From contig NZ_JAPJDC010000001.1 of the NCBI RefSeq assembly GCF_026241855.1, positions 2,046,001 to 2,110,000 on the forward strand: a stretch of 64,000 nt of DNA, read 5' to 3'. Below, in pieces: positions 1 through 64,000 of this stretch (its first letter is position 1; the number at the start of each line of letters is the position of its first letter). Position numbers and translations under genes: made by a program. The notes under the pieces were generated by a model, which worked only from the letters and a program-made list of their open reading frames with translations, had not been told where the DNA came from and did no database searches. The stretch comes from Curtobacterium flaccumfaciens pv. betae. Lineage in GTDB: Bacteria; Actinomycetota; Actinomycetes; Actinomycetales; Microbacteriaceae.

Positions 1-981
1 GTTCGCAGCGGCGGGCCACTCGCAGCACTTCGCCTCGGCGGTGTGCGGTGCGTGGTCGGTCGCGACGATGTCGATGGTGCCGTCGGCCAGGGCCGCGCGG
101 AGCGCCTCGACGTCCTCGCGGGCGCGGAGCGGCGGGTTCACCTTGTAGCGGGCGTCGTACCCGGGGGCACCGTCGTGGCCGGCGATGAGGTCCTCGGTGA
201 GCACCAGGTGGTGCGGCGTGACCTCGGCCGTGACGTCGATGCCGCGGGACTTCGCCCACCGGATCACCTCGACGCTGCCGGCCGTCGAGACGTGGCAGAC
301 GTGCAGGCGTGCTCCGACGTGGTCGGCGAGCAGGACGTCGCGGGCGATGATCGCCTCTTCCGCGACGGCGGGCCAGCCGGCGAGGCCGAGCTCCGAGGAC
401 AGTCGGCCCTCGTTCATCTGCGCGCCGATGGTCAGCCGGGGCTCCTGGGCGTGCTGCGCGAGCACCCCGCCGAAGCCCTTGATGTACTCGAGTGCGCGGC
501 GCATGAGCAGCGGGTCGGCCACGCAGGAGCCGTCGTCCGAGAAGACCCGGACCTTCGCCCTGGACGTCGCCATCGCGCCGATCTCGGACAGGTGCGTGCC
601 CTGCAGCCCTTGTGACACGGCGCCGATCGGGCGGACCGTCACGTAGCCGGCGTCGTCCCCGAGGGCCTGGACCTGCTCGACGACCCCGGCGGTGTCCGCG
701 ACGGGGCTCGAGTTCGCCATGGCGTTGACGGCGGTGAACCCGCCGGCAGCCGCGGCACGCGACCCGGTGAGGACCGTCTCGGACTCCTCGTGGCCGGGCT
801 CGCGCAGGTGCGTGTGGAGGTCCACGAGACCGGGCAGGGCGATGAGGCCGTCCGCGTCCACGGTGGTGGCGCCGGCCGTGTCGAGACCGGTCCCGACCGC
901 GGTGATGCGCCCGCCCTCCAGACGGATGTCGGCACGCGAGCCGTCGACCAGCTGCGCGCCACGGATCAGGTGAGCGGTCAT
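1..981 (-). CDS. pyrC: Dihydroorotase, 3' end cut by window edge
   Basis: Third step of de novo pyrimidine synthesis: cyclises carbamoyl-aspartate to dihydroorotate, a cytosolic metal-dependent amidohydrolase. 327 codons are present and the frame runs off the left edge; the family is usually about 430 residues, so roughly the last quarter is missing. The HxH metal motif ([12 protein letters not shown]56 and H58) and the later ATDHAPH motif (about 308-314, close to the cut) are both visible. The ATG overlaps the pyrB stop as ATGA, implying translational coupling inside a pyrR-pyrB-pyrC operon. Confidence 0.95.
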
Positions 982-1952
982 GCGGCGGACTCCTTCGCGT
1001 CGGTGCCGTTGCCGGCGCTGCCCGTCAGGGCGAGGTAGAGGACGGCCATCCGGACCGAGACGCCGTTCTCGACCTGCTCGACGACGGTCGAGCGGGGGTC
1101 GTCGGCGGCGACACCGGCGATCTCGAGCCCGCGGTTCATCGGACCGGGGTGCATGATCAGCGTGCGCTCGGACAGCCGCCCGAAGCGCGCCGCCGTCAGG
1201 CCCCAGTGCCGCGTGTACTCGCGCGGGTTCGGGAAGAAGGCGTCGTTCATGCGTTCCTGCTGGATGCGGAGCGTCATGACGACGTCCGGGTCCTCGGCCA
1301 GGGCGGTGTCGAGGTCGTGGTGCACCGCGGCGCCGAACGGGGTCGGGGTGGCGGGCAGCAGCGTCGGCGGCGCGGCGAAGGTCACGCTCGCCCCGAGGGT
1401 GCGGAGCAGCCACGCGTTCGACCGGGCGACCCGGCTGTGCAGCACGTCGCCGATGATCAGGACGCGCACGCCGTCGAGGCCCTGGCCGCGTGAGCCGGCG
1501 CCGTGCAGTCGGCGGCGCATGGTGAAGGCGTCGAGCAGCGCCTGCGTCGGGTGCTCGTGGGTCCCGTCACCGGCGTTGACCACGGGGACGTCGATCCAAT
1601 CGGCGTCGGCGAGCACCCGCGGGGCGCCCGAGGCACCGTGGCGCATGACGATGCCGTCGATGCCCATCGCGCCGAGGGTCTGCACGGTGTCCTTCAGGGA
1701 TTCGCCCTTCGAGACGCTCGAGCCCTTCGCGGCGAAGTTCAGGACGTCGGCGGACAGGCGCTTCGCGGCGGCCTCGAACGAGATGCGCGTGCGCGTGGAG
1801 TCCTCGAAGAACAGGTTCACCACGGTCTTGCCGCGCAGGGCCGGGAGCTTCCGGACCTCGCGTGTGTTGACCTCGGCCATCTCCTCGGCGACGTCGAGGA
1901 TGTGGACGGCCTGGTCGCGGGACAGGTCGGCGGTGGAGAGCAGGTGCCGCAT
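978..1952 (-). CDS. pyrB: Aspartate carbamoyltransferase catalytic subunit
   Basis: Joins carbamoyl phosphate and aspartate, the committed step of pyrimidine synthesis. The 324-residue product ([11 protein letters not shown] start) is of normal length. The carbamoyl-phosphate-binding FFEDSTRTR motif lies near residue 50, and the HPTQALLD and HPGPMNRG motifs follow. The frame stays open upstream, but the start at 1950-1952 overlaps the pyrR stop (TGATG), matching the tightly packed operon. No regulatory-chain gene (pyrI) is present in the window, as is usual for actinobacteria. Confidence 0.96.
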
Positions 1953-2518
1953 CACGCCACCCCCTGCTCGATGAACACGGTGTCGTCGCCGTCGGTCTCG
2001 GCCAGGTGCAGCGTGACCCGCTCGTCGGACGCGGTCGGCAGGTTCTTGCCCACGTGGTCCGCACGGATCGGCAGCTCGCGGTGGCCACGGTCGACGAGCA
2101 CGGCGAGCCGGACGGCACGCGGCCGTCCGATGCCCTGCAGCGCGTCGAGCGCGGCACGGACGGTGCGGCCGGAGTAGAGCACGTCGTCGACGAGCACGAC
2201 GACCTTGCCGTCGATGCCGCCGGCGGGGATGACCGTCCGGTGCGGCGCGCGACCGATGCCGTGGCCGAGGTCGTCCCGGTGCATGGTGACGTCGAGCGTG
2301 CCGACACGCTCCGTCCCGATGCCGCCGGCGGCCGAGGACCACTCCGGCTCGATGCCGGCCAGGATCCGGCCGAGGCGTTCCGCCAGGACGGCGCCGCGGG
2401 TCGGGATGCCGAGGAGCACGAGGTCCGAGCCCCCGTGGTTGGCTTCGAGGATCTCGTGCGCGATGCGTGTCAGGGCACGCGTGATGTCGGGCTGTTGCAG
2501 GACCGTTTTGGTTCCCAC
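1952..2518 (-). CDS. pyrR: PyrR: pyr mRNA-binding regulator / uracil phosphoribosyltransferase
   Basis: A PRTase-fold protein that in Bacillus and mycobacteria binds the pyr mRNA leader when UMP is high and has some uracil phosphoribosyltransferase activity. The PRPP loop [17 protein letters not shown] is clear. I chose the GTG at 2516-2518 (188 residues; about 180-193 is usual) because GGGGAAGGGGG stands a few bases upstream. An ATG at 2549-2551 would add 11 residues that look unlike the family and has a poor ribosome-binding site. First gene of the pyrR-pyrB-pyrC unit, so it probably regulates its own operon. Confidence 0.92.
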
Positions 2519-2572
2519 GTCGACCCCCTTCCCCGCCTCACTGGACGGCATTAAAGGATGCTGACGTGGTCA

Positions 2573-2578
2573 ACCCTA
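2573..2578 (-). promoter_or_regulatory. Possible -10 box of the pyr operon
   Basis: TAGGGT on the minus strand overlaps the nusB stop codon and would start a leader of about 48 nt before pyrR. No convincing -35 is seen. Weak on its own; pyr could also be read through from efp-nusB. Confidence 0.25.
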
Positions 2579-3028
2579 CCGGGACTCCTGGTCTCCTGCG
2601 ACCGTCCGACCGGACGGTGCGCGACCGCCGGCGACGGCCCCGAGCACGCCGTTGACGAAGCCCGCCGAGTCCTCGGTGGACAGCGACTGCGCGAGCTCGA
2701 CCGCCTCGGCGATGGCGACGGCGTCGGGGACCTCCGGGTTGAACCGGAGCTCCCAGACGGCCATCCGCAGGATGCAGCGGTCGAGGACCGGCATCCGGGC
2801 GATCGACCAGCCCTGGGCGTGGTCGACGATGACGGAGTCGATCTCGTGACGGGCGTCGTCGACGCCGGTGACGATCTGGCGCGCGTAGTCCCAGCTGGAG
2901 GCACGCTCCGGCTGGTCCAGGTGCCGGACCGTCTCGGTGGCGAGCACGTCCGCGATCGGCAGTTCGCGCACCTCGGCCACGTACAGCATGTCGAGGGCGC
3001 GCTTGCGGGCCTTCGAACGAGCACTCAT
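2576..3028 (-). CDS. nusB: Transcription antitermination factor NusB
   Basis: All-helical RNA-binding protein that, with ribosomal protein S10 (NusE), binds boxA during rRNA antitermination. The 150-residue product has the family start SARSKARKRALDMLY and the conserved core DRCILRMAVWEL, with a C-terminal helix ending in VNGVLGAV. A short Gly/Arg/Ser tail follows. It begins 11 bases after the efp stop, so efp and nusB are probably one transcript, the usual actinobacterial arrangement. Confidence 0.95.
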   Translation of the reverse strand: MSARSKARKRALDMLYVAEVRELPIADVLATETVRHLDQPERASSWDYARQIVTGVDDARHEIDSVIVDHAQGWSIARMPVLDRCILRMAVWELRFNPEVPDAVAIAEAVELAQSLSTEDSAGFVNGVLGAVAGGRAPSGRTVAGDQESR

Positions 3029-3039
3029 ACGGTCAGCGC

Positions 3040-3603
3040 CTAGGAGTTGACGCGGCCGAGGAAGCTGCCGTCGCGCGTGTCGATCTTCACCAGGGTGCCG
3101 CTCTCCAGGTACAGCGGGACCTGGATGCGGTGGCCGGTCGCGATGATGGTCGCGTCCTTGGTGCCACCGGAGGAACGGTCGCCCTGCAGGCCGGGCTCGG
3201 TCTCGACCTCGGTGACGATCGACGTCGGGAGCTCGACGTACAGCGGGTTGCCCTCGTTCATCGCGATGGTGACCATCGCGGACTCGAGCAGGTAGTTCTT
3301 GGCGTCGCCGACCACGGTCGCGGAGACCGGGATCTGGTCGTACGTGTCGGTGTCCATGAACACGTAGGAGTCGCCGTCCTCGTAGAGGAACTGGTAGTCA
3401 CGACGGTCGACGGTCGCGGTGTCGATCTTCGCGCCGGCGTTGAACGTGCGGTCGACGACCTTGCCGGAGACGACGTTCTTGAGCTTCGTGCGGACGAACG
3501 CGCCGCCCTTGCCCGGCTTGACGTGTTGGAACTCGACGACCGACCACAGCTGGCCGTCGATGATGAGAACGGCGCCGTTCTTGATGTCTGTGGTACTGGC
3601 CAT
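3040..3603 (-). CDS. efp: Translation elongation factor P
   Basis: Relieves ribosome stalling at polyproline stretches by entering near the E site. 187 residues, exactly the usual length. N-terminal KOW-like domain with the tip loop PGKGGAF, whose K32 occupies the position modified in other bacteria, then two OB folds ending in [10 protein letters not shown]. The start is the ATG at 3601-3603 ([12 protein letters not shown]); the open frame extends far upstream through an antisense shadow that should be ignored. No modification enzyme (EpmA, Dhs, YmfI) is seen in the window. Confidence 0.96.
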
Positions 3604-3667
3604 GAGTCGTCGGTGTCCCGTTCGGTCGTGTTGTGAAGTGTCCTCGGGCCGCGGACGGCCCCGGACG

Positions 3668-3673
3668 AGTGTA
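3668..3673 (-). promoter_or_regulatory. Candidate -10 box for efp-nusB
   Basis: TACACT on the minus strand, 64 bases before the efp ATG in an otherwise very GC-rich spacer, fits TANNNT. No recognisable -35 hexamer at 16-18 bases. Would give a leader of roughly 58 nt. Confidence 0.35.
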
Positions 3674-3713
3674 GCGGACGCCCGCCCGGCGGCCGGAGCG
3701 GTGCGCGCCGCGG

Positions 3714-5402
3714 TCAGCGTCGCCGTCGGGCGAGCCAGGCGTCGATCGCCGCCCAGCCGAGCAGCACCACCGCCGCTCCCCCGAGCAACCCGCCCGCGAC
3801 CCCGGTGGACAGGGCCGCCGTCGGTCGCGCCGGCAACGACAGGTAGACGATCGCAAGGATCCCCGCCCCCGCGCCGAGCAGCACGAGCAGGATGCGCCGG
3901 ATCATGCCGGACACGAGCTGCCGGTCGCGGCTGTCCGCGAAGAGCCGGATGTTCACCGTGAACCGTCCGGTCTCGATCGCCTCCCCGATGCGGTCCACCC
4001 GGCGGGGCAGGCGTCGGGCCGCCGACACGACGCCGAGCAGTTCCTTCGCCGCGAGGTCCCGGAGCTTGCCGGGCCGGAGCTGGTCGGTGATCTGCTCCCG
4101 GGCGAGTCCGCGGGACTCCTCGAGCAGGTCGAACGACGGTGCGAGCGTGCGGAGGGTGCCCTCGAAGATGGCCAGGGCGCGGGCCGCGGCGACGAAGTCC
4201 GGCGGCGGCTTCAACCGGTACCGCCCGAAGACCTCGACCGCGTCGTCCACGGTGTCGACACCGATGCGCGCACCCGGGCCGAGCTCGTCCGCGACGAAGC
4301 GGGCGATGTCCCGACGGAAGTCGGGCTCGTCGTGCGCATCGCGCACGGGTGCCATCCGCAGGACCGCATCGGCGATCCGCGACGTGTCGTCCTGCAGGTA
4401 GGCGGCCAACAGGTCCTGGACCGTGTCCCGGAGACCCGGGTCGAGCCTCCCGACCGATCCGAAGTCGATCAACGCGGGCCCGTCGGGCAGCACCAGGACG
4501 TTCCCCGGGTGCAGGTCCGCGTGGTACAGGCCGTCGAAGACGACCTGGCGCAGGAAGGCGCGGAGGATCGCGCGCATCGGCGCGTCGAGGTCGCGCTCGG
4601 AACGCTCGGCGCGGATCGCGCTGAGGGTGTCGCCCTCCAGGAACTCCATCACGAGCACACGCCGGCCGGACAGGTCCGGGTATGGGTCCGGGAACCGGAC
4701 CTCGTCCGGACGCGCGCTGCGGGCCTGGGCCGCACGCAGCGCCGTGAGGTTCCGGAGCTCGGAGACGAAGTCGACCTGCCGGATCAGGTCGTCCGCGTAC
4801 TGGCCGGCGATGTCCTCCACCCCGACCTGCCGCGCCTCGGTCGACCACCGGGCCATGAACCGGACGACCCGCAGCGCGATGTCGACGTCGCGGCGCACCG
4901 CGGCGTCGATCCCCGGCCGCTGCACCTTCACGGCGACCGCGGTGCCGTCGGGCAGCCGGGCGCGGTGCACCTGCGCGATGGACGCCGCTGCGACGGGCAC
5001 CGGGTCGAAGGTCGCGAAGACCTGGTCGACCGGGGCACCGAGCTCCTGCTCGAGGAGCGCACGGACCTCGTCCGCCGGCGCCGCCGTGACGTTCCGCTGC
5101 AGGTGTGCGAGTCCCTCGGTCCACTCCTCGGGCAACAGGTCGTCGCGGGTGGAGAGCAGCTGGCCCATCTTCACGAACCCGCCGCCGGCTTCCTCGAGCG
5201 CCCGGCGCAGGTGCTCGGCCTGGTCGCGACGCAGGTCCGAGGTGGCCGGGTCGTGCGAGAAGTCGAGACGACGGAACGGCACCAGGTGGTGGCGGCGGGC
5301 GATCGAGAGGAGTTCGGTGAAGCGTCGACCACGGGAGCGCAGGGTGCCGGTGTCGGCATCGCGCGGGCCGGAGAGGTCGCTCAGTCGGGGTGGGGTGGGC
5401 AC
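3714..5402 (-). CDS. ABC1/AarF/UbiB-family atypical kinase, membrane-anchored
   Basis: Protein-kinase-like family that binds ATP and is linked to quinone or lipid metabolism; the physiological substrate is generally unknown. In order: the KxGQ signature ([11 protein letters not shown]), the alanine-rich loop AAASIAQVH that replaces the glycine loop, VAVKVQRPG with the ATP lysine, HADLHPGN as catalytic loop and IDFGSVG as metal-binding motif. The last ~70 residues form two hydrophobic helices. I chose the GTG at 5400-5402 (562 residues): upstream codons look like noise, and a -10-like CAGACT lies 7 bases before it, hinting at leaderless expression. Probably its own transcription unit. Confidence 0.85.
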
Positions 5403-5730
5403 GCCCGCCAGTCTGCTCCCCGGTGCTGGGTCCGCAGCGTGCGGGTGGCCCGGTCCGTCGCGTCGCTCCGTCCTCCTCCACAGCCGGGAGGCCCGGCGCG
5501 GCTTCCACAGGTCGGCGCGGGCCCGGCGCGGGGCTCGGTCCTGGAGCGGACACTCGTGCCGTGGAGACAGCACTGATCGCGGCGTGCATCGCCGCCGGAG
5601 CGGCGATCGTCGCCGCCGTCGTCAGCTGGTTCGGGGCGTGGCCTGGCATCGGTTCGCCTGGGTCACCGTCTCGACGCCTGTCACCTGGTGGTGGCGCAGG
5701 ACGCGACGGGTCCTGCGCTGACCGGCGTGG
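5403..5730. other. Gene-poor spacer between aroB and the AarF-like gene
   Basis: 328 bases with no convincing conserved gene. It contains two copies of a short cccggcgcgg string (about 5490-5530) and a small plus-strand frame described separately. I see no RNA gene and no good terminator for aroB here. Confidence 0.5.
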
Positions 5731-5734
5731 CTAG
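5561..5734 (+). CDS. Doubtful small membrane ORF, possibly a gene remnant
   Basis: A GTG-started frame of 57 codons whose first ~24 residues ([20 protein letters not shown]...) form a convincing hydrophobic helix, followed by a Gly/Ser/Arg-rich tail with no family character. A weak GGAG stands 11 bases upstream. Shifting frame just after the helix gives a tail ending [13 protein letters not shown] that looks more like a membrane-protein C-terminus, so this may be a frameshifted relic. It overlaps the aroB stop by 4 bases, tail to tail. Could equally be chance. Confidence 0.25.
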
Positions 5735-6828
5735 ACGCCGACCTCCTGGTAGGCGGTGAAGAGCAGGTGGTCCTCGGGCCCCTCGAGCACGACGGGCTTG
5801 CCGACGCCGTCCAGGATGATGAACCGCAGCATGCCGGCACGGGCCTTCTTGTCGCGGCGCATCGTGGCGAGCAGCCCCTGCCACCGACCGACACCGTACG
5901 AGGTCGGCAGGTCGAGCGACTCGAGGATCGCCCGGTGCCGGTCGACCGTGGCGTCGTCCAGGTGGCCGGTGAGTCGGGCGAGTTCGGCGGCGAACACCAT
6001 GCCGACCGACACCGCCGCCCCGTGGCGCCACTGGTACCGCTCGGCGTGCTCGATCGCGTGCCCGAGGGTGTGCCCGTAGTTCAGGATCTCGCGTCGGCCC
6101 TGCTCGGTGAAGTCGTCCGAGACGACCTCGGCCTTGAGCGCGATGGCGAGCTCGACGACCCGCCGGAACTCCGGCGTCGTCGGGTCGGTCACCCGGTCGA
6201 CGTCGGCCTCGACGATGTCCAGGATCTCGGGCACGGCGATGAACCCGGCCTTCACGATCTCCGCGAAGCCCGTCAGGATCTCGTTGCGCGGCAGCGTGCG
6301 GGCGAGGTCGAGGTCCACGACGACGGCGCGCGGGGCGTAGAAGGCGCCGACCAGGTTCTTGCCCTCGTTCGTGTTGATGCCCGTCTTCCCGCCGACGCTG
6401 GCGTCCACCATGCCGAGCACGCTGGTCGGGACGGCCACGTACGGCACACCGCGCAGCCAGGTCGCGGCGACGAAGCCGGCCAGGTCGGTGACGGCACCGC
6501 CACCGAGGCCGATGACCGCGTCGGTGCGGGTGAAGTCGGCCTGCCCCATGATCTGCCAGCAGAACGCCGCGACCTCGACGCGCTTGGCGCCCTCGGCGTC
6601 GGGGACCTCGGCGATCAGGGCTTCGAGCCCGGCCTCGACCAGCAGCGCCCGGAGCTCGTTCGCCCGGGCACCGAGCGTCGGCGAGTGCACGATGAGGACC
6701 TTGGCGACACGCGGGCCCAGGATCGCGGGCAGGGCGCCGAGCAGGTCCGTGCCGACGGCCACCGTGTAGCCGTCGTCACCGCCGGCCCGGATCTCGGTGG
6801 TCCCGGCGGGCAGGGTCGACTCGGTCAC
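5731..6828 (-). CDS. aroB: 3-dehydroquinate synthase
   Basis: Second step of the shikimate pathway: converts DAHP to 3-dehydroquinate using NAD+ and a divalent metal. 365 residues, normal length. Seen: the NAD-binding GLGGGAVTDLAGF motif, PTSVLGMVDASVGGKTG, the metal-ligand region FAEIVKAGF and YGHTLGHAIEH. The ATG overlaps the aroK stop by 4 bases, so aroC-aroK-aroB are translationally coupled. No aroE (shikimate dehydrogenase) or aroD is present in this cluster; those steps must be encoded elsewhere. Confidence 0.97.
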   Translation of the reverse strand: MTESTLPAGTTEIRAGGDDGYTVAVGTDLLGALPAILGPRVAKVLIVHSPTLGARANELRALLVEAGLEALIAEVPDAEGAKRVEVAAFCWQIMGQADFTRTDAVIGLGGGAVTDLAGFVAATWLRGVPYVAVPTSVLGMVDASVGGKTGINTNEGKNLVGAFYAPRAVVVDLDLARTLPRNEILTGFAEIVKAGFIAVPEILDIVEADVDRVTDPTTPEFRRVVELAIALKAEVVSDDFTEQGRREILNYGHTLGHAIEHAERYQWRHGAAVSVGMVFAAELARLTGHLDDATVDRHRAILESLDLPTSYGVGRWQGLLATMRRDKKARAGMLRFIILDGVGKPVVLEGPEDHLLFTAYQEVGV

Positions 6829-7448
6829 GGTGCTCCTTCGGTGCTGGTGGTGCTGCTGGTCGTGCTGCCGGGCGCGGCGGTGGTGCCGCTGCGCTCGGTG
6901 GTGCCGGCGTCGCTGCGCTCGGTGGTGCCCGCGTCACTGCGCAGCCATGTGACGACCTCGTCGACCACGCGGGACATCGGCCGGCGGGACGTGTCGACCA
7001 CGACGTGCGCGAGCTCGGCGTAGGTGGCGGCCCGCTCGTCCATGATCGTCTGCCAGGCGTCGATCCCGCCGTTCGCCAGCAGGGGCCGGTCGGACCCGGC
7101 GATGCGGTCGGCGACGGCCTCGGGCGACACGGTGAGCAGGACGATGCGCGCCCCGCCCAGGGCCTGCCGGGTGTCCGCGTGGGTGACGGCTCCCCCGCCC
7201 ACGGCGATCACGCCGCCGGTGGCGAGCGCTGCCCGGACGGCCTCGGCTTCGAGGGCGCGGAACGCCGGCTCACCGCGGTCGGCGAAGATCCCGGGGATCG
7301 GTCCGTGCTCGCGCACGATGACCCGGTCGGTGTCCGTGAACGGGACGCCGAGGGCCTTCGCCACCCGCTTGCCGACGCTCGACTTGCCGGCACCCATCGG
7401 GCCGATGACGACCACGGGCGCGTCGGCGCGTCGGACGTCGGTGCTCAC
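6825..7448 (-). CDS. aroK: Shikimate kinase with an extra Ser/Thr-rich tail
   Basis: Phosphorylates shikimate at O3 with ATP. Walker A is GPMGAGKSS (16-24). The shikimate-binding DTDR, the GGGAV motif and the lid arginine (RPLLA) are present. The core ends near residue 170 ([10 protein letters not shown]). About 35 further residues form a low-complexity tail with an exact duplication [16 protein letters not shown] and a Ser/Thr run, so the protein is 207 residues against about 170-180 usual. Overlaps aroC and aroB by 4 bases each. The tail is probably disordered. Confidence 0.94.
6889..6936. repeat. 24-bp tandem duplication in aroK
   Basis: Two adjacent 24-base units (ctgcgctcggtggtgccg + gcgtcg, with two differences in the second copy) inside the 3' end of aroK. 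They encode the repeated octapeptide SDAGTTER. In frame, so the tail length can vary by slippage without breaking the downstream coupling to aroB. Confidence 0.85.
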
Positions 7449-8665
7449 AGGTCGGTCGAGGTCGCCGATGGTTCGGTCCGGCGCGTCCGCAGGGTCTCCG
7501 GGATCGCCGCGAGGTAGGCGTCGAGGTTGCGCTTCGTCTCGACGACGTTGTCGCCGCCGAACTTCTCGAGCACCGCGTCGGCGAGCACCAGGGCCACCAT
7601 CGCCTCGGCGACGACGCCCGCCGCGGGCACGGCACAGACGTCCGAGCGCTGGTGGTGCGCCGAGGCGTCCTCACCGGAGACGACGTCCACGGTGTGCAGG
7701 GCGTGCGGGACGGTCGCGATCGGCTTCATGCCGGCGCGGACCCGCAGCACGGTGCCCGTGGACATCCCACCCTCGGTCCCACCGGCGCGGTCGCTCGTGC
7801 GGTAGATCTCGCCGTCCTCGCGGTACAGCTCGTCGTGGGCGGCAGAGCCCCGGCGCCCGGCGGTCGCGAACCCGTCGCCGACCTCGACGCCCTTGATGGC
7901 CTGGATCCCCATGATCGCCGCGGCAAGGCGGGCATCGAGCCGGCGGTCCCAGTGCACGTGCGAGCCGAGGCCCGGCGGGACGCCGTAGAACAGCACCTCG
8001 ACGACGCCGCCCAGGGTGTCGCCGTCCTTCTTCGCGGCCTCGACCTCGGTGACCATCCGTGCGGAGGTCTCGGGGTCGAAGCAGCGCAGCTGGTCCTCGT
8101 CGAGCCGGTCCACGTCGTCGGGCAGCGGCAGCTCCGTGCCGTCCGGGACCCGGACGGTCCCGACCTGCAGCGTGTGCGCCACCGAGCGGATGCCGAGTTC
8201 GGCCAGGAACGACTTCGCGACGGCGCCGAGCGCCACACGGGCAGCGGTCTCGCGGGCGCTCGCACGCTCCAGGATCGGGCGGGCCTCGTCGAAGCCGTAC
8301 TTCTGCATGCCGACCAGGTCGGCGTGACCCGGACGCGGTCGGGTGAGCGGGGCGCTCCGCCCGCGGGACATCTCGGTCGACTCGATCGGCTCGGGGTTCA
8401 TGACCTCGACCCACTTCGGCCACTCGGTGTTGCCGATGCGGATCGCGATGGGGCTGCCGAGCGAGTAGCCGTGCCGGACGCCGCCGGACACGTGCAGCTC
8501 GTCCTGCTCGAACTTCATCCGCGAGCCACGGCCGTAGCCGAGCTTGCGGCGCGCGAGATCGGCACGGATGGACTCGAACGACACCGGGACACCCGCGGGC
8601 AGGCCCTCGAGCATGGCGATCAGTTCGGGTCCGTGGGACTCACCAGCAGTCAACCAACGAAGCAT
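7445..8665 (-). CDS. aroC: Chorismate synthase
   Basis: Last step of the shikimate pathway: converts EPSP to chorismate using reduced FMN. 406 residues, slightly longer than the usual 360-400. Family motifs: GESHGPEL at residues 8-15, [11 protein letters not shown], the RARPGHADL-type stretch ([11 protein letters not shown]), and [12 protein letters not shown]. The start [13 protein letters not shown] is the family start. The stop overlaps aroK by 4 bases. It lies 43 bases downstream of the mltG stop. Confidence 0.97.
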
Positions 8666-8708
8666 GCGGCAATCCTCCCACAGCGCACCGCCGTGCGACG
8701 TCGCCGTC

Positions 8709-10340
8709 CTACTGGTAGTCGGGGTGCGCCCGGAGCCACGCTTGGAACTGCTTCACCGCGACGAGGTGCTCGTCGTAGGTGTTCGAGAACACCGTCTCGC
8801 CGGTTTCCAGGTTCACCGTCACGAAGTACAGCCACTTGCCCGGGGCCTCGTTCGTCACGGCCTTGATCGCGATGTCACCGGGGTTCGAGATCGGTGCCGG
8901 CGGCAGCCCCTCGTGCACGTACGTGTTGTACGCGTTCGACTCGTCGGCCCGTTCGGCGTCGGTCGTCGTCACGGTGTGCGTGTTGCCCGTGCCGTAGGCG
9001 ACGGTGGCGTCGGACTGCAGGCGCATGCCCTGGTCGAGGCGGTTCTGGAACACCCGGGCGACCTTCGGGTAGTCGGCCGCGAGGCCGGCTTCCTTCTGCA
9101 CCAGCGACGCGAAGACGATGGTGCGCTCCTGGTCGGCCTCCTTGACGCCGGCGGCGGACAGGCGCTCCTTCATGGTGTCGACCATCGACTTGAAGTACTG
9201 CTCGGCGGTCCAGCCCGGGTTGATCGGGTAGGTCGCGGGGAAGAGCCAGCCCTCGAGCGTCGTGACGCCGGACGGCAGGTCGTAGGCCGACAGGTCCTTC
9301 GCGGCCGCGTCGACCTCCTGCTTGGTCAGGCCGGCCTTCGAGACCATCCCGGCCTCGATGTCGGCGAGTGCGGTGCCCTCCGGGATGATGATCGACGCCT
9401 GCACGCGGTTCTTCGTGTCCTGCAGTGCCGCGAGCGCGGACTTCGAGCTCATCTGCTTCTTCAGCGCATACGAACCGGGCTGGAACTGCACGTCCGGCGA
9501 GGCCAGCAGGAGCTTGTAGAACACCTTCGAGTCCTTGACGACGCCGCTGCGCTGCAGCGTCGCGGCGACGTTCTCGCCGATGTCGCCCTGCTTGATGGTG
9601 ATGGTCACCTTCGAGGTGCCGTCGCCGGTGTAGTCGTCGGGCTCCTGCGCGCCGCTGATCGCCGCGATGAGCTGCTGGAACTTGGGGGCGGCGAAGGTGT
9701 ACGCCCCGACGCCGGCGGCGAGCACCACCGCGACGATGACGAGTCCGGCGACGAGCGGTCCGCGTCGGCGCTTCGGCCGTGGCTCCCGGGGCGGCCTGGA
9801 GGCGCGGCCTCCCCCGCCTCGTCCCCCGCGGCCACCGCCTCCCGCGGCGCCACCGCCGCCGGTCACGTCACCGTCGTCCGTCCCGCCGGCCCCGGATCCG
9901 CCGCCCGCAGCGGTCGCCGCGGGCTCGGTCGGCAGCTCGCCGGTCAGCAGTGCGGCGACCTCGGGGTGCAGGTCTTCAGGACGGGTGGCGATCGGCGCGT
10001 CGGCGGGTGACGCGGGGCGTTCGTCGCGTGCGGCTGGCGGGGAATCGGTGGTCCGCTCGGGGACCGGCGACTCGTCGGTCGCTGCGACGCGGGCTCGTTC
10101 GGCCTCGAGGGCTCGGGCTTCACGTCGGGACATCGGAGGCGGCGGCGGGGTCACCTGACCAGCGTCGTCGCGGTCATCGGTGCCTGTCGTGCGGTCGGAA
10201 GTCGCCTTCCGCCGCTCGGCGTCGTTGCCGGGCGCGATGATCGCGTTCCAGTCCAGATCGTCTGCCAACGTCCTCGGTCTCTCGGTCGGGAACTCCACCT
10301 GGGCACCGTCGTCCTCGCAGCTGACGACGAGAGCACCCAT
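8709..10340 (-). CDS. mltG: MltG endolytic peptidoglycan transglycosylase
   Basis: Cleaves nascent glycan strands at the membrane and ends their elongation. A long cytosolic Pro/Gly/Arg-rich region (about residues 1-195) precedes one TM helix ([20 protein letters not shown]), then an extracytoplasmic YceG domain. The catalytic glutamate sits in SLVQKEAGL, with the family stretch [21 protein letters not shown] after it. Start uncertain: the ATG at 10338-10340 lacks a ribosome-binding site, and a TTG at 10266-10268 ([15 protein letters not shown]) resembles the N-terminus I would expect of relatives. Between ruvX and aroC; in many actinobacteria aroE follows mltG, but there is no room for it here. 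Confidence 0.92.
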
Positions 10341-10361
10341 GTGCGGTACCGGGCAGCCCTG

Positions 10362-10811
10362 TCAGGGAAGCGTGGCGCCCGGAGGGGCACCGGCACTGCG
10401 CTCGTGGTCGAGCGCGTGTTGCAGAATGATAACAGCGGCTGCTTGGTCGATCACGGCCCGGGACTTCTTCGTGTTCTTGCCGGCCTGGTGCAGCCCCCGC
10501 TGGGCCGTCACGGTCGACAGTCGTTCGTCGACCAGGCGCACCGGCCGACGCGCCGCGATCCGGGCGGCGAAGACACGGGCGTCCTCGGTGGAGGCCGTGT
10601 CCCCACCCGACATCGACAGGGGCAGCCCGACGACGACCTCGAGCACGTCGTACTCGTCCGCGAGCTCGAGGATCCGCCGGAGGTCCGTCGAGTCGTCACG
10701 ACGGACGGTCTCGACCGGCGTCGCCAGCAGCCCGTCGCGGTCGCACACGGCGACCCCGATCCGGGCGCGTCCGACGTCCACGCCGAGGCGATGCCCGGAC
10801 CGGATGCCCAC
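10362..10811 (-). CDS. ruvX: RuvX/YqgF Holliday-junction resolvase-like protein
   Basis: RNase H-fold protein implicated in pre-16S rRNA 5'-end maturation in E. coli and in Holliday junction cleavage in mycobacteria. The 149-residue product has the family acidic N-terminus LGVDVGRARIGVAVCD, VVVGLPLSMSGG, LVDERLSTVTA and the C-terminal IDQAAAVIILQ. It starts two bases after the alaS stop and is followed 21 bases later by mltG, the standard alaS-ruvX-mltG order. Confidence 0.95.
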   Translation of the reverse strand: MGIRSGHRLGVDVGRARIGVAVCDRDGLLATPVETVRRDDSTDLRRILELADEYDVLEVVVGLPLSMSGGDTASTEDARVFAARIAARRPVRLVDERLSTVTAQRGLHQAGKNTKKSRAVIDQAAAVIILQHALDHERSAGAPPGATLP

Positions 10812-10813
10812 GG

Positions 10814-13471
10814 TCAGCCCGCGAGCCGTGCAGTCACGGCACGCAGCGCCGCGGGGAGCGCGGCCGCGTCGGTCCCGCCGCCCTGCGCCAGGTCCGGCTT
10901 GCCGCCGCCACCGCCACCGAGCACGCCGGCGGCCTCCTTCGCGAGGGGGCCCGCCTGCACGCCCGCAGCACGAGCGGCGTCGTTGGTCGCGACGATCACG
11001 ATCGGCTTGCCACCGACGACCGCCCCGAGCACGACCACGGCCGCGCCGTCACCGAGCTGGCCCCGCACGCCGGTGGCGAGCGAGCGCAGGTCGTCGCCGG
11101 ACTGCAGGCCGTCGACCGTCTCGGCGACCACGGTGGTGGCACCGACGGTCGTGGCGTTGCGGGCGATGGCCGGCACGCGCTGCTGCAGGTTCGCCGACTC
11201 GTACTCGGCGAGCTTCTTCTGGGCGGACCGGAGGTCCTCCATCAGGTTCTGGACGCGGGCCGGCAGGTCGGCACGGGGTGCCTTGAGCGCGCTGGAGAGC
11301 TGCGACACGATCGTGCGCTCGACGGCGAGGTCGCGGAACCCCTCGAGCCCGACCAGTGCCTCGACGCGGCGGTTCGTCGAACCGACGCTCGACTCCCCCA
11401 CCAGGTTGACGAGCCCGATCTGCGCGCTCGAGGCGACGTGCGTGCCACCGCAGAGCTCGCGGGACCACGGGCCGCCGATGTCGACCATGCGGACCTCGGC
11501 GCCGTACTTCTCACCGAACAGGGCTTGTGCCCCGAGGGCCTTCGCCTCGTCGATGGGCAGGATGCGCGTGGAGACCTCGAGGTCGGTGCGGATCGCGGTG
11601 TTCACGACCTCCTCGATCTCGGAGCGCGTCTCGAGCGAGACCGGCTGCGACCACGAGAAGTCGAGGCGCATGTAGCCGGACTTGTTGTACGAACCGGCCT
11701 GCAGCGCCTCCGGCCCGAGGATGTCGCGGAGGGCCGCGTTGACCAGGTGCGTCGCGGAGTGCGCCTGGGTCGCACCGCGGCGGTACTCCGCGTCGACGAC
11801 GGTGCTCGCGGCGTCGCCGACTCCGACCTCACCGGAGCGGACCTGCACGGTGTGGCTCCACAGTCCGGAGACCGGTCGCTGGACGTCGAGGACCTCGAGG
11901 TCGAACCCGTTGCCGACGATCGAGCCCTGGTCGGCGTCCTGGCCGCCCGACTCGGCGTACAGGGAGGTCTCGCCGAGGATGACCTCGGCGATGTCACCGG
12001 CGACCGCACGGTCGACGCTCACGCCGCCGACGATGATGCCGAGCACGCGCGTCTCGGCCTCGAGCGCGTCGTAGCCGAGGAACGTCGTCTCGCCCTTCGC
12101 CCGGAACGCGCTGTACACGCTCAGGTCGGCGATCGCGGTCTTCTTGCTCTTCGCGTCGGCCTTCGCCCGGGCACGCTGCTCGGACATCAGGGTCTCGAAC
12201 GCCGTGCGGTCGACGTGGACGCCGGCTTCCTCGGCCATCTCCATCGTCAGGTCGATGGGGAACCCGAAGGTGTCGTGCAGCAGGAACGCCGTGTCGCCGC
12301 CGATCGACGGGGCGCCGTCCTGCTTCGCGCGCTCGACGGCGACGTCGAGGATGGTCGTGCCCTGTGCCAGGGTGCGGAGGAAGGTCTCCTCTTCCGCGTA
12401 GGCGATGCGGGAGATCCGGTCGTAGTCGGACGCCACCTCGGGGTAGGCGTCGCGCATGGCGTCGCGGGACGCCGGGAAGAGCTCTGGGAACGTGGGGGCC
12501 TCGACACCGAGCAGGCGCATCGCACGGACGGTGCGACGGAGCAGCCGACGGAGGATGTACCCGCGGCCCTCGTTCGACGGGCTCACGCCGTCGGCGATGA
12601 GCATCAGCGAGGAACGGACGTGGTCGGCGATGACGCGCATCCGCACGTCGTCCTCGTGCACGGCACCGTAGCGCCGGCCCGAGATATCGGCCGCACGGTC
12701 GAGCACCGGGCGCACCTGGTCGATCTCGTACATGTTGTCGACGCCCTGCTTGATGAAGGCGACGCGCTCGAGCCCCATGCCGGTGTCGATGTTCTTGTTC
12801 GGCAGCTCGCCGGTGATCTCGAAGTCGTACTTCGACCGCACGTCGGCGATCTGGTACTGCATGAAGACGAGGTTCCAGATCTCGACGTACCGGTCGTCGT
12901 CCGTCGCCGGGCCGCCGTCGATGCCGTACTCGGGGCCACGGTCGAAGAAGATCTCCGAGCAGGGACCCGCCGGTCCGGGCTGTCCGGTCGACCAGTAGTT
13001 GGTGTCCTTGCCGAGGCGCTGGATCCGCTCGTCGGGCAGCGAGGAGTGCTGCTTCCAGAAGCCGATCGCCTCGTCGTCCTCTTCGTAGACGGTGACCCAG
13101 AGGTCGTCCGGCGAGAAGCCGAGCCCGCCGTCGGTCTCCGGCTTGGTCAGGAACTCCCAGGCGAACTGGATCGCCTGCTCCTTGAAGTAGTCGCCGAACG
13201 AGAAGTTCCCGTTCATCTGGAAGAACGTGCCGTGGCGAGGGGTCTTGCCGACCTCTTCGATGTCGTTGGTGCGGATGCACTTCTGCACGCTCGTCGCCCG
13301 CGGGAACGGCGCCGGGATGAGACCGGTCAGGTACGGGATGAACGGCACCATGCCGGCGACCGTGAAGAGGAGCGACGGGTCGTCGGAGACGAGGGACGCG
13401 GACGGGACGACGGTGTGGCCGCGGTCACCGAAGTACTGGAGCCAACGGCGGCGGATCTCTGCGGTCTGCAT
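10814..13471 (-). CDS. alaS: Alanyl-tRNA synthetase
   Basis: Charges tRNA-Ala. 885 residues from MQTAEIRRRWLQYF, matching the family length. Class II catalytic core at the N-terminus (QKCIRTNDIEEVGKT, RHGTFFQMNGNFSFGDYFK), the editing domain with HSATHLVNAALR and the zinc/editing motif CGGTHV, then a C-Ala domain ending GGGGGGKPDLAQGGG, the glycine-rich DHHA1-type motif. The ATG at 13469-13471 is preceded by CCAGGAAG; the frame is open further upstream but the extension is not conserved-looking. Confidence 0.97.
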   Translation of the reverse strand: MQTAEIRRRWLQYFGDRGHTVVPSASLVSDDPSLLFTVAGMVPFIPYLTGLIPAPFPRATSVQKCIRTNDIEEVGKTPRHGTFFQMNGNFSFGDYFKEQAIQFAWEFLTKPETDGGLGFSPDDLWVTVYEEDDEAIGFWKQHSSLPDERIQRLGKDTNYWSTGQPGPAGPCSEIFFDRGPEYGIDGGPATDDDRYVEIWNLVFMQYQIADVRSKYDFEITGELPNKNIDTGMGLERVAFIKQGVDNMYEIDQVRPVLDRAADISGRRYGAVHEDDVRMRVIADHVRSSLMLIADGVSPSNEGRGYILRRLLRRTVRAMRLLGVEAPTFPELFPASRDAMRDAYPEVASDYDRISRIAYAEEETFLRTLAQGTTILDVAVERAKQDGAPSIGGDTAFLLHDTFGFPIDLTMEMAEEAGVHVDRTAFETLMSEQRARAKADAKSKKTAIADLSVYSAFRAKGETTFLGYDALEAETRVLGIIVGGVSVDRAVAGDIAEVILGETSLYAESGGQDADQGSIVGNGFDLEVLDVQRPVSGLWSHTVQVRSGEVGVGDAASTVVDAEYRRGATQAHSATHLVNAALRDILGPEALQAGSYNKSGYMRLDFSWSQPVSLETRSEIEEVVNTAIRTDLEVSTRILPIDEAKALGAQALFGEKYGAEVRMVDIGGPWSRELCGGTHVASSAQIGLVNLVGESSVGSTNRRVEALVGLEGFRDLAVERTIVSQLSSALKAPRADLPARVQNLMEDLRSAQKKLAEYESANLQQRVPAIARNATTVGATTVVAETVDGLQSGDDLRSLATGVRGQLGDGAAVVVLGAVVGGKPIVIVATNDAARAAGVQAGPLAKEAAGVLGGGGGGKPDLAQGGGTDAAALPAALRAVTARLAG

Positions 13472-13530
13472 GGTGCTTCCTGGGTTCAGGTCGTGGGTGG
13501 AGGAGGGTCGTGGCTGCTCGGTCGGGGCGC

Positions 13531-13713
13531 TCAGACGTCGGTACGGAGCTCGGCCTCGCGCGACCGGTAACCGTCCGCGACGGCTCCCGCGAAGGCCTTC
13601 GTCTTGGCGTTCACCTCGGCGAAGAGCCGGGCGCCACCGGAGGTCTGGGCGACCCGGTGTGCGACGGCGAACCCGATGACGATGCCGACGGCGACGAAGA
13701 ACAGCTGCTTCAC
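13531..13713 (-). CDS. Small membrane protein between rpsD and alaS
   Basis: 60 residues from GTG (VKQLFFVAVGIVIGFAVA...), preceded by a strong AGAGGGAGAGG ribosome-binding site. One N-terminal hydrophobic helix (about 2-19), then an amphipathic Ala/Arg/Glu-rich tail with FAEVNAKTKAFAGAVADGYRS. I recognise no named domain. It lies 59 bases upstream of alaS and probably shares its transcript. The codon pattern and RBS make it a real gene; function unknown. Confidence 0.75.
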   Translation of the reverse strand: MKQLFFVAVGIVIGFAVAHRVAQTSGGARLFAEVNAKTKAFAGAVADGYRSREAELRTDV

Positions 13714-13754
13714 GGTGCCTCTCCCTCTGCACCCGGGCGGTGCATGCCCGGACA

Positions 13755-13760
13755 AGCTTA
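13755..13760 (-). promoter_or_regulatory. -10 box for the small membrane protein-alaS unit
   Basis: TAAGCT on the minus strand fits TANNNT and stands 41 bases before the GTG, giving a ~35-nt leader that contains the strong ribosome-binding site. It follows directly after the rpsD terminator hairpin, as expected for a new transcription unit. The -35 is weak (TTCGGC at 17 bases). Confidence 0.5.
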
Positions 13761-13778
13761 GTCGCCGGTGCCGGAACG

Positions 13779-13820
13779 CCGAACGGCGGGTCGCCCTCGA
13801 GAGGACGACCCGCCGTTCGG
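13779..13820 (-). terminator. rpsD terminator hairpin
   Basis: A perfect 15-bp inverted repeat (CCGAACGGCGGGTCG at 13779-13793 pairing with 13806-13820); the intervening 12 bases can extend the helix by CCTC/GAGG. It begins 14 bases after the rpsD stop. There is no T-run, as is common for actinobacterial terminators. Confidence 0.85.
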
Positions 13821-13834
13821 GTGTGATCAGTGGA

Positions 13835-14464
13835 TCAGCGAGCTGCGTAGTACTCGACGACGAGCTGCACTTCACAGGTCACGGGGACCTCGGCGCGCTT
13901 CGGGCGACGCACGAGGCGGGCCTGGAGCTTCTCGATCTCGACCTCGAGGTAGCCCGGGACCTTCGGGAGGACTTCCTGGTGGCCACCGGCAGCGGCGACC
14001 TGGAAGGGCTCCATCGACTCGGACTTCGCCTTGACGTGGATCAGCTGGCCCTCCTTGACGCGGAAGGAGGGGCGGTCGACGAGCTTGCCGTCGACCAGGA
14101 TGTGGCGGTGCACGATCAGCTGACGGGCCTGCGCGGTGGTGCGGGCGAAGCCGGCACGGACCACGAGGGCGTCGAGGCGCTGCTCGAGGAGCTCGACCAG
14201 GTTCTCACCGGTCAGGCCCTTCGTCTTGCGGGCCTCTTCGAAGACGATGCGGAGCTGCTTCTCGCGGATGCCGTACTGGGCGCGCAGACGCTGCTTCTCA
14301 CGGAGGCGGACGGCGTAGTCGCTGTCCGCACGACGGCGCGTACGGCCGTGCTCACCGGGCCCGTAGGGGCGCTTCTCGAGGTAACGGGCAGCCTTCGGCG
14401 TCAGCGGGATGCCGAGTGCGCGCGACAGGCGGGTCTTGCTGCGGGTACGTGACTTGGTAGACAC
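13835..14464 (-). CDS. rpsD: 30S ribosomal protein S4
   Basis: Primary 16S rRNA binding protein that nucleates the 30S body. 209 residues, normal length. Starts at GTG (MSTKSRTRSKTRLSRALGIP) with AAAAGGA five bases upstream. The S4 RNA-binding domain is clear (LEQRLDALVVRAGFARTTAQARQLIVHRHILVDGK). The zinc-binding cysteines found in some S4 paralogues are absent, so this is the C-minus form. Monocistronic, bounded by a terminator downstream and a 234-base spacer upstream. Confidence 0.97.
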   Translation of the reverse strand: MSTKSRTRSKTRLSRALGIPLTPKAARYLEKRPYGPGEHGRTRRRADSDYAVRLREKQRLRAQYGIREKQLRIVFEEARKTKGLTGENLVELLEQRLDALVVRAGFARTTAQARQLIVHRHILVDGKLVDRPSFRVKEGQLIHVKAKSESMEPFQVAAAGGHQEVLPKVPGYLEVEIEKLQARLVRRPKRAEVPVTCEVQLVVEYYAAR

Positions 14465-14698
14465 AGGGTCCTTTTCTCTGTTCGAACTGAATACTCACCG
14501 GAGGCCGGGCACGCGAGTGCCGGTGGCCCCGACGACGGGATCCAGAGGGATGAGCCTGTGGGATCGGACGGCTACAGTCCGAACCTCTGCCCCCGTACCA
14601 CCGGAGTGGCACTCTGTCCTCGACGCAGCCGTGCTCGAGGACCAGGACGTAGGCCCGGCAATGCTAGCAGCATCGGGGCGGGCGCAGAAGCACCGGCG
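14465..14698 (-). other. rpsD 5' region
   Basis: 234 bases without a gene between rarA and rpsD. The best -10 candidate on the minus strand is TAGCAT at 14661-14666, which would give a leader of about 190 nt before rpsD. I see no clear S4 autoregulatory fold by eye. Confidence 0.35.
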
Positions 14699-16072
14699 CT
14701 AGTGGCCGCGTGTGATCTTCCGGAGTCGTTCGAGCCGCGGCCCGACCTCGCGCTCGTAGCCGTTGGCCGTCGGCGTGTAGTACTCGGTGCCCTCGAGTGC
14801 GTCCGGCAGGTACTGCTGCTCGGCGACCCCGTGCTCGGCGTCGTGGGAGTAGACGTACCCCTTGCCGTGCCCGAGGCGCTTCGCCCCGGCGTAGTGCGCG
14901 TCGCGCAGGTGCATCGGGACCGTGCCCATGCGCCCCGCCTTGACGTCGGCCATCGCCTGGTTGACCCCGTTGTAGGCGGCGTTCGACTTCGGCGCCGTCG
15001 CCAGGTAGACGACCGCCTCGGCCAGCGGGATCCGCCCCTCGGGCATCCCGATGAGCTGGACGGCCTGGGCCGCCGCGACCGCGATGGGCAGCGCCTGGGG
15101 ATCGGCCATGCCGATGTCCTCGGACGCGGAGATGATGATCCGGCGCGCGATGAACCGGGAGTCCTCGCCGGCCTCGATCATCCGGGCGAGGTAGTGCAGG
15201 GCGGCGTCGACGTCGCTCCCCCGCACCGACTTGATGAACGCGCTGATGACGTCATAGTGCTCGTCACCCTGTCGGTCGTAGCGCAGCAGGGCCCGGTCGA
15301 CCGCAGCCGCGACGGTGTCGGCGTCGACGACGGGCACGGTGTCGTCGTCCTCGTCCTGCGCGGCGGTGGCCGACGCCGCCGCGGCCTCGAGCGCCGTGAG
15401 GGCACGTCGAGCGTCACCGGACGCGAGGCGGATGATCGCGCTGCGGGCTTCGTCGCCGAGGACGACGGCACCGCCGAGCCCGCGGGGGTCCTCCACAGCG
15501 CGGTCGACGAGCATGCCGAGGTCGGGATCGGTGAGCGGTTTGAGCGTCAGGAGCAGTGAGCGGGACAGCAGGGGCGAGATGACCGAGAACGACGGGTTCT
15601 CGGTGGTGGCGGCGATCAGGATGACCCACCCGTTCTCGACGCCGGGCAGCAGGGCGTCCTGCTGGGCCTTGCTGAACCGGTGGATCTCGTCGAGGAACAG
15701 CACCGTGGTCGACCCGTACAGGTCGCGGTGGGTCAGCGCCTTCTCCATGACCTCGCGCACGTCCTTCACGCCGGCGGTCACGGCGGAGAGCTCGACGAAC
15801 TCGCGGCCGGACTGCCTGGCGATGGCCTGCGCCAGCGTGGTCTTGCCGGTGCCCGGCGGTCCCCACAGGATCACGGAGACCCCGCCGGGGTTCTCACGCG
15901 TGCCGGTGGCGAGCTGCACCAGGGGCGAACCCCGGCCGAGCAGGTGCTGTTGACCGGCGACCTCGTCGAGGCTGGTGGGGCGCATCCGGACGGCGAGCGG
16001 GACGGAACCCTGCGCGAGACCGGCGCGACCACCCGTGGTGGGCGCGTGCATTCCCGAACGATCCGCTGCCAT
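14699..16072 (-). CDS. rarA: RarA/MgsA replication-associated AAA+ ATPase
   Basis: RuvB-like clamp-loader-type ATPase acting at stalled replication forks. 457 residues. Walker A is GPPGTGKT (71-78), Walker [11 protein letters not shown], and sensor 1 AATTENPSF. The C-terminal tetramerisation region has [13 protein letters not shown] and the family end YLPDALEG. Starts at the ATG 16070-16072, which lies exactly 6 bases after a TACGAT -10 box, so the mRNA is probably leaderless. Divergent from the cyclophilin gene. Confidence 0.95.
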
Positions 16073-16078
16073 CCTGCA

Positions 16079-16084
16079 ATCGTA
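16079..16084 (-). promoter_or_regulatory. Leaderless -10 box of rarA
   Basis: TACGAT, six bases (TGCAGG), then the rarA ATG. Transcription from this box would start at the A of the start codon. Confidence 0.6.
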
Positions 16085-16139
16085 GGCCGGTCCACCGACG
16101 CAGGCCGCGCCTCCCGGCTGGTGACGGCGACCGTTCGGC

Positions 16140-16145
16140 TACGCT
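16140..16145 (+). promoter_or_regulatory. -10 box for the cyclophilin gene
   Basis: TACGCT on the plus strand, 35 bases before the GTG; the leader contains AGAGGG as ribosome-binding site. No clear -35. Confidence 0.4.
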
Positions 16146-16180
16146 CGTTGCACACTGCGACGAGAGGGCAGACCAGCACC

Positions 16181-16993
16181 GTGGCACCGAAGAACCCAGC
16201 GCGTGACAACCGTGAGGCGCGCGAGCGCCTCCGCCTCTACCAGGCCCGCCAGGGCCTCCACGAGCGGCAGCGACGCCGCCGCGTGCGGGACAACCTGATC
16301 GGCGCCGGTGCCCTCGTCCTCGTCGCGGCCCTCGCCACCGGGTCGCAGCTCGCCTTCGCCGGATCGCGGGGGTCGGACGCCCCGGCCCCGAGCGCCTCCG
16401 CGTCGTCGACGGCCACGCCGTCGGCCAGTGCCACGGCCGGCAACACCGGCGACGTGCCGAGCAAGTCGATCGCGAAGGGCGCGACCTGGACCGGCACCCT
16501 CACGCTCAACAAGGACATCGACCTCGGCATCGAGCTGGACGGCGCGAAGGCGCCGCAGGCCACGAGTGCCGAGATCTCGTTGATCCGTGAGCAGTTCTAC
16601 AACGGCACCACCTGCCACCGGCTCGCCGACAGCGACGGACTGAAGTTCCTGCAGTGCGGCTCCGCGAACGGCGACGGCACCGGCGACGCCGGCTTCGAGT
16701 ACGGCCCGCTCGAGAACGTGCCGGAGGACGGCGTCTACGAGAAGGGCACGATCGCGATCGCACGGTCGGACTCCCCGTACTCGCAGTCGACGCAGTTCTT
16801 CATCGTCTACGGGGACACCACGCTCGACGGCTCGACTGGCGGCTACACGGTCGTTGGCAAGGTCACGAGCGGGCTGTCCGAGCTCGAGTCGAAGATCGCC
16901 GCGAAGGGCATCGCGTCGCCCGGCAGCGACGGCACCGGCGAGCCGAAGGTGGCGACGAAGATCACCGACGCGACCATCGCGGAGCAGAAGTAG
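16181..16993 (+). CDS. Membrane-anchored cyclophilin-type peptidyl-prolyl isomerase
   Basis: Catalyses proline isomerisation, here outside the membrane. 270 residues from GTG (VAPKNPARDNREARER...). A charged, Arg-rich cytosolic head (1-45), one TM helix (LIGAGALVLVAALATGSQLAF), an Ala/Ser/Thr linker, then a cyclophilin domain. It keeps FYNGTTCHRL (with the catalytic Arg of the usual FHR motif) and QFFIVYGDT, but the segment after the Arg is divergent. Stands alone on the plus strand, with DUF349 113 bases downstream. Confidence 0.9.
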   Translation: MAPKNPARDNREARERLRLYQARQGLHERQRRRRVRDNLIGAGALVLVAALATGSQLAFAGSRGSDAPAPSASASSTATPSASATAGNTGDVPSKSIAKGATWTGTLTLNKDIDLGIELDGAKAPQATSAEISLIREQFYNGTTCHRLADSDGLKFLQCGSANGDGTGDAGFEYGPLENVPEDGVYEKGTIAIARSDSPYSQSTQFFIVYGDTTLDGSTGGYTVVGKVTSGLSELESKIAAKGIASPGSDGTGEPKVATKITDATIAEQK

Positions 16994-17039
16994 TCCACAA
17001 CCCGTCGCACCGGTCGGGCGGCGGAGCCCGTCCGTGCAA

Positions 17040-17045
17040 TAGGCT
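17040..17045 (+). promoter_or_regulatory. -10 box for the DUF349 gene
   Basis: TAGGCT in the spacer after the cyclophilin stop, 61 bases before the GTG of the DUF349 gene. No recognisable -35. Confidence 0.35.
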
Positions 17046-17106
17046 GACGACCTGACCGTGCCGACGGTGACGTCGGCGATGCACGACCACGATCGAGGCG
17101 AGACCT

Positions 17107-18339
17107 GTGGGATCTGACGAAGCAACGACCTGGGGGCGGGTCGACGAGAACGGGACCGTGTACGTCCGGTACGAAGAGACCGAACGTGCTGTCGGTGAGT
17201 ACCCGGACGCCACCCCCGAAGAAGCCCTCGCCTACTTCGCGCGGAAGTACGCCGACCTCGAGGGGCAGGTGAAGATCGCCGAGCAGCGCGTCCAGCGCGG
17301 TGCGTCGGCGAACGACGTCGCCCGGACGGTCGAGCACCTGACCGCCCTGGTCGCCGACGCGCGCGTGGTGGGTGACATCAAGTCGCTCGAGACCCGCGTG
17401 GGCGCGCTCACCGAGCAGCTCGGCTCGCTCACCAAGGAGCAGGCGGAACAGGCGCAGCAGGCGCTGCAGGACGCCCTGGCGCACCGCACCGCCCTGGTCG
17501 AGGAAGCCGAGGCACTCGCCGCGGTGGACCCCGCACGCGCGCAGTGGAAGCAGATCACGGCCCAGCTCGACGACGTGTTCGCGCGCTGGCAGCAGCACCA
17601 GCACGACGGGCCGCGGATCCCCAAGAACGAGGCCAACGACCTCTGGAAGCGGTTCCGCGCAGCACGGTCCACCGTCGACCAGCACCGTCGTGCGTTCTAC
17701 TCCGAGCTGGACGCACAGCACCGTGACGCCCGGACCCGCAAGCAGGAGCTCGTGGCGCAGGCCGAGGCCCTCGCACCCCGCGGCTCCGATGCGATCCCGG
17801 ACTACCGCCAGCTCCTCGACGACTGGAAGAACGCCGGGCGTGCAGGCAAGCGGCACGACGACGCACTCTGGGCGCGCTTCAAGGCCGCCGGAGACGTCCT
17901 GTTCGAGCAGCGCCACGCCGAGAGCGCAGCCGAGAACGAAGAGTTCTCCGCCAACCTCGAGGCGAAGCAGACCCTGCTGACCGAGGCCGAGCCGCTCCTG
18001 CAGGCGACCGACCGGGTCGCCGCGCGCAAGACCCTCACCGGCATCCAGCGCCGCTGGGACGAGATCGGCAAGGTGCCCCGCGGTGACGTCCGTCGGGTCG
18101 AGGACCGCCTGCGTGCCATCGAGGACCACGTCCGTGGGCTCGAGGACGCGCACTGGAAGGAATCGAACCCGGAGCGCAAGGCCCGTCAGAACGGCCTCGC
18201 GAGCCAGCTGGAAGACGCGATCGGCAAGCTCCAGTCCGAGCTCGCCGCGGCGCAGGCCACCGGCGACGCCCGGAAGATCAAGGACGCGCAGGAAGCCCTC
18301 GACGCCCGCAAGATCTGGCTCGACGCCCTGGGCGGCTGA
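17107..18339 (+). CDS. DUF349 coiled-coil protein
   Basis: 410 residues, starting at GTG with GAGGCGAG upstream. An N-terminal 50-residue segment (WGRVDENGTVYVR) is typical of actinobacterial members. It is followed by repeated DUF349 units with the W-x-x-x-K/R pattern (WKQITAQLDDVFARWQQ, LWKRFRAARSTVDQHR, LWARFKAAGDVLFEQRH) and long charged coiled coils rich in Ala, Glu and Gln. Cytosolic, no TM helix. The family's molecular role is not established. It ends in a strong bidirectional terminator shared with ribF. Confidence 0.9.
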   Translation: MGSDEATTWGRVDENGTVYVRYEETERAVGEYPDATPEEALAYFARKYADLEGQVKIAEQRVQRGASANDVARTVEHLTALVADARVVGDIKSLETRVGALTEQLGSLTKEQAEQAQQALQDALAHRTALVEEAEALAAVDPARAQWKQITAQLDDVFARWQQHQHDGPRIPKNEANDLWKRFRAARSTVDQHRRAFYSELDAQHRDARTRKQELVAQAEALAPRGSDAIPDYRQLLDDWKNAGRAGKRHDDALWARFKAAGDVLFEQRHAESAAENEEFSANLEAKQTLLTEAEPLLQATDRVAARKTLTGIQRRWDEIGKVPRGDVRRVEDRLRAIEDHVRGLEDAHWKESNPERKARQNGLASQLEDAIGKLQSELAAAQATGDARKIKDAQEALDARKIWLDALGG

Positions 18340-18354
18340 GCCTCCGCACCACGA

Positions 18355-18392
18355 ACGACGCCCCCGTGACCGAACGGTCACGGGGGCGTCGT
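18355..18392. terminator. Bidirectional terminator between DUF349 and ribF
   Basis: A perfect 17-bp stem (ACGACGCCCCCGTGACC at 18355-18371 with 18376-18392) closed by a GAAC loop. It lies 15 bases after the DUF349 stop and 47 bases from the ribF stop, so it can serve both convergent genes. Confidence 0.9.
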
Positions 18393-18439
18393 CGTACCCG
18401 GGGGCACCAGCGGGCGAACCAGGCCAGCGTGCCGGCAGG

Positions 18440-19402
18440 TCAGACCGGAGCGGGCAGTCCGAGCAGCAGTCGGATGTCGAGGTCGTCCTGCCGCATCTGC
18501 GCGGCGAGCTCGTCCATCGACGAGAACTTCACCATGCCGCGCACGTACGACACGAACAGCACCGAGATCCGATCGCCGTACAGGTCGATGTCGACATCGA
18601 GCAGGTGCGCCTCGATCTGCTTCGCCGGCACGCCCTCGAACGTCGGGTTGTTGCCGACCGACACCGCTGCCGGGTAGACAGTGCCGTCGTGCAGCACCCG
18701 GGCGGCGTAGACGCCGTCGGCGGGGACGAAGCCCTCGCACGCCGGGTCGAGGTTCGCGGTGGGGTACCCCATCGCCCGGCCGCGCTGGTTGCCGTGCACC
18801 ACGACGCTCCGCACGGCGTGCTCCCGCCCGAGGAGTCGTGCAGCCTCGGCGACGCGACCCTGGCCCAGGAGCTCCCGGATCCAGGTGGAGGACACCCGGC
18901 GCTCACCGTCGGGTCGGACGTCGTCGATCAGGTCCACGTCGTCGATGAGCTCGACCGTGAACCCGTGCTGCTCCCCCAGGGTACGCAGCAGCGCGACGTC
19001 ACCGGCGCCCTTCGCGCCGAAGCGGAAGTCGCTGCCGACGAAGACGAGCCGGGCGTGCAGGGTGTCGACGAGGATCTCGGACACGAACGCCTCGGGCGAC
19101 TTCGACTGCAGTTCCTGGTCGAAGCGGAGCAGCAGGGTGGCGTCGACCCCGGCGTCCTCGAGCAGTTCGCGGCGCTGCGCGGTGCTCGTCAGGGCCGGCG
19201 GGACGTGCGGCGGGTCGATGACGTTGAGTGGGTGGCGGTCGAACGTGACCACGGTGGCCACGAGGTCGTGCTCGCGGGCGGCACGCTCGAGGTGTGCGAT
19301 GACGGCACGGTGCCCGACGTGCACGCCGTCGAACTTGCCGATGGTGACCGCACTCGGCCCGAACCCGTCCGCCACGTCGGCGGTGTCCTCGTAGAACTGC
19401 AC
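18440..19402 (-). CDS. ribF: Bifunctional riboflavin kinase / FAD synthetase
   Basis: Makes FMN then FAD from riboflavin. 320 residues from GTG at 19400-19402 (VQFYEDTADVADGFG). N-terminal nucleotidyltransferase domain with the HxGH motif (GKFDGVHVGH, H28-H31) and the FVGSDFRFGAKGAGD segment. The C-terminal flavokinase domain has GNQRGRAMGYPTANL. The open frame continues upstream with unlikely sequence, and the GTG lies 8 bases after the stop of the preceding membrane-protein gene, so the two are probably cotranscribed. Confidence 0.95.
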   Translation of the reverse strand: MQFYEDTADVADGFGPSAVTIGKFDGVHVGHRAVIAHLERAAREHDLVATVVTFDRHPLNVIDPPHVPPALTSTAQRRELLEDAGVDATLLLRFDQELQSKSPEAFVSEILVDTLHARLVFVGSDFRFGAKGAGDVALLRTLGEQHGFTVELIDDVDLIDDVRPDGERRVSSTWIRELLGQGRVAEAARLLGREHAVRSVVVHGNQRGRAMGYPTANLDPACEGFVPADGVYAARVLHDGTVYPAAVSVGNNPTFEGVPAKQIEAHLLDVDIDLYGDRISVLFVSYVRGMVKFSSMDELAAQMRQDDLDIRLLLGLPAPV

Positions 19403-19410
19403 GGTGGCGC

Positions 19411-19866
19411 CTACTCGCTCGCCGGGGCGGTGGACGAGGACGCAGCCGGTGCCGTCGACTCGGTGACGGCGGTGCGGTGGTGCTTGCGGAGCCACCAGAG
19501 CCCGGCGATCGGCAGGACGAGCGGCGCGAAGGCGTAGCCCATGCCGTAGTACGACCAGATGGTGTCGTCGGGGAACAGCTGGCGGTCGAACAGCGACAGG
19601 GTGCCGATGACGAGCACGCCGGTCATCTCGAACACGATCGTGACGCAGGCGACCCGGTACCAGAACCGACCGGGCACGATGAGGGCGATCATCGCGACGA
19701 TGTAGACGATGGCAGCGATGGCACTGAGCGTGTAGGCGAACGGTGCGAACGAGAACTTCTCGATGATCTGCACGACGCTGCGTCCGGTCGCCGCCAGCGC
19801 GAGGATGCCGTACACGGCGATGAGGACGCGGCCGATGCCGGTCGCGAGTGAGGATCTGGTCGCCAT
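19411..19866 (-). CDS. Four-TM membrane protein of unknown function
   Basis: 151 residues with about four hydrophobic helices (residues ~10-28, 42-64, 72-92, 108-127) and a Ser/Thr/Ala-rich cytosolic tail. The segment SLFDRQLFPDDTIWSYYGMGYAF between the last two helices looks like a conserved loop. I do not recognise a named family with certainty. The ATG stands 7 bases after a TAGAAT -10 box, pointing to a leaderless transcript that continues into ribF. Confidence 0.8.
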   Translation of the reverse strand: MATRSSLATGIGRVLIAVYGILALAATGRSVVQIIEKFSFAPFAYTLSAIAAIVYIVAMIALIVPGRFWYRVACVTIVFEMTGVLVIGTLSLFDRQLFPDDTIWSYYGMGYAFAPLVLPIAGLWWLRKHHRTAVTESTAPAASSSTAPASE

Positions 19867-19873
19867 TGCACCG

Positions 19874-19879
19874 ATTCTA
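19874..19879 (-). promoter_or_regulatory. -10 box for membrane protein-ribF
   Basis: TAGAAT, one of the best -10 matches in the window, ends 7 bases before the ATG at 19864-19866. Transcription would begin at or one base before the start codon. Confidence 0.55.
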
Positions 19880-19911
19880 CCGACGCGCGGCTCCGTGCAT
19901 GACCTCCGGCG

Positions 19912-20277
19912 TCAGTTCAGCGCGAACCAGATCTGGTACATCCGGTAGACCATCACCGCGACGGTGAAGGCACCGGCACCGAGCACCACGGTGCTCCACT
20001 TCGTGCGGTCGATCAGTGCCCACACGACCGCGGCTGGTGGGACGAGCAGCACCGACACGGCGTACACCCCGAACTCGAGTGCGTTGCCGTCGGGCGGACT
20101 GCCCGTCGCCGGCAGCACGATCGAGATGACGCCCTGCACCAGGAGCAGCAGTTCGATGAGCACGAGGGCGCCGACGGTGTAGTCGTTCGGCTTCCAGCCG
20201 ACGAACCCCACGACGACCGCGAAGAGCCCCACCACCACGGCGAGCACCAGCTGCACCCACATGTACCACTCGATCAC
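19912..20277 (-). CDS. Small four-TM membrane protein downstream of truB
   Basis: 121 residues, nearly all membrane: helices at about 5-27, 36-57, 68-88 and 96-117, with a short WKPNDYT loop. No family recognised. Its ATG overlaps the truB stop as ATGA, so it is translated with truB. The 45-base spacer after it holds the promoter of the next unit. Confidence 0.8.
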   Translation of the reverse strand: MIEWYMWVQLVLAVVVGLFAVVVGFVGWKPNDYTVGALVLIELLLLVQGVISIVLPATGSPPDGNALEFGVYAVSVLLVPPAAVVWALIDRTKWSTVVLGAGAFTVAVMVYRMYQIWFALN

Positions 20278-21236
20278 GCGCGGGCTCCGGTCTGCGAGGA
20301 GGACGACGCACCGGGCGTCGGGAAGTTCGTGATGACCCGGAGCAGCCCACGGCGGACGGAGACGAGGCCGACCAGCCGGTCGTCGGACGCGGTGACCGCT
20401 GCCACCGGACCGTCCGAGTCGGGGTGCTCGGCCGCGACGCGCTTGCCGTCGGTGAGGTCCTTCGCCGAGGCTGCGTCGAGGGTCACGGACGAGAAGAGTC
20501 GCCGGGCGATGTCCGCCGGACGTGCGAGCGCGGCGCGGACGTCGACGGCGTCGTCCTCGAGGTCGATGGCGTCCTGCACGTCGAACGGTCCGACGCGGGT
20601 CCGCCGGAGCGCGACGAGGTGTGCCCCGGTGCCGAGGGCAGCGCCGACGTCACGGGCGAGCGCGCGGACGTAGGTGCCCGACGAGCAGGTCACGACGACG
20701 TCGAGGTCCACCACGGCGACGTTGGTGCCGTCGACGGCGACGGTCCGCTCGTTCCGCGTCGTCACGTCGAACTGCGAGACGGTCACCGTGCGGGACTTGA
20801 GCTCCACCGCCTCGCCCTTGCGCGCCAGGTCGTAGGCGCGGCGCCCGTCGACCTTGATCGCACTGACCGTGGACGGGACCTGGTCGATCACGCCCCGCTG
20901 TGCTGCGACGGCGGTCTCGACGGCGTCGTCCGAGACGTCGGCAGCGGCCACACCGACAGCAGCGGTCGGCGTGCCGTCGGCGTCGTCGGAGTCCGTCGAG
21001 ACGCCGAGCCGGATGGTCGCGGTGTAGGTCTTGTCGAGGCCCACCAGGTGCGTCAGCAACCGGGTGGACGGCCCGATGCCGAGCAGCAGCAGCCCGGTGG
21101 CCATGGGGTCGAGGGTCCCGGCGTGGCCGACTTTCTTCAGGCCGAGGCGCCGTCGGGCGATGGAGACCACCCGGTGGCTGGAGATCCCCTGCGGTTTGTC
21201 GACGAGGAGGATGCCGTCCGGCGCGGTTTCGAGCAC
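20274..21236 (-). CDS. truB: tRNA pseudouridine-55 synthase
   Basis: Makes pseudouridine 55 in the tRNA T-loop. 320 residues from GTG at 21234-21236. Seen: the start GILLVDKPQGISSH, the catalytic motif GHAGTLDPMATG (D43), and the KTYTATIRLG, GTYVRALARD and VGAAL segments; the C-terminal PUA-like region is divergent. A TAATCT box sits exactly 6 bases before the GTG, supporting this start and a leaderless mRNA. Confidence 0.96.
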   Translation of the reverse strand: MLETAPDGILLVDKPQGISSHRVVSIARRRLGLKKVGHAGTLDPMATGLLLLGIGPSTRLLTHLVGLDKTYTATIRLGVSTDSDDADGTPTAAVGVAAADVSDDAVETAVAAQRGVIDQVPSTVSAIKVDGRRAYDLARKGEAVELKSRTVTVSQFDVTTRNERTVAVDGTNVAVVDLDVVVTCSSGTYVRALARDVGAALGTGAHLVALRRTRVGPFDVQDAIDLEDDAVDVRAALARPADIARRLFSSVTLDAASAKDLTDGKRVAAEHPDSDGPVAAVTASDDRLVGLVSVRRGLLRVITNFPTPGASSSSQTGARA

Positions 21237-21242
21237 CAGGCG

Positions 21243-21248
21243 AGATTA
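21243..21248 (-). promoter_or_regulatory. Leaderless -10 box of truB
   Basis: TAATCT, then CGCCTG, then the truB GTG. A 6-base spacing puts the start site on the G of the start codon. Confidence 0.55.
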
Positions 21249-21258
21249 CCAGCGCCGG

Positions 21259-21705
21259 TCAGCAGGCGTCGTTCCACTCGCGGCGGGGGTGCTCGGGATC
21301 GGTGACGTCGAGCACGGCGGAGGCTGCGATCTTCACGTCGGCGCGGCGCTCGAGCCGACCGGACTCCTGCTCCACCCACAGCGACCAGCGCCACAGGGTG
21401 AGCACCCCGGGGGCCAGGACGCCCCGTCCGTGCACGATCAGGACACCGTCACCGGCTCCGGTCGTGCGGAAGGGCGTCACCAGGTCGGACCGCAGCGTGT
21501 CCTGGTCGGCGGACGGCGCGGCGGCCGCCATCGCGGAGACCCCGTGCTGCTCGAAACCGGTGACGAGCGCGGCCGCGACCCGTTCGAGGTCGGTGCCGTC
21601 CTGCCCGTCGACGCCGATGACGGTGCGGTTCGTGCCGACCTGCGCAATCGCCTCTGCGGCGATCGCAGCCATCGTGTCGGTCTCTTCGGGTGCCCAGCGT
21701 GCCAT
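21259..21705 (-). CDS. Uridine-kinase-like protein with degenerate P-loop
   Basis: 148 residues from the ATG at 21703-21705. The layout follows small actinobacterial uridine-kinase-like NTPases: a start-of-fold segment RTVIGVDGQDGTD where Walker A belongs, a middle DGVLIVHGRGVLAPGVLTLWRWSLWVE resembling the substrate/hydrophobic strand of the family, and the C-terminal LDVTDPEHPR. But the P-loop (31-39) has no GK[ST], so ATP binding in the usual way is unlikely. Leaderless -10 TACGGT lies 6 bases upstream, overlapping the mutY promoter. Could be a pseudoenzyme or a decaying gene. Confidence 0.7.
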   Translation of the reverse strand: MARWAPEETDTMAAIAAEAIAQVGTNRTVIGVDGQDGTDLERVAAALVTGFEQHGVSAMAAAAPSADQDTLRSDLVTPFRTTGAGDGVLIVHGRGVLAPGVLTLWRWSLWVEQESGRLERRADVKIAASAVLDVTDPEHPRREWNDAC

Positions 21706-21711
21706 GCGTTC

Positions 21712-21721
21712 ACCGTAGGCT
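21712..21721. promoter_or_regulatory. Divergent overlapping -10 boxes (leaderless both ways)
   Basis: Plus strand TAGGCT (21716-21721), then GTCGAG, then the mutY GTG. Minus strand TACGGT (21717-21712), then GAACGC, then the uridine-kinase-like ATG. The two boxes share the TA step at 21716-21717, and each has exactly 6 bases to its start codon. Only 22 bases separate the two coding regions. Confidence 0.65.
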
Positions 21722-21727
21722 GTCGAG

Positions 21728-22684
21728 GTGAACGCGAGTCGGGCCTCCAGACCGCATGTGGACAAACCGACCGCGCGACGCGGTGTGCAGGAGCCGGCCA
21801 CGCCGGAACGGCCCGACATCGCGACCCAGCTGATCGCGTGGTTCCGGCAGCAGGCGCGGGACCTGCCGTGGCGCCGCCCCGGCTTCCCCGCGTGGGGGAC
21901 GCTCGTCAGCGAGATCATGCTGCAGCAGACGCAGGTCGCGCGCGTGATCCCCCGTCTGGAGGCGTGGCTCACCCGGTGGCCAACGCCTCGCGACCTCGCG
22001 GACTCGCCGCCGTCCGAGGCGGTGCGCGCCTGGGACCGGCTCGGCTACCCGAGGCGCGCGCTCGCGCTCCACGCGGCGGCGACCGCGATCGCGACCCACC
22101 ACGGCAACGTCGTGCCGCGCGACGTCGACGCGCTGCTCGCACTGCCGGGCATCGGCGACTACACCGCGCGGGCCGTCGCGGTCTTCGCGTACGGCGACCG
22201 GCACCCGGTCGTGGACGTCAACGTGCGCCGTGTGCTCGCTCGTGCGGTCCTCGGCCAGGGCGAACCCGGGCCGGCGAAGGCGAAGCAGGACCTCCCGCTG
22301 ATGGAGTCCGTGCTGCCGGCGGACCGCGACGACGCAGCCGCCACGAACGCGGCCGTGATGGAGCTCGGCGCGCTCGTGTGCGTGTCCCGCTCCCCCGCGT
22401 GCGATGCGTGCCCGATCGCGGACCGCTGCGCGTGGCGTGCGGCCGGGTACCCGGAGCACGACGGGCCGCGGGCTCCGCGGCAGGCGAGGTTCGCCGGCAG
22501 TGACCGCCAGGTGCGTGGCCTGATCATGGCCGAGCTGCGCGCCAGCGACGTGCCGGTCACCCGGTCCGAGATCGAACCGGTGTGGCCGGACGCCGACCAG
22601 CGCGACCGGGCGCTCGCGTCGCTCCTGCGTGACGGACTGGCCGTCGGGGACGACGCGAGCGGCTACCAGCTGCCCGGGATCTAG
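21728..22684 (+). CDS. mutY: A/G-specific adenine DNA glycosylase
   Basis: Removes adenine mispaired with 8-oxoguanine. 318 residues from GTG. Seen: LPWRR, the catalytic glutamate E62 in SEIMLQQTQV, the helix-hairpin-helix LPGIGDYTARAV, catalytic D163 in VVDVNVRR, and the iron-sulfur cluster cysteines C218-x6-C225-x2-C228-x5-C234. The C-terminus is about 60 residues of winged-helix-like sequence, not the NUDIX-like 8-oxoG recognition domain of E. coli MutY. Its TAG stop overlaps the rbfA stop in the palindrome CTAG. Confidence 0.94.
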   Translation: MNASRASRPHVDKPTARRGVQEPATPERPDIATQLIAWFRQQARDLPWRRPGFPAWGTLVSEIMLQQTQVARVIPRLEAWLTRWPTPRDLADSPPSEAVRAWDRLGYPRRALALHAAATAIATHHGNVVPRDVDALLALPGIGDYTARAVAVFAYGDRHPVVDVNVRRVLARAVLGQGEPGPAKAKQDLPLMESVLPADRDDAAATNAAVMELGALVCVSRSPACDACPIADRCAWRAAGYPEHDGPRAPRQARFAGSDRQVRGLIMAELRASDVPVTRSEIEPVWPDADQRDRALASLLRDGLAVGDDASGYQLPGI

Positions 22685-23154
22685 GAACGCGGCTCGGCGG
22701 AGCCGTCGGTCTCGGCGGCGTCGTCGGTGTCGTCGTCCTCGTCGCGCTTGTACGGGTCGGCGTCGCCGGCGTACGTCGCGCCGACCGAGGCTGCCCGCAC
22801 CTGCTCGTCGCGCACCTGGGCCTGCACGAGCAGGTCCTCCATGTGCGCCGAGGTCTCGGGCAGGGCGTCGGCGATGAACTCGAGCGACGGCGTGAGCCGG
22901 GCGGTGATGTTCTTGCCGACCTCGGACCGGAGCATGCCGGTCGCGGCCTTGAGCGCCGCGGCGGAGTCCGCACGCTCCTCGTCGGTGCCGTACACGGTGT
23001 AGAAGATCGACGCGTGCTGCAGGTCACCGGTCACACGGACGTCGGTGATCGTGACGAACCCGAGTCGCGGGTCCCGCAGACCCTTGTCGAGTCGACGTGC
23101 GACGACTTCCTTGATGCGGTCCGCCATCTTGCGTGCGCGCTGCGGATCGGCCAT
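22681..23154 (-). CDS. rbfA: Ribosome-binding factor A
   Basis: KH-fold 30S maturation factor. 157 residues from ATG at 23152-23154, preceded by CAGGAGGC, a near-perfect ribosome-binding site; the upstream extension in the open frame is spurious. Core motifs: RARKMADRIKEVVARRL, DPRLGFVTITDVRVTGDLQHA, and RLTPSLEFIAD. The last ~35 residues are an acidic tail (KRDEDDDTDD). Follows infB after a hairpin. Confidence 0.95.
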   Translation of the reverse strand: MADPQRARKMADRIKEVVARRLDKGLRDPRLGFVTITDVRVTGDLQHASIFYTVYGTDEERADSAAALKAATGMLRSEVGKNITARLTPSLEFIADALPETSAHMEDLLVQAQVRDEQVRAASVGATYAGDADPYKRDEDDDTDDAAETDGSAEPRS

Positions 23155-23217
23155 TGGGTGCCTCCTGAGGCAGTGGCGGGACACTTCCCGCCGGTGGTCC
23201 TGCGTGGGAAAGGGGTC

Positions 23218-23252
23218 GGGCCCCGGCCTCCCACACGGGGAGGCCGGGGCCC
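23218..23252 (-). terminator. Hairpin after infB
   Basis: A perfect 15-bp GC-rich stem (23218-23232 with 23238-23252, loop ACACG) 15 bases past the infB stop and before rbfA. It may be a terminator or a partial attenuator lowering rbfA relative to infB. No long U-run; CCTTT follows on the transcript. Confidence 0.75.
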
Positions 23253-23267
23253 AGAGGAGTCACGCGA

Positions 23268-26117
23268 TCAGTCGCGCGGCTTCTCGACGAGTTCGGTCGT
23301 CTCGACCTCGTCGCCGATCTGGATGTCGTTGAACTTGCCCAGACCGATACCGGCTTCGAAGTCCGTGCGGACCTCGGTCACGTCGTCCTTGAAGCGACGC
23401 AGCGACTCGATGGCCAGGCCATCGGCGATCACCACACCTTCGCGGATGACGCGCGCCTTGGCGTTGCGCGTGATCGTGCCGGAGCGGACGATGACACCCG
23501 CGATGTTGCCGAACTTCGAGGAACGGAACACCTCGCGGATCTCGGCGACGCCCGACTGGACCTCTTCGTACTCGGGCTTGAGCATGCCCTTGAGGGACTG
23601 CTCGATGTCGTCGAGTGCGTTGTAGATGACCGAGTAGAAGCGCACGTCGATGCCTTCACGCGCCGCACGTTCACGGGCCTTGACGTCCGGACGGACGTTG
23701 AAGCCGATGACGATGGCGTTGTCGATCGTGGCCAGGTCGATGTCCGACTCCGTGATCGCACCGACACCGCGGTGCAGGATGCGGAGCTGAACGCTGTCGT
23801 CGACCTCGATGTCCAGGAGCGACTGCTCGAGTGCCTCGACGGCACCGGAGACGTCACCCTTGATGATGAGGTTGAGCGACTCGACCTTGCCCTCTTCGAG
23901 CGCACGGGTGAAGTCCTCGAGCGAGATGCGCTTGCGCGACTTCGCCAGCAGGGCGTTGCGCTCGGCGGCTTCACGCTTCTCGGCGATCTGACGAGCCGTG
24001 CGGTCCTCTTCGGTGACGAGGAAGGTGTCACCGGCGCGGGGCACCGACGACAGACCCTGCACCTGGACCGGGCGGCTCGGCGTCGCGGCCTTGACCGCGA
24101 CCCCGTTCTCGTCCGTCATCGCACGGACTCGGCCGTAGGCCGTGCCCGCCACGATGGCGTCACCGACGTGGAGCGTGCCGGACTGGATGAGGACCGTGGC
24201 GACTGCACCGCGACCCTTGTCGAGCCGGGCCTCGATCGCGACACCACGGGCGTCCTTGTCGGGGTTCGCACGCAGGTCGAGACCGGCGTCCGCGGTGAGC
24301 AGCACGGCGTCCAGGAGCTCCTGGATGCCGATGTTCTGCCGCGCCGACACGTCGACGAACATGACGTCGCCGCCGTACTCCTCGGCCACCAGGTTGTACT
24401 CGGTGAGCTGCTGGCGGACCTTGGCGGGGTTCGCGCCTTCCTTGTCGATCTTGTTGACCGCGACGACGATCGGCACACCGGCCGACTGCGCGTGGTTCAA
24501 CGCCTCGATGGTCTGGGGCATGATGCCGTCGTCCGCCGCGACCACGAGGATCGCGATGTCCGTCACCTGGGCACCACGAGCACGCATGGCCGTGAAGGCC
24601 TCGTGACCCGGGGTGTCGATGAAGGTGATCGGGCGGTCGATGCCCTCGTGCTGCGCGACGATCTGGTACGCACCGATGTGCTGGGTGATGCCACCGGCCT
24701 CGCCCTCGACGACCTTCGAGTTGCGGATCGCGTCCAGGAGGCGGGTCTTGCCGTGGTCGACGTGACCCATGACGGTGACCACCGGCGGCCGCTGCTGCAG
24801 CACGTCGTCGTCTTCGTCCTCGAGTTCTGCGTCGAGGTCGATGTCGAAGCCCTCGAGGAGCTCCTTGTCCTCGTCCTCGGGCGAGACGATCTGGATCTTG
24901 TAGCCCAGCTCGTCACCGAGGACCTCGAACGTGGCCTCGTCCAGCGACTCGGTCGCGGTCGCCATCTCACCGAGGTGGAACAGCACCGTCACGAGGTTGC
25001 CGGGCATGGCGTCGATCTTGTCCGCGAAGTCCGAGATGCTCGCACCACGACGGAGTCGGACGACCGTGTTGCCGTCGCCGCGAGGGACCTGCACACCGCC
25101 GAGCGACGGTGCCTGACGCATCTCGTACTCGGCGCGCTTCGTCCGCTTCGACTTGCGGGCACGGCTCTTGCCGCCACCGCGACCGAACGCACCGGCGGTA
25201 CCACCACCGGGGCCACGACCACGGCCACCGCCACCGGCGGGACGCGGGCCGCTGAAGGCCGGACGCGGGAAGCCGCCACCGGCACCGCCGCCGGCACCCG
25301 GACGGGCACCGGGGCCGCCACGGCCACCACCCTGGCCCGGGCGCTGCCCGAAGCCGTTGGGACGGTTGCCCTGACCGGGACCACCCGGACGCGGAGCACC
25401 CGGACGGGGCGTGCCCGGACGCGGGGGCTGCGGACGCGGGATGCCACCGCCACCGGCTGCGCCGGCGGCCGGCCGCTGGCCCATGCCCTGGTTGGACGAG
25501 TACGGGTTGTTGCCGGGGCGCGGCGGGCGCGAGCCCATGCCCTGGTTCGACGAGTACGGGTTGTTGCCCGGACGTGCACCGGGCTTGGGGCCACCCGGCT
25601 TCGGACCGGCGGCCGCGGGAGCCTTCGGGCTGGTGCCCGGCTTCACGGCGTCGGACTTCGGCGCCGCGTCGGTCGTCCCGCCAGCCTCGGCGGCCTGCTG
25701 CTCAGCGGCCTGCTTCTCGGCGCGGGCCTTCTGCGCTGCCTCGGCCTCGGCCTGTCGCTGGGCGACGGACTTCGGTGCGGCCGGCGCGGGCACGTCGGCA
25801 GCGGGTGCTGCCGGGGCCTCGGGCTCGGGAGCCGGTGCCGGACGGACCGGACCCGGACGGGGGCCGCCGGGCTTGGGTGCACTCGACTTCGGCGCGCTGG
25901 CCTTGGCGGGTGCGCTCGGCGCGGAGGCCGAGGCGGCGGGCTTCGCCGCGGGGGCGCCGTCTGCCTGGAGGGCGGCACGGAGCTTCCGTGCCACGGGGGG
26001 CTCGATGCTCGAGCTGGCACCCCGGACGAACTCGCCGAGCTCCTTGAGCTTCTCGAGTGCGGTCTTGCTGTCGACGCCGAGTTCGCTTGCGATCTCGTGT
26101 ACGCGTGGTTTAGCCAC
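23268..26117 (-). CDS. infB: Translation initiation factor IF-2
   Basis: GTPase that brings initiator fMet-tRNA to the 30S subunit. 949 residues. An IF2_N helical domain is at about 3-50. A very long Ala/Pro/Gly/Arg-rich linker runs to about 330, including a duplicated [13 protein letters not shown] segment. A basic patch and second IF2_N-like region follow, then the G domain with G1 GHVDHGKT at 451-458, DTPGHEAF and NKIDKEGA, and the domains ending in [16 protein letters not shown]. Starts at GTG with AAGGAGAA, part of which is locked in a hairpin. Confidence 0.97.
25480..25571. repeat. Direct repeat in the IF-2 linker
   Basis: Two 38-base near-identical units (25480-25517 and 25534-25571, period 54) that encode the duplicated peptide [13 protein letters not shown] in the disordered N-terminal region of IF-2. 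Confidence 0.75.
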
Positions 26118-26121
26118 TGTT

Positions 26122-26149
26122 CTCCTTCACGGGTCCCACCCCGTGAAGG
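26122..26149 (-). promoter_or_regulatory. Hairpin sequestering the infB ribosome-binding site
   Basis: On the transcript, CCTTCACGGG (26149-26140) pairs perfectly with CCCGTGAAGG (26133-26124) across a 6-base loop. The 3' arm includes the first four bases of the AAGGAG Shine-Dalgarno (26127-26122) that serves the infB GTG. A folded leader would hide the site. Confidence 0.55.
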
Positions 26150-26191
26150 GGCAGGACTCAATGGATGACGGGTCTCATTTCGAGCCGCTCA

Positions 26192-26503
26192 TCAGTTGTC
26201 CATAAGCCGTTCAGCCTGTTCTGTCATGTCCGGGCGCTCGGCCGGTTCCTGTGGGAGACCGACGATGTGGTCGAGCACCGCGGACGTGTCGGGATCGCGA
26301 TCCAACCGGAGCGCACGGCGGAAAGCCCTGCGCTTGACGGCCAGATCGTAGGCATCGACGGTCGGTGTGAGCCATGCTCCCCGCCCCGGCATGACTGCCT
26401 TCGGATCCGCCACGACACGACCGTCGCTCAGGGCGACGACTCGGAGGAGGGAGGATCGGGAAGCGCGACGACGACTGCCGATGCACGTTCTGACGGGAAC
26501 CAC
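26192..26503 (-). CDS. YlxR-family RNA-binding protein (DUF448)
   Basis: Small protein encoded between nusA and infB in many bacteria, thought to bind RNA or act as a regulator. 103 residues from GTG with AAGGAG six bases upstream. The family start VRTCIGSRRRASRSSLLRVV (Cys then Ser where many members have CxGC-type CIGCR) and the strong PGRGAWL motif are present, and the RRAFRRALRL helix follows. The 74-base spacer before infB carries the ribosome-binding-site hairpin. Confidence 0.9.
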   Translation of the reverse strand: MVPVRTCIGSRRRASRSSLLRVVALSDGRVVADPKAVMPGRGAWLTPTVDAYDLAVKRRAFRRALRLDRDPDTSAVLDHIVGLPQEPAERPDMTEQAERLMDN

Positions 26504-26531
26504 TCTACTCCTTGCCTCGGACGTGCGCGAT

Positions 26532-26558
26532 CCGGCGCGCCCTCGCAGGGCGCGCCGG
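26532..26558 (-). terminator. Hairpin between nusA and ylxR
   Basis: A perfect 12-bp stem (CCGGCGCGCCCT with AGGGCGCGCCGG) with a CGC loop, 13 bases after the nusA stop. No U-run. Since nusA-ylxR-infB normally form one operon, this may be a partial terminator or a processing site and not a full stop. Confidence 0.6.
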
Positions 26559-26571
26559 GAGCGAAATCGTC

Positions 26572-27567
26572 CTAGTCCTCGCCGTCCAGGATGGAGTCCG
26601 GCTGGATGTCGATGCGGGCACCGGTGAGCTTCGCGGCCAGGCGGGCGTTCTGCCCTTCCTTGCCGATCGCGAGCGACAGCTGGTAGTCCGGCACGAGCGC
26701 GCGGACGGCCTTCGTCGAGGCATCGAGCACGAATGCGCTCGTCACCTTGGCGGGCGACAGGGCGCTCGCGACGAACGACGCCAGGTCGGACGAGTAGTCG
26801 ACGATGTCGATCTTCTCGGCACCGAGCTCGTTCGTGACGGCCCGGACACGTGCGCCGAGCTCACCGATGCAGGCACCCTTCGCGTTCACACCGGGCTCGT
26901 TCGCCTTGACGGCGATCTTCGTGCGGTGTCCGGCCTCGCGGGCGAGCGAGGTGATCTCGACGACACCGGACGCGATCTCCGGGACCTCGAGCGCGAAGAG
27001 CTTCCGGACCAGGCCTGGGTGCGTGCGCGACACGATGATCTGCGGGCCCTTGTTGCCACGGGCCACGCTCGTCACGTAGACGCGGATGCGGGAGCCGTGC
27101 GTGTAGGGCTCCCCCGGCACCTGCTCTTCGGGCGGCAGGATCGCCTCGATCGTGCCGAGGTCGACGTGTACCATCTTCGGGTTCGGGCCCTGCTGGACCA
27201 CGCCCGCGACGATGTCGCCTTCCTTGCCGCGGAACTCGCCGAGGATCTTGTCGTCGCCGATGTCGCGCAGGCGCTGGTTGATGACCTGCTTCGCCGCGAA
27301 GGCCGCGATGCGACCGAAGTCGCTCGGCTGGTCGACGGCTTCACCGATGACGGTGCCCTCGTCGTCGAGCTCGGGGACGTAGACGCTGACCTCGCCGGAC
27401 TTGCGGTCGAGCTCCACACGCGACTGCGCGTGGGCCGGCTCGCCGTTCTCGTCGGCGTGCTTCTGGTAGGCGGTCAGGATGGCAGATTCGATGATCTGGA
27501 CGAGCTCGTCGAACGGGATCTCCCGCTCGCGCTCCATGAGTCGCAGGACTGCGAGATCGATCTTCAC
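26572..27567 (-). CDS. nusA: Transcription termination/antitermination factor NusA
   Basis: Binds RNA polymerase and nascent RNA to modulate pausing, termination and rRNA antitermination. 331 residues from GTG ([14 protein letters not shown]) with GGAGG upstream. N-terminal polymerase-binding domain (about 1-110), S1 domain ([22 protein letters not shown]), then two KH domains ending [20 protein letters not shown]. The acidic C-terminal repeats of E. coli NusA are absent, which is normal for actinobacteria. The open frame upstream is not part of the gene. Confidence 0.96.
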
Positions 27568-27654
27568 CGAGGTGCCTCCGTATTCAGATGAGTCGCTCCT
27601 GCGGGGTGGAACTGCGCAGAAGTCGGCCACAAGCGTACCCCAGAACCAGGAGGC

Positions 27655-27696
27655 GGACAGGAGGCCCGTGGCGGCGTCGCCACGGGCCTCCTGTCC
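27655..27696 (-). terminator. proS terminator
   Basis: A perfect 19-bp inverted repeat (27655-27673 with 27678-27696, loop GCGT), the longest uninterrupted stem I found in the window, 14 bases after the proS stop and 87 bases before the nusA start. Confidence 0.9.
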
Positions 27697-27710
27697 ATCA
27701 AGGGTCGCGT

Positions 27711-29462
27711 CTAGATCGCGCGGACCGCGTCGAGCAGGTCGGCCACCGGCACGTCGCGGCGGTCGCCCGTCGCCCGGTCCCACAGCTCGACGACGCCCTC
27801 GGCGGCGCCGCGGCCGGCGACGACGACGATCGGTATGCCGAGCAGCTCGGCATCGCGGAGCTTCACGCCGGGCGACACCTTCGGGCGGTCGTCGTACAGC
27901 ACGTCGAACCGCTCGCCCTCGAGCTCGGCGACGACGGAGGACGCCAGCTCGTAGGCGACCTGGTCACGGCCGGTGGCGACGATGTGCACGTCGAACGGCG
28001 CGACGTTCTTCGGCCAGACCAGGCCCTTCTCGTCGTTGTGGGACTCGGCCAGGATCGCGAGGATGCGGGTCACGCCGATGCCGTACGAGCCCATCGTGAC
28101 CGTGGCGAGCTTGCCGTTCTCGTCCTGCACCTTGAGACCGAGCGCCTCGGCGTACTTCCGACCGAGCTGGAACACGTGCCCGATCTCCATGCCGCGCGCG
28201 GTCTCGAGCGGGCCGGAGCCGTCCGGGGACGGGTCACCGGCGCGGACGTCGGAGACCTCGACGACACCGTCGGCCACGAAGTCACGGCCGGCGACGAGGC
28301 CGGAGACGTGCACGCCGCGCTCGTTGGCGCCGGTGATCCAGCTCGTGCCGTCGACCACACGGGGGTCGACGAAGTAGCGGAGGCCGGTGGCGCTGTCGGC
28401 GCCGAGGACCTGCGGGCCGATGTAGCCCTTCACCAGGCCCCGGTGCTTCTTGAAGTCGTCGTCGCCGGCGGCCTCGACCTCGGCCGGGGCGAACGACACC
28501 TCGGCGCGCTTCAGGTCGACGTCGCGGTCACCGGGCAGGCCGACGACCACGACCTCACGAGTGCCGTCGAGGTGGGTGAGCGCGAGGACGACGTTCTTCA
28601 GCGTGTCGGCCGCGGTCCACGGGGCGCCCTCGCGCGGCGCGACCTGGTTCGCGTGGGCGACGAGCGTGTCGATCGTCGGGGTGTCCGACGCCGGCAGCAG
28701 CACGGGCTCGGGCTGACCCTCGATCGGCAGCGACTCGGGAACGGGGGTGACGTAGGCCTCGACGTTGGCCGCGTAGCCGCCGGCGCTGCGGACGAAGGTG
28801 TCCTCGCCGACGCCGATCGGGTGCAGGAACTCTTCCGACTTGGAGCCCCCCATCGCGCCGGCGTCGGCCTTGACGATGACGTAGTCGAGGCCGAGGCGGG
28901 CGAAGATCTTCTCGTACGCGTCGCGCATGACCTGGTAGCTGCGCTCGAGGCCCTCGTCGGTGAGGTCGAACGAGTACGCGTCCTTCATGGTGAACTCGCG
29001 GCCGCGCAGGAGTCCGGCGCGGGGCCGGGCCTCGTCGCGGTACTTGTCCTGGATCTGGAACAGCGTCACCGGCAGGTCCTTGTACGACGAGTACAGGTCC
29101 TTCACCAGGAGCGCGAACATCTCCTCGTGCGTGGGGGCGAGCAGGTAGTCGGAGCCCTTGCGGTCCTGCAGGCGGAACATGCCGTCGCCGTACTCGGTCC
29201 AGCGGTTCGTCGCCTCGTACGGCTCACGCGGCAGCAGCGCCGGCAGCAGGACCTCCTGCGCGCCGGCGGCGACCATCTCGTCGCGGATGATCGCCTCGAT
29301 CTTGGCGCGCACCCGGAGTCCGAGCGGCAGCCAGGCGAAGATCCCCGGGGACTGGCGACGGACGTACCCGGCGCGGACGAGCAGCTTGTGGCTCGTCACC
29401 TCGGCGTCGGAGGGGTCGTCGCGGAGCGTACGGAGGAACAGATGCGAAAGCCGTGTGACCAC
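27711..29462 (-). CDS. proS: Prolyl-tRNA synthetase (bacterial type, with editing domain)
   Basis: Charges tRNA-Pro. 583 residues from GTG ([17 protein letters not shown]). Class II motif 2 is [29 protein letters not shown] (about 140-165). An inserted YbaK-type editing domain spans about 230-400, then motif 3 ([12 protein letters not shown]) and an anticodon-binding domain. A TAGGCT box exactly 6 bases before the GTG supports this start and leaderless expression. Ends at a strong terminator. Confidence 0.96.
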
Positions 29463-29468
29463 GGGGCA

Positions 29469-29474
29469 AGCCTA
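29469..29474 (-). promoter_or_regulatory. Leaderless -10 box of proS
   Basis: TAGGCT, then TGCCCC, then the proS GTG. Lies in the 42-base spacer after ispG. Confidence 0.55.
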
Positions 29475-29504
29475 GTGGCGGCGGACAGGGAGCGGTGGTC
29501 GCGC

Positions 29505-30659
29505 CTACGGCGCCATGATCACCTGGGGCGTGCCCGTGGCGGCGGCCGGACCCATCTCGTCCGCGATGCGGTTCGCCTCGTCGATGAGCGTCTGGACGAT
29601 CTCGGCCTCCGGCACGGTCTTGACGACCTGGCCCTTGACGAAGATCTGCCCCTTGCCGTTGCCCGAGGCGACACCGAGGTCGGCCTCGCGCGCCTCGCCC
29701 GGGCCGTTCACGACGCAGCCCATGACGGCGACGCGGAGCGGGACGGTCATGCCCTCGAGCCCCTTCGTGACGTCGTTCGCGAGCTGGTAGACGTCCACCT
29801 GCGCGCGACCGCAGCTCGGGCAGGAGACGATCTCGAGCTTGCGCTCGCGCAGGTTGAGCGACTGCAGGATCTGCAGGCCGACCTTGACCTCTTGCGCAGG
29901 CGGGGCGGAGAGCGACACACGGATGGTGTCGCCGATGCCCTCGGCCAGCAGGATGCCGAACGCGGTGGCGCTCTTGATGGTGCCCTGGAACTCCGGGCCG
30001 GCCTCGGTCACGCCGAGGTGCAGCGGCCAGTCACCGGCGGCGGCGAGCTGCCGGTAGGCCTTGACCATCACGATCGGGTCGTTGTGCTTGACCGAGATCT
30101 TGAAGTCGTGGAAGTCGTGCTCCTCGAACAGGGAGGCTTCCCACACGGCGGACTCGACGAGCGCCTCGGGGGTGGCCTTGCCGTACTTCTGCAGCAGGCT
30201 CGGCTCGAGCGATCCCGCGTTCACGCCGATGCGGAGCGAGACGCCGGCGTCCTTGGCGGCCTTGGCGATCGCGCCGACCTGGTCGTCGAACTTGCGGATG
30301 TTGCCCGGGTTGACGCGGACGGCCGCACAGCCGGCGTCGATCGCCTGGAAGACGTACTTCGGCTGGAAGTGGATGTCGGCGATCACGGGGATCTGCGACT
30401 TCTTCGCGATGATCGCCAGCGCGTCGGCGTCGTCCTGCGTGGGCACGGCGACCCGGACGATGTCACAGCCCGAGGCCGTGAGTTCGGCGATCTGCTGCAG
30501 CGTCGCGTTGATGTTGGTGGTCTGCGTCGTGGTCATCGACTGCACGGACACCGGGGCGTCGCCGCCCACGAGCACCTTGCCGACCCGGATCTGCCGCGAC
30601 TTGCGACGCGGAGCGAGGGTTTCGGGGGACTTGGGCATACCGAGGTTGACTGCGGGCAC
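29505..30659 (-). CDS. ispG: 4-hydroxy-3-methylbut-2-enyl diphosphate synthase
   Basis: Iron-sulfur enzyme of the non-mevalonate (MEP) isoprenoid pathway converting MEcPP to HMBPP. 384 residues. The [4Fe-4S] ligands are visible: C280 and C283 (SCPSCGR) and C315 ([12 protein letters not shown]). The N-terminal barrel has [12 protein letters not shown] and [10 protein letters not shown]. The GTG start ([13 protein letters not shown]) lies 6 bases after TAGAGT, so it is probably leaderless. Works with dxr in the same region. Confidence 0.97.
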
Positions 30660-30665
30660 GTGAGC

Positions 30666-30671
30666 ACTCTA
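30666..30671 (-). promoter_or_regulatory. Leaderless -10 box of ispG
   Basis: TAGAGT, then GCTCAC, then the ispG GTG at 30657-30659. Confidence 0.55.
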
Positions 30672-30715
30672 CGCGCTCGGTCTGACCGTGCCGGGTCCGG
30701 TCCCCGTGCGTCCGT

Positions 30716-31276
30716 TCAGAGCTCCCTGACCGAGTCCACGACCGTGATGAGCGGGGCGTAGAGCCGCATCACCGCGAGCGCATGGTCGTGGTCCTCGTCG
30801 GTCCCGCCGGCGCAGGCGTCGGCCACGACGGTCACCGTCGCACCGGCGTCGGCCGCCGCCAGCGCGGTCGACAGGACACAGCAGTCGGTCGAGACCCCCG
30901 TGAGCACCAGGTGCGGGTGGTCGCCCACGACGGCCTGGAGGCTCGTCCCCCACTTGCCGAAGGTCGGTTCCGTCACGACGGGGTCGTTCCGGTCCGCTGC
31001 CGCCGACGCGAACGGCTCGGTGAGCGCGTACAGCGGGTCGGCGTCCGGGACCAGTGCGAAGGGCCAGTCGCGGTAGTACGGCACCCACGCACCCTCGGGC
31101 TCCGCCGGAGCCACGAAGCGGGTGAACACCGTGCGGCCCGTGAACCGCGGCAGGAGTCGCTCGATGCCGGCACCGGCGTGGTCGTACCGCGGGGCGGCCC
31201 ACGGGTTCTCGCCGGTGAAGACCTGCTGCATGTCGATCACGACAAGCCAGGCGTCGTCGGGGATCTCCGCGCTCAT
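30716..31276 (-). CDS. Isochorismatase-fold cysteine hydrolase
   Basis: 186 residues of the family that includes nicotinamidases, N-carbamoylsarcosine amidases and ureidoacrylate/biuret-type hydrolases. The catalytic triad is complete: D15 (VVIDMQQVF), K108 (TFGKWGTS) and the nucleophile in TGVSTDCCVLSTA (most likely C133, with C132 adjacent). Its ATG overlaps the stop of the NCS1 permease gene as ATGA. The coupling suggests it hydrolyses an amide made from, or imported as, the permease's substrate (nucleobase, hydantoin or related). Substrate not assignable from sequence. Confidence 0.88.
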   Translation of the reverse strand: MSAEIPDDAWLVVIDMQQVFTGENPWAAPRYDHAGAGIERLLPRFTGRTVFTRFVAPAEPEGAWVPYYRDWPFALVPDADPLYALTEPFASAAADRNDPVVTEPTFGKWGTSLQAVVGDHPHLVLTGVSTDCCVLSTALAAADAGATVTVVADACAGGTDEDHDHALAVMRLYAPLITVVDSVREL

Positions 31277-32745
31277 CGCAGGTCGTCCGGGGTGGCGAGT
31301 GCTTCTTGGCGGCGGATCGAGCCGCGCGCGAACAGCAGCGTGCCGAGGAACCCGACGACCAGGGCGACGAGGACGCCGAGGTTCGCGTAGGCCCAGGGCC
31401 CCTCGCGGCCGCCGAGGCCGAACGGGCCGAGCAGGTAGCCCTGCCACGTCAACCACGCGGGCGACGAGAGCGTCACGAGTCCCCAGCCCAGGGCCGTGCC
31501 GACCAGGACCAGCGCGATCGCGCCCCACCGGACGTCACCGTAGCGGCCGCGACGGTCGTCGAGCTCGGACTCCGCGTAGGCGCGTCGGCGCAGCAGGACA
31601 TCCGCGACGAAGATGCCGGCCCACACCGCGATCGGCACGCCGAGGGTGATCAGGAACGCCTGGAAGGGCTTCGCGAAGCTGGTCGCGAAGAAGGCGATGT
31701 ACACGGCGCCGGCAACCATGAACGCTCCGTCGACCCCGGCGGCGACCGGCCGCGGGATCTTCACGCCGACGCTCAGCAGCGCGAGGCCCGACGAGTAGAT
31801 GTCGAGGACGGCTCCCCCGACGAGCCCGAGGATCGCCACGATCGCGAACGGGATGAGGAACCAGATCGGAAGGATGGTGGTGAGCGCGCCGATCGGGTCG
31901 TCCTGGATGGCAGCGTTCAGGTCCGGCGACGACCCGGCGAGCAGGACCCCGAACACCACGAGGATCGCCGGGGCCAGCGCGCCGCCGAAGGTCGTCCACC
32001 CGACGACCCCACCGGTGGACGCAGCCCGCGGCAGGTACCGCGAGTAGTCGGCAGCCGCGTTCACCCAGCCAAGGCCGAAGCCGGTCATCACCAGGACCAG
32101 GGCCCCGATGACCTGCTGACCGCTGCCGGCGGGCATCGCGGCGATCGCGGCGAAGTCGATGGAGGGCACCGCGAGCACGATGTAGACGACGGTGAGCACC
32201 CCCGTGATGACCGTGATCAAGGTCTGCAGGCGCATGATCACGTCGAAGCCCGCAACGCCGGCCCCGACCACGAGCGCGGCGACGACGACCAGCGCGACGA
32301 CCTTCGTCAGCACCCCGCCGTCCCAGCCGAGCTCGGTGAAGACCGTCGAGGTCGCCAGGACCGCCAGGGCGGCGAGCGACGTCTCCCACCCGACGGTGAG
32401 GATCCAGCTGAGGAACGAGGGCACCCGGTTGCCCCGCACGCCGAACGCCGCACGGCTCAGCACCATCGTCGGCGCGGAGCCGCGTTTGCCGGCGATCGCG
32501 ACGACGCCGCACAGCAGGAACGAGAACACCACCCCGATCACCGAGACGATCGTCGCCTGGGCCAGCGAGATGCCGAAGCCGAGGACGAAGGAGCCGTAAC
32601 TCAGGCCGAGGACGGAGATGTTGGCGGCGAACCACGGCCAGAACAGCCCCCTCGGGGTGCCCTTCCGGTCGGACTCGGCGATCACGTCGAGCCCCTGGCG
32701 TTCGACGGCGCGAACCTCGGGCGGGTTCGTGGCGGCTGTGCTCAT
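31273..32745 (-). CDS. NCS1-family nucleobase/cytosine-type permease
   Basis: 490 residues with about 12 TM helices, of the cytosine-purine/hydantoin symporter family. The first helix region FWPWFAANISVLGLSYGSFVLGFG matches the family's substrate-binding TM1, and the ADYSRYLPR motif after the middle helices is typical. ATG at 32743-32745 (MSTAATNPPEVRAVE) with TACGCT six bases upstream; the longer open frame is spurious. Operon partner is the downstream isochorismatase-fold hydrolase. CodB is the closest named relative I can think of, but the solute is not proven. Confidence 0.88.
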   Translation of the reverse strand: MSTAATNPPEVRAVERQGLDVIAESDRKGTPRGLFWPWFAANISVLGLSYGSFVLGFGISLAQATIVSVIGVVFSFLLCGVVAIAGKRGSAPTMVLSRAAFGVRGNRVPSFLSWILTVGWETSLAALAVLATSTVFTELGWDGGVLTKVVALVVVAALVVGAGVAGFDVIMRLQTLITVITGVLTVVYIVLAVPSIDFAAIAAMPAGSGQQVIGALVLVMTGFGLGWVNAAADYSRYLPRAASTGGVVGWTTFGGALAPAILVVFGVLLAGSSPDLNAAIQDDPIGALTTILPIWFLIPFAIVAILGLVGGAVLDIYSSGLALLSVGVKIPRPVAAGVDGAFMVAGAVYIAFFATSFAKPFQAFLITLGVPIAVWAGIFVADVLLRRRAYAESELDDRRGRYGDVRWGAIALVLVGTALGWGLVTLSSPAWLTWQGYLLGPFGLGGREGPWAYANLGVLVALVVGFLGTLLFARGSIRRQEALATPDDLR

Positions 32746-32751
32746 GCGCTG

Positions 32752-32757
32752 AGCGTA
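32752..32757 (-). promoter_or_regulatory. Leaderless -10 box of the NCS1 permease
   Basis: TACGCT, then CAGCGC, then the ATG. Lies in the 26 bases between rseP and the permease gene. Confidence 0.55.
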
Positions 32758-32771
32758 GTGGCTCGGCAGCC

Positions 32772-34106
32772 CTACCCGAAGAGGTTCACCGGACGAACGA
32801 TGTCGGCGTAGATGAGCAGGGCGCTCATGCCCGCCAGCAGCACCACGACCACCATCGTCAGCGGCATCGTCTTCGCCAGGTCGATGGGCCCCGGGTCCGC
32901 CTTGCCGACGAGCTTGAACGACCGTCGCTTGATCGCCTCCCAGAGCGCACCGGCGATGTGTCCACCGTCGAGCGGCAGCAGCGGCACCATGTTCAGCACG
33001 AACAAGCCGATGTTGAGCGAGGCCAGCAGCCCGAGGATCGTGTACGCCTTGTCGACCACGGGGACACCGCTCATCGACGAGACCTCGCCGATCGCACGGC
33101 CGACGCCCACCACCGACACGGGGCTGTCCTGCGACCGCTCCTGGGCGCCGAACGCGGCGTTCCACACCGCGACCAGGCGCTGCGGCAGGTCGATGATCAG
33201 GTGCGCCGACGCCGCGATCTGGGCGCCGGTCGCGGGCAGCACCTCGGCCGGGGACTGCCGCACCAGGGACTGCCCGATGCTGACGCCGACCACGCCGACA
33301 CGCTGGGTCTTCGTGGTGCCGTCGTCGTTCTTGACGACCTTGCCCTCGGCGTCGTAGACGTCGCGGGTGGCGGTCGTCGGGGTGATCTCGAGGGTCTTTC
33401 GGGCACCGTCGCGCTCGACCACCACGGTGACCTGCTCACCGGCGGACTCCTGGAAGACCTCGGAGACGCGGGTGATCGTGGGGTCCTGCTCGCCGTTCAC
33501 CGAGAGCACGACGTCACCGGGCTCGATGCCGGCCTGCTTCGCCGGGGACACCGCGTCGCCGGGCGAGCACTCGGTCGTCTGGCTGTTCGGCAGCACGCAC
33601 CCGACGCTCGACGTGAAGGTCGTGGTCGGCGCCCCGAACCCGCACAGCAGCACGCCGAACAGCACGATGCCGATCACCAGGTTCATGGCCGGGCCCGCGA
33701 CCATGACGATGATCCGCTTCCACGGCGTCAGGCGGTAGAAGGCACGGGAGTCGTCGCCACCGGAGTCCGCGATCTGTTCGGCGCTGGCCTGGCGGGCGTC
33801 CTGCACGAACGCGCCGTACATGCCGGTGTTCGTGATGGCGTTCGCCCGGCCCGAGGCGCGCGGCTTGAGCATGCCGACCATCGAGATGTACCCACCGAGC
33901 AGGATCGGACGGATCCCGTACTCGGTCTCACCCCGCTTGAACGACCACATCGCCTTGCCGAAGCCCAGCGAGTACTGCGTCACCTTGACGTTGAAGAGCT
34001 TCGCGAAGGACAGGTGTCCCAGCTCGTGGAGTCCGATCGAGACCAGCAGGCCGATGATGAAGACGACCACGCCGAGGACGAAGAGCAGGACGGATTCGAC
34101 GGTCAC
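32772..34106 (-). CDS. rseP: RseP-family site-2 intramembrane metalloprotease
   Basis: Zinc protease that cleaves membrane-spanning anti-sigma or signal proteins inside the bilayer. The HExxH motif (LHELGH, H27-H31) is in the first TM helix, a PDZ domain sits in the middle (IEPGDVVLSVNGEQDP), and the second metal motif NMVPLLPLDGGH is near the C-terminus. I start it at the GTG 34104-34106 (444 residues) because TACTCT stands exactly 6 bases upstream and the product then begins with the TM helix. The ATG at 34131-34133 would add nine residues and has no ribosome-binding site. Confidence 0.93.
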   Translation of the reverse strand: MTVESVLLFVLGVVVFIIGLLVSIGLHELGHLSFAKLFNVKVTQYSLGFGKAMWSFKRGETEYGIRPILLGGYISMVGMLKPRASGRANAITNTGMYGAFVQDARQASAEQIADSGGDDSRAFYRLTPWKRIIVMVAGPAMNLVIGIVLFGVLLCGFGAPTTTFTSSVGCVLPNSQTTECSPGDAVSPAKQAGIEPGDVVLSVNGEQDPTITRVSEVFQESAGEQVTVVVERDGARKTLEITPTTATRDVYDAEGKVVKNDDGTTKTQRVGVVGVSIGQSLVRQSPAEVLPATGAQIAASAHLIIDLPQRLVAVWNAAFGAQERSQDSPVSVVGVGRAIGEVSSMSGVPVVDKAYTILGLLASLNIGLFVLNMVPLLPLDGGHIAGALWEAIKRRSFKLVGKADPGPIDLAKTMPLTMVVVVLLAGMSALLIYADIVRPVNLFG

Positions 34107-34112
34107 CGGGAA

Positions 34113-34118
34113 AGAGTA
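34113..34118 (-). promoter_or_regulatory. Leaderless -10 box that sets the rseP start
   Basis: TACTCT, then TTCCCG, then GTG. The box lies inside the longer reading frame, which argues against the upstream ATG. Confidence 0.55.
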
Positions 34119-34167
34119 CGGGACTGATTCCATGACGGAGCCGAGCGCCGTCTGAGAGGCGAGCTGG

Positions 34168-34220
34168 GCCTCCCGTCCGTCGCCGTCCGCGGTCTGCCGC
34201 CTCCGCGTCGGACGGGAGGC
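34168..34220 (-). terminator. dxr terminator
   Basis: GCCTCCCGTCCG (34168-34179) pairs perfectly with CGGACGGGAGGC (34209-34220) across a 29-base loop that can fold further. It begins 10 bases after the dxr stop. Confidence 0.65.
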
Positions 34221-34230
34221 GCGTCTCGCG

Positions 34231-35343
34231 TCAGCGGGTCAGCGCGCGGTCCGCAGCGGTGCGCGCCCACTGCTCCGCCGCGAGCACGCCGTCGAGTGAC
34301 GGCTCCCCCGCGGTGTGCTCCTCGACGATGCGCTCGACCGTGTCGACGATGTCCAGGAAACCGATCGCACCGGCGTGGAACGCGGAGACGGCCTGCTCGT
34401 TCGCGGCGTTGAACACGGCCGGGAACGTCCCACCCAGCTCGCCCACCCGCTTCGCGAGGGCGACGGCGCCGAAGGCGTCCTGGTCGAGGGGCTCGAACGT
34501 CCACGTGCTCGCGGTCGTCCAGTCGAGCGGCACGCCGACGCCGGGCACCCGGTCCGGCCAGGCCAGGCCGAGTGCGATCGGCAGGCGCATGTCCGGCGGC
34601 GACGCCTGGGCGATGGTGGAACCGTCGACGAACTCGACCATCGAGTGCACGATCGACTGCGCGTGCACGGTGACGTCGATGCGGTCGTACGGCACGTCGA
34701 AGAGCAGGTGGGCCTCGATGACCTCGAGCCCCTTGTTCACCAGGGTGGCGGAGTTCGTCGTGACGACGAGCCCCATGTCCCAGGTGGGGTGCGCCAGCGC
34801 CTGGGCAGGGGTGACGTCGCGGAGCTGCTCGCGGGTGCGCCCGCGGAACGGACCCCCGCTCGCGGTGAGGACGAGTCGCTGCACCTCGGTGTCGACGCCG
34901 GAGCGGAGCGCCTGCGCGATCGCGGAGTGCTCGCTGTCGACGGGCACGATCTGCCCGGGCGCCGCGGCCTGCTGCACGAGGGAGCCGCCGACGATCAGGC
35001 TCTCCTTGTTCGCCAGGGCGAGGGTGGCACCGCTCTCGAGTGCGGCCAGCGTCGGACCGAGCCCGACCGAACCGGTGATGCCGTTGAGCACGACGTCGGC
35101 CTCGACGCTCCGGACGAGCCGTTCCGAGTCGGCCGCGCCGAACGCGGTGTCGCGCACGCCGAAACGGGCGGCCTGCTCGGCGACGAGGTCGCGGTTGCTG
35201 CCCGCGGTGAGGCCGACGACCTCGAACCGGTCGGGGTTGCGGGCGACGACGTCGAGCGCCTGGGTGCCGATCGAACCGGTGCTGCCGAGGACGACGATGC
35301 GTCTGCGGGCCGGACCAGTGCTGCCGAGGCCGCCGTCCGTCAC
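34231..35343 (-). CDS. dxr: 1-deoxy-D-xylulose 5-phosphate reductoisomerase
   Basis: Second step of the MEP isoprenoid pathway. 370 residues from GTG at 35341-35343 ([15 protein letters not shown]) with AAGGG seven bases upstream inside the previous gene. NADPH-binding [12 protein letters not shown] (19-30), the metal ligands in PVDSEHSA, and the flap region TASGGPFRG. The GTG follows the FKBP gene's TGA by two bases, so dxr is expressed with that gene. The upstream frame extension is not part of it. Confidence 0.96.
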
Positions 35344-35345
35344 GA

Positions 35346-36317
35346 TCAGCCCTTGGCGAGGATGTCGACCACGAAGACGAGCGTGGCGTTCTTCGGGATG
35401 CCCGAGCCCTCCTGCGGGTTGGCGCCGTAGGCGTCCTCCGGCGTGGCGACGATCAGGACCTGCGAGCCGACCTTCTGCCCGACGAGCCCGGTGACGAAGC
35501 CCTTGATGAGCGCGCTCTCCGACACGGTGAAGGTGGTGGGGACGCCCTTCGACCACGAGGAGTCGAACTCCTTGCCCGTGTCGTAGACGACGCCCTTGTA
35601 CTGCACGAGTGCGGTGTCGCCGTCGGCGATCGCGGAGCCGTCGCCCTGCTTGAGCACCTCGACCGTGGTCTTCGTGGGCGCCTTCACGCCGTCGGGGATC
35701 GTGATCTCCGGCTCGCCGCTCGACTTGTCCGTGACCGTGGGCAGGGCCGGGTCTTGGTCCTTCGGGGTGCCGTTCGCCTTGGTGGGGGTCTGCGCGACGA
35801 CGTCGGCGACGACCACGATCTCGCCGCCGGTGTTGAAACCGAGTGCCGAGGACTGTCCGACCGCGGCGATCCGGTCGCCCACCTTCGAGCAGGCGAGGAG
35901 TGCGCCGAAGCCCGACCCACCGACGGACAGGACCTGCGGGTTGCCCTCGTCGAAGCCGACGGTGCCGAGCTTCTTGGCGTCCGACGTCTTGTACACGCTG
36001 TAGGACACCTGCGCGTAGTCGCCCTCGTCGAGCGCCGCGCCCTTGCCCTTTACGAGCCGGGTGGCCTGCGGCGTCTTCGCGGACAGGCCAGAGGCGAACT
36101 TGACGGTCGGGGCCTTCGTCCCACCGAACGACCCGGTCGCCTCGACGGCGTCGGAGGCCTTGCCCGGGTCGGGGCAGGAGGTGATCGCCGAGGCCGTGGC
36201 GCTGGCCGACGGGGTCGGCGAGGCCGAGGACCCGTTCGAACCGGAGCCGGAGCAGGCGGCGAGTCCCAGCACGACGGCGGGGACGATGGCGATCGGGAGC
36301 AGGCGGAGACGCTTCAC
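35346..36317 (-). CDS. FKBP-type peptidyl-prolyl isomerase lipoprotein
   Basis: 323 residues. A lipoprotein signal with lipobox LGLAAC (C22), then a Ser/Ala/Thr linker, place it on the outer face of the membrane. The C-terminal half is an FKBP domain ([23 protein letters not shown] ... [16 protein letters not shown] ... [11 protein letters not shown]). The first half has a weaker FKBP-like pattern ([15 protein letters not shown] ... VGDRIAAVG), so it may be a tandem with one degenerate copy. GTG start six bases after the osmC-like stop; likely helps fold exported proteins. Confidence 0.9.
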
Positions 36318-36323
36318 GAGGAC

Positions 36324-36833
36324 CTAGTCTGCCCCACCAGTCGAAGAGTCCCCTGCCAATGACGCAGGTCGGACGACCAGCTGCGGCTCGTGGTGCACCG
36401 GGAACGCCACGGAGCGCGCGATGAAGCAGAGCTGGTTGGCGGTGACGTGTGCGGCTTCGGCGTCCGCGACGCGGTCGGCCTCGAGGATCGTGACGACCGG
36501 GTGCAGGGTCGCCTCGGTCAGTTCACCCGAACCGTCACGGTTCAGGCGGAGCGACGCGGTCGCGGTGTCCTGGTAGTCCACGACGGTGAAGCCCTTCGTG
36601 ACCGCGACGTGCAGGTAGCTGAGCATGTGGCACTGGGCCAGCGCCGCGACCACCATCTCCTCGGGGTTCCAGCGGTCACGGTCCCCGCGGAACGTCGGGT
36701 CGGCGGAGCCGGGGACGTCCGGCTTGCCCGTCGCCGAGACCACGTGTTCGCGGCCGTAGTCGCGGTACCCGGACGTGCCGGTCCCGCGGTCGCCGGTCCA
36801 GCTGACGGAGACCTCGTAGGAGTGGTCGTGCAC
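36324..36833 (-). CDS. OsmC-family peroxiredoxin-like protein
   Basis: 169 residues from GTG with AAGGGG eight bases upstream. The OsmC/Ohr fold is shown by [21 protein letters not shown] and [11 protein letters not shown], each carrying one of the two redox cysteines used to reduce organic hydroperoxides. The [19 protein letters not shown] N-terminus is closer to the YhfA/OsmC-like branch than to Ohr. First gene of an OsmC-FKBP-dxr unit and divergent from the asparaginase gene, 34 bases apart. Confidence 0.9.
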
Positions 36834-36855
36834 GGGTGTGCCCCTTCGCCTTGGC

Positions 36856-36861
36856 TAGCAT
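36856..36861 (+). promoter_or_regulatory. Leaderless -10 box of the asparaginase gene
   Basis: TAGCAT, then GGCGGC, then the ATG at 36868. On the other strand CATGCT (36862-36857) could serve the divergent OsmC gene with a leader of about 18 nt. Confidence 0.55.
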
Positions 36862-36867
36862 GGCGGC

Positions 36868-37860
36868 ATGACGGTGAGCCCCGAAGTCCGCAGTGATCGC
36901 CATCCTCTCACCGCCGACGGTTCCGTCGAGCTGGCGGTGCTCGAACGCTCAGGGTTCGACGAGAGCCGACACGTCGGCGCCGGCGTCGTCGTCGACGCGA
37001 CCGGCACGGTGATCGACTCCGTGGGTGACGTGACGGCGAGCATCTACCCGCGTTCCACCATGAAGCCGTTCCAGGCCCTGGCGGTCCGACGCGCCGGCGC
37101 GCTGTTCTCGGACGAGGAGCTCGTCCTCACCACCGCGAGCCATGCCGGGACCGCGGCGCACCAGGCGCTCGCCCTGCACATGCTCGAGTCCTTCGACCAC
37201 GTCGAGGCCGACCTCGGTTGCCCGCCGGACATGCCGTTCGACCGCGGCACCGCCCGCACGATGGACGGACCCCGCCGACTGGCGATGAACTGCTCCGGCA
37301 AGCACGGCGGCATGCTCGCGGCATGCCGGGTGAACGGGTGGGACGAGGCCACCTACCTCGACATCGAGCACCCACTGCAGCAGCGGGTGCGTTCCGTGGT
37401 CGAGGAGTACACGCACGAGACCGTCGACCTGGTCGGCACGGACGGCTGCGGCGCCCCCGTGTTCCCGCTGACCCTGACGGGGCTGGCACGCGGGTTCGCC
37501 GGTGTCGTGGCACGGGCCGACGACGACTCCGCCGCGCTGACCGACGCGGTCCTGGCGCACCCGTGGGCGATCGACGGTGTCGGGCGTGCGAACACGGTCA
37601 CGATCGAGCGGCTGCAGGTGCTGGCGAAGCTCGGTGCCGAGGGCGTCATGGTCATGGGGTTGCCCGGCGGCGCGGCGGTGGCGGTGAAGGTGCTCGACGG
37701 CTCGCAGCGGGCCGGCACCCTGGCGGCACTTGCCCTGCTCGAGCGGAACGGGCTCGTCGCGTCCGACGGCGTGGCCGAGGTGCTCGCGGCGACCGGTGAG
37801 CGGGTGCTCGGCGGTGGCGTCCCCGTCGGTACGGTGCGCGTCGGTGCCGGGCTGCGCTGA
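36868..37860 (+). CDS. L-asparaginase (Rhizobium etli AnsA type)
   Basis: 330 residues of the asparaginase family with a serine beta-lactamase-like fold (PF06089 type), unrelated to E. coli AnsA/B. Family motifs: YPRSTMKPFQAL, TTASHAGT, AMNCSGKHGGMLA and GTDGCGAPVFPL. Predicted to hydrolyse asparagine to aspartate and ammonia in the cytosol; no signal peptide. Alone on the plus strand with a leaderless promoter, convergent with the signalling cluster that follows. Confidence 0.92.
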   Translation: MTVSPEVRSDRHPLTADGSVELAVLERSGFDESRHVGAGVVVDATGTVIDSVGDVTASIYPRSTMKPFQALAVRRAGALFSDEELVLTTASHAGTAAHQALALHMLESFDHVEADLGCPPDMPFDRGTARTMDGPRRLAMNCSGKHGGMLAACRVNGWDEATYLDIEHPLQQRVRSVVEEYTHETVDLVGTDGCGAPVFPLTLTGLARGFAGVVARADDDSAALTDAVLAHPWAIDGVGRANTVTIERLQVLAKLGAEGVMVMGLPGGAAVAVKVLDGSQRAGTLAALALLERNGLVASDGVAEVLAATGERVLGGGVPVGTVRVGAGLR

Positions 37861-37870
37861 TCCGTCGCGG

Positions 37871-37904
37871 GTGCTGATCCTCGGTCGGCGCTGATCCTCG
37901 GTCG
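37871..37904. repeat. 17-bp tandem duplication
   Basis: Two adjacent copies of GYGCTGATCCTCGGTCG between the asparaginase stop and the end of the two-TM protein gene, with degenerate copies on either side. No hairpin; looks like slippage in a short spacer. Confidence 0.7.
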
Positions 37905-37923
37905 GTGTTGTCCTTGGCGCTGG

Positions 37924-38685
37924 TCATCGGTCCGCACGGACGGGGTCAGGGGCGAGGACCGGCAGTGCCGGGAACACGCGGACGACCCCGTGGCCGTCGA
38001 GTCGACGGACGGAGCAGCCGTACCGCGAGACCTCGACGGTGACGTCCCGGTGTCGGGGCGCTGCTCCGAGTCCGGGGACGAGCACCACCGTGCCGTGCGG
38101 TCGGCCGTCGGCGCCCATCCACACCGCGACCGAGGTCCCCGACGGGAGGGTCTCCACTGACGGCGCGCTCGAAGTGGTCGGGGCCGGATCGTCGCTGCGG
38201 GAGCCCGCGGCGTCGAGGAGTCCTGGAGCGACGGCCCACCGCAGATCGTCGTCGGCGTGGACGGCAGCGGCGCGGAGCTGCTCGGCGAGCCCACGGAACA
38301 CCGCGACGGCGAGTGCTCCGGCCCCGACGACCACGATGTGGGAGCCGGCGTCGACGCGGAGCAGGTTGCCGCCCGGCCCGTGCCCGAGGACGACTACCGC
38401 GGTGCCGTCATCGTCCTCGGGGGTCGTGCCCGTCGGCTGCGCCGGCGAGCCGAGGGGATCGGCCGCGACGGGCTGGTCCGGCGCACGCGGCGCAACGACC
38501 TGGGCCGGACGGGTTCCGGGATCCGGCAGCGCCGATCGGTGCAGCACCACGTCGACCAACGCGCAGCACGCGCCCGCGCCGAGCAGGACGCTCTGCCCGG
38601 CGCCACTGATCGGCGCGAGGACACCGGCCACGACCAGCGCGACCGCTGCCCCCACGATCACACAGCGGGCGGCGAAGCGGGACAT
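37924..38685 (-). CDS. Unknown protein with two N-terminal TM helices
   Basis: 253 residues. Two hydrophobic helices (about 8-26 and 31-48), a Pro/Thr/Asp linker, then a soluble domain with GGNLLRVDAGSHIVVVGAGALAVAVF and AVWMGADGRPHGTVVLVPGLG. I do not recognise the fold. A good GATGGGG precedes the ATG. Last gene of the phospho-signalling/envelope cluster, 65 bases after the zinc-ribbon/FHA gene; membrane position fits the cluster's theme. Confidence 0.75.
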   Translation of the reverse strand: MSRFAARCVIVGAAVALVVAGVLAPISGAGQSVLLGAGACCALVDVVLHRSALPDPGTRPAQVVAPRAPDQPVAADPLGSPAQPTGTTPEDDDGTAVVVLGHGPGGNLLRVDAGSHIVVVGAGALAVAVFRGLAEQLRAAAVHADDDLRWAVAPGLLDAAGSRSDDPAPTTSSAPSVETLPSGTSVAVWMGADGRPHGTVVLVPGLGAAPRHRDVTVEVSRYGCSVRRLDGHGVVRVFPALPVLAPDPVRADR

Positions 38686-38750
38686 GTCCCCATCGCACCA
38701 GGGACGAGGGGCCCAGCGCTGGTCCGCGACGGGATCTGTGGAGAAGTCGC

Positions 38751-40766
38751 CTACTGCACGAGGAAGAACTGCTCACCGATGTCGACGCGCGCACCACGCT
38801 CGACGCGGTACCGCCGACCGGGCTCGCAGCGGCGGATCGATCCGTCGATGTGCCGGACCACCGTGCCGTTGCCGGAGAACCGGTCGGAGACCCACAGGTC
38901 GTCGCCGTCGCGGCCGAGCTCGAGGTGGGTCTTCGACACGGACTTGCCCGGATCGTGCACGGTCAGCAGGTCGTCGTACCGCTCCCCCGGCTGCGGTCGT
39001 GGCAGGCGGCCGAGCAGACCGGTGCCGTGCACCCCGAGCCGTTCACCCGTGCTGAAGTGCAGGACGAACGGCGCCCGGGTCGGGGTCTTCGCGACGATGC
39101 GGGTCTCGTCGACGTCGTCGTCGGGGTCGTCGGGCTCATCGGCTCCGGCGTTCGACTCCGACGGGCTCGCCGGCGGGAGCGGCAGCGCGGGTCCGGTCGC
39201 TCCCGGGATCGGGGGCAGCGGCGCAGCCAGGGGCGCACCGGGCGCGGTGGCGGACGGCGCGGAGGACGGGACGGTCGCGGAACCGGGCACCGGCGGGAGC
39301 GGGGCGCGCGGTACGGCGGACGCCTCGGGCTCGCTGACCGGGGCAGCGTGCGCCCGCCGGGCGCGACGGCCCGAACCGGACTGCTCGACCCCGGCGCGGA
39401 CCGGCTCGTCGTCCACCGGGACCTCGTCGTGCGGCTCATCGCCCTGCTCGTCGTGCGCAGCGAGTTCGTCGGCGCTGTTCTCGTCGGACTCGTCCGAGCC
39501 CGCGGGGTCGGACGAGCCCCCGGCCGGCTCGTCCGCATCGTCGGCCGTTCCGGACGTCTCGGTGCCGTCAGGCCCCTGGGTGCCGTCAGACCCCTGGGCG
39601 CTGTCAGATCCCTGGGTCTCGTCGGAGCCCTCTGCTGCCCAGTCGGGTCGGGTCATCGGCAAGGGCATGACCGGGCCGGTGAAGGCCGCGGTGACCGCCG
39701 GGCGGACGGCTCCGCACTCGCCGCAGAAGATGTCGTCGGGCTCGAGCCGGTTGCCGCAGACGTGGCAGATGGTCGTCTCGTGCATGCCGGGGGTGACGAG
39801 CGGGGCCGGACGCGGCGGCCGTCGGTCGATGAGCGGCTCGACCACGGCGGTGTCCCCGGGCTGCGGGGGCGACATGACGGCGGGCTGGTCATCGGCGGCA
39901 CTCGTCTCCGACGCCGCCACGATCACCTCGTCGCGCTCCGGCTCGGAGCCGGCCTGGGCATCCTGTTCGCCCTGTGGGTCCTGTCCGTCCTGTGGGTCCT
40001 GTCCGTCCTGTGGGTCCGACGCAGGAGCCGCGGTGCCCTGCTCGGCGGCCGGGTCGGCGGGTGCTCCTGGCACCGGCGGAACGACCGGCTCGGACGGCCT
40101 CTCGGCAGCCGGGGTACCACGGCCCACCCACCAGGACGGACCGGCGGGTGCCGCTGGGGGTGCGGTGGCGGCCGGCGTTGCCCACACGGGCAGAGCGGGC
40201 TCCGCGGTGTGCGGGGGCGCGACGGGCTGCTGCGCCGTCTGCTCAGGGCCCGGCGTCGCGGCATCGCGCACCGGGGCGGCGGGCGTCGCCGCGCGACCCG
40301 GAGCCGGGGCGATGCGGGTGCGCTCGGGGTCGTCAGCGTCGAGGAGCTCGGACGGGTAGGCGTCGGGGTCGAGAGCCGGCTCCGGATCCGACTGGCCCGG
40401 CGCGCCCGACCAGTCCCCGAGTCCGGATCCGGCGCCGTGCACGTGGGAGGGCGCCTGGCGCGGCGCGAAGTCGTCGGGACGCTGCACCGGCACGGGTGCC
40501 GGCGGTTCGGTTCCACGGCGGTCGGCACCGGTGAGCCAGGCGCGGGTGGCGGGGTCGAGCGTGGCTTCGGGCAACCAGGCGTCGGAGGCCGGGTCGGACC
40601 GTCGGCCGTGGGCGTCGGGCTGCTGCAACGGTGGCGGCGGTGCCTGTTCGACGGGGGTCGGCGCGACCGGGCGACGGCTCGCCGCGGCGGTGACCGCGCG
40701 TCCGCACTCACCGCAGAAGATCGCCCCGTCCGGGAGCATCGATCCGCAGTGTTCGCATCTGATCAC
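38751..40766 (-). CDS. Double zinc-ribbon, FHA-domain protein
   Basis: 671 residues. A zinc ribbon at the N-terminus (C4-x2-C7 ... C18-x2-C21, IRCEHCG ... FCGECG) and a second copy near the middle (C334-x2-C337 ... C348-x2-C351). Both are separated by long Pro/Ala/Asp-rich disordered regions with short repeats. The C-terminal ~105 residues are an FHA domain (GLLGRLPR, SKTHLELG, GNGTVVRH), which binds phosphothreonine. A DETRIVAK motif precedes it. Starts at GTG, overlapping the stop of the transglutaminase-fold gene as GTGA. Probably a cytosolic adaptor reading the cluster kinase's phosphorylation. Confidence 0.88.
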   Translation of the reverse strand: MIRCEHCGSMLPDGAIFCGECGRAVTAAASRRPVAPTPVEQAPPPPLQQPDAHGRRSDPASDAWLPEATLDPATRAWLTGADRRGTEPPAPVPVQRPDDFAPRQAPSHVHGAGSGLGDWSGAPGQSDPEPALDPDAYPSELLDADDPERTRIAPAPGRAATPAAPVRDAATPGPEQTAQQPVAPPHTAEPALPVWATPAATAPPAAPAGPSWWVGRGTPAAERPSEPVVPPVPGAPADPAAEQGTAAPASDPQDGQDPQDGQDPQGEQDAQAGSEPERDEVIVAASETSAADDQPAVMSPPQPGDTAVVEPLIDRRPPRPAPLVTPGMHETTICHVCGNRLEPDDIFCGECGAVRPAVTAAFTGPVMPLPMTRPDWAAEGSDETQGSDSAQGSDGTQGPDGTETSGTADDADEPAGGSSDPAGSDESDENSADELAAHDEQGDEPHDEVPVDDEPVRAGVEQSGSGRRARRAHAAPVSEPEASAVPRAPLPPVPGSATVPSSAPSATAPGAPLAAPLPPIPGATGPALPLPPASPSESNAGADEPDDPDDDVDETRIVAKTPTRAPFVLHFSTGERLGVHGTGLLGRLPRPQPGERYDDLLTVHDPGKSVSKTHLELGRDGDDLWVSDRFSGNGTVVRHIDGSIRRCEPGRRYRVERGARVDIGEQFFLVQ
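39971..40017. repeat. 18-bp tandem repeat in the zinc-ribbon/FHA gene
   Basis: Unit cctgtgggtcctgtccgt, 2.6 copies, encoding DPQDGQ repeats in the disordered acidic linker of the minus-strand gene. Confidence 0.8.
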
Positions 40767-43234
40767 GTGGTGCCTCTGTCCTCACTCGGCCGTCCACGAC
40801 GCTCGTCCGGCCTCTGGACATCGTAGTCGCCGTGCCCCGACGCAGCCTGGCCGTCGGTTCCACGACGGGACCGTGCCGTCGGACGACGCCCGGCTCCCCG
40901 CAGCGACCGGAGCGACACGGCGGTGCGGAACCGCTCCCGCCGGGTCCGCCCGGTCCGGAGCGAACCGATCGCGTCGTCCGTCGCCGCCCACATGCGATCG
41001 GCGGTGGACTGGTCGGCATCGCTCGGACCGAACACCGCACGGTCGGCCAGCGCCGCGAGTCCGGTCCCGCCGTCGCCCGGTGCACCGACGACGGCTTCAC
41101 GCCGGGTGGCGGATCGCCGTACGTCGTGCCCACGGTCGAGCAGCGCGTCGCGGTACTCGTCCCAGGCGCCGACGATGCGACCCCGGTGCGTGGTGGCGTT
41201 CCGCCGTCGTCGCCGTCGCAGTCGCTTCAGCAGCACGATCACGGCGAACGGCAGCAGGACGAGTGCGACGACGCCGAGGGTCCCGAGGGCCCAGGGCAGC
41301 ACCGCGAGCAGGATCCGGAGCCAGAGCGGCTGCACCGGCGGCGTGTTCCGGTCACTCTCCGGAGGCGTCTGCTGGTCCTGGTCCTGCTGGTCCACCGGGG
41401 GCGGCGGCACGACCGTCTCCGGACGGGTCACCGGCTGCGGGGTCTGCTGCTGCTCGTCCGGGATCTCGCGCACCTCGGGGTTGGGGTTGAGCATCACCCA
41501 CCCCCACTGCGCGGTGTCCACCTCGATGCGGGCCGTGACGTCGGACCCGCGGAAGGTCGTCGTCCCGCCACGCGCTGCGGTGCCGTCGCTGCCCGAGTCG
41601 CCCCCGGCGGTGAAGCCCATCACGACCCGCGCGGGGAACCCGATCTGGTCGGCCATCAGCGCGGCCGCCGCGGCGTACTGTTCCTGGTCCCCGATCATCA
41701 GGGGCGCGGTGAGGAGCTCCTGGACACGGTCGGCGCCGTGGCCGGACCGGCTCATCCGGTCGTCACCGACACCGTGACTGACGTACCCCTTCCGCTGCAG
41801 TGCCTGCACCGCGGCGAGGAGCTTCGCACCGGGTGCCGAGACGTCCTTCGTCGTCGACTCCACGGTGTCGCGCACGGCGTCGGGGACGTCCCGTGCGGTG
41901 GGGACCGCTGCGCTCCCCGGCCGCGCGGTGGCCAGCTGCCGTTCCGTCGGCTGGTCGGGCAGCACCGCCGTCAGGTCGTAGGACGTGCCGTCCCCCACTC
42001 CGCCGACCACGGCGCCGGTGCCGGTCGATCCGTTGTAGAAGAACGCGCCGCGCTCGTCGTCGGCGTCCTGCCCGGTGAACTCCACGCGCTCCAGGTCGCC
42101 GACCGTCGGCAGCCACACACCGCGGTACCCGTCGACCGTCACACCGACGTCGACCGTGGTGCCCCGGACCCCACGGACGTCGACCGAGGTCGGCACGCGT
42201 TCGAAGGTGCCCGAGCCCGCCGAGCCGTCGGCACCGCCGACCCGGTAGACCACGCCGTCGTAGGTGTCGAGGGTCGCGATGCGGACGAACCCGCCCTCGG
42301 GCAGGCCGGTCACCCGGAGCTGGGTCGCGTCCGAGGCGGTGGATTCCTCGTAGGCGCGGAACCCGCTGAGCGGACTGACGTAGTCGCGGGGGTCGAACGG
42401 CTTCACGACGTCGGTGCGCGCGACGATGCGGTCGCCGGAGGGCGGTGCGACCAGGCCGAGCCCGGTCGCGACGACCGCCGCGGCCACGATGGTGCCGGTG
42501 CCCACGAGCGCGGGTCGGACGATGGACCGTGCGACCGGCACACGGGAACCGATGGTGGTCGCCACGGCGACCGCGCGACGCGCGTGCCGGACCGTCAGCG
42601 CCCAGACGAGGGCGAGGCCGACCAGGACGACCGCCGTCACGATCGACGTGTCGAGCCGGCTCGGCCCGACGACCACGCCCACCGCGAAGAGCACCAGTGC
42701 CGGGATGCTCGCGAGTTCCTGCCTGGAGGCGCGGGTCGCCACGCTCACGGCGGTCACCGTCGCCACGAGCAGCGTCACGAAGTAGGGCACGAGGAGCGCT
42801 TCGTAGGAACCCACCGGAAGGCTGATGGTCACCAGCTGCTTCCAGCCGAGGGCGACGCCGGCGAAGAGGTCGAGGAGTCCGTGTCCGGTGGGCAGCAGGC
42901 CGTTCGCCTGGCTCGGCACGGCGGCGGGGACGCCGGTCAGCGTGAACGCGGCGACGGTCGCGATCGCCACGACGGCCATCGGGAGCCGGAGCAGGGTGCC
43001 GAGGAGCGCGACGACCGTCCCGATCACGATCGCCGTGACCGCGGCGGTGATCATCGCGCCGTCCCGGTACACCGGCCACCAGGACGTGCTCGCGACGGCC
43101 AGCAACAGCCAGACCGCCAGTGTGCCGCCGGCGAGGCGGAACGGGACGAGCCGGCGGGCATCGCGACGGTCGGACCGTCGGGTCGAGCGTCTCGCCCGGT
43201 CCGGGGCCGGGGTGGTCACGGGTGCGGCGCTCAT
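40763..43234 (-). CDS. TgpA-like transglutaminase-fold membrane protein, active site lost
   Basis: 823 residues from ATG at 43232-43234. Several TM helices occupy about 30-220 and one more lies near 635-665. Between them is an extracytoplasmic region with a transglutaminase-like core, and a charged cytosolic C-terminus follows. The core alignment landmarks are clear (QYAAAAALMADQIGFPARVVMGF, then ARIEV, then WGWVMLNPNPE). However, the expected Cys is Q517, the expected His is T567 and the expected Asp is N583. So it is probably a pseudoenzyme with a scaffold or binding role. ATGA overlap with the DUF58 gene; the MoxR-DUF58-TgpA triad is widespread. Confidence 0.88.
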   Translation of the reverse strand: MSAAPVTTPAPDRARRSTRRSDRRDARRLVPFRLAGGTLAVWLLLAVASTSWWPVYRDGAMITAAVTAIVIGTVVALLGTLLRLPMAVVAIATVAAFTLTGVPAAVPSQANGLLPTGHGLLDLFAGVALGWKQLVTISLPVGSYEALLVPYFVTLLVATVTAVSVATRASRQELASIPALVLFAVGVVVGPSRLDTSIVTAVVLVGLALVWALTVRHARRAVAVATTIGSRVPVARSIVRPALVGTGTIVAAAVVATGLGLVAPPSGDRIVARTDVVKPFDPRDYVSPLSGFRAYEESTASDATQLRVTGLPEGGFVRIATLDTYDGVVYRVGGADGSAGSGTFERVPTSVDVRGVRGTTVDVGVTVDGYRGVWLPTVGDLERVEFTGQDADDERGAFFYNGSTGTGAVVGGVGDGTSYDLTAVLPDQPTERQLATARPGSAAVPTARDVPDAVRDTVESTTKDVSAPGAKLLAAVQALQRKGYVSHGVGDDRMSRSGHGADRVQELLTAPLMIGDQEQYAAAAALMADQIGFPARVVMGFTAGGDSGSDGTAARGGTTTFRGSDVTARIEVDTAQWGWVMLNPNPEVREIPDEQQQTPQPVTRPETVVPPPPVDQQDQDQQTPPESDRNTPPVQPLWLRILLAVLPWALGTLGVVALVLLPFAVIVLLKRLRRRRRRNATTHRGRIVGAWDEYRDALLDRGHDVRRSATRREAVVGAPGDGGTGLAALADRAVFGPSDADQSTADRMWAATDDAIGSLRTGRTRRERFRTAVSLRSLRGAGRRPTARSRRGTDGQAASGHGDYDVQRPDERRGRPSEDRGTT

Positions 43235-44646
43235 GCTGCCGACGCCGATCGGTGCAGGGCGTGCCGGAGGTCGTCCAGGTAGCCGATGGTCATCACCGTC
43301 AGACCCGCGACACGCAGGAACCGCGGCTGAGCCTCGGGCTCGCAGATCACCGCGACGACCTCCACCCCGACGGGGAACCGCGTGGCGGCGAGTCGGAGCG
43401 CGGGCAGGCCGACGGTCGAACCCACGACGAGGAACGCGACGGAGATGCCGTCGGTGTCGCTCCCCACGATCCGGGAGACCTCGGCGATCGGCAGGCACGC
43501 GTCGGCCAGGCCGACCGAGGCGAAGTCGTCGAGCAGGCGCGTCGGCGTGACGGTGGGGAGCGTCCGGACGGCGTACACCGCACGCTTCGCGAACTCCGGC
43601 GTGCGCTGGGACACCACGACCGAGACCTCACGGCCGTCACGGATCGCCCGCGCGCCGAGGGAGGCGGCCGCGCTCACCGCGAGCTCGAACTCCTCGTCGT
43701 CGGCGAACTCACCGCGGGCGATGCCGAGCGCGACGACGAGGTGCGAGCGACGGGTGTCCTCGAACTGCCGGACCATGAGCGCGCCGGACTTCGCGGTCGA
43801 CTTCCAGTGGATGGTGCGCGGGTCGTCGCCGGGCATGTACTCGCGGATGGCGTGGAAGGCGATGTCCGCGGGCGACAGGTCCGTGGTCGCCTGCCCCTCG
43901 AGGTCACGCACCAGCCCGGTACTCGTCGACGGGATCGCGATGGTGCGCGGGTGCACGATGACCTGCTCGCGGGCGGTCCAGACGAGTTCGCGGCGGACGA
44001 GTCCCACGGGGTCGGCGCGGACCCCCGTCACGGGCCCGACGTCGAGCACCCCGCGGCGGAGCGTCGGGACGGGGACCTGCCGCTCGAAGTCGCCGTGCGG
44101 CCCGATGGCCGGGATCGCGACGTCGACCAGACCGGATCCGACCGGCACCTCGACGGTGGTCGGCACCGACGGCAGGCGCGTGGGGTTCTCGGCCGTGATG
44201 ATCACACCGGCGTCATCGCCGACCGCCACACGGTGCTGCGGGAGCCGCATCCGGATCACCAGCCGTGACCGGCCGATCAACGCCACCGCAGCGACCACCG
44301 CGAGCACCGCGCCGGCGAACCCGACGACGACGATCTCCCGCAGACCGAAGCGGTAGCCGGCCACGAACGCGACGAGCGTCAGCGCGGCGACCGTCCACCC
44401 GAGCCCGGTGACGACGGACGAGACCTCGCCCCAGAGACGCAGGACGAGCCTCCAGGCCGTTGCCCAGAGCCGGACGATCCCGATGACCGCATCCGCTGCG
44501 ACGCCCTCGCGGTCACCGACGATCCGCGTCCGGACGTTGGTCATGCCGGTGACCGTCCCCGTGCGCTCGTACGCCGTCGTGCCACGACGCGACCGCGTCG
44601 AGGACGGACGGCGCGAGCGCGTGGAGACGGACCGGCGGTCCGTCAC
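43231..44646 (-). CDS. DUF58 membrane protein
   Basis: 471 residues. A basic cytosolic head, two adjacent TM helices (about 78-122), then a domain with the DUF58 signature (AIREYMPGDDPRTIHWKSTAKSGALMVRQFE) and a von Willebrand A-like C-terminal part. DUF58 proteins are standard partners of MoxR AAA+ ATPases and are thought to act in assembly or activation of envelope or metal-dependent complexes. GTG start overlaps the MoxR stop (GTGA) and the stop overlaps the TgpA-like start (ATGA), so all three are translationally coupled. Confidence 0.92.
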   Translation of the reverse strand: MTDRRSVSTRSRRPSSTRSRRGTTAYERTGTVTGMTNVRTRIVGDREGVAADAVIGIVRLWATAWRLVLRLWGEVSSVVTGLGWTVAALTLVAFVAGYRFGLREIVVVGFAGAVLAVVAAVALIGRSRLVIRMRLPQHRVAVGDDAGVIITAENPTRLPSVPTTVEVPVGSGLVDVAIPAIGPHGDFERQVPVPTLRRGVLDVGPVTGVRADPVGLVRRELVWTAREQVIVHPRTIAIPSTSTGLVRDLEGQATTDLSPADIAFHAIREYMPGDDPRTIHWKSTAKSGALMVRQFEDTRRSHLVVALGIARGEFADDEEFELAVSAAASLGARAIRDGREVSVVVSQRTPEFAKRAVYAVRTLPTVTPTRLLDDFASVGLADACLPIAEVSRIVGSDTDGISVAFLVVGSTVGLPALRLAATRFPVGVEVVAVICEPEAQPRFLRVAGLTVMTIGYLDDLRHALHRSASAA

Positions 44647-45614
44647 GTCGTGACTCGGTCGGCGGGCGGCGGGGTCTCCACCAGGAGCTGCGCGATGACG
44701 CTCGGTGCGCTGACGCCGTCGAACTCGGCCTCGGCGTCGAGCACCAGGCGGTGCGCGAGGACCGGGACGGCCAGCGCCTTCACGTCGTCCGGTGTGACGT
44801 AGTGGCGACCGCTCAGCGCCGCGAGGACACGGGAAGCACGGATCAGGCCCATCGCCCCTCGGACGCTGACGCCCAGCCGGACCTCGCTCGCGGAGCGGGT
44901 CGCGTCCACCAGGCGGGCGACGTAGTCGGCGATCACGGCGTCGACGTGCACGGTGCGCGCCAGGGCGGCCATCTCCGTGACGGTCGCGGCGGGCACGACG
45001 CTCGCCAGCGGGACCGACGCCGACGGAGCCGACGAGGTCTCGAGGATCTTCACCGTCGCCGCGTGGTCGGGGTAGCCGATGGAGGTCTTCATCAGGAAGC
45101 GGTCGAGCTGTGCCTCGGGCAGGCGGTAGGTGCCGGCCTGCTCGATCGGGTTCTGGGTCGCGATGACCATGAAGGGCGCGGCGAGACGGTGGTTGACGCC
45201 GTCGACCGTGATCGCGGACTCCTCCATCGCCTCGAGCAGCGCGGACTGGGTCTTCGGGCTCGCACGGTTGATCTCGTCAGCGAGCACGATGTTCGCGAAG
45301 ACCGGTCCGCGGTGGAAGTCGAACTCCTGCGTCCGCTGGTCGTAGACACTGATGCCGGTGATGTCGCCCGGCAGCAGGTCGGGGGTGAACTGGATGCGGT
45401 TCGTGGTGCCCTGCACGCTCTGCGCCATCGCTCGGGCGAGGCTCGTCTTGCCCGTTCCGGGAACGTCCTCGAGGAGCAGGTGCCCCTCGCTGAGCATCGC
45501 CGTGACCGCGAGGCGGATCACGAACGTCTTCCCGAGGAGCACCTGCTCGACGTTGGTCACGATGCGGCCTGCGACGTCGGCGAACCAGGTGGCCTGCTCC
45601 GGGGTCATGCTCAT
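44643..45614 (-). CDS. MoxR-family AAA+ ATPase
   Basis: 323 residues, full length for MoxR. Walker A is LLEDVPGTGKTSLARAM, Walker B VLADEINRASPKTQSALLEAMEE, sensor 1 ATQNPIEQAGTY, and the sensor 2/lid region RLGVSVRGAMGLIRASRVLA. MoxR ATPases act as chaperones that remodel or insert cofactors into partner complexes, usually with VWA or DUF58 proteins. GAAGGACC precedes the start. It lies 59 bases after the giant Ig-like gene and is coupled to DUF58. Confidence 0.95.
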   Translation of the reverse strand: MSMTPEQATWFADVAGRIVTNVEQVLLGKTFVIRLAVTAMLSEGHLLLEDVPGTGKTSLARAMAQSVQGTTNRIQFTPDLLPGDITGISVYDQRTQEFDFHRGPVFANIVLADEINRASPKTQSALLEAMEESAITVDGVNHRLAAPFMVIATQNPIEQAGTYRLPEAQLDRFLMKTSIGYPDHAATVKILETSSAPSASVPLASVVPAATVTEMAALARTVHVDAVIADYVARLVDATRSASEVRLGVSVRGAMGLIRASRVLAALSGRHYVTPDDVKALAVPVLAHRLVLDAEAEFDGVSAPSVIAQLLVETPPPADRVTT

Positions 45615-45673
45615 GCGGGATGGTCCTTCGGTCGTGGCGGGAGGGCGGCGTTGGCGGGTCGGGGCGGCGGGGA

Positions 45674-48600
45674 TCAGCCGCCGGGGGTTGGTTCCGGGGC
45701 AGGCTGCTCGGGAGCGGGAGCGGGGGCATCGGCAACCGGGAAGGCCTCGGTGGGCTCACCCTCCTGGGACAGCTCGGACCCGTCCGCTGTCCTGACGGTC
45801 GCGCGGACCTTGACGGAGCTGGCACCGACCGGAGGGGTCGGAGCGGTCTCCCCTGCGTTCCAACTGTCGGTGCCGACGAACACGTTGCCGCCCTCGTCGA
45901 GGAACCAGTCGGCGGTGAACCGGACCGTGCCACCGCCGGGACCCGAGACCACCAGCGGCTTGCCCTGCTGCGCCGCGGTCACGGCCACACGGGTGTCGAA
46001 GGCGGCGGCGGCACCGGTCCAGGACTGGTCGTCCGTCGTGCAGAACGTGCTCCCTGGTCCGCCGCACGCGCGGAGGACCAGCTGCGAGGAGACGTTGCGA
46101 CCGCCCGTCCCAGGAACACCCGTCCACGTCTGACCCGGCTGCAGCCTGACCGTCTGTCCGCCGGTGTCGAGCTGGTAGTGGTCCACGCTCCGCGACGGTG
46201 CCGTCACGGAGACGTTCCAGAGGTTGGTGCTCGTCTGGGTCGTCCCCACGTCCGGCCGGTTCGTCCCCGACGGACGCTCGTAGGTCACGGCGTCGACGTA
46301 CTCGACGTTGCAGAAGAAGCCGTTGGAGACGGTGACGGCGTACCGCGTCGAGCCGCCACCGACGCCCGAGTCACGGGCCGGACTCGAGCTGCCGATCGAG
46401 TTCGAGGACGGGGCCGCGCAGTCCACGTTGCCGGATCGGAACACGGCGTACCGGAGACCGGAACCGCCAGCGGCATCGCCAGCGCTCCAGCTCACGGTCA
46501 CGGTCGAGCGACCCGACGAATCCGCCTGGTCGCCGGCTACCGCCTGGAGGTTCGTCGGCTTGCCCGGCGTCCCGACCGCGCTTCCGGTTGCGGACGCGGA
46601 GTTCCACTGCACGACGGTGCCGTTGCGGTCTGCGGCGTTCCGGGCCGACACGGTGACCGTGTACTGGGCGGCACTCTGGGCACCGGTGAACGAGGTGCTC
46701 GTAGCGGTGCCGGTGTTGCGGGTGTCGGACAACCCCGGACCCTCGATCGTCACGACGTAGTTGTCGACCGCGCTGCCGTTGTTCGGCGCGGACACCTTGC
46801 CCCACTTGACGTCGAGCTGGTTCGGCGTCGACCTGCTGGGCGTGACCGTGATGCCCTTCGGCGGTGCCGGCACGAAGTCCGCACTCATCGGACCCGAGCG
46901 GGCCGAGGGCTTCGAGTCACCGATCGCGTTGGTCGCCACGACCTGGAACCGGTAGGACTCCTTCGGGTCGAGGCCGGTGACCGTGCACACCGTCGCGGTC
47001 CCGCAGTTCTTCGAGACACCGTTGGTCCCGACGACGCGATAGCCCGTGATGGGCGAGTTGTTGCTCTGCGGGGTCGCCCAGGTCAGCGTGGCCTGACCAC
47101 CGTCGTAGGAGCCGGTGCGGGTGGGCGCCCCCGGCGCGTCCGGGACGTCCTGCACCGAGATCGTGACGTCGCCCCAGACGTACCGGTCGGGGTCGTTCGT
47201 GGCGTCCGCCACCTGGTACTGCAGGTGCGCGTCGCCGGGCTTCGCGGTTCCGGCGACCGCGACCTGCAGACGCGAGCGATCACCGCTCGGCGTGACGGTG
47301 ACACCCTTCGGGAGTCCGCCGGACAGACCGCGGATGTTCACGACGCGCAGCCGCTCGCCGGGGAACGGGTTGGTCGGCTGGTCGTTCGTCAGCACGTCGA
47401 GGGTGGTGGTCGCCCCGCGCTTCGTGACCGCGCGGTCGGCGCCCGGCTGGACCACCGGCCGGGTGGAGCCGACGACGCCCACGGCGACCGTGCCGGCACG
47501 ACCGGCGTTGGCGTCGTCCGCGACGCCGATCCCGATCGACGCGGTGGTGTTCTTCTTCGCGGTGTCGGCGACTGCGATGGTGAGCTGCTGCTTCGCGATC
47601 GACGCGGTCGTCCCAGCGGCCGGCCGGCCGACGATCGAGTACCGGAGCTCCGGCAGGTCCTTCGGGTACGGGTAGTCGGTGAGCTTCGTCAGGTCGATCT
47701 TCCGCGTCTCGCCCGGCTGCATCTCGATCGAGGAGCCCGCGAACGCCGGCGGCTGGTTCGACCGGGGCGTGACCGTGATCGGGAGCACGAGGGTGGCAAC
47801 GCGGCCCTTGCCGCCGTTCGCCGACGAGCCGTCGGTGACCTCGAACGAGATCGACGCCTTGCCGTAGTAGAGCTTCGACGACGTGAACTGCAGCGTCGAC
47901 GAGTCCACCACCAGGCTCTGCCCGTTCGCGTGGGTGGCCTTGACCGTGCCGCGGTCGGTGATCTTCGCGGTCTCGCCGTTCGCCGTCACGACGAAGTCCT
48001 GCAGCGGGATGCGGACCGTGGCCTCGCTCTTCACCGTGACCGCGCCGGCGCTGCGGTTGATCTGGGGCAGGGCGTCGTCGAAGCCCGGCACGTTGATGAA
48101 GCCGTAGGAGACGATGTCCGGGTGGTCGAGCCGGGCGACCGAGAACGGGATCACCTGCGAATCGTCGGTCAACCGGACCGTGATGCGGCCGTCGCCGGTG
48201 GGCGTCGCCGTGTCGCCGTAGCCGGGGACGACCCCGACCCGGAGGTCGGCCGCGGTGCCCTCGGCGAAGAAGACGTTGTCGAGCACGTCGACGGTCACGC
48301 TCTTCCGGCGGAGGATGTCCTGCAGGTCGAGGGTCGTGTCGTCGACCTCGGGCCGGAGCGGCTGGGCGTCCGGGTCGACGGTCACCGTGAGGAAGGTCGT
48401 GCTCGATCCCCCGCTGCTGTTCGCGACGGTGTAGAGCACGGCGTAGTCACCGCGCTTCGCCGACTTCGGGGGCGTGACGCGGATCTGCTGCTTCCGGAGG
48501 ATCTTCGCGGTGACGTCCTCGGCCGTCGGCTCGGCCTGCGCGACGGTGAGCTGCCCGCCCTCGGGGTCGGAGTCGTTCTGCAGGACACGAACCGTCACCG

Positions 48601-51529
48601 AACCACCGGGACGGATCGTGACGTGGTCGGCCTCGGCCACGGGGTTCGAGGCCTGCTCGGCGCGGGGTGCGATGCCCACCCGCACGGTGCCGGACGCACG
48701 GGCCCCGAGAGCGTCCACGACCGTGTAGGTGAACTCGTCGGTACCCGCCGAGTAGTCGCCGGCCTCGTAGGTCAGGGCGTCCGAGGCGACGTCGGCGACC
48801 GATCCCTTGTCGGGGTTGGAGCCCACCCCGACGAGCTGGACGGAGTCGCCGTCCGGGTCGATCCCGTTCAACGGCACGCTGATCCGCACCGACGACCCGG
48901 CGACCACGCGCGCGGTGACGGTCTGCGGGACCGGCGGGTTGTTGGTCGCGGCGTCACGCTCGCGCACCGAGATCGACACGGCGGCATCGGCGTACTGGCC
49001 GTCGGGGCCGGCCACTCGGTAGACGGCGGTGTAGTTGCCCGGCGTCTTCGGGGCGAGGTAGCGCAGGTGGTCACCGGAGACGAACAGCAGGCCGCCGTTG
49101 CCCGGCACGTTCTGCACCAGTTCGGGCTGGAGCGTCAACGGTTCGCCCTCGGGCTGGGTGTCGTTGCCGAGCACGTCGATGTTCGCGACGTCTCCGACGC
49201 GCACGGTGGCGGTGTCGGGCTGCGCGACCGGAGGCTGGATGCGGTCGGGCTTCGGGATCTCGACGACGGTGATCGTGCCGGGGGACGACGCCAACCCGTT
49301 CGTCTCCGTGTACCCGAACGAGACCGGACCGTCGAGCGGCGCCGTGAGCGTGACGCGGACCTTGTGCTGGTCGAGGATGCTCGCCTGCACCCCGCTGCCC
49401 CGTCCGGGTCCGTCGAGCGCCGTCACGAGCAGCACCCCGCCCGCCGGGTCGATGTCGGTCGCGGTGACGTCCGTGTCCTTGGTGGACAGGGTGTTGACGA
49501 ACACCGTCTTCGGCGTGGTGATCGGCGCCGTCGAGGCGTCCGGTGGCGCGAGGACGGTCACCCGGACGATGCCGCTCGACGTCTTCACGCCGTCGGTCAC
49601 CGTGTACTCGAGCTGGTGGTCGCCCGCCCGCTCCCCCTGCACCCGGAAGGTCCCGGCGTCGTAGCTCGGGGTGACGGTGAGCCCGGATGCCGACGACACG
49701 CTGGTCAGTGTCACGGTGCCGTTGCCACCACGCACGTGGTCGAGTGGCTCGACCGTGAAGGCCTTGCCGGCGTACCCGGACACGGGGAACGGGTCGGCGC
49801 GCAACGGGACGGTGCCCTGCTTGGCCACCCGCACCGTCACGGCGCCCCGGCCGTCAGCGCGTCCGTCGCTCACGACCAGCTGCACCGACCGCTCACCGGT
49901 GCGGCCGCTGTCGTTCCGGAAGTCGAGCAGGCCGTCCGGTGTGGTGGACACCCGGTCGCCGTTCGACGCGGTGGCCGACTCCAGGTACACCGGGTCGCCG
50001 TCCGGGTCGATCCAGTCACCGAGCACGTTCGAGACCACGTGCCCGTTCTGGACGACGTCGGCCGAGGTGTCACGGACCTGCCGCGGCGCCTCGTTCTCGC
50101 TGTCGGGGCGCACGCGGATCCGGACCGTCGCGGTGTCCGATCCGCCGTTGCCGTCGGTGATCGTGTACGGGAACGTCACGGTCCCGGTGGCGCGCGGCGA
50201 CAGCGTGACCTGCAGACGTTGTCCGTCACCGACGATCGCGACGCGGCCGGCGGACTTCGAGATGGTGCCGACCTCGCTCACGATGATCGGGTCACCGTTC
50301 GGGTCGTAGTCGTTCAGCAGGACCGGGAGGCTCGTGGTGCGTCCCGGACGAGCGCCCAGATCGTCGTCCACCGCCACCGGCGGCTTCTGGTCCTTGTCGA
50401 CCTCGGGGTCGTCGTCGGAGACCTGCTCCTGCTGTTGCTCGTCGTCCTGCTTGATCAGGTCGGCCCAGTTGTCGATGAGCTGACCACTCCGGTCGATCGC
50501 CCAGGATCGGCCGCTCGTCGGGTCGTTGGCGACCACGGTGTCGCCGTTGTGCAGGATCTGCAGTTCGCTCGTACCGCCGGTGCTCGCCAGCCGCTGCAAC
50601 GCGCTGCCGTCGCACGTGTCGATCGCCTGTCCGCCTGCCCACGCGGCGTACGTGCAGGAGCCGTCGACGTAGGGCCGCGCGGCTCGTCCGGACACCTCGA
50701 GCGCGGTGGCGTCCACGGTGCCGGAGGCACTGACGCGGACCAGGCCCGCCGTGCCCGCGACCGTGACCTGGGCCGTGGTGTCCGACGACCGCTGGAGGGC
50801 CGGCGACGACCCCACCCGGTCGCCGAGCTCGACGGTGCGCCCGTCGACCGACAGGGCACCGCTCGTGCGGTCGAGCACGGCGAGGTGCCCGTCGAACGTG
50901 GCGACCTGGAAGTCGTCGCCCCGGTCCATGTCGACCTTCCACCGTTCGGCGACGGTGAGTGTCGTGCCGACATCGACCAGCGACGCCGTCCCGGTCTTCG
51001 CGGAGTAGACCGCGACGTGGCCGTCGGAGGCGTCGAAGACGGTGTCGGCGCCCAGGGTCAGGTCGGCCTTGGCCGACGCGTCGAACTCGGCGAGGTCGCT
51101 CGCGGGGGTCGACCAGAGCTCACCCGTGTCCGCGTTGCCGATGACCGCGGTGTCGCCCGCGAAGAAGACCTGCGGCGTCCCGGCAGGCAGCGTGATCGCA
51201 TCACCCACGGTGGCGTCGGCGACGTCGACCCGGGCGACCGTGCCCTTGGTCTCGTCGACGCTGTAGACGGTGGAGCCGCGCTGCAGCACGGACAGGTCGT
51301 CGCTGGCCGTCTCGACCGCGGTGTTGAGCTGCAGGATGCCGGTGTTCGCCCGGCCGACCGCGCCGTACTCGGCCGAGGGCACCCAGACGGTGCCGTCACC
51401 GAGGTCGACGCGTTGCGTGTGGTACCCGGTGGAGACGATGGCCGTGGTCGCGACGACGGCGGCGACGAGCACCGAGGCACCGGTGGTCACGGCTGCGGAG
51501 CGGTGCTTCGCGAGGAGGGCGCGGATCAC
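45674..51529 (-). CDS. Giant Ig-like / fibronectin type III surface protein
   Basis: 1951 residues from GTG at 51527-51529. One N-terminal signal-anchor helix (about 12-33) leaves nearly everything outside the cell. Residues ~35-370 look like a beta-propeller (repeated short strands such as GSTVYSVDETKGTV). From about 380 to 1450 come some nine tandem bacterial Ig/cadherin-like modules of the type PPVAxxDxxxxRxG ... VLxNDxDPxGDP. Two or three FN3 modules follow (~1463-1740), then a C-terminal module and a Pro/Glu/Ala tail. The GTG overlaps the kinase stop as GTGA. Likely a cell-surface or wall-spanning adhesin-like protein served by the kinase and MoxR module. Confidence 0.9.
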   Translation of the reverse strand: MIRALLAKHRSAAVTTGASVLVAAVVATTAIVSTGYHTQRVDLGDGTVWVPSAEYGAVGRANTGILQLNTAVETASDDLSVLQRGSTVYSVDETKGTVARVDVADATVGDAITLPAGTPQVFFAGDTAVIGNADTGELWSTPASDLAEFDASAKADLTLGADTVFDASDGHVAVYSAKTGTASLVDVGTTLTVAERWKVDMDRGDDFQVATFDGHLAVLDRTSGALSVDGRTVELGDRVGSSPALQRSSDTTAQVTVAGTAGLVRVSASGTVDATALEVSGRAARPYVDGSCTYAAWAGGQAIDTCDGSALQRLASTGGTSELQILHNGDTVVANDPTSGRSWAIDRSGQLIDNWADLIKQDDEQQQEQVSDDDPEVDKDQKPPVAVDDDLGARPGRTTSLPVLLNDYDPNGDPIIVSEVGTISKSAGRVAIVGDGQRLQVTLSPRATGTVTFPYTITDGNGGSDTATVRIRVRPDSENEAPRQVRDTSADVVQNGHVVSNVLGDWIDPDGDPVYLESATASNGDRVSTTPDGLLDFRNDSGRTGERSVQLVVSDGRADGRGAVTVRVAKQGTVPLRADPFPVSGYAGKAFTVEPLDHVRGGNGTVTLTSVSSASGLTVTPSYDAGTFRVQGERAGDHQLEYTVTDGVKTSSGIVRVTVLAPPDASTAPITTPKTVFVNTLSTKDTDVTATDIDPAGGVLLVTALDGPGRGSGVQASILDQHKVRVTLTAPLDGPVSFGYTETNGLASSPGTITVVEIPKPDRIQPPVAQPDTATVRVGDVANIDVLGNDTQPEGEPLTLQPELVQNVPGNGGLLFVSGDHLRYLAPKTPGNYTAVYRVAGPDGQYADAAVSISVRERDAATNNPPVPQTVTARVVAGSSVRISVPLNGIDPDGDSVQLVGVGSNPDKGSVADVASDALTYEAGDYSAGTDEFTYTVVDALGARASGTVRVGIAPRAEQASNPVAEADHVTIRPGGSVTVRVLQNDSDPEGGQLTVAQAEPTAEDVTAKILRKQQIRVTPPKSAKRGDYAVLYTVANSSGGSSTTFLTVTVDPDAQPLRPEVDDTTLDLQDILRRKSVTVDVLDNVFFAEGTAADLRVGVVPGYGDTATPTGDGRITVRLTDDSQVIPFSVARLDHPDIVSYGFINVPGFDDALPQINRSAGAVTVKSEATVRIPLQDFVVTANGETAKITDRGTVKATHANGQSLVVDSSTLQFTSSKLYYGKASISFEVTDGSSANGGKGRVATLVLPITVTPRSNQPPAFAGSSIEMQPGETRKIDLTKLTDYPYPKDLPELRYSIVGRPAAGTTASIAKQQLTIAVADTAKKNTTASIGIGVADDANAGRAGTVAVGVVGSTRPVVQPGADRAVTKRGATTTLDVLTNDQPTNPFPGERLRVVNIRGLSGGLPKGVTVTPSGDRSRLQVAVAGTAKPGDAHLQYQVADATNDPDRYVWGDVTISVQDVPDAPGAPTRTGSYDGGQATLTWATPQSNNSPITGYRVVGTNGVSKNCGTATVCTVTGLDPKESYRFQVVATNAIGDSKPSARSGPMSADFVPAPPKGITVTPSRSTPNQLDVKWGKVSAPNNGSAVDNYVVTIEGPGLSDTRNTGTATSTSFTGAQSAAQYTVTVSARNAADRNGTVVQWNSASATGSAVGTPGKPTNLQAVAGDQADSSGRSTVTVSWSAGDAAGGSGLRYAVFRSGNVDCAAPSSNSIGSSSPARDSGVGGGSTRYAVTVSNGFFCNVEYVDAVTYERPSGTNRPDVGTTQTSTNLWNVSVTAPSRSVDHYQLDTGGQTVRLQPGQTWTGVPGTGGRNVSSQLVLRACGGPGSTFCTTDDQSWTGAAAAFDTRVAVTAAQQGKPLVVSGPGGGTVRFTADWFLDEGGNVFVGTDSWNAGETAPTPPVGASSVKVRATVRTADGSELSQEGEPTEAFPVADAPAPAPEQPAPEPTPGG

Positions 51530-52938
51530 CCGGCGCTCCCGATCGTCGCGCACTTCTGCGCGCTCGCAGCACCCGTCTTGCCGTCGCGGTTCACCGCGAC
51601 GGCGATGCACTCCTCGTCGCCGCGTTCACCGGAGACGACGAACGTCGTGCCGGTCTGCTGGCTCGAGGACCCGTTGGACGAGATGACGTACGTGTCGCTG
51701 CTGCGCAGCCCCGGGTCGGTCCAGCTGAAGGACACGGACTGCGGCGACGGCTCGGCACGGACCTCGGCCACGACCGGGATCGCCCCGGCGCCGAGCCGAC
51801 CGACGACGACGACCGTGGCGATCGCGAGGGCCGCGACCACGACGACGGCGAGGGACGTCGCCCAGACCAGGGTCGAACGGGTCCGGCGACGGGCACGGGT
51901 CACGGACCCGGTGCGGTGCACGGTGCCGACGCTGTGCGAACCGCCGGCCACGACCCCGCCCTGCACCGCGCGGCGGGTCCGACGACGCGCACCGACCCGG
52001 GTGGGTGGCTGCAGCTCACGGATCACGGTGCGGTCGCCGTGCTGGGTGGGCGTCGAGATAGCCCAGGCCTCGACCGCGACGTCGGCGGACGTCTGCGGGA
52101 TGCCGAGCTCGGCCTCGACCTGTTGGAACCCACGCACGAGTTCCATCACCGTCGCGGGGCGTCCCTGCGGCTTGCGGGAGAGCGCCGAGGCGAGCAGGCG
52201 CTCCAGCGACGGCGGCACGTCGGTGCGACCGGTCGGCTTCACGCCGCCCTTGTCGATCCGGTGCATCAGGTCGTTCGCACCGTTCTTGCCACCGCGGACC
52301 TCGAACGGGCTGCGCCCGGCGAGGAGCGAGTACACCGTCGCCGCGAGTGAGTACACCTCGGACTGGATCGTGCCGCGCGACTCGTCGATCAGGACCTCGG
52401 GCGCGGACCACGGGATCGACATGCCGATCGGCTCGTCGGGGTCGCTGCCCCCGATCGTCGCGGCGATGCCGAAGTCGGAGAGCACGGGGTTGCCGTAGGC
52501 CGTCAGCAGGATGTTCGAGGGCTTGATGTCGCGGTGCAGCACGCCCTCACGGTGTGCGGTCTCGAGCGCCGAACCGATGCGGATGCCGATCGACAGCACC
52601 TCGGACACCGGGATCGGTTCGCGACGGTAGCGCTCGCTGAGGGACGACGAGCAGAGCTCCATGACCAGGTAGGGACGGCCGTCAGCGGCGACGCTGGCCT
52701 GGAAGACGGTGAGGATCGACGGGTGCGTGCTGAGCCGGGCCATCAGGTTGGCCTCGGCCTGGAACATCTGCCGGACGCGGTCGTCGACGACCTCGTCCAG
52801 CAGCACCTTCACCGCGACCTGTCGTCGGGGCATGTCCTGTTCGTAGAGGAAGACGTCGGCGAAGCCACCGGACCCGAGGACGTGGACGGGACTGAAACCG
52901 CCGATCACGGGCGGGTTGGACGGCAGGCGTCTCGCCAT
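51526..52938 (-). CDS. Transmembrane Ser/Thr protein kinase
   Basis: 470 residues, ATG at 52936-52938 with GGAGGAGAGG upstream. Hanks-type kinase domain: glycine loop LGSGGFADVF (21-30), VAVK with K44, HRDIKPSN (D137), SDFG (D155), and APE at 179-181. The usual DVYSLG aspartate is replaced by Glu (SEVYSLAA). A juxtamembrane segment holds GDRTVIRE (T304) and a highly basic stretch. A TM helix (about 356-380) leads to an extracellular ~90-residue FN3-like domain instead of PASTA repeats. Next to a PP2C phosphatase and FHA readers, and fused by overlap to the giant surface-protein gene. Confidence 0.93.
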   Translation of the reverse strand: MARRLPSNPPVIGGFSPVHVLGSGGFADVFLYEQDMPRRQVAVKVLLDEVVDDRVRQMFQAEANLMARLSTHPSILTVFQASVAADGRPYLVMELCSSSLSERYRREPIPVSEVLSIGIRIGSALETAHREGVLHRDIKPSNILLTAYGNPVLSDFGIAATIGGSDPDEPIGMSIPWSAPEVLIDESRGTIQSEVYSLAATVYSLLAGRSPFEVRGGKNGANDLMHRIDKGGVKPTGRTDVPPSLERLLASALSRKPQGRPATVMELVRGFQQVEAELGIPQTSADVAVEAWAISTPTQHGDRTVIRELQPPTRVGARRRTRRAVQGGVVAGGSHSVGTVHRTGSVTRARRRTRSTLVWATSLAVVVVAALAIATVVVVGRLGAGAIPVVAEVRAEPSPQSVSFSWTDPGLRSSDTYVISSNGSSSQQTGTTFVVSGERGDEECIAVAVNRDGKTGAASAQKCATIGSAG

Positions 52939-52989
52939 GGTCCTCTCCTCCCCCGGCCGAGCGGCCAGCTCTCTCGACGTGGCCATGTC

Positions 52990-52995
52990 ATTGTA
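52990..52995 (-). promoter_or_regulatory. -10 box upstream of the kinase gene
   Basis: TACAAT on the minus strand, the best -10 match in this region, 51 bases before the kinase ATG in the 130-base spacer after the phosphatase. It would allow the kinase, surface protein and MoxR module to be transcribed apart from FHA-PP2C. No clear -35. Confidence 0.45.
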
Positions 52996-53068
52996 CGAAG
53001 CGTGGGTGACGGACATTCCGCACGCCGATCCCCCACAGCTCGACGCGTTCCCCCAGTTCGGGGGCCAG

Positions 53069-53890
53069 TCAGTGCCTCGGCAGCGTGTCCTCGAGGTCGC
53101 CGTCGTCCGGTGCGGCATCGACCTGCAGCACCACCACGGTGACGTTGTCACGACCGCCGGCCACGACGGCGTCGCCCACCAGACGCTCCGCCAGGTCCTG
53201 CGCGCCCGGCTCACGTGCCGCGATGCGCGCGATGCCGGCGTCGCCGAGCTCCTTGGTCAGCCCGTCGGAGCAGACGATGTAGCGGTCACCGGCTCGCAGG
53301 GGCAGGGTCCACCAGTCCGGTGCCGGCGGTTCGCCGAAGCCGACCGCACGCGTGATGACGTTGCTGTCCGGGTGCTGCTCGGCGTCCTCGGCACGCAACA
53401 GACCGGCGTCCACCATCTCCTGCACCACCGAGTGGTCGACGGTGACGCGGCGGAGCACGCCGTCCTCGATGCGGTAGGTGCGGGAGTCACCGACGTTGAA
53501 CACGAGCGCTGCGGGCTGCCCGAGCGAGGCCACGAGCGCGATCCCGGTGACGGTGGTGCCCGCGCCGATGGCGTTGCCGCCGGCTGCGCGCTCGATGTCG
53601 GCGGTCGCGAGGAGCAGTGCACGCTGGATGCCCTGGCGCGTGGTGAACGGTTCGGCCGTCACCTGTTCGAGCCGACGCACGACCGCGTCGCTGGCGCGGT
53701 CCCCCGCGAGGTGCCCGCCCATGCCGTCGGCGACGACGAAGAACGGCGCGCCCACGATGTAGCTGTCCTCGTTGTGGTCACGCCGTCGACCGACGTCGGT
53801 CGCGGCTCCCCACGAGAGCGTCAGGGTGGCGCCGTCGGCTCCGGGGACGTCGATGGCGTGCGCAGTGGCTGCTCGGCCGAGTTCGGTCAC
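53069..53890 (-). CDS. PP2C-family Ser/Thr phosphatase
   Basis: 273 residues from GTG. All PP2C metal and phosphate motifs are present: RDHNED (37-42), VADGMGGH (53-60), NVGDSRTYR (132-140), VCSDGL (206-211) and GRDNVTV (246-252). No TM helix, so it is cytosolic. It presumably reverses the adjacent kinase's phosphorylation of the FHA proteins and other targets. The FHA gene ends 3 bases before its start. Confidence 0.95.
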   Translation of the reverse strand: MTELGRAATAHAIDVPGADGATLTLSWGAATDVGRRRDHNEDSYIVGAPFFVVADGMGGHLAGDRASDAVVRRLEQVTAEPFTTRQGIQRALLLATADIERAAGGNAIGAGTTVTGIALVASLGQPAALVFNVGDSRTYRIEDGVLRRVTVDHSVVQEMVDAGLLRAEDAEQHPDSNVITRAVGFGEPPAPDWWTLPLRAGDRYIVCSDGLTKELGDAGIARIAAREPGAQDLAERLVGDAVVAGGRDNVTVVVLQVDAAPDDGDLEDTLPRH

Positions 53891-53893
53891 GTG

Positions 53894-54742
53894 TCAGGAT
53901 CGCTCTCTGGTGGGTCGGGGCGTGCCGTGTGCTGTCTGATCGGAGGGCCACGGGGGAACCGGAGGCAGCCCCTCTGCCGGTGCGACCCGGAGGTACGGCG
54001 AGAGGACCTCGATGGCGTTGCCGTCACCGATCTCGACTACCGTACCCGTCAGCGCCACGATCGACGCACCCGACGCCATGCGGTAGGCGGGCGCACCGGC
54101 CGGGCGGACGACGGTGCCGTTCGTGGACCGGAGGTCCTGCACGACGACGGCTTCGCCCTCGGCGTGCATCCGGACGTGGGACGACGACACCTGCCCGTAC
54201 GCCGACCGCACGGTCACGAGTTCGGGCTGCGGACCACGGGTGACGCGGGGCAGCGACGGCCGGCGGCCGATGACCACCGGGTGGTCGAGCCGGAAGGTGC
54301 GGTCGCCGATGCGGATCGAGGGCACGCGTGCCGCGGGTGCGGCGGGTACGGACGGGACGGCCGGGAGGCCCGGGGCAGCACCCACGAACGGGCCCGCTCC
54401 GGCGCCGGGACGCGCCGGCACCCGGACGACGGTGTCCTCCGGATCGACGTCGTCCACCGCTGCCGGCGCCTGGGCGGGTGCACCGACCGGGGGCCGGATG
54501 ACCGTGTCACCGAGGACCCCGTCGTCGGACCCGGGGTCGGAGTCGGGGTCGGAGTCGGGACCGGCTCCGGGGAGGACGGGACCAGCGCCGCGGATGACGG
54601 TGTCACCGACGGCGTCCGCCGTCCGGTCGCCCGCCGGCGATCGTCGGGGTCGCCGGATGACGGTGTCCTCGATGTCGTCGTCGTACAACCGGAGCCCTCC
54701 CAGTGTGGTCTCCCCCACCGTAGACGATCCGGTCGACCCCAC
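53894..54742 (-). CDS. FHA-domain protein with repeated D-T-V-I-R motifs
   Basis: 282 residues from a GTG at 54740-54742. The first ~140 residues are disordered, with four copies of the motif [E/G]-D-T-V-[I/V]-R (T27, T48, T80, T104) and an ETT near residue 11. The FHA domain follows (about 142-235): VIGRRPSLPRV, SSSHVRMH, STNGTVV. This resembles the GarA-type plan, where a threonine in the N-terminal tail is phosphorylated and can be bound by FHA domains. One base separates it from the upstream gene's stop. Confidence 0.88.
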   Translation of the reverse strand: MGSTGSSTVGETTLGGLRLYDDDIEDTVIRRPRRSPAGDRTADAVGDTVIRGAGPVLPGAGPDSDPDSDPGSDDGVLGDTVIRPPVGAPAQAPAAVDDVDPEDTVVRVPARPGAGAGPFVGAAPGLPAVPSVPAAPAARVPSIRIGDRTFRLDHPVVIGRRPSLPRVTRGPQPELVTVRSAYGQVSSSHVRMHAEGEAVVVQDLRSTNGTVVRPAGAPAYRMASGASIVALTGTVVEIGDGNAIEVLSPYLRVAPAEGLPPVPPWPSDQTAHGTPRPTRERS

Positions 54743-54743
54743 G

Positions 54744-55310
54744 TCATCGACGCTCCCACGACGGCCCGCTGCCCGCGACGACCGAACGCAGGACGAGCCC
54801 CGCGAGCGGGTCGTCGACGCGCGTCTCGAGGGCGTACCGGGCACGCGTCTCCGCCCGGGCCCAGGACCCGAGCGCCCACGCGCACCAGGCACCGAGCGAC
54901 AGGGCACCGGCGGCACCCGACGATCCGTCGAAGGGGCCGTCCTGCGCCCGCCACACCCGCCACGCGTCGGCGCACCGGTCACCGGCGAGCCGCACGCGGG
55001 CACGATCGGGAGCCGGGCCGAAACCGTGGAGCGCCGGTGGTGTCGGGTCGGCGAAGGGGTCGAACACCCGGATCGACCGCGGGTCCGGCGTGCCCTGCGC
55101 CGCGATGAACGGCACAAGGGCCATCCGGGGCGCGAGTGCGCCGCACGCGGTCACCACGGCCGTCGCAGCCGCCGTCGACAGGTCCGCACGGCCGGGCGCG
55201 ACCAGCGCGGCCGCTGCGGCGGGGAGGGTGACCGCCGCGGCGATCTCGCGAGGGAAACGGACTGCGGAGCCGGGGCCGGACTGTGCCGTGAGAGGGATCA
55301 TGCACGCCAT
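54744..55310 (-). CDS. DUF4192-like Ala-rich protein
   Basis: About 188 residues, Ala-rich, no TM helix of good quality. The C-terminal stretch (LGAWCAWALGSWARAETRARYALETRVDDPLAGLVLRSVVAG) resembles the end of actinobacterial DUF4192 proteins; the rest I do not recognise. Start uncertain: ATGs at 55350-55352, 55308-55310 and 55299-55301 are all in frame and none has a good ribosome-binding site. First gene of the signalling cluster, with 1-base spacing to the FHA gene. Confidence 0.6.
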   Translation of the reverse strand: MACMIPLTAQSGPGSAVRFPREIAAAVTLPAAAAALVAPGRADLSTAAATAVVTACGALAPRMALVPFIAAQGTPDPRSIRVFDPFADPTPPALHGFGPAPDRARVRLAGDRCADAWRVWRAQDGPFDGSSGAAGALSLGAWCAWALGSWARAETRARYALETRVDDPLAGLVLRSVVAGSGPSWERR

Positions 55311-55408
55311 CGAAGCGTGCTGCGGGCCTCCAGGCAGGGGCGCCCCGGCCATCTGTGGACCGGAGCTGCCCCACCCACGCCTGTGGAGGACGAGCCGGCG
55401 GAACCCGC

Positions 55409-56170
55409 TCAGGCGGCGACGGGCTCCAGGCTCTCGGCGACCAGGTCCCAGCCGCCCTCGTTGCGTTCGACCACCACGCCGTTCGCCGCCGCCCAGACGA
55501 CCAGGTCGTCCATGCTGCCGATGCTCGCGCCGGTGCGGGCGAGCAACGCCACCAGGCGGCCCTTCGCGGTCTTGTTCCAGTGGTTCAGTGCACGACGACG
55601 ACCGGAGCCGTCAACGCTCACCACCCGTGGTGTGACCGCTCCGGACACGGGGCCGAGCTGCCGGTACCCCTCGGACCGCAGGTCGAGCACCAGGCCGTCC
55701 GCACGGGTCAGCAGCGAACGGGTCGACACCGTGGGCCAGTGCGCGGCCAACCGGATCGAACCGAGCCGCGAGTCGTGCGACAGCCGGTACGCCGGGATCG
55801 GGTCACCGGCGCCGATCGGGCCGAACATCGCGGACTGCACGATCACGTGCTCCGCCCACCACGCACGGGTCGCCGCGTCCGCGTCCTGCACACCCAACGG
55901 GTCGTAGAGGACCCCCGTGTACCGCTCGATCGCGGGCATGGTGCCCGAGTTGTCGAGCTCGAGGTTCCGGAGGCGCTCGGCGATGGACTTCGGACCGAGC
56001 TTGAGTGCCGTCCTGGCCGAGGACTCCTCGGAACTGACGAAGCGGGCCGCGGTGATCACCGCGGCCCGCTCATCGGCCAGTTCCGGGAACGAGAGTGCAC
56101 GCAGATCGAGCGTGCGGCTCGTGTCCCCGCCCTCCCGCTTCGTCTCCGAAGGCGGGAGCAGGACGGTCAG
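55409..56170 (-). CDS. yaaA: YaaA-family peroxide-stress protein, possible CTG start
   Basis: YaaA (UPF0246) limits intracellular iron during peroxide stress in E. coli and binds DNA. The family N-terminus LLPPSETKREGG is encoded at 56137-56161, but no ATG, GTG or TTG exists in frame between the atpC stop and it. The first ordinary start (GTG 56057-56059) would remove the conserved first 37 residues. I therefore mark the CTG at 56168-56170 (253 residues, TVLLPPSETKREGG; the family is about 250-260). Another CTG at 56177-56179 overlaps the atpC stop as CTGA. The rest (KSIAERL, RYTGVLYDPLG, NHWNKTAKGRL) is intact. Confidence 0.82.
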   Translation of the reverse strand: MTVLLPPSETKREGGDTSRTLDLRALSFPELADERAAVITAARFVSSEESSARTALKLGPKSIAERLRNLELDNSGTMPAIERYTGVLYDPLGVQDADAATRAWWAEHVIVQSAMFGPIGAGDPIPAYRLSHDSRLGSIRLAAHWPTVSTRSLLTRADGLVLDLRSEGYRQLGPVSGAVTPRVVSVDGSGRRRALNHWNKTAKGRLVALLARTGASIGSMDDLVVWAAANGVVVERNEGGWDLVAESLEPVAA

Positions 56171-56175
56171 TCCGG

Positions 56176-56439
56176 TCAGGACGCCAGCGCGGCCTGCCGC
56201 GCGACGATCGTCACCGTGTCGTGCTCGACCGACAGGAAGCCGTCCTCGGCGTCGACCGCGACGGTCGACCCATCGGCCCGCGTGATGCGGACCTGACCCT
56301 GCGCCAGGATCGCGAGCATCGGCTCGTGTCCGGCGAGGATGCCGATCTGGCCCTCTGTCGTCCGTGCGACGACCATGGTGGTGTCGCCCGACCAGACCTC
56401 GCGGTCAGCCGAGACGACGCTCACGCTGAGACCCGCCAT
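56176..56439 (-). CDS. atpC: ATP synthase epsilon subunit, beta-sandwich only
   Basis: Central-stalk subunit. 87 residues covering just the N-terminal beta-sandwich (VSADREVWSGDTTMVVARTTEGQIGILAGHEPMLA). The C-terminal pair of helices that inhibits ATP hydrolysis in other bacteria (family usually about 120-140 residues) is missing. The end is clean (RQAALAS, TGA), with the yaaA frame beginning at once, so this is not an obvious frameshift. ATG follows the atpD stop by one base. Confidence 0.95.
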   Translation of the reverse strand: MAGLSVSVVSADREVWSGDTTMVVARTTEGQIGILAGHEPMLAILAQGQVRITRADGSTVAVDAEDGFLSVEHDTVTIVARQAALAS

Positions 56440-56440
56440 G

Positions 56441-58845
<2,405 letters not shown>

Positions 58846-60474
58846 CTACCGACGACCCTTGACGATCTGCTCCTGGTCGACGTCCTCGGCGTCAGCCGCG
58901 TCGAACTGCTCGGAGCCGAGGGTCTTGCCGTCGCTCGTCTGGAAGCTCTTCGTGAACTCGTCGATCTGCTTGTCCATCTCGGCGACGGTCTCGTCGCTGA
59001 GCTGGTTCGTCTCGCGCAGGGTCGTGAGGACGTCGGAGTTGCGACGCAGGTGGTCGAGCAGTTCGGACTCGAAGCGGAGCACGTCCGGCACCGGGACGGT
59101 GTCGAGCTTGCCGTTCGTGCCGGCCCAGATCGAGACGACCTGCTCCTCGACCGGGTACGGCGAGTACTGCGGCTGCTTGAGGAGCTCGGTCAGACGCGCA
59201 CCGCGCTCCAGCTGACGACGCGAAGCCTGGTCGAGGTCGGACGCGAACATCGCGAACGCCTCGAGCGAGCGGTACTGCGCCAGCTCGAGCTTCAGCGTGC
59301 CGGAGACCTTCTTGATCGACTTCACCTGCGCGTCACCACCGACGCGGGACACCGAGATGCCCACGTCGACGGCCGGACGCTGGTTCGCGTTGAAGAGGTC
59401 CGACTGCAGGAAGATCTGGCCGTCGGTGATGGAGATGACGTTCGTCGGGATGTACGCCGAGACGTCGTTCGCCTTGGTCTCGATGATCGGCAGACCCGTC
59501 ATCGAACCGGCGCCGAGCTCGTCGGACAGCTTCGCGCAACGCTCCAGCAGACGGGAGTGCAGGTAGAAGACGTCACCCGGGTAGGCCTCCCGGCCCGGCG
59601 GACGACGCAGGAGGAGCGACACCGCACGGTAGGCCTCGGCCTGCTTCGACAGGTCATCGAAGATGATGAGGACGTGCTTGCCCTGGTACATCCAGTGCTG
59701 GCCGATGGCCGAACCGGTGTACGGGGCGAGGTACTTGAAGCCGGCCGGGTCAGAGGCCGGAGCGGCGACGATGGTGGTGTACTCCATCGCACCGGCGTCC
59801 TCGAGCGCACCCTTGACGGAGGCGATCGTGGAGCCCTTCTGACCGATGGCGACGTAGATGCAGCGGACCTGCTTCTCCTCGTCGCCGGACTCCCAGTTGG
59901 CCTTCTGGTTGATGATCGTGTCGATCGCGATGGCCGTCTTGCCGGTCTGGCGGTCGCCGATGATCAGCTGACGCTGACCACGGCCGACGGGGATCATCGC
60001 GTCGATGGCCTTGATGCCGGTCTGCAGCGGCTGGTGGACCGACTTGCGGGCCATGACGCCGGGAGCCTGGAGCTCGAGGGCGCGACGGCCCTCTGCGGCG
60101 ATCTCGCCGAGACCGTCGATCGGGGCGCCGAGCGGGTCGACGACGCGACCGAGGAAGGCGTCGCCGACGGGGGCGGAGAGGACCTCACCCGTGCGGGTGA
60201 CCTCCATGCCCTCCTCGATGCCGCCGAACTCGCCGAGCACGATGGCGCCGATCTCGTCTTCGTCGAGGTTCTGCGCCAGGCCGAGCGTGCCGTCCGCGAA
60301 GCGGATGAGCTCGTTCGCCATGACGCCGGGGAGACCCTCGACGTGGGCGATGCCGTCACCGGCGTCGGTGACGTGCCCGACCTCGGCCGTGGAGGCCTTC
60401 GTCGGCTCGTAGTTCGAGACGAAGTCCTTCAGGGCATCACGGATCTCATCGGGGCTGATGGTGATGTCTGCCAT
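58846..60474 (-). CDS. atpA: ATP synthase alpha subunit
   Basis: Non-catalytic nucleotide-binding F1 subunit. 542 residues. P-loop [30 protein letters not shown], and the arginine-finger region [12 protein letters not shown] are present. The C-terminus has about 30 extra acidic residues ([15 protein letters not shown]), as seen in other actinobacteria. Preceded by a 108-base spacer after atpH with no gene. Confidence 0.98.
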
Positions 60475-60582
60475 GGGATTTTCCTTGTGGTTTTCCGGGG
60501 CCCTTCGGCTCCGAGAGGGTGACGCTGCCGGACTCGGCAGTTCCCGTTGTGGACTTGGGGAGGAGCGGCTTCGACCGTACGC

Positions 60583-61377
60583 CTAGCCGGCGAGCTGGAG
60601 CCGGAGCTCCGAGAGTCGCGTGGACACGGTGCCGTCGATGACGTCGCCGCCGATCTGCACCCGGACCCCGCCGACGACCGTGGGATCGACGACCTGGTTG
60701 ATGCTGATGTCCTTGCCGTACCGCTCGGAGAGACCGCGCGTGACGCGGGCCGACTGGGCGGGGGTCAGTGGCGTCGCCGTGACGACGGTCGCGACGAGCT
60801 TGCCGGCCTGCTCGGCCACGATGCGCGAGGCGTCGCGGACGATCTCACCGATGCGGCGGCCGCGGGGCTGCTGCACCAGGGCCGACACGATCGTGATCGT
60901 CTGCTCCGAGGCCTTGGCACCGAGGAGCCGCTCGACGAGCGCGCCCTTCTGCTCGGGGCTGCCGAGCTTGGTGCCGAGCGCCAGCTCGAGGCCGGCGTCC
61001 GAGCGGACGGCGGTCTCGAAGGCGAACAGCTCCGACTCGATCGACGAGTCCGGACCCGCGGTGGCGGCGACGGCGCGGATGCCCGCGTCCTCGATGCCCG
61101 CGAGCAGGTCCTGCTGCGAGGACCAGCGCGAGCCGGCCACCGCGGTCAGGACCGCACGCGTCGCGTCCGACTGCCCGGCGAAGACACGGTCGATGAGGAC
61201 CTTCTTGCCGGCCGCGTCGGCCGTGGGGTCGGACAGCAGCCCGAGCAGCTGCGGCGCACCGGCGATCGCACGCCCGGAGGCGAGGATCTCGGCACCCGCG
61301 GCCAGGCCGGCGCTCGGACCGAGGTCCGACAGCACCGCCCTGGTGGACGCGAGTGCTTCTCTGGTAGCGCTGCGCAT
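60583..61377 (-). CDS. atpH: ATP synthase delta subunit
   Basis: Peripheral-stalk subunit joining b to F1. 264 residues, longer than the ~180 of E. coli, as is usual in actinobacteria. N-terminal helical bundle, then the conserved C-terminal domain (RLSERYGKDISINQVVDPTVVGGVRVQIGGDVIDGTVSTRL). Two bases after the atpF stop. Confidence 0.95.
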   Translation of the reverse strand: MRSATREALASTRAVLSDLGPSAGLAAGAEILASGRAIAGAPQLLGLLSDPTADAAGKKVLIDRVFAGQSDATRAVLTAVAGSRWSSQQDLLAGIEDAGIRAVAATAGPDSSIESELFAFETAVRSDAGLELALGTKLGSPEQKGALVERLLGAKASEQTITIVSALVQQPRGRRIGEIVRDASRIVAEQAGKLVATVVTATPLTPAQSARVTRGLSERYGKDISINQVVDPTVVGGVRVQIGGDVIDGTVSTRLSELRLQLAG

Positions 61378-61379
61378 GC

Positions 61380-61934
61380 TCAGTGCTCCCCCGTCTTCGT
61401 GGCCTGCGAGGCCTCGAGGTCGGCGAGGAAGCGGTCGACCACTGCGGTCGACTTGGCGTCGTCCTTGAGGGATTCACCGATCACACCGGACGCGAGGTCC
61501 AGCGCGAGGGTGCCCACTTCGGACCGGAGTGCCTGGACGGCGCTCTGGCGCTCGGCCTCGATCTGCGCCTGGGCGTTGGCCGTGATGCGTGCTGCATCGG
61601 CGGCCGCCTGCTCGCGGACCTCGTTGCCGATCGCCGTGGCATCGGCGCGGGCCTGCTCACGGATGCGCGAAGCCTCGGCGCGTGCATCGGCGAGCTGCTT
61701 GTTGTACTCGTCGAGCGCAGCGGCGGCCTGCTCCTGAGCGGCCTCGGCCTTCTTGATGCCGCCCTCGATGGCCTCGGTGCGCTCATCGAGCATCTTCGTG
61801 ATGCGCGGCGTGACGACACGCCACATCACCACGAAGATGATGACGAAGGCGAGCGCCGACCACACGATGTCGTACACCGGCGGGATCAGCGGATTGTGCG
61901 CTTCCTCCGCCGCGATGATGAGTGCGTTCTGCAT
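61380..61934 (-). CDS. atpF: ATP synthase b subunit
   Basis: Peripheral stalk anchored in the membrane. 184 residues: one TM helix (VYDIVWSALAFVIIFVVMWRVV, about 20-41), then a long charged Ala/Glu/Arg coiled coil. A single b gene, so the stalk is a homodimer. 9 bases after atpE. Confidence 0.96.
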   Translation of the reverse strand: MQNALIIAAEEAHNPLIPPVYDIVWSALAFVIIFVVMWRVVTPRITKMLDERTEAIEGGIKKAEAAQEQAAAALDEYNKQLADARAEASRIREQARADATAIGNEVREQAAADAARITANAQAQIEAERQSAVQALRSEVGTLALDLASGVIGESLKDDAKSTAVVDRFLADLEASQATKTGEH

Positions 61935-61943
61935 CGAGGAACC

Positions 61944-63102
<1,159 letters not shown>

Positions 63103-63209
63103 ATCATGGCACGCGATGGTGGACGTTGTGGAGGCTCGTCCGCCCCGAGCGAAAGGCTCCGGTAGCGGACTTCGAGAAGCCTATCAGGTGCGAGAGGCTT
63201 CCCGGCTTC

Positions 63210-63701
63210 TCAGACGCGGGGGGTCGGGTTCCCAGCGTCCGCGGAGTCGTCGAGGCCGTCGCCCGGCAGCCGGACGCCGATCGGGATGCGGGCCTTCGCG
63301 ACGGCGACGACGTCGATCACCAGGGAGCCGACGACCCCCGCGATGATCACGATCGCCAGCACCGGGAAGTCGACCCAGTCGCGGTCCTTGAGCAGGACCA
63401 GCAGCACGATGAAGACGATGAACTTGAGCAACCAGGTGCCCATCACGATGCCGAAGAAGGCACCGGAGATCATCTGCCCCTTGGAGACGCGCAGCGCGAC
63501 GAGGACACTGACGGCGGTGAGCCCGAGGAACACGACGCTCAGCACGGCGCCGAGCAGTCCCCCGACCAGCCCCGGGCCGTCCGCGACGAGGAACCCGATG
63601 AGCCCGCCGACCACCGCCAGGGCGACGGCGAGGACCGCGCCCCAGGTGATGATGCGGCGGAACACCGGCCGGACGTGGTCGAGCGCGTTCGGTGCGGTCA
63701 C
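63210..63701 (-). CDS. AtpI-like membrane protein preceding atpB
   Basis: 163 residues, four TM helices (about 15-37, 42-64, 79-101, 108-130) and a Pro/Asp-rich tail. The position before atpB and the four-helix layout match the AtpI-like proteins that help c-ring assembly, but sequence similarity to AtpI is loose by eye. GTG overlaps the stop of the upstream glycosyl transferase gene (GTGA). 107 bases separate it from atpB. Confidence 0.8.
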   Translation of the reverse strand: MTAPNALDHVRPVFRRIITWGAVLAVALAVVGGLIGFLVADGPGLVGGLLGAVLSVVFLGLTAVSVLVALRVSKGQMISGAFFGIVMGTWLLKFIVFIVLLVLLKDRDWVDFPVLAIVIIAGVVGSLVIDVVAVAKARIPIGVRLPGDGLDDSADAGNPTPRV

Positions 63702-64000
63702 GTGATGTCTCCAGGGATCGTGCGGTCGTTGGCGGCCCGGTCGAGCGGGTCGAGGCTGGCGTCCACCACGGCGGCGGAACGGTTGGCGGTCTGGGCGGCG
63801 ATCTCGGTGCGTTTGCGGCCGAGCGGCGCGAACGTCGCGACGGCGCAGACGGTGAAGCCGACGGACACGAAGACGACGACCCAGTACCAGTCCACGAAGA
63901 GGAACAGCAGGCACCCGAAGGCGACGGTCGCGGTCCACGCGTAGAAGATCAGCACCGCGTGGAAGTGCGAGTGCCCCATGTCGAGCAGGCGGTGGTGCAG
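63698..64000 (-). CDS. WecA/MraY-type phosphoglycosyl transferase, C-terminal end only
   Basis: 101 codons of a gene whose 5' part lies beyond the right edge. The frame continues through the edge: LHHRLLDMGHSHFHAVLIFYAW is the family's HHRLL region, followed by two TM helices and a cytosolic tail. The ATG at 63977-63979 is internal and is not the start. The family transfers a sugar-1-phosphate to undecaprenyl or decaprenyl phosphate for cell-wall glycopolymers. Its place just before the atp operon is common in actinobacteria. Confidence 0.85.
   Translation of the reverse strand: MHHRLLDMGHSHFHAVLIFYAWTATVAFGCLLFLFVDWYWVVVFVSVGFTVCAVATFAPLGRKRTEIAAQTANRSAAVVDASLDPLDRAANDRTIPGDIT

Follow-up and report, generated by a model that had tools for sequence, protein, structure and literature searches.

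A PFNA-type gene cluster common in actinobacteria probably encodes a phospho-switched membrane assembly linked to export

A run of ten minus-strand genes (37924..55310) in the window, that is, the whole stretch of 64,000 nucleotides analysed, has the makeup of the PFNA operon of Bifidobacterium. With moderate confidence, we read the locus as a PFNA-type operon (pkb2-fn3-moxR-duf58-tgm with prpC and fha) that most likely builds and regulates a membrane-anchored, envelope-spanning assembly; the assembly is probably phospho-switched and linked to export. The core gene content and order are already known from Bifidobacterium. The range of the cluster, the acidic-Thr motif in the FHA linker, the membrane anchor and predicted propeller of the giant protein, and the link to a type VII ATPase are new.

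All ten genes described in the initial annotation are present in the sequence. The Pfam families are, in order, FHA, PP2C, Ser/Thr kinase, Ig protein, MoxR AAA, DUF58, TgpA_N with Transglut_core, and zinc-ribbon FHA, and neither the first nor the last of the ten genes has a Pfam match. The features are as follows.

54744..55310, minus strand: small ORF, first gene; ATG at 55310, ORF open from 55352; no family match
53894..54742, minus strand: FHA-1, 282 aa; GTG start at 54742, FHA domain near the C-terminus
53069..53890, minus strand: PP2C-type Ser/Thr phosphatase, 273 aa (Pfam)
51526..52938, minus strand: membrane Ser/Thr kinase, 470 aa; ATG at 52938, alternative starts at 52986 and 53016
45674..51529, minus strand: giant surface protein, 1951 aa; membrane anchor, propeller, Ig/cadherin-like array, two fn3
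50486..51403, minus strand: predicted beta-propeller of the giant protein, residues 43-348
44643..45614, minus strand: MoxR-type AAA+ ATPase, 323 aa; Walker A and B present
43231..44646, minus strand: DUF58 protein, 471 aa (Pfam)
40763..43234, minus strand: TgpA-like membrane protein (TGM) with a pseudo-transglutaminase domain, 823 aa
38751..40766, minus strand: FHA-2, 671 aa; two zinc ribbons and a C-terminal FHA domain
37924..38685, minus strand: last gene, 253 aa; divergent even within the genus

Six junctions had been described as overlaps or gaps of 1-3 bases, and all six can be read in the sequence. The first gene and FHA-1 are separated by 1 nt (GTG at 54742), and FHA-1 and the PP2C gene by 3 nt. 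Overlaps of 4 nt join kinase to Ig gene, MoxR to DUF58, and TGM to FHA-2 (GTGA in each), and DUF58 to TGM (ATGA), and the start codon of the Ig protein does overlap the kinase stop as claimed. Looser joints are found between PP2C and kinase (52-130 nt, set by the choice of kinase start), between Ig gene and MoxR (59 nt), and between FHA-2 and the last gene (65 nt). A consensus scan of 37700-55700 gives no promoter-like or terminator-like sites; since shuffles yield just 0.2 and 2.4 sites, the empty scan is no proof of one transcript. Co-transcription of PFNA is reported for B. longum only.

The published PFNA operon runs pkb2-fn3-aaa-atp-duf58-tgm, and some copies also have prpC and fha. The window has the five core genes in identical order and direction. 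The FN3 protein of B. longum, given there as 1994 aa, is near the window protein in size, the latter having the 1951 residues assigned to it initially, and the fibronectin III domains expected of an fn3 protein are found in two stretches by Pfam. Profiles of the window proteins match the 80 named loci almost throughout (TGM 80, DUF58 79, MoxR 78, Ig N-terminus 77, kinase 77), loci that had been found through TGM and 77 of which are from Bifidobacterium(aceae). By sequence comparison, the core genes of the window are homologous to the Bifidobacterium PFNA genes beyond shared domains. Unlike PFNA, the window has a PP2C gene and an FHA gene upstream of the kinase, and a second, zinc-ribbon FHA gene after TGM. 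The proposal that the locus unusually combines modules seen apart is superseded by this precedent, and a stricter version, that the modules are never seen together, is rejected for the same reason.

The PFNA operon is treated in print as confined to bifidobacteria, with tgm as an enzyme. This restriction fails at the level of sequence matches, as the cluster is common in other actinobacteria: it is also present in named Timonella, Actinotalea, and Sanguibacter, and in three genomes of other classes (L103-L105). Among the matches listed, 100 of the 198 sampled genomes of the order (35 of 73 genera) have a match to the Ig protein, and 96 of these 100 have a TGM match within 20 kb of the Ig match, a proximity beyond chance; in one genome (G262) the Ig gene lies apart from TGM.

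The neighborhoods were compared in 112 regions (111 fetched regions and the window). On the same strand as the Ig gene are MoxR in 100, DUF58 in 103, and TGM in 103, together with the kinase in at least 84, FHA in at least 81, and PP2C in at least 69, the latter three being lower bounds as the regions reach only some 4.6 kb beyond the Ig gene on its upstream side; the rows are related by ancestry, and the counts are not independent. Gene orders were sorted by stop-to-stop ORF starts, and swaps such as D-M may be artefacts. The outcome that the initial annotation had named as counting against it, Ig homologues mostly lacking the kinase, MoxR, and DUF58 genes, is not seen in the 112 regions, and the three modules that it saw combined (kinase/FHA/PP2C, MoxR/DUF58/TgpA-like, and Ig) form one conserved unit. 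The small first ORF has no relative among the fetched loci, and the last gene is confined, among 99 relatives, to genomes of the genus to which the window belongs. The slot of the last gene holds an FtsK/EccC-like ATPase in sister-genus loci. The last gene was considered as a decayed EccC-like ATPase in the same slot, but phmmer gives no link and the profile-comparison probability is 0.3%.

The window kinase has HRDIKPSN and DFG, with GDRTVIR in its linker, and the kinase motifs are intact in 68 of 78 cluster kinases. The C-terminal tail of the kinase is short and FN3-like by eye only; an FN3 domain was rejected there, with no Pfam match in the window and a sub-threshold fn3 match in L276 only. 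FHA-1 carries four DTVIR/DTVVR motifs in the linker ahead of its FHA domain, and FHA-2 has DVDETRIVAK directly before its own. An acidic-Thr motif at this position is found in 40 of 54 post-TGM FHA genes and is absent from 14, the pattern having been drawn up after inspection of these 54 rows; in new ORFs, it is found in 39 of 40. The remaining FHA genes of the loci have it in just 14 of 62. No shared phospho-motif is enriched over local shuffles in PP2C, DUF58, TGM, or MoxR; the one exception is a match that recurs in MoxR and seems to belong to the AAA lid. In OdhI/GarA, the FHA domain binds a phospho-Thr of the same protein, and the Thr motif lies N-terminal to that domain, as it does in the FHA-2 sequence. 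Unlike OdhI/GarA, FHA-2 is a 671-aa protein with two zinc ribbons, and switching here is putative. Control by phosphorylation, as initially proposed, is thus plausible given the intact kinases and the conserved linker Thr. The placement of FHA genes near the two ends applies to the window, and their position varies elsewhere.

The active site of TGM should be noted. In the window, GDQEQYA stands where the Cys-bearing motif is expected. No PFNA-cluster copy with an alignable active site has the catalytic Cys (0/100 and 0/50 in two sets, which leave out the 80 named loci, found with patterns containing GD[SAD]EQY), and the active-site His is mostly absent. The aligned sequences indicate that the TGM of PFNA-type clusters has lost its catalytic residue. 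Cys-bearing Transglut_core proteins are encoded in the same genomes; the TGM of the cluster, without the Cys, is of a separate type. Maturation of the Ig protein within a MoxR-driven envelope assembly, suggested earlier, is therefore unsupported as far as transglutaminase action is concerned, and cross-linking by TGM was rejected for want of the Cys. The outer domain is predicted to have the transglutaminase fold. Erythrocyte protein 4.2 is a catalytically dead membrane scaffold. It has this fold in common with TGM (7uzs, 8csw), but organism and sequence are unrelated and the likeness is an analogy only. TgpA of Pseudomonas aeruginosa (6g49) differs from the cluster TGM, which misses the catalytic Cys and mostly the His as well.

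The giant protein begins with a membrane anchor (residues 10-33), followed by a predicted beta-propeller at about 43-348, and contains Big_9, cadherin-like, and fn3 domains according to Pfam. In some clusters a shorter protein replaces it, namely the N-terminal domain alone (L276 and L277) or an 876-aa protein with fn3 and without the Ig array (L281), and the Ig array is hence not a constant part.

In 32 of 48 genomes with both genes, among the matches listed, an EssC-like type VII ATPase lies downstream of TGM on the same strand within 12 kb; all 32 linked ATPases have this arrangement, and they occur in 10 families. The window has no EssC/EccC ATPase, and the EssC-like ATPase of its genome, among the matches listed, is far off at C1:3321590. 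Nor does the window have a WXG100 gene, the sole match of the genome at E 0.001 being C1:2465858, about 0.36 Mb away. Again among the matches listed, an ATPase of the EssC-like group is missing from 57 of 105 genomes that have a PFNA TGM, and the 80 named PFNA loci, taken with up to 10 kb of flank, gave no ATPase match. The initial annotation made no mention of this link in relatives. The T7SSd system, with components TsdA, TsdC, TsdD, TsdH, and TsdI, has a giant Ig-like surface protein thought to cross the envelope (Garrett et al. 2024). The likeness lies in a membrane kinase, an FHA-bearing EssC-like ATPase, and a very large Ig-like surface protein; the difference is that MoxR, transglutaminase, and fibronectin are absent from the main text of that paper.

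These features suggest the following arrangement. The giant protein would be a stalk, with its anchor at the N-terminus, the propeller at the membrane, and an Ig/FN3 arm that crosses the wall. The TgpA-like protein may serve as a catalytically dead scaffold in the membrane, and MoxR with DUF58 may use ATP to drive assembly from the cytoplasmic side. The kinase and PP2C would set phosphorylation of the Thr beside the FHA domain of FHA-2, and the phosphorylated Thr would occupy this domain, as in OdhI/GarA, changing its partners. In many relatives, the assembly may be tied to the EssC-like ATPase. A further step, which we propose tentatively and hold to fall somewhat short of an even chance, is that the PFNA module supplies the phosphorylation-controlled assembly and the wall-spanning portion of another type VII secretion subtype, so far undescribed, in actinobacteria. 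This subtype would comprise an EssC-FHA ATPase, WXG100 proteins, a kinase/PP2C/FHA switch, a platform of MoxR, DUF58, and the pseudo-transglutaminase, and a conduit formed by the propeller-Ig-FN3 protein; Curtobacterium and Bifidobacterium would retain the module but have lost the ATPase or carry it unlinked.

A cell-wall sensor and repair device without secretion, in which the propeller-Ig-FN3 protein and kinase report the envelope state and MoxR/TGM remodel it, would suit the Bifidobacterium and Curtobacterium loci, which have no linked ATPase in the stretches examined among the matches listed, and the retention of kinase and PP2C in many regions. We consider it unlikely, though deserving of weight, as it leaves the uniform downstream position of the linked ATPases unexplained. 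Quite improbable is a host-communication and adhesion operon of the kind proposed for Bifidobacterium, with a kinase that would respond to signals from the host and an FN3 protein that would bind TNF-alpha and other cytokines. Published work reports that a B. longum FN3 fragment binds TNF-alpha, that MoxR is a Pkb2 substrate, and that TNF-alpha induces the operon. However, the cluster is spread over many genera, Curtobacterium included, and reaches other classes, and a role in animal immunity is therefore unlikely to be general.

MoxR-DUF58-transglutaminase triplets are known elsewhere, and an ordinary module of this kind might stand beside unrelated signalling and adhesin genes by chance and strand bias. 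The co-conservation across many families and the separate, Cys-less type of the cluster TGM already disfavor such an accident, which we regard as very unlikely. We give least credence of all to a ternary conflict system of the MoxR-vWA type, immunity-like and perhaps close to the beta-propeller subtype, and rejected it for want of vWA. MoxR, kinase, and further themes are in common with such systems, the giant protein has a predicted propeller, and MoxR matches Pfam bpMoxR (36.4 bits against a cut-off of 27), but it fits plain AAA_3 far better (213 bits), and no vWA Pfam match is found in the ten genes at E 0.01. The published propeller subtype has a propeller of about four blades fused to the vWA protein, a MoxR P-loop that is often GXXXTAKS, and an occurrence mostly in other phyla. 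Contrarily, the propeller here lies behind a membrane anchor without a vWA fusion, and the P-loop ends in GTGKT. A general Pfam scan of the ten genes gave no match to VMAP, iSTAND, FtsH, or a vWA-fused propeller.

In print, the PFNA operon of bifidobacteria is taken for a genus-specific device that communicates with the immune system of humans, and its use as a source of drugs is under discussion. Matches in roughly half of the species sampled from the order, the Cys-less "transglutaminase," and the type VII ATPase directly downstream in ten families point to a primary function of another kind. If the type VII subtype proposed above exists, the bifidobacterial "host immune operon" would be a remnant or a branch of a secretion machine.

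The ten genes of the unit lie on the minus strand, in the following order (families by Pfam).

Window 55310 to 37924, minus strand: small ORF; FHA-1; PP2C; membrane Ser/Thr kinase; 1951-aa Ig/FN3 protein (the giant protein); MoxR; DUF58; TGM (TgpA-like, with a transglutaminase-type domain); zinc-ribbon FHA-2; last 253-aa protein.

The tight unit described in the initial annotation is confirmed. All ten genes are in place, with 4-nt overlaps at four junctions and gaps of 1 nt and 3 nt at two. One flank carries what we take to be ATP synthase genes and the other presumably asparaginase-like, OsmC-like, FKBP-like, and dxr genes, all named by eye. A 2292-aa open frame antisense to the giant gene (45620-52498, plus strand) was not counted as a gene; long antisense open frames are common in coding DNA of 71% GC. 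The top database match of the giant protein shows 92% identity, a Curtobacterium sp. YC1 protein is 89% identical, and its named close relatives are nearly all from Curtobacterium, with one labelled Microbacterium, which makes a Curtobacterium genome the most likely source of the window. The last gene (37924-38685) is divergent. Among 99 relatives' genomes it turned up in 56, every one from the window's own genus, and some copies have an internal stop codon or lie within longer frames.

The window cluster nearly certainly belongs to the kind of the Bifidobacterium PFNA operon (pkb2-fn3-aaa-atp-duf58-tgm), with which it has the five-gene core kinase-fn3-MoxR-DUF58-TGM in common, in identical order and direction. 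The supposed novelty of the module combination is thus not borne out. According to the Bifidobacterium papers, the core may be followed by prpC, a hypothetical gene, and fha, the B. longum operon is co-transcribed, the kinase phosphorylates MoxR, and an FN3 fragment binds TNF-alpha (PMC8430577, PMC10688814, PMC6803598). A 2025 review sees a resemblance between PFNA and the moxR operon of mycobacteria (PMC12067865). In the open-licence literature searched, no report was found of PFNA outside Bifidobacterium, of its TGM as Cys-less, or of a link to type VII ATPases, which is weak evidence of absence.

A search with residues 1-520 of the giant protein gave matches in 100 of 198 order genomes, from 35 of 73 genera (E 1e-12), some of the matches being partial. 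Phylum-wide, 17 of 149 genomes match (E 1e-5), many through Ig repeats only, and the cluster is present in three genomes of other classes (L103, L104, and L105). Within the B. criceti genus, matches at E 1e-12 were obtained for 76 of 101 genomes, including a weak one in G349. We compared 112 regions, namely the window and 111 fetched ones that take in five out-of-order genomes and several second copies. MoxR (100), DUF58 (103), TGM (103), kinase (84), FHA (81), and PP2C (69) are on the same strand as the Ig gene; the 12 regions without at least one of MoxR, DUF58, and TGM on that strand include some contig ends. A TGM match lies within 20 kb of the Ig gene in 96 of the 100 Ig-carrying genomes; the exceptions are short or fragmented contigs (G255, G270, and G338) and one real separation (G262). 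Five genomes have TGM alone. In three of them (G241, G183, and G312) a contig end truncates the region, and in G190 and G210 the slot holds a protein of 435-457 aa that resembles the giant protein's N-terminal domain. The 80 named loci, those most like a Bifidobacterium query out of at least 580 relatives, comprise 77 from Bifidobacterium or Bifidobacteriaceae and three from Timonella, Actinotalea, and Sanguibacter.

Two tandem giant Ig genes precede MoxR in L010, L014, L015, L020, L109, and L283. Short versions of the giant protein matching only its predicted N-terminal propeller region, with neither Ig nor FN3 domains, occur at L276:1841-3211 and L277:9154-10458, and the fetched record L192:10001-12343 has one in-frame stop codon within its TGM match.

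Kinase motifs are present in 68 of 78 kinases (those of at least 380 aa), Walker A and B in 100 and 97 of 100 MoxR proteins, and DGxGG in 60 of 64 PP2Cs. In the 52-residue linker ahead of the FHA domain, [DE]x?T[RVILMQ][LVIFM] occurs in 40 of 54 FHA genes after TGM (56 selected, two not testable by the rule used), a pattern written after viewing these rows, versus 3.2 carriers among shuffled linkers. Its density is 1.91 per 100 aa in the linker versus 0.06 upstream in the same protein. Named-locus FHA ORFs carry it in 41 of 42 cases versus 2.5 expected, or in 39 of 40 minus two ORFs already in the first set, which are not 40 independent tests because the species of one genus are related. The remaining FHA genes of the loci have it in 14 of 62 (3.3 expected). 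In the window, the FHA-2 linker contains DVDETRIVAK, FHA-1 four DTVIR/DTVVR motifs, and the kinase linker GDRTVIR. In OdhI/GarA, the protein's own FHA domain binds its phosphorylated N-terminal Thr (PMC2784874). In the Bifidobacterium-type loci L078, L079, and L082, MoxR-frame ORFs bear EETVLA/DETVLA-like motifs in a putatively translated stretch that precedes the MoxR domain on its N-terminal side. These resemble the FHA-linker motif and are candidate sites for the published phosphorylation of MoxR by the kinase.

Two other systems share some parts with the cluster. T7SSd combines a kinase and an FHA-bearing ATPase with a large envelope protein of Ig-like type; the main text of its paper mentions neither MoxR nor transglutaminase nor fibronectin (PMC11217815). 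MoxR-vWA ternary systems include a beta-propeller subtype and require a vWA protein; MoxR and the word propeller are what they have in common with the window cluster (PMC7159879), in which Pfam found no vWA protein.

In relatives, the cluster shows a link to type VII ATPases. The L277 gene that follows TGM codes for an EssC-like ATPase of 1465 aa, in which FHA and FtsK/SpoIIIE domains are combined. A search with 600 aa of this ATPase gave matches in 193 of the same 198 order genomes (E 1e-8), strong ones in 54 only (at least 565 bits; next match, 394). PFNA TGM is present in 48 of these 54 and absent in six. Where both occur, they lie 3.3-12 kb apart in 32 (about 0.9 of 48 expected by chance), far apart on one contig in six, and on different contigs in 10, the TGM positions in weakly scoring families having been chosen knowing the Ig positions. 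All 32 close ATPases, from ten families, are on the same strand, downstream of TGM. Past the ATPase, Pfam WXG100 proteins are found in three of four regions (two above the cut-off, one just below), the fourth being only weakly WXG100-like. The strong group is absent in 57 of 105 TGM genomes, the window's among them, and was not found in any of the 80 named loci, the best of at least 580 relatives. In the loci nearest the window (g120, L003-L007), a shorter FtsK/EccC-like ATPase directly follows FHA-2 (four loci) or TGM (L006); the 253-aa protein occupies this slot in the window.

Far from the cluster, the window's genome has an EssC-like ATPase (G000:C1:3321590-3323206; 1435-aa ORF with an FHA match at 3324308) and one WXG100-like stretch inside a 916-aa ORF (G000:C1:2465858-2466109). 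Large cluster-side proteins at L281:13160-17614, L282:2-4450, and L277:751-2103 (the last without a Pfam match) have helical N-termini that look WXG/LXG-like by eye, and are possibly export substrates.

The earlier interpretation, a phospho-controlled, co-conserved envelope assembly, holds in outline; it errs on how novel the combination is and on enzymatic maturation. A phospho-switched membrane assembly is the likeliest mechanism overall, a reading we hold with somewhat more confidence than doubt. For a secretion role of the PFNA-type cluster the balance is about even. Scaffold and switch roles in a PFNA-type assembly are probable.
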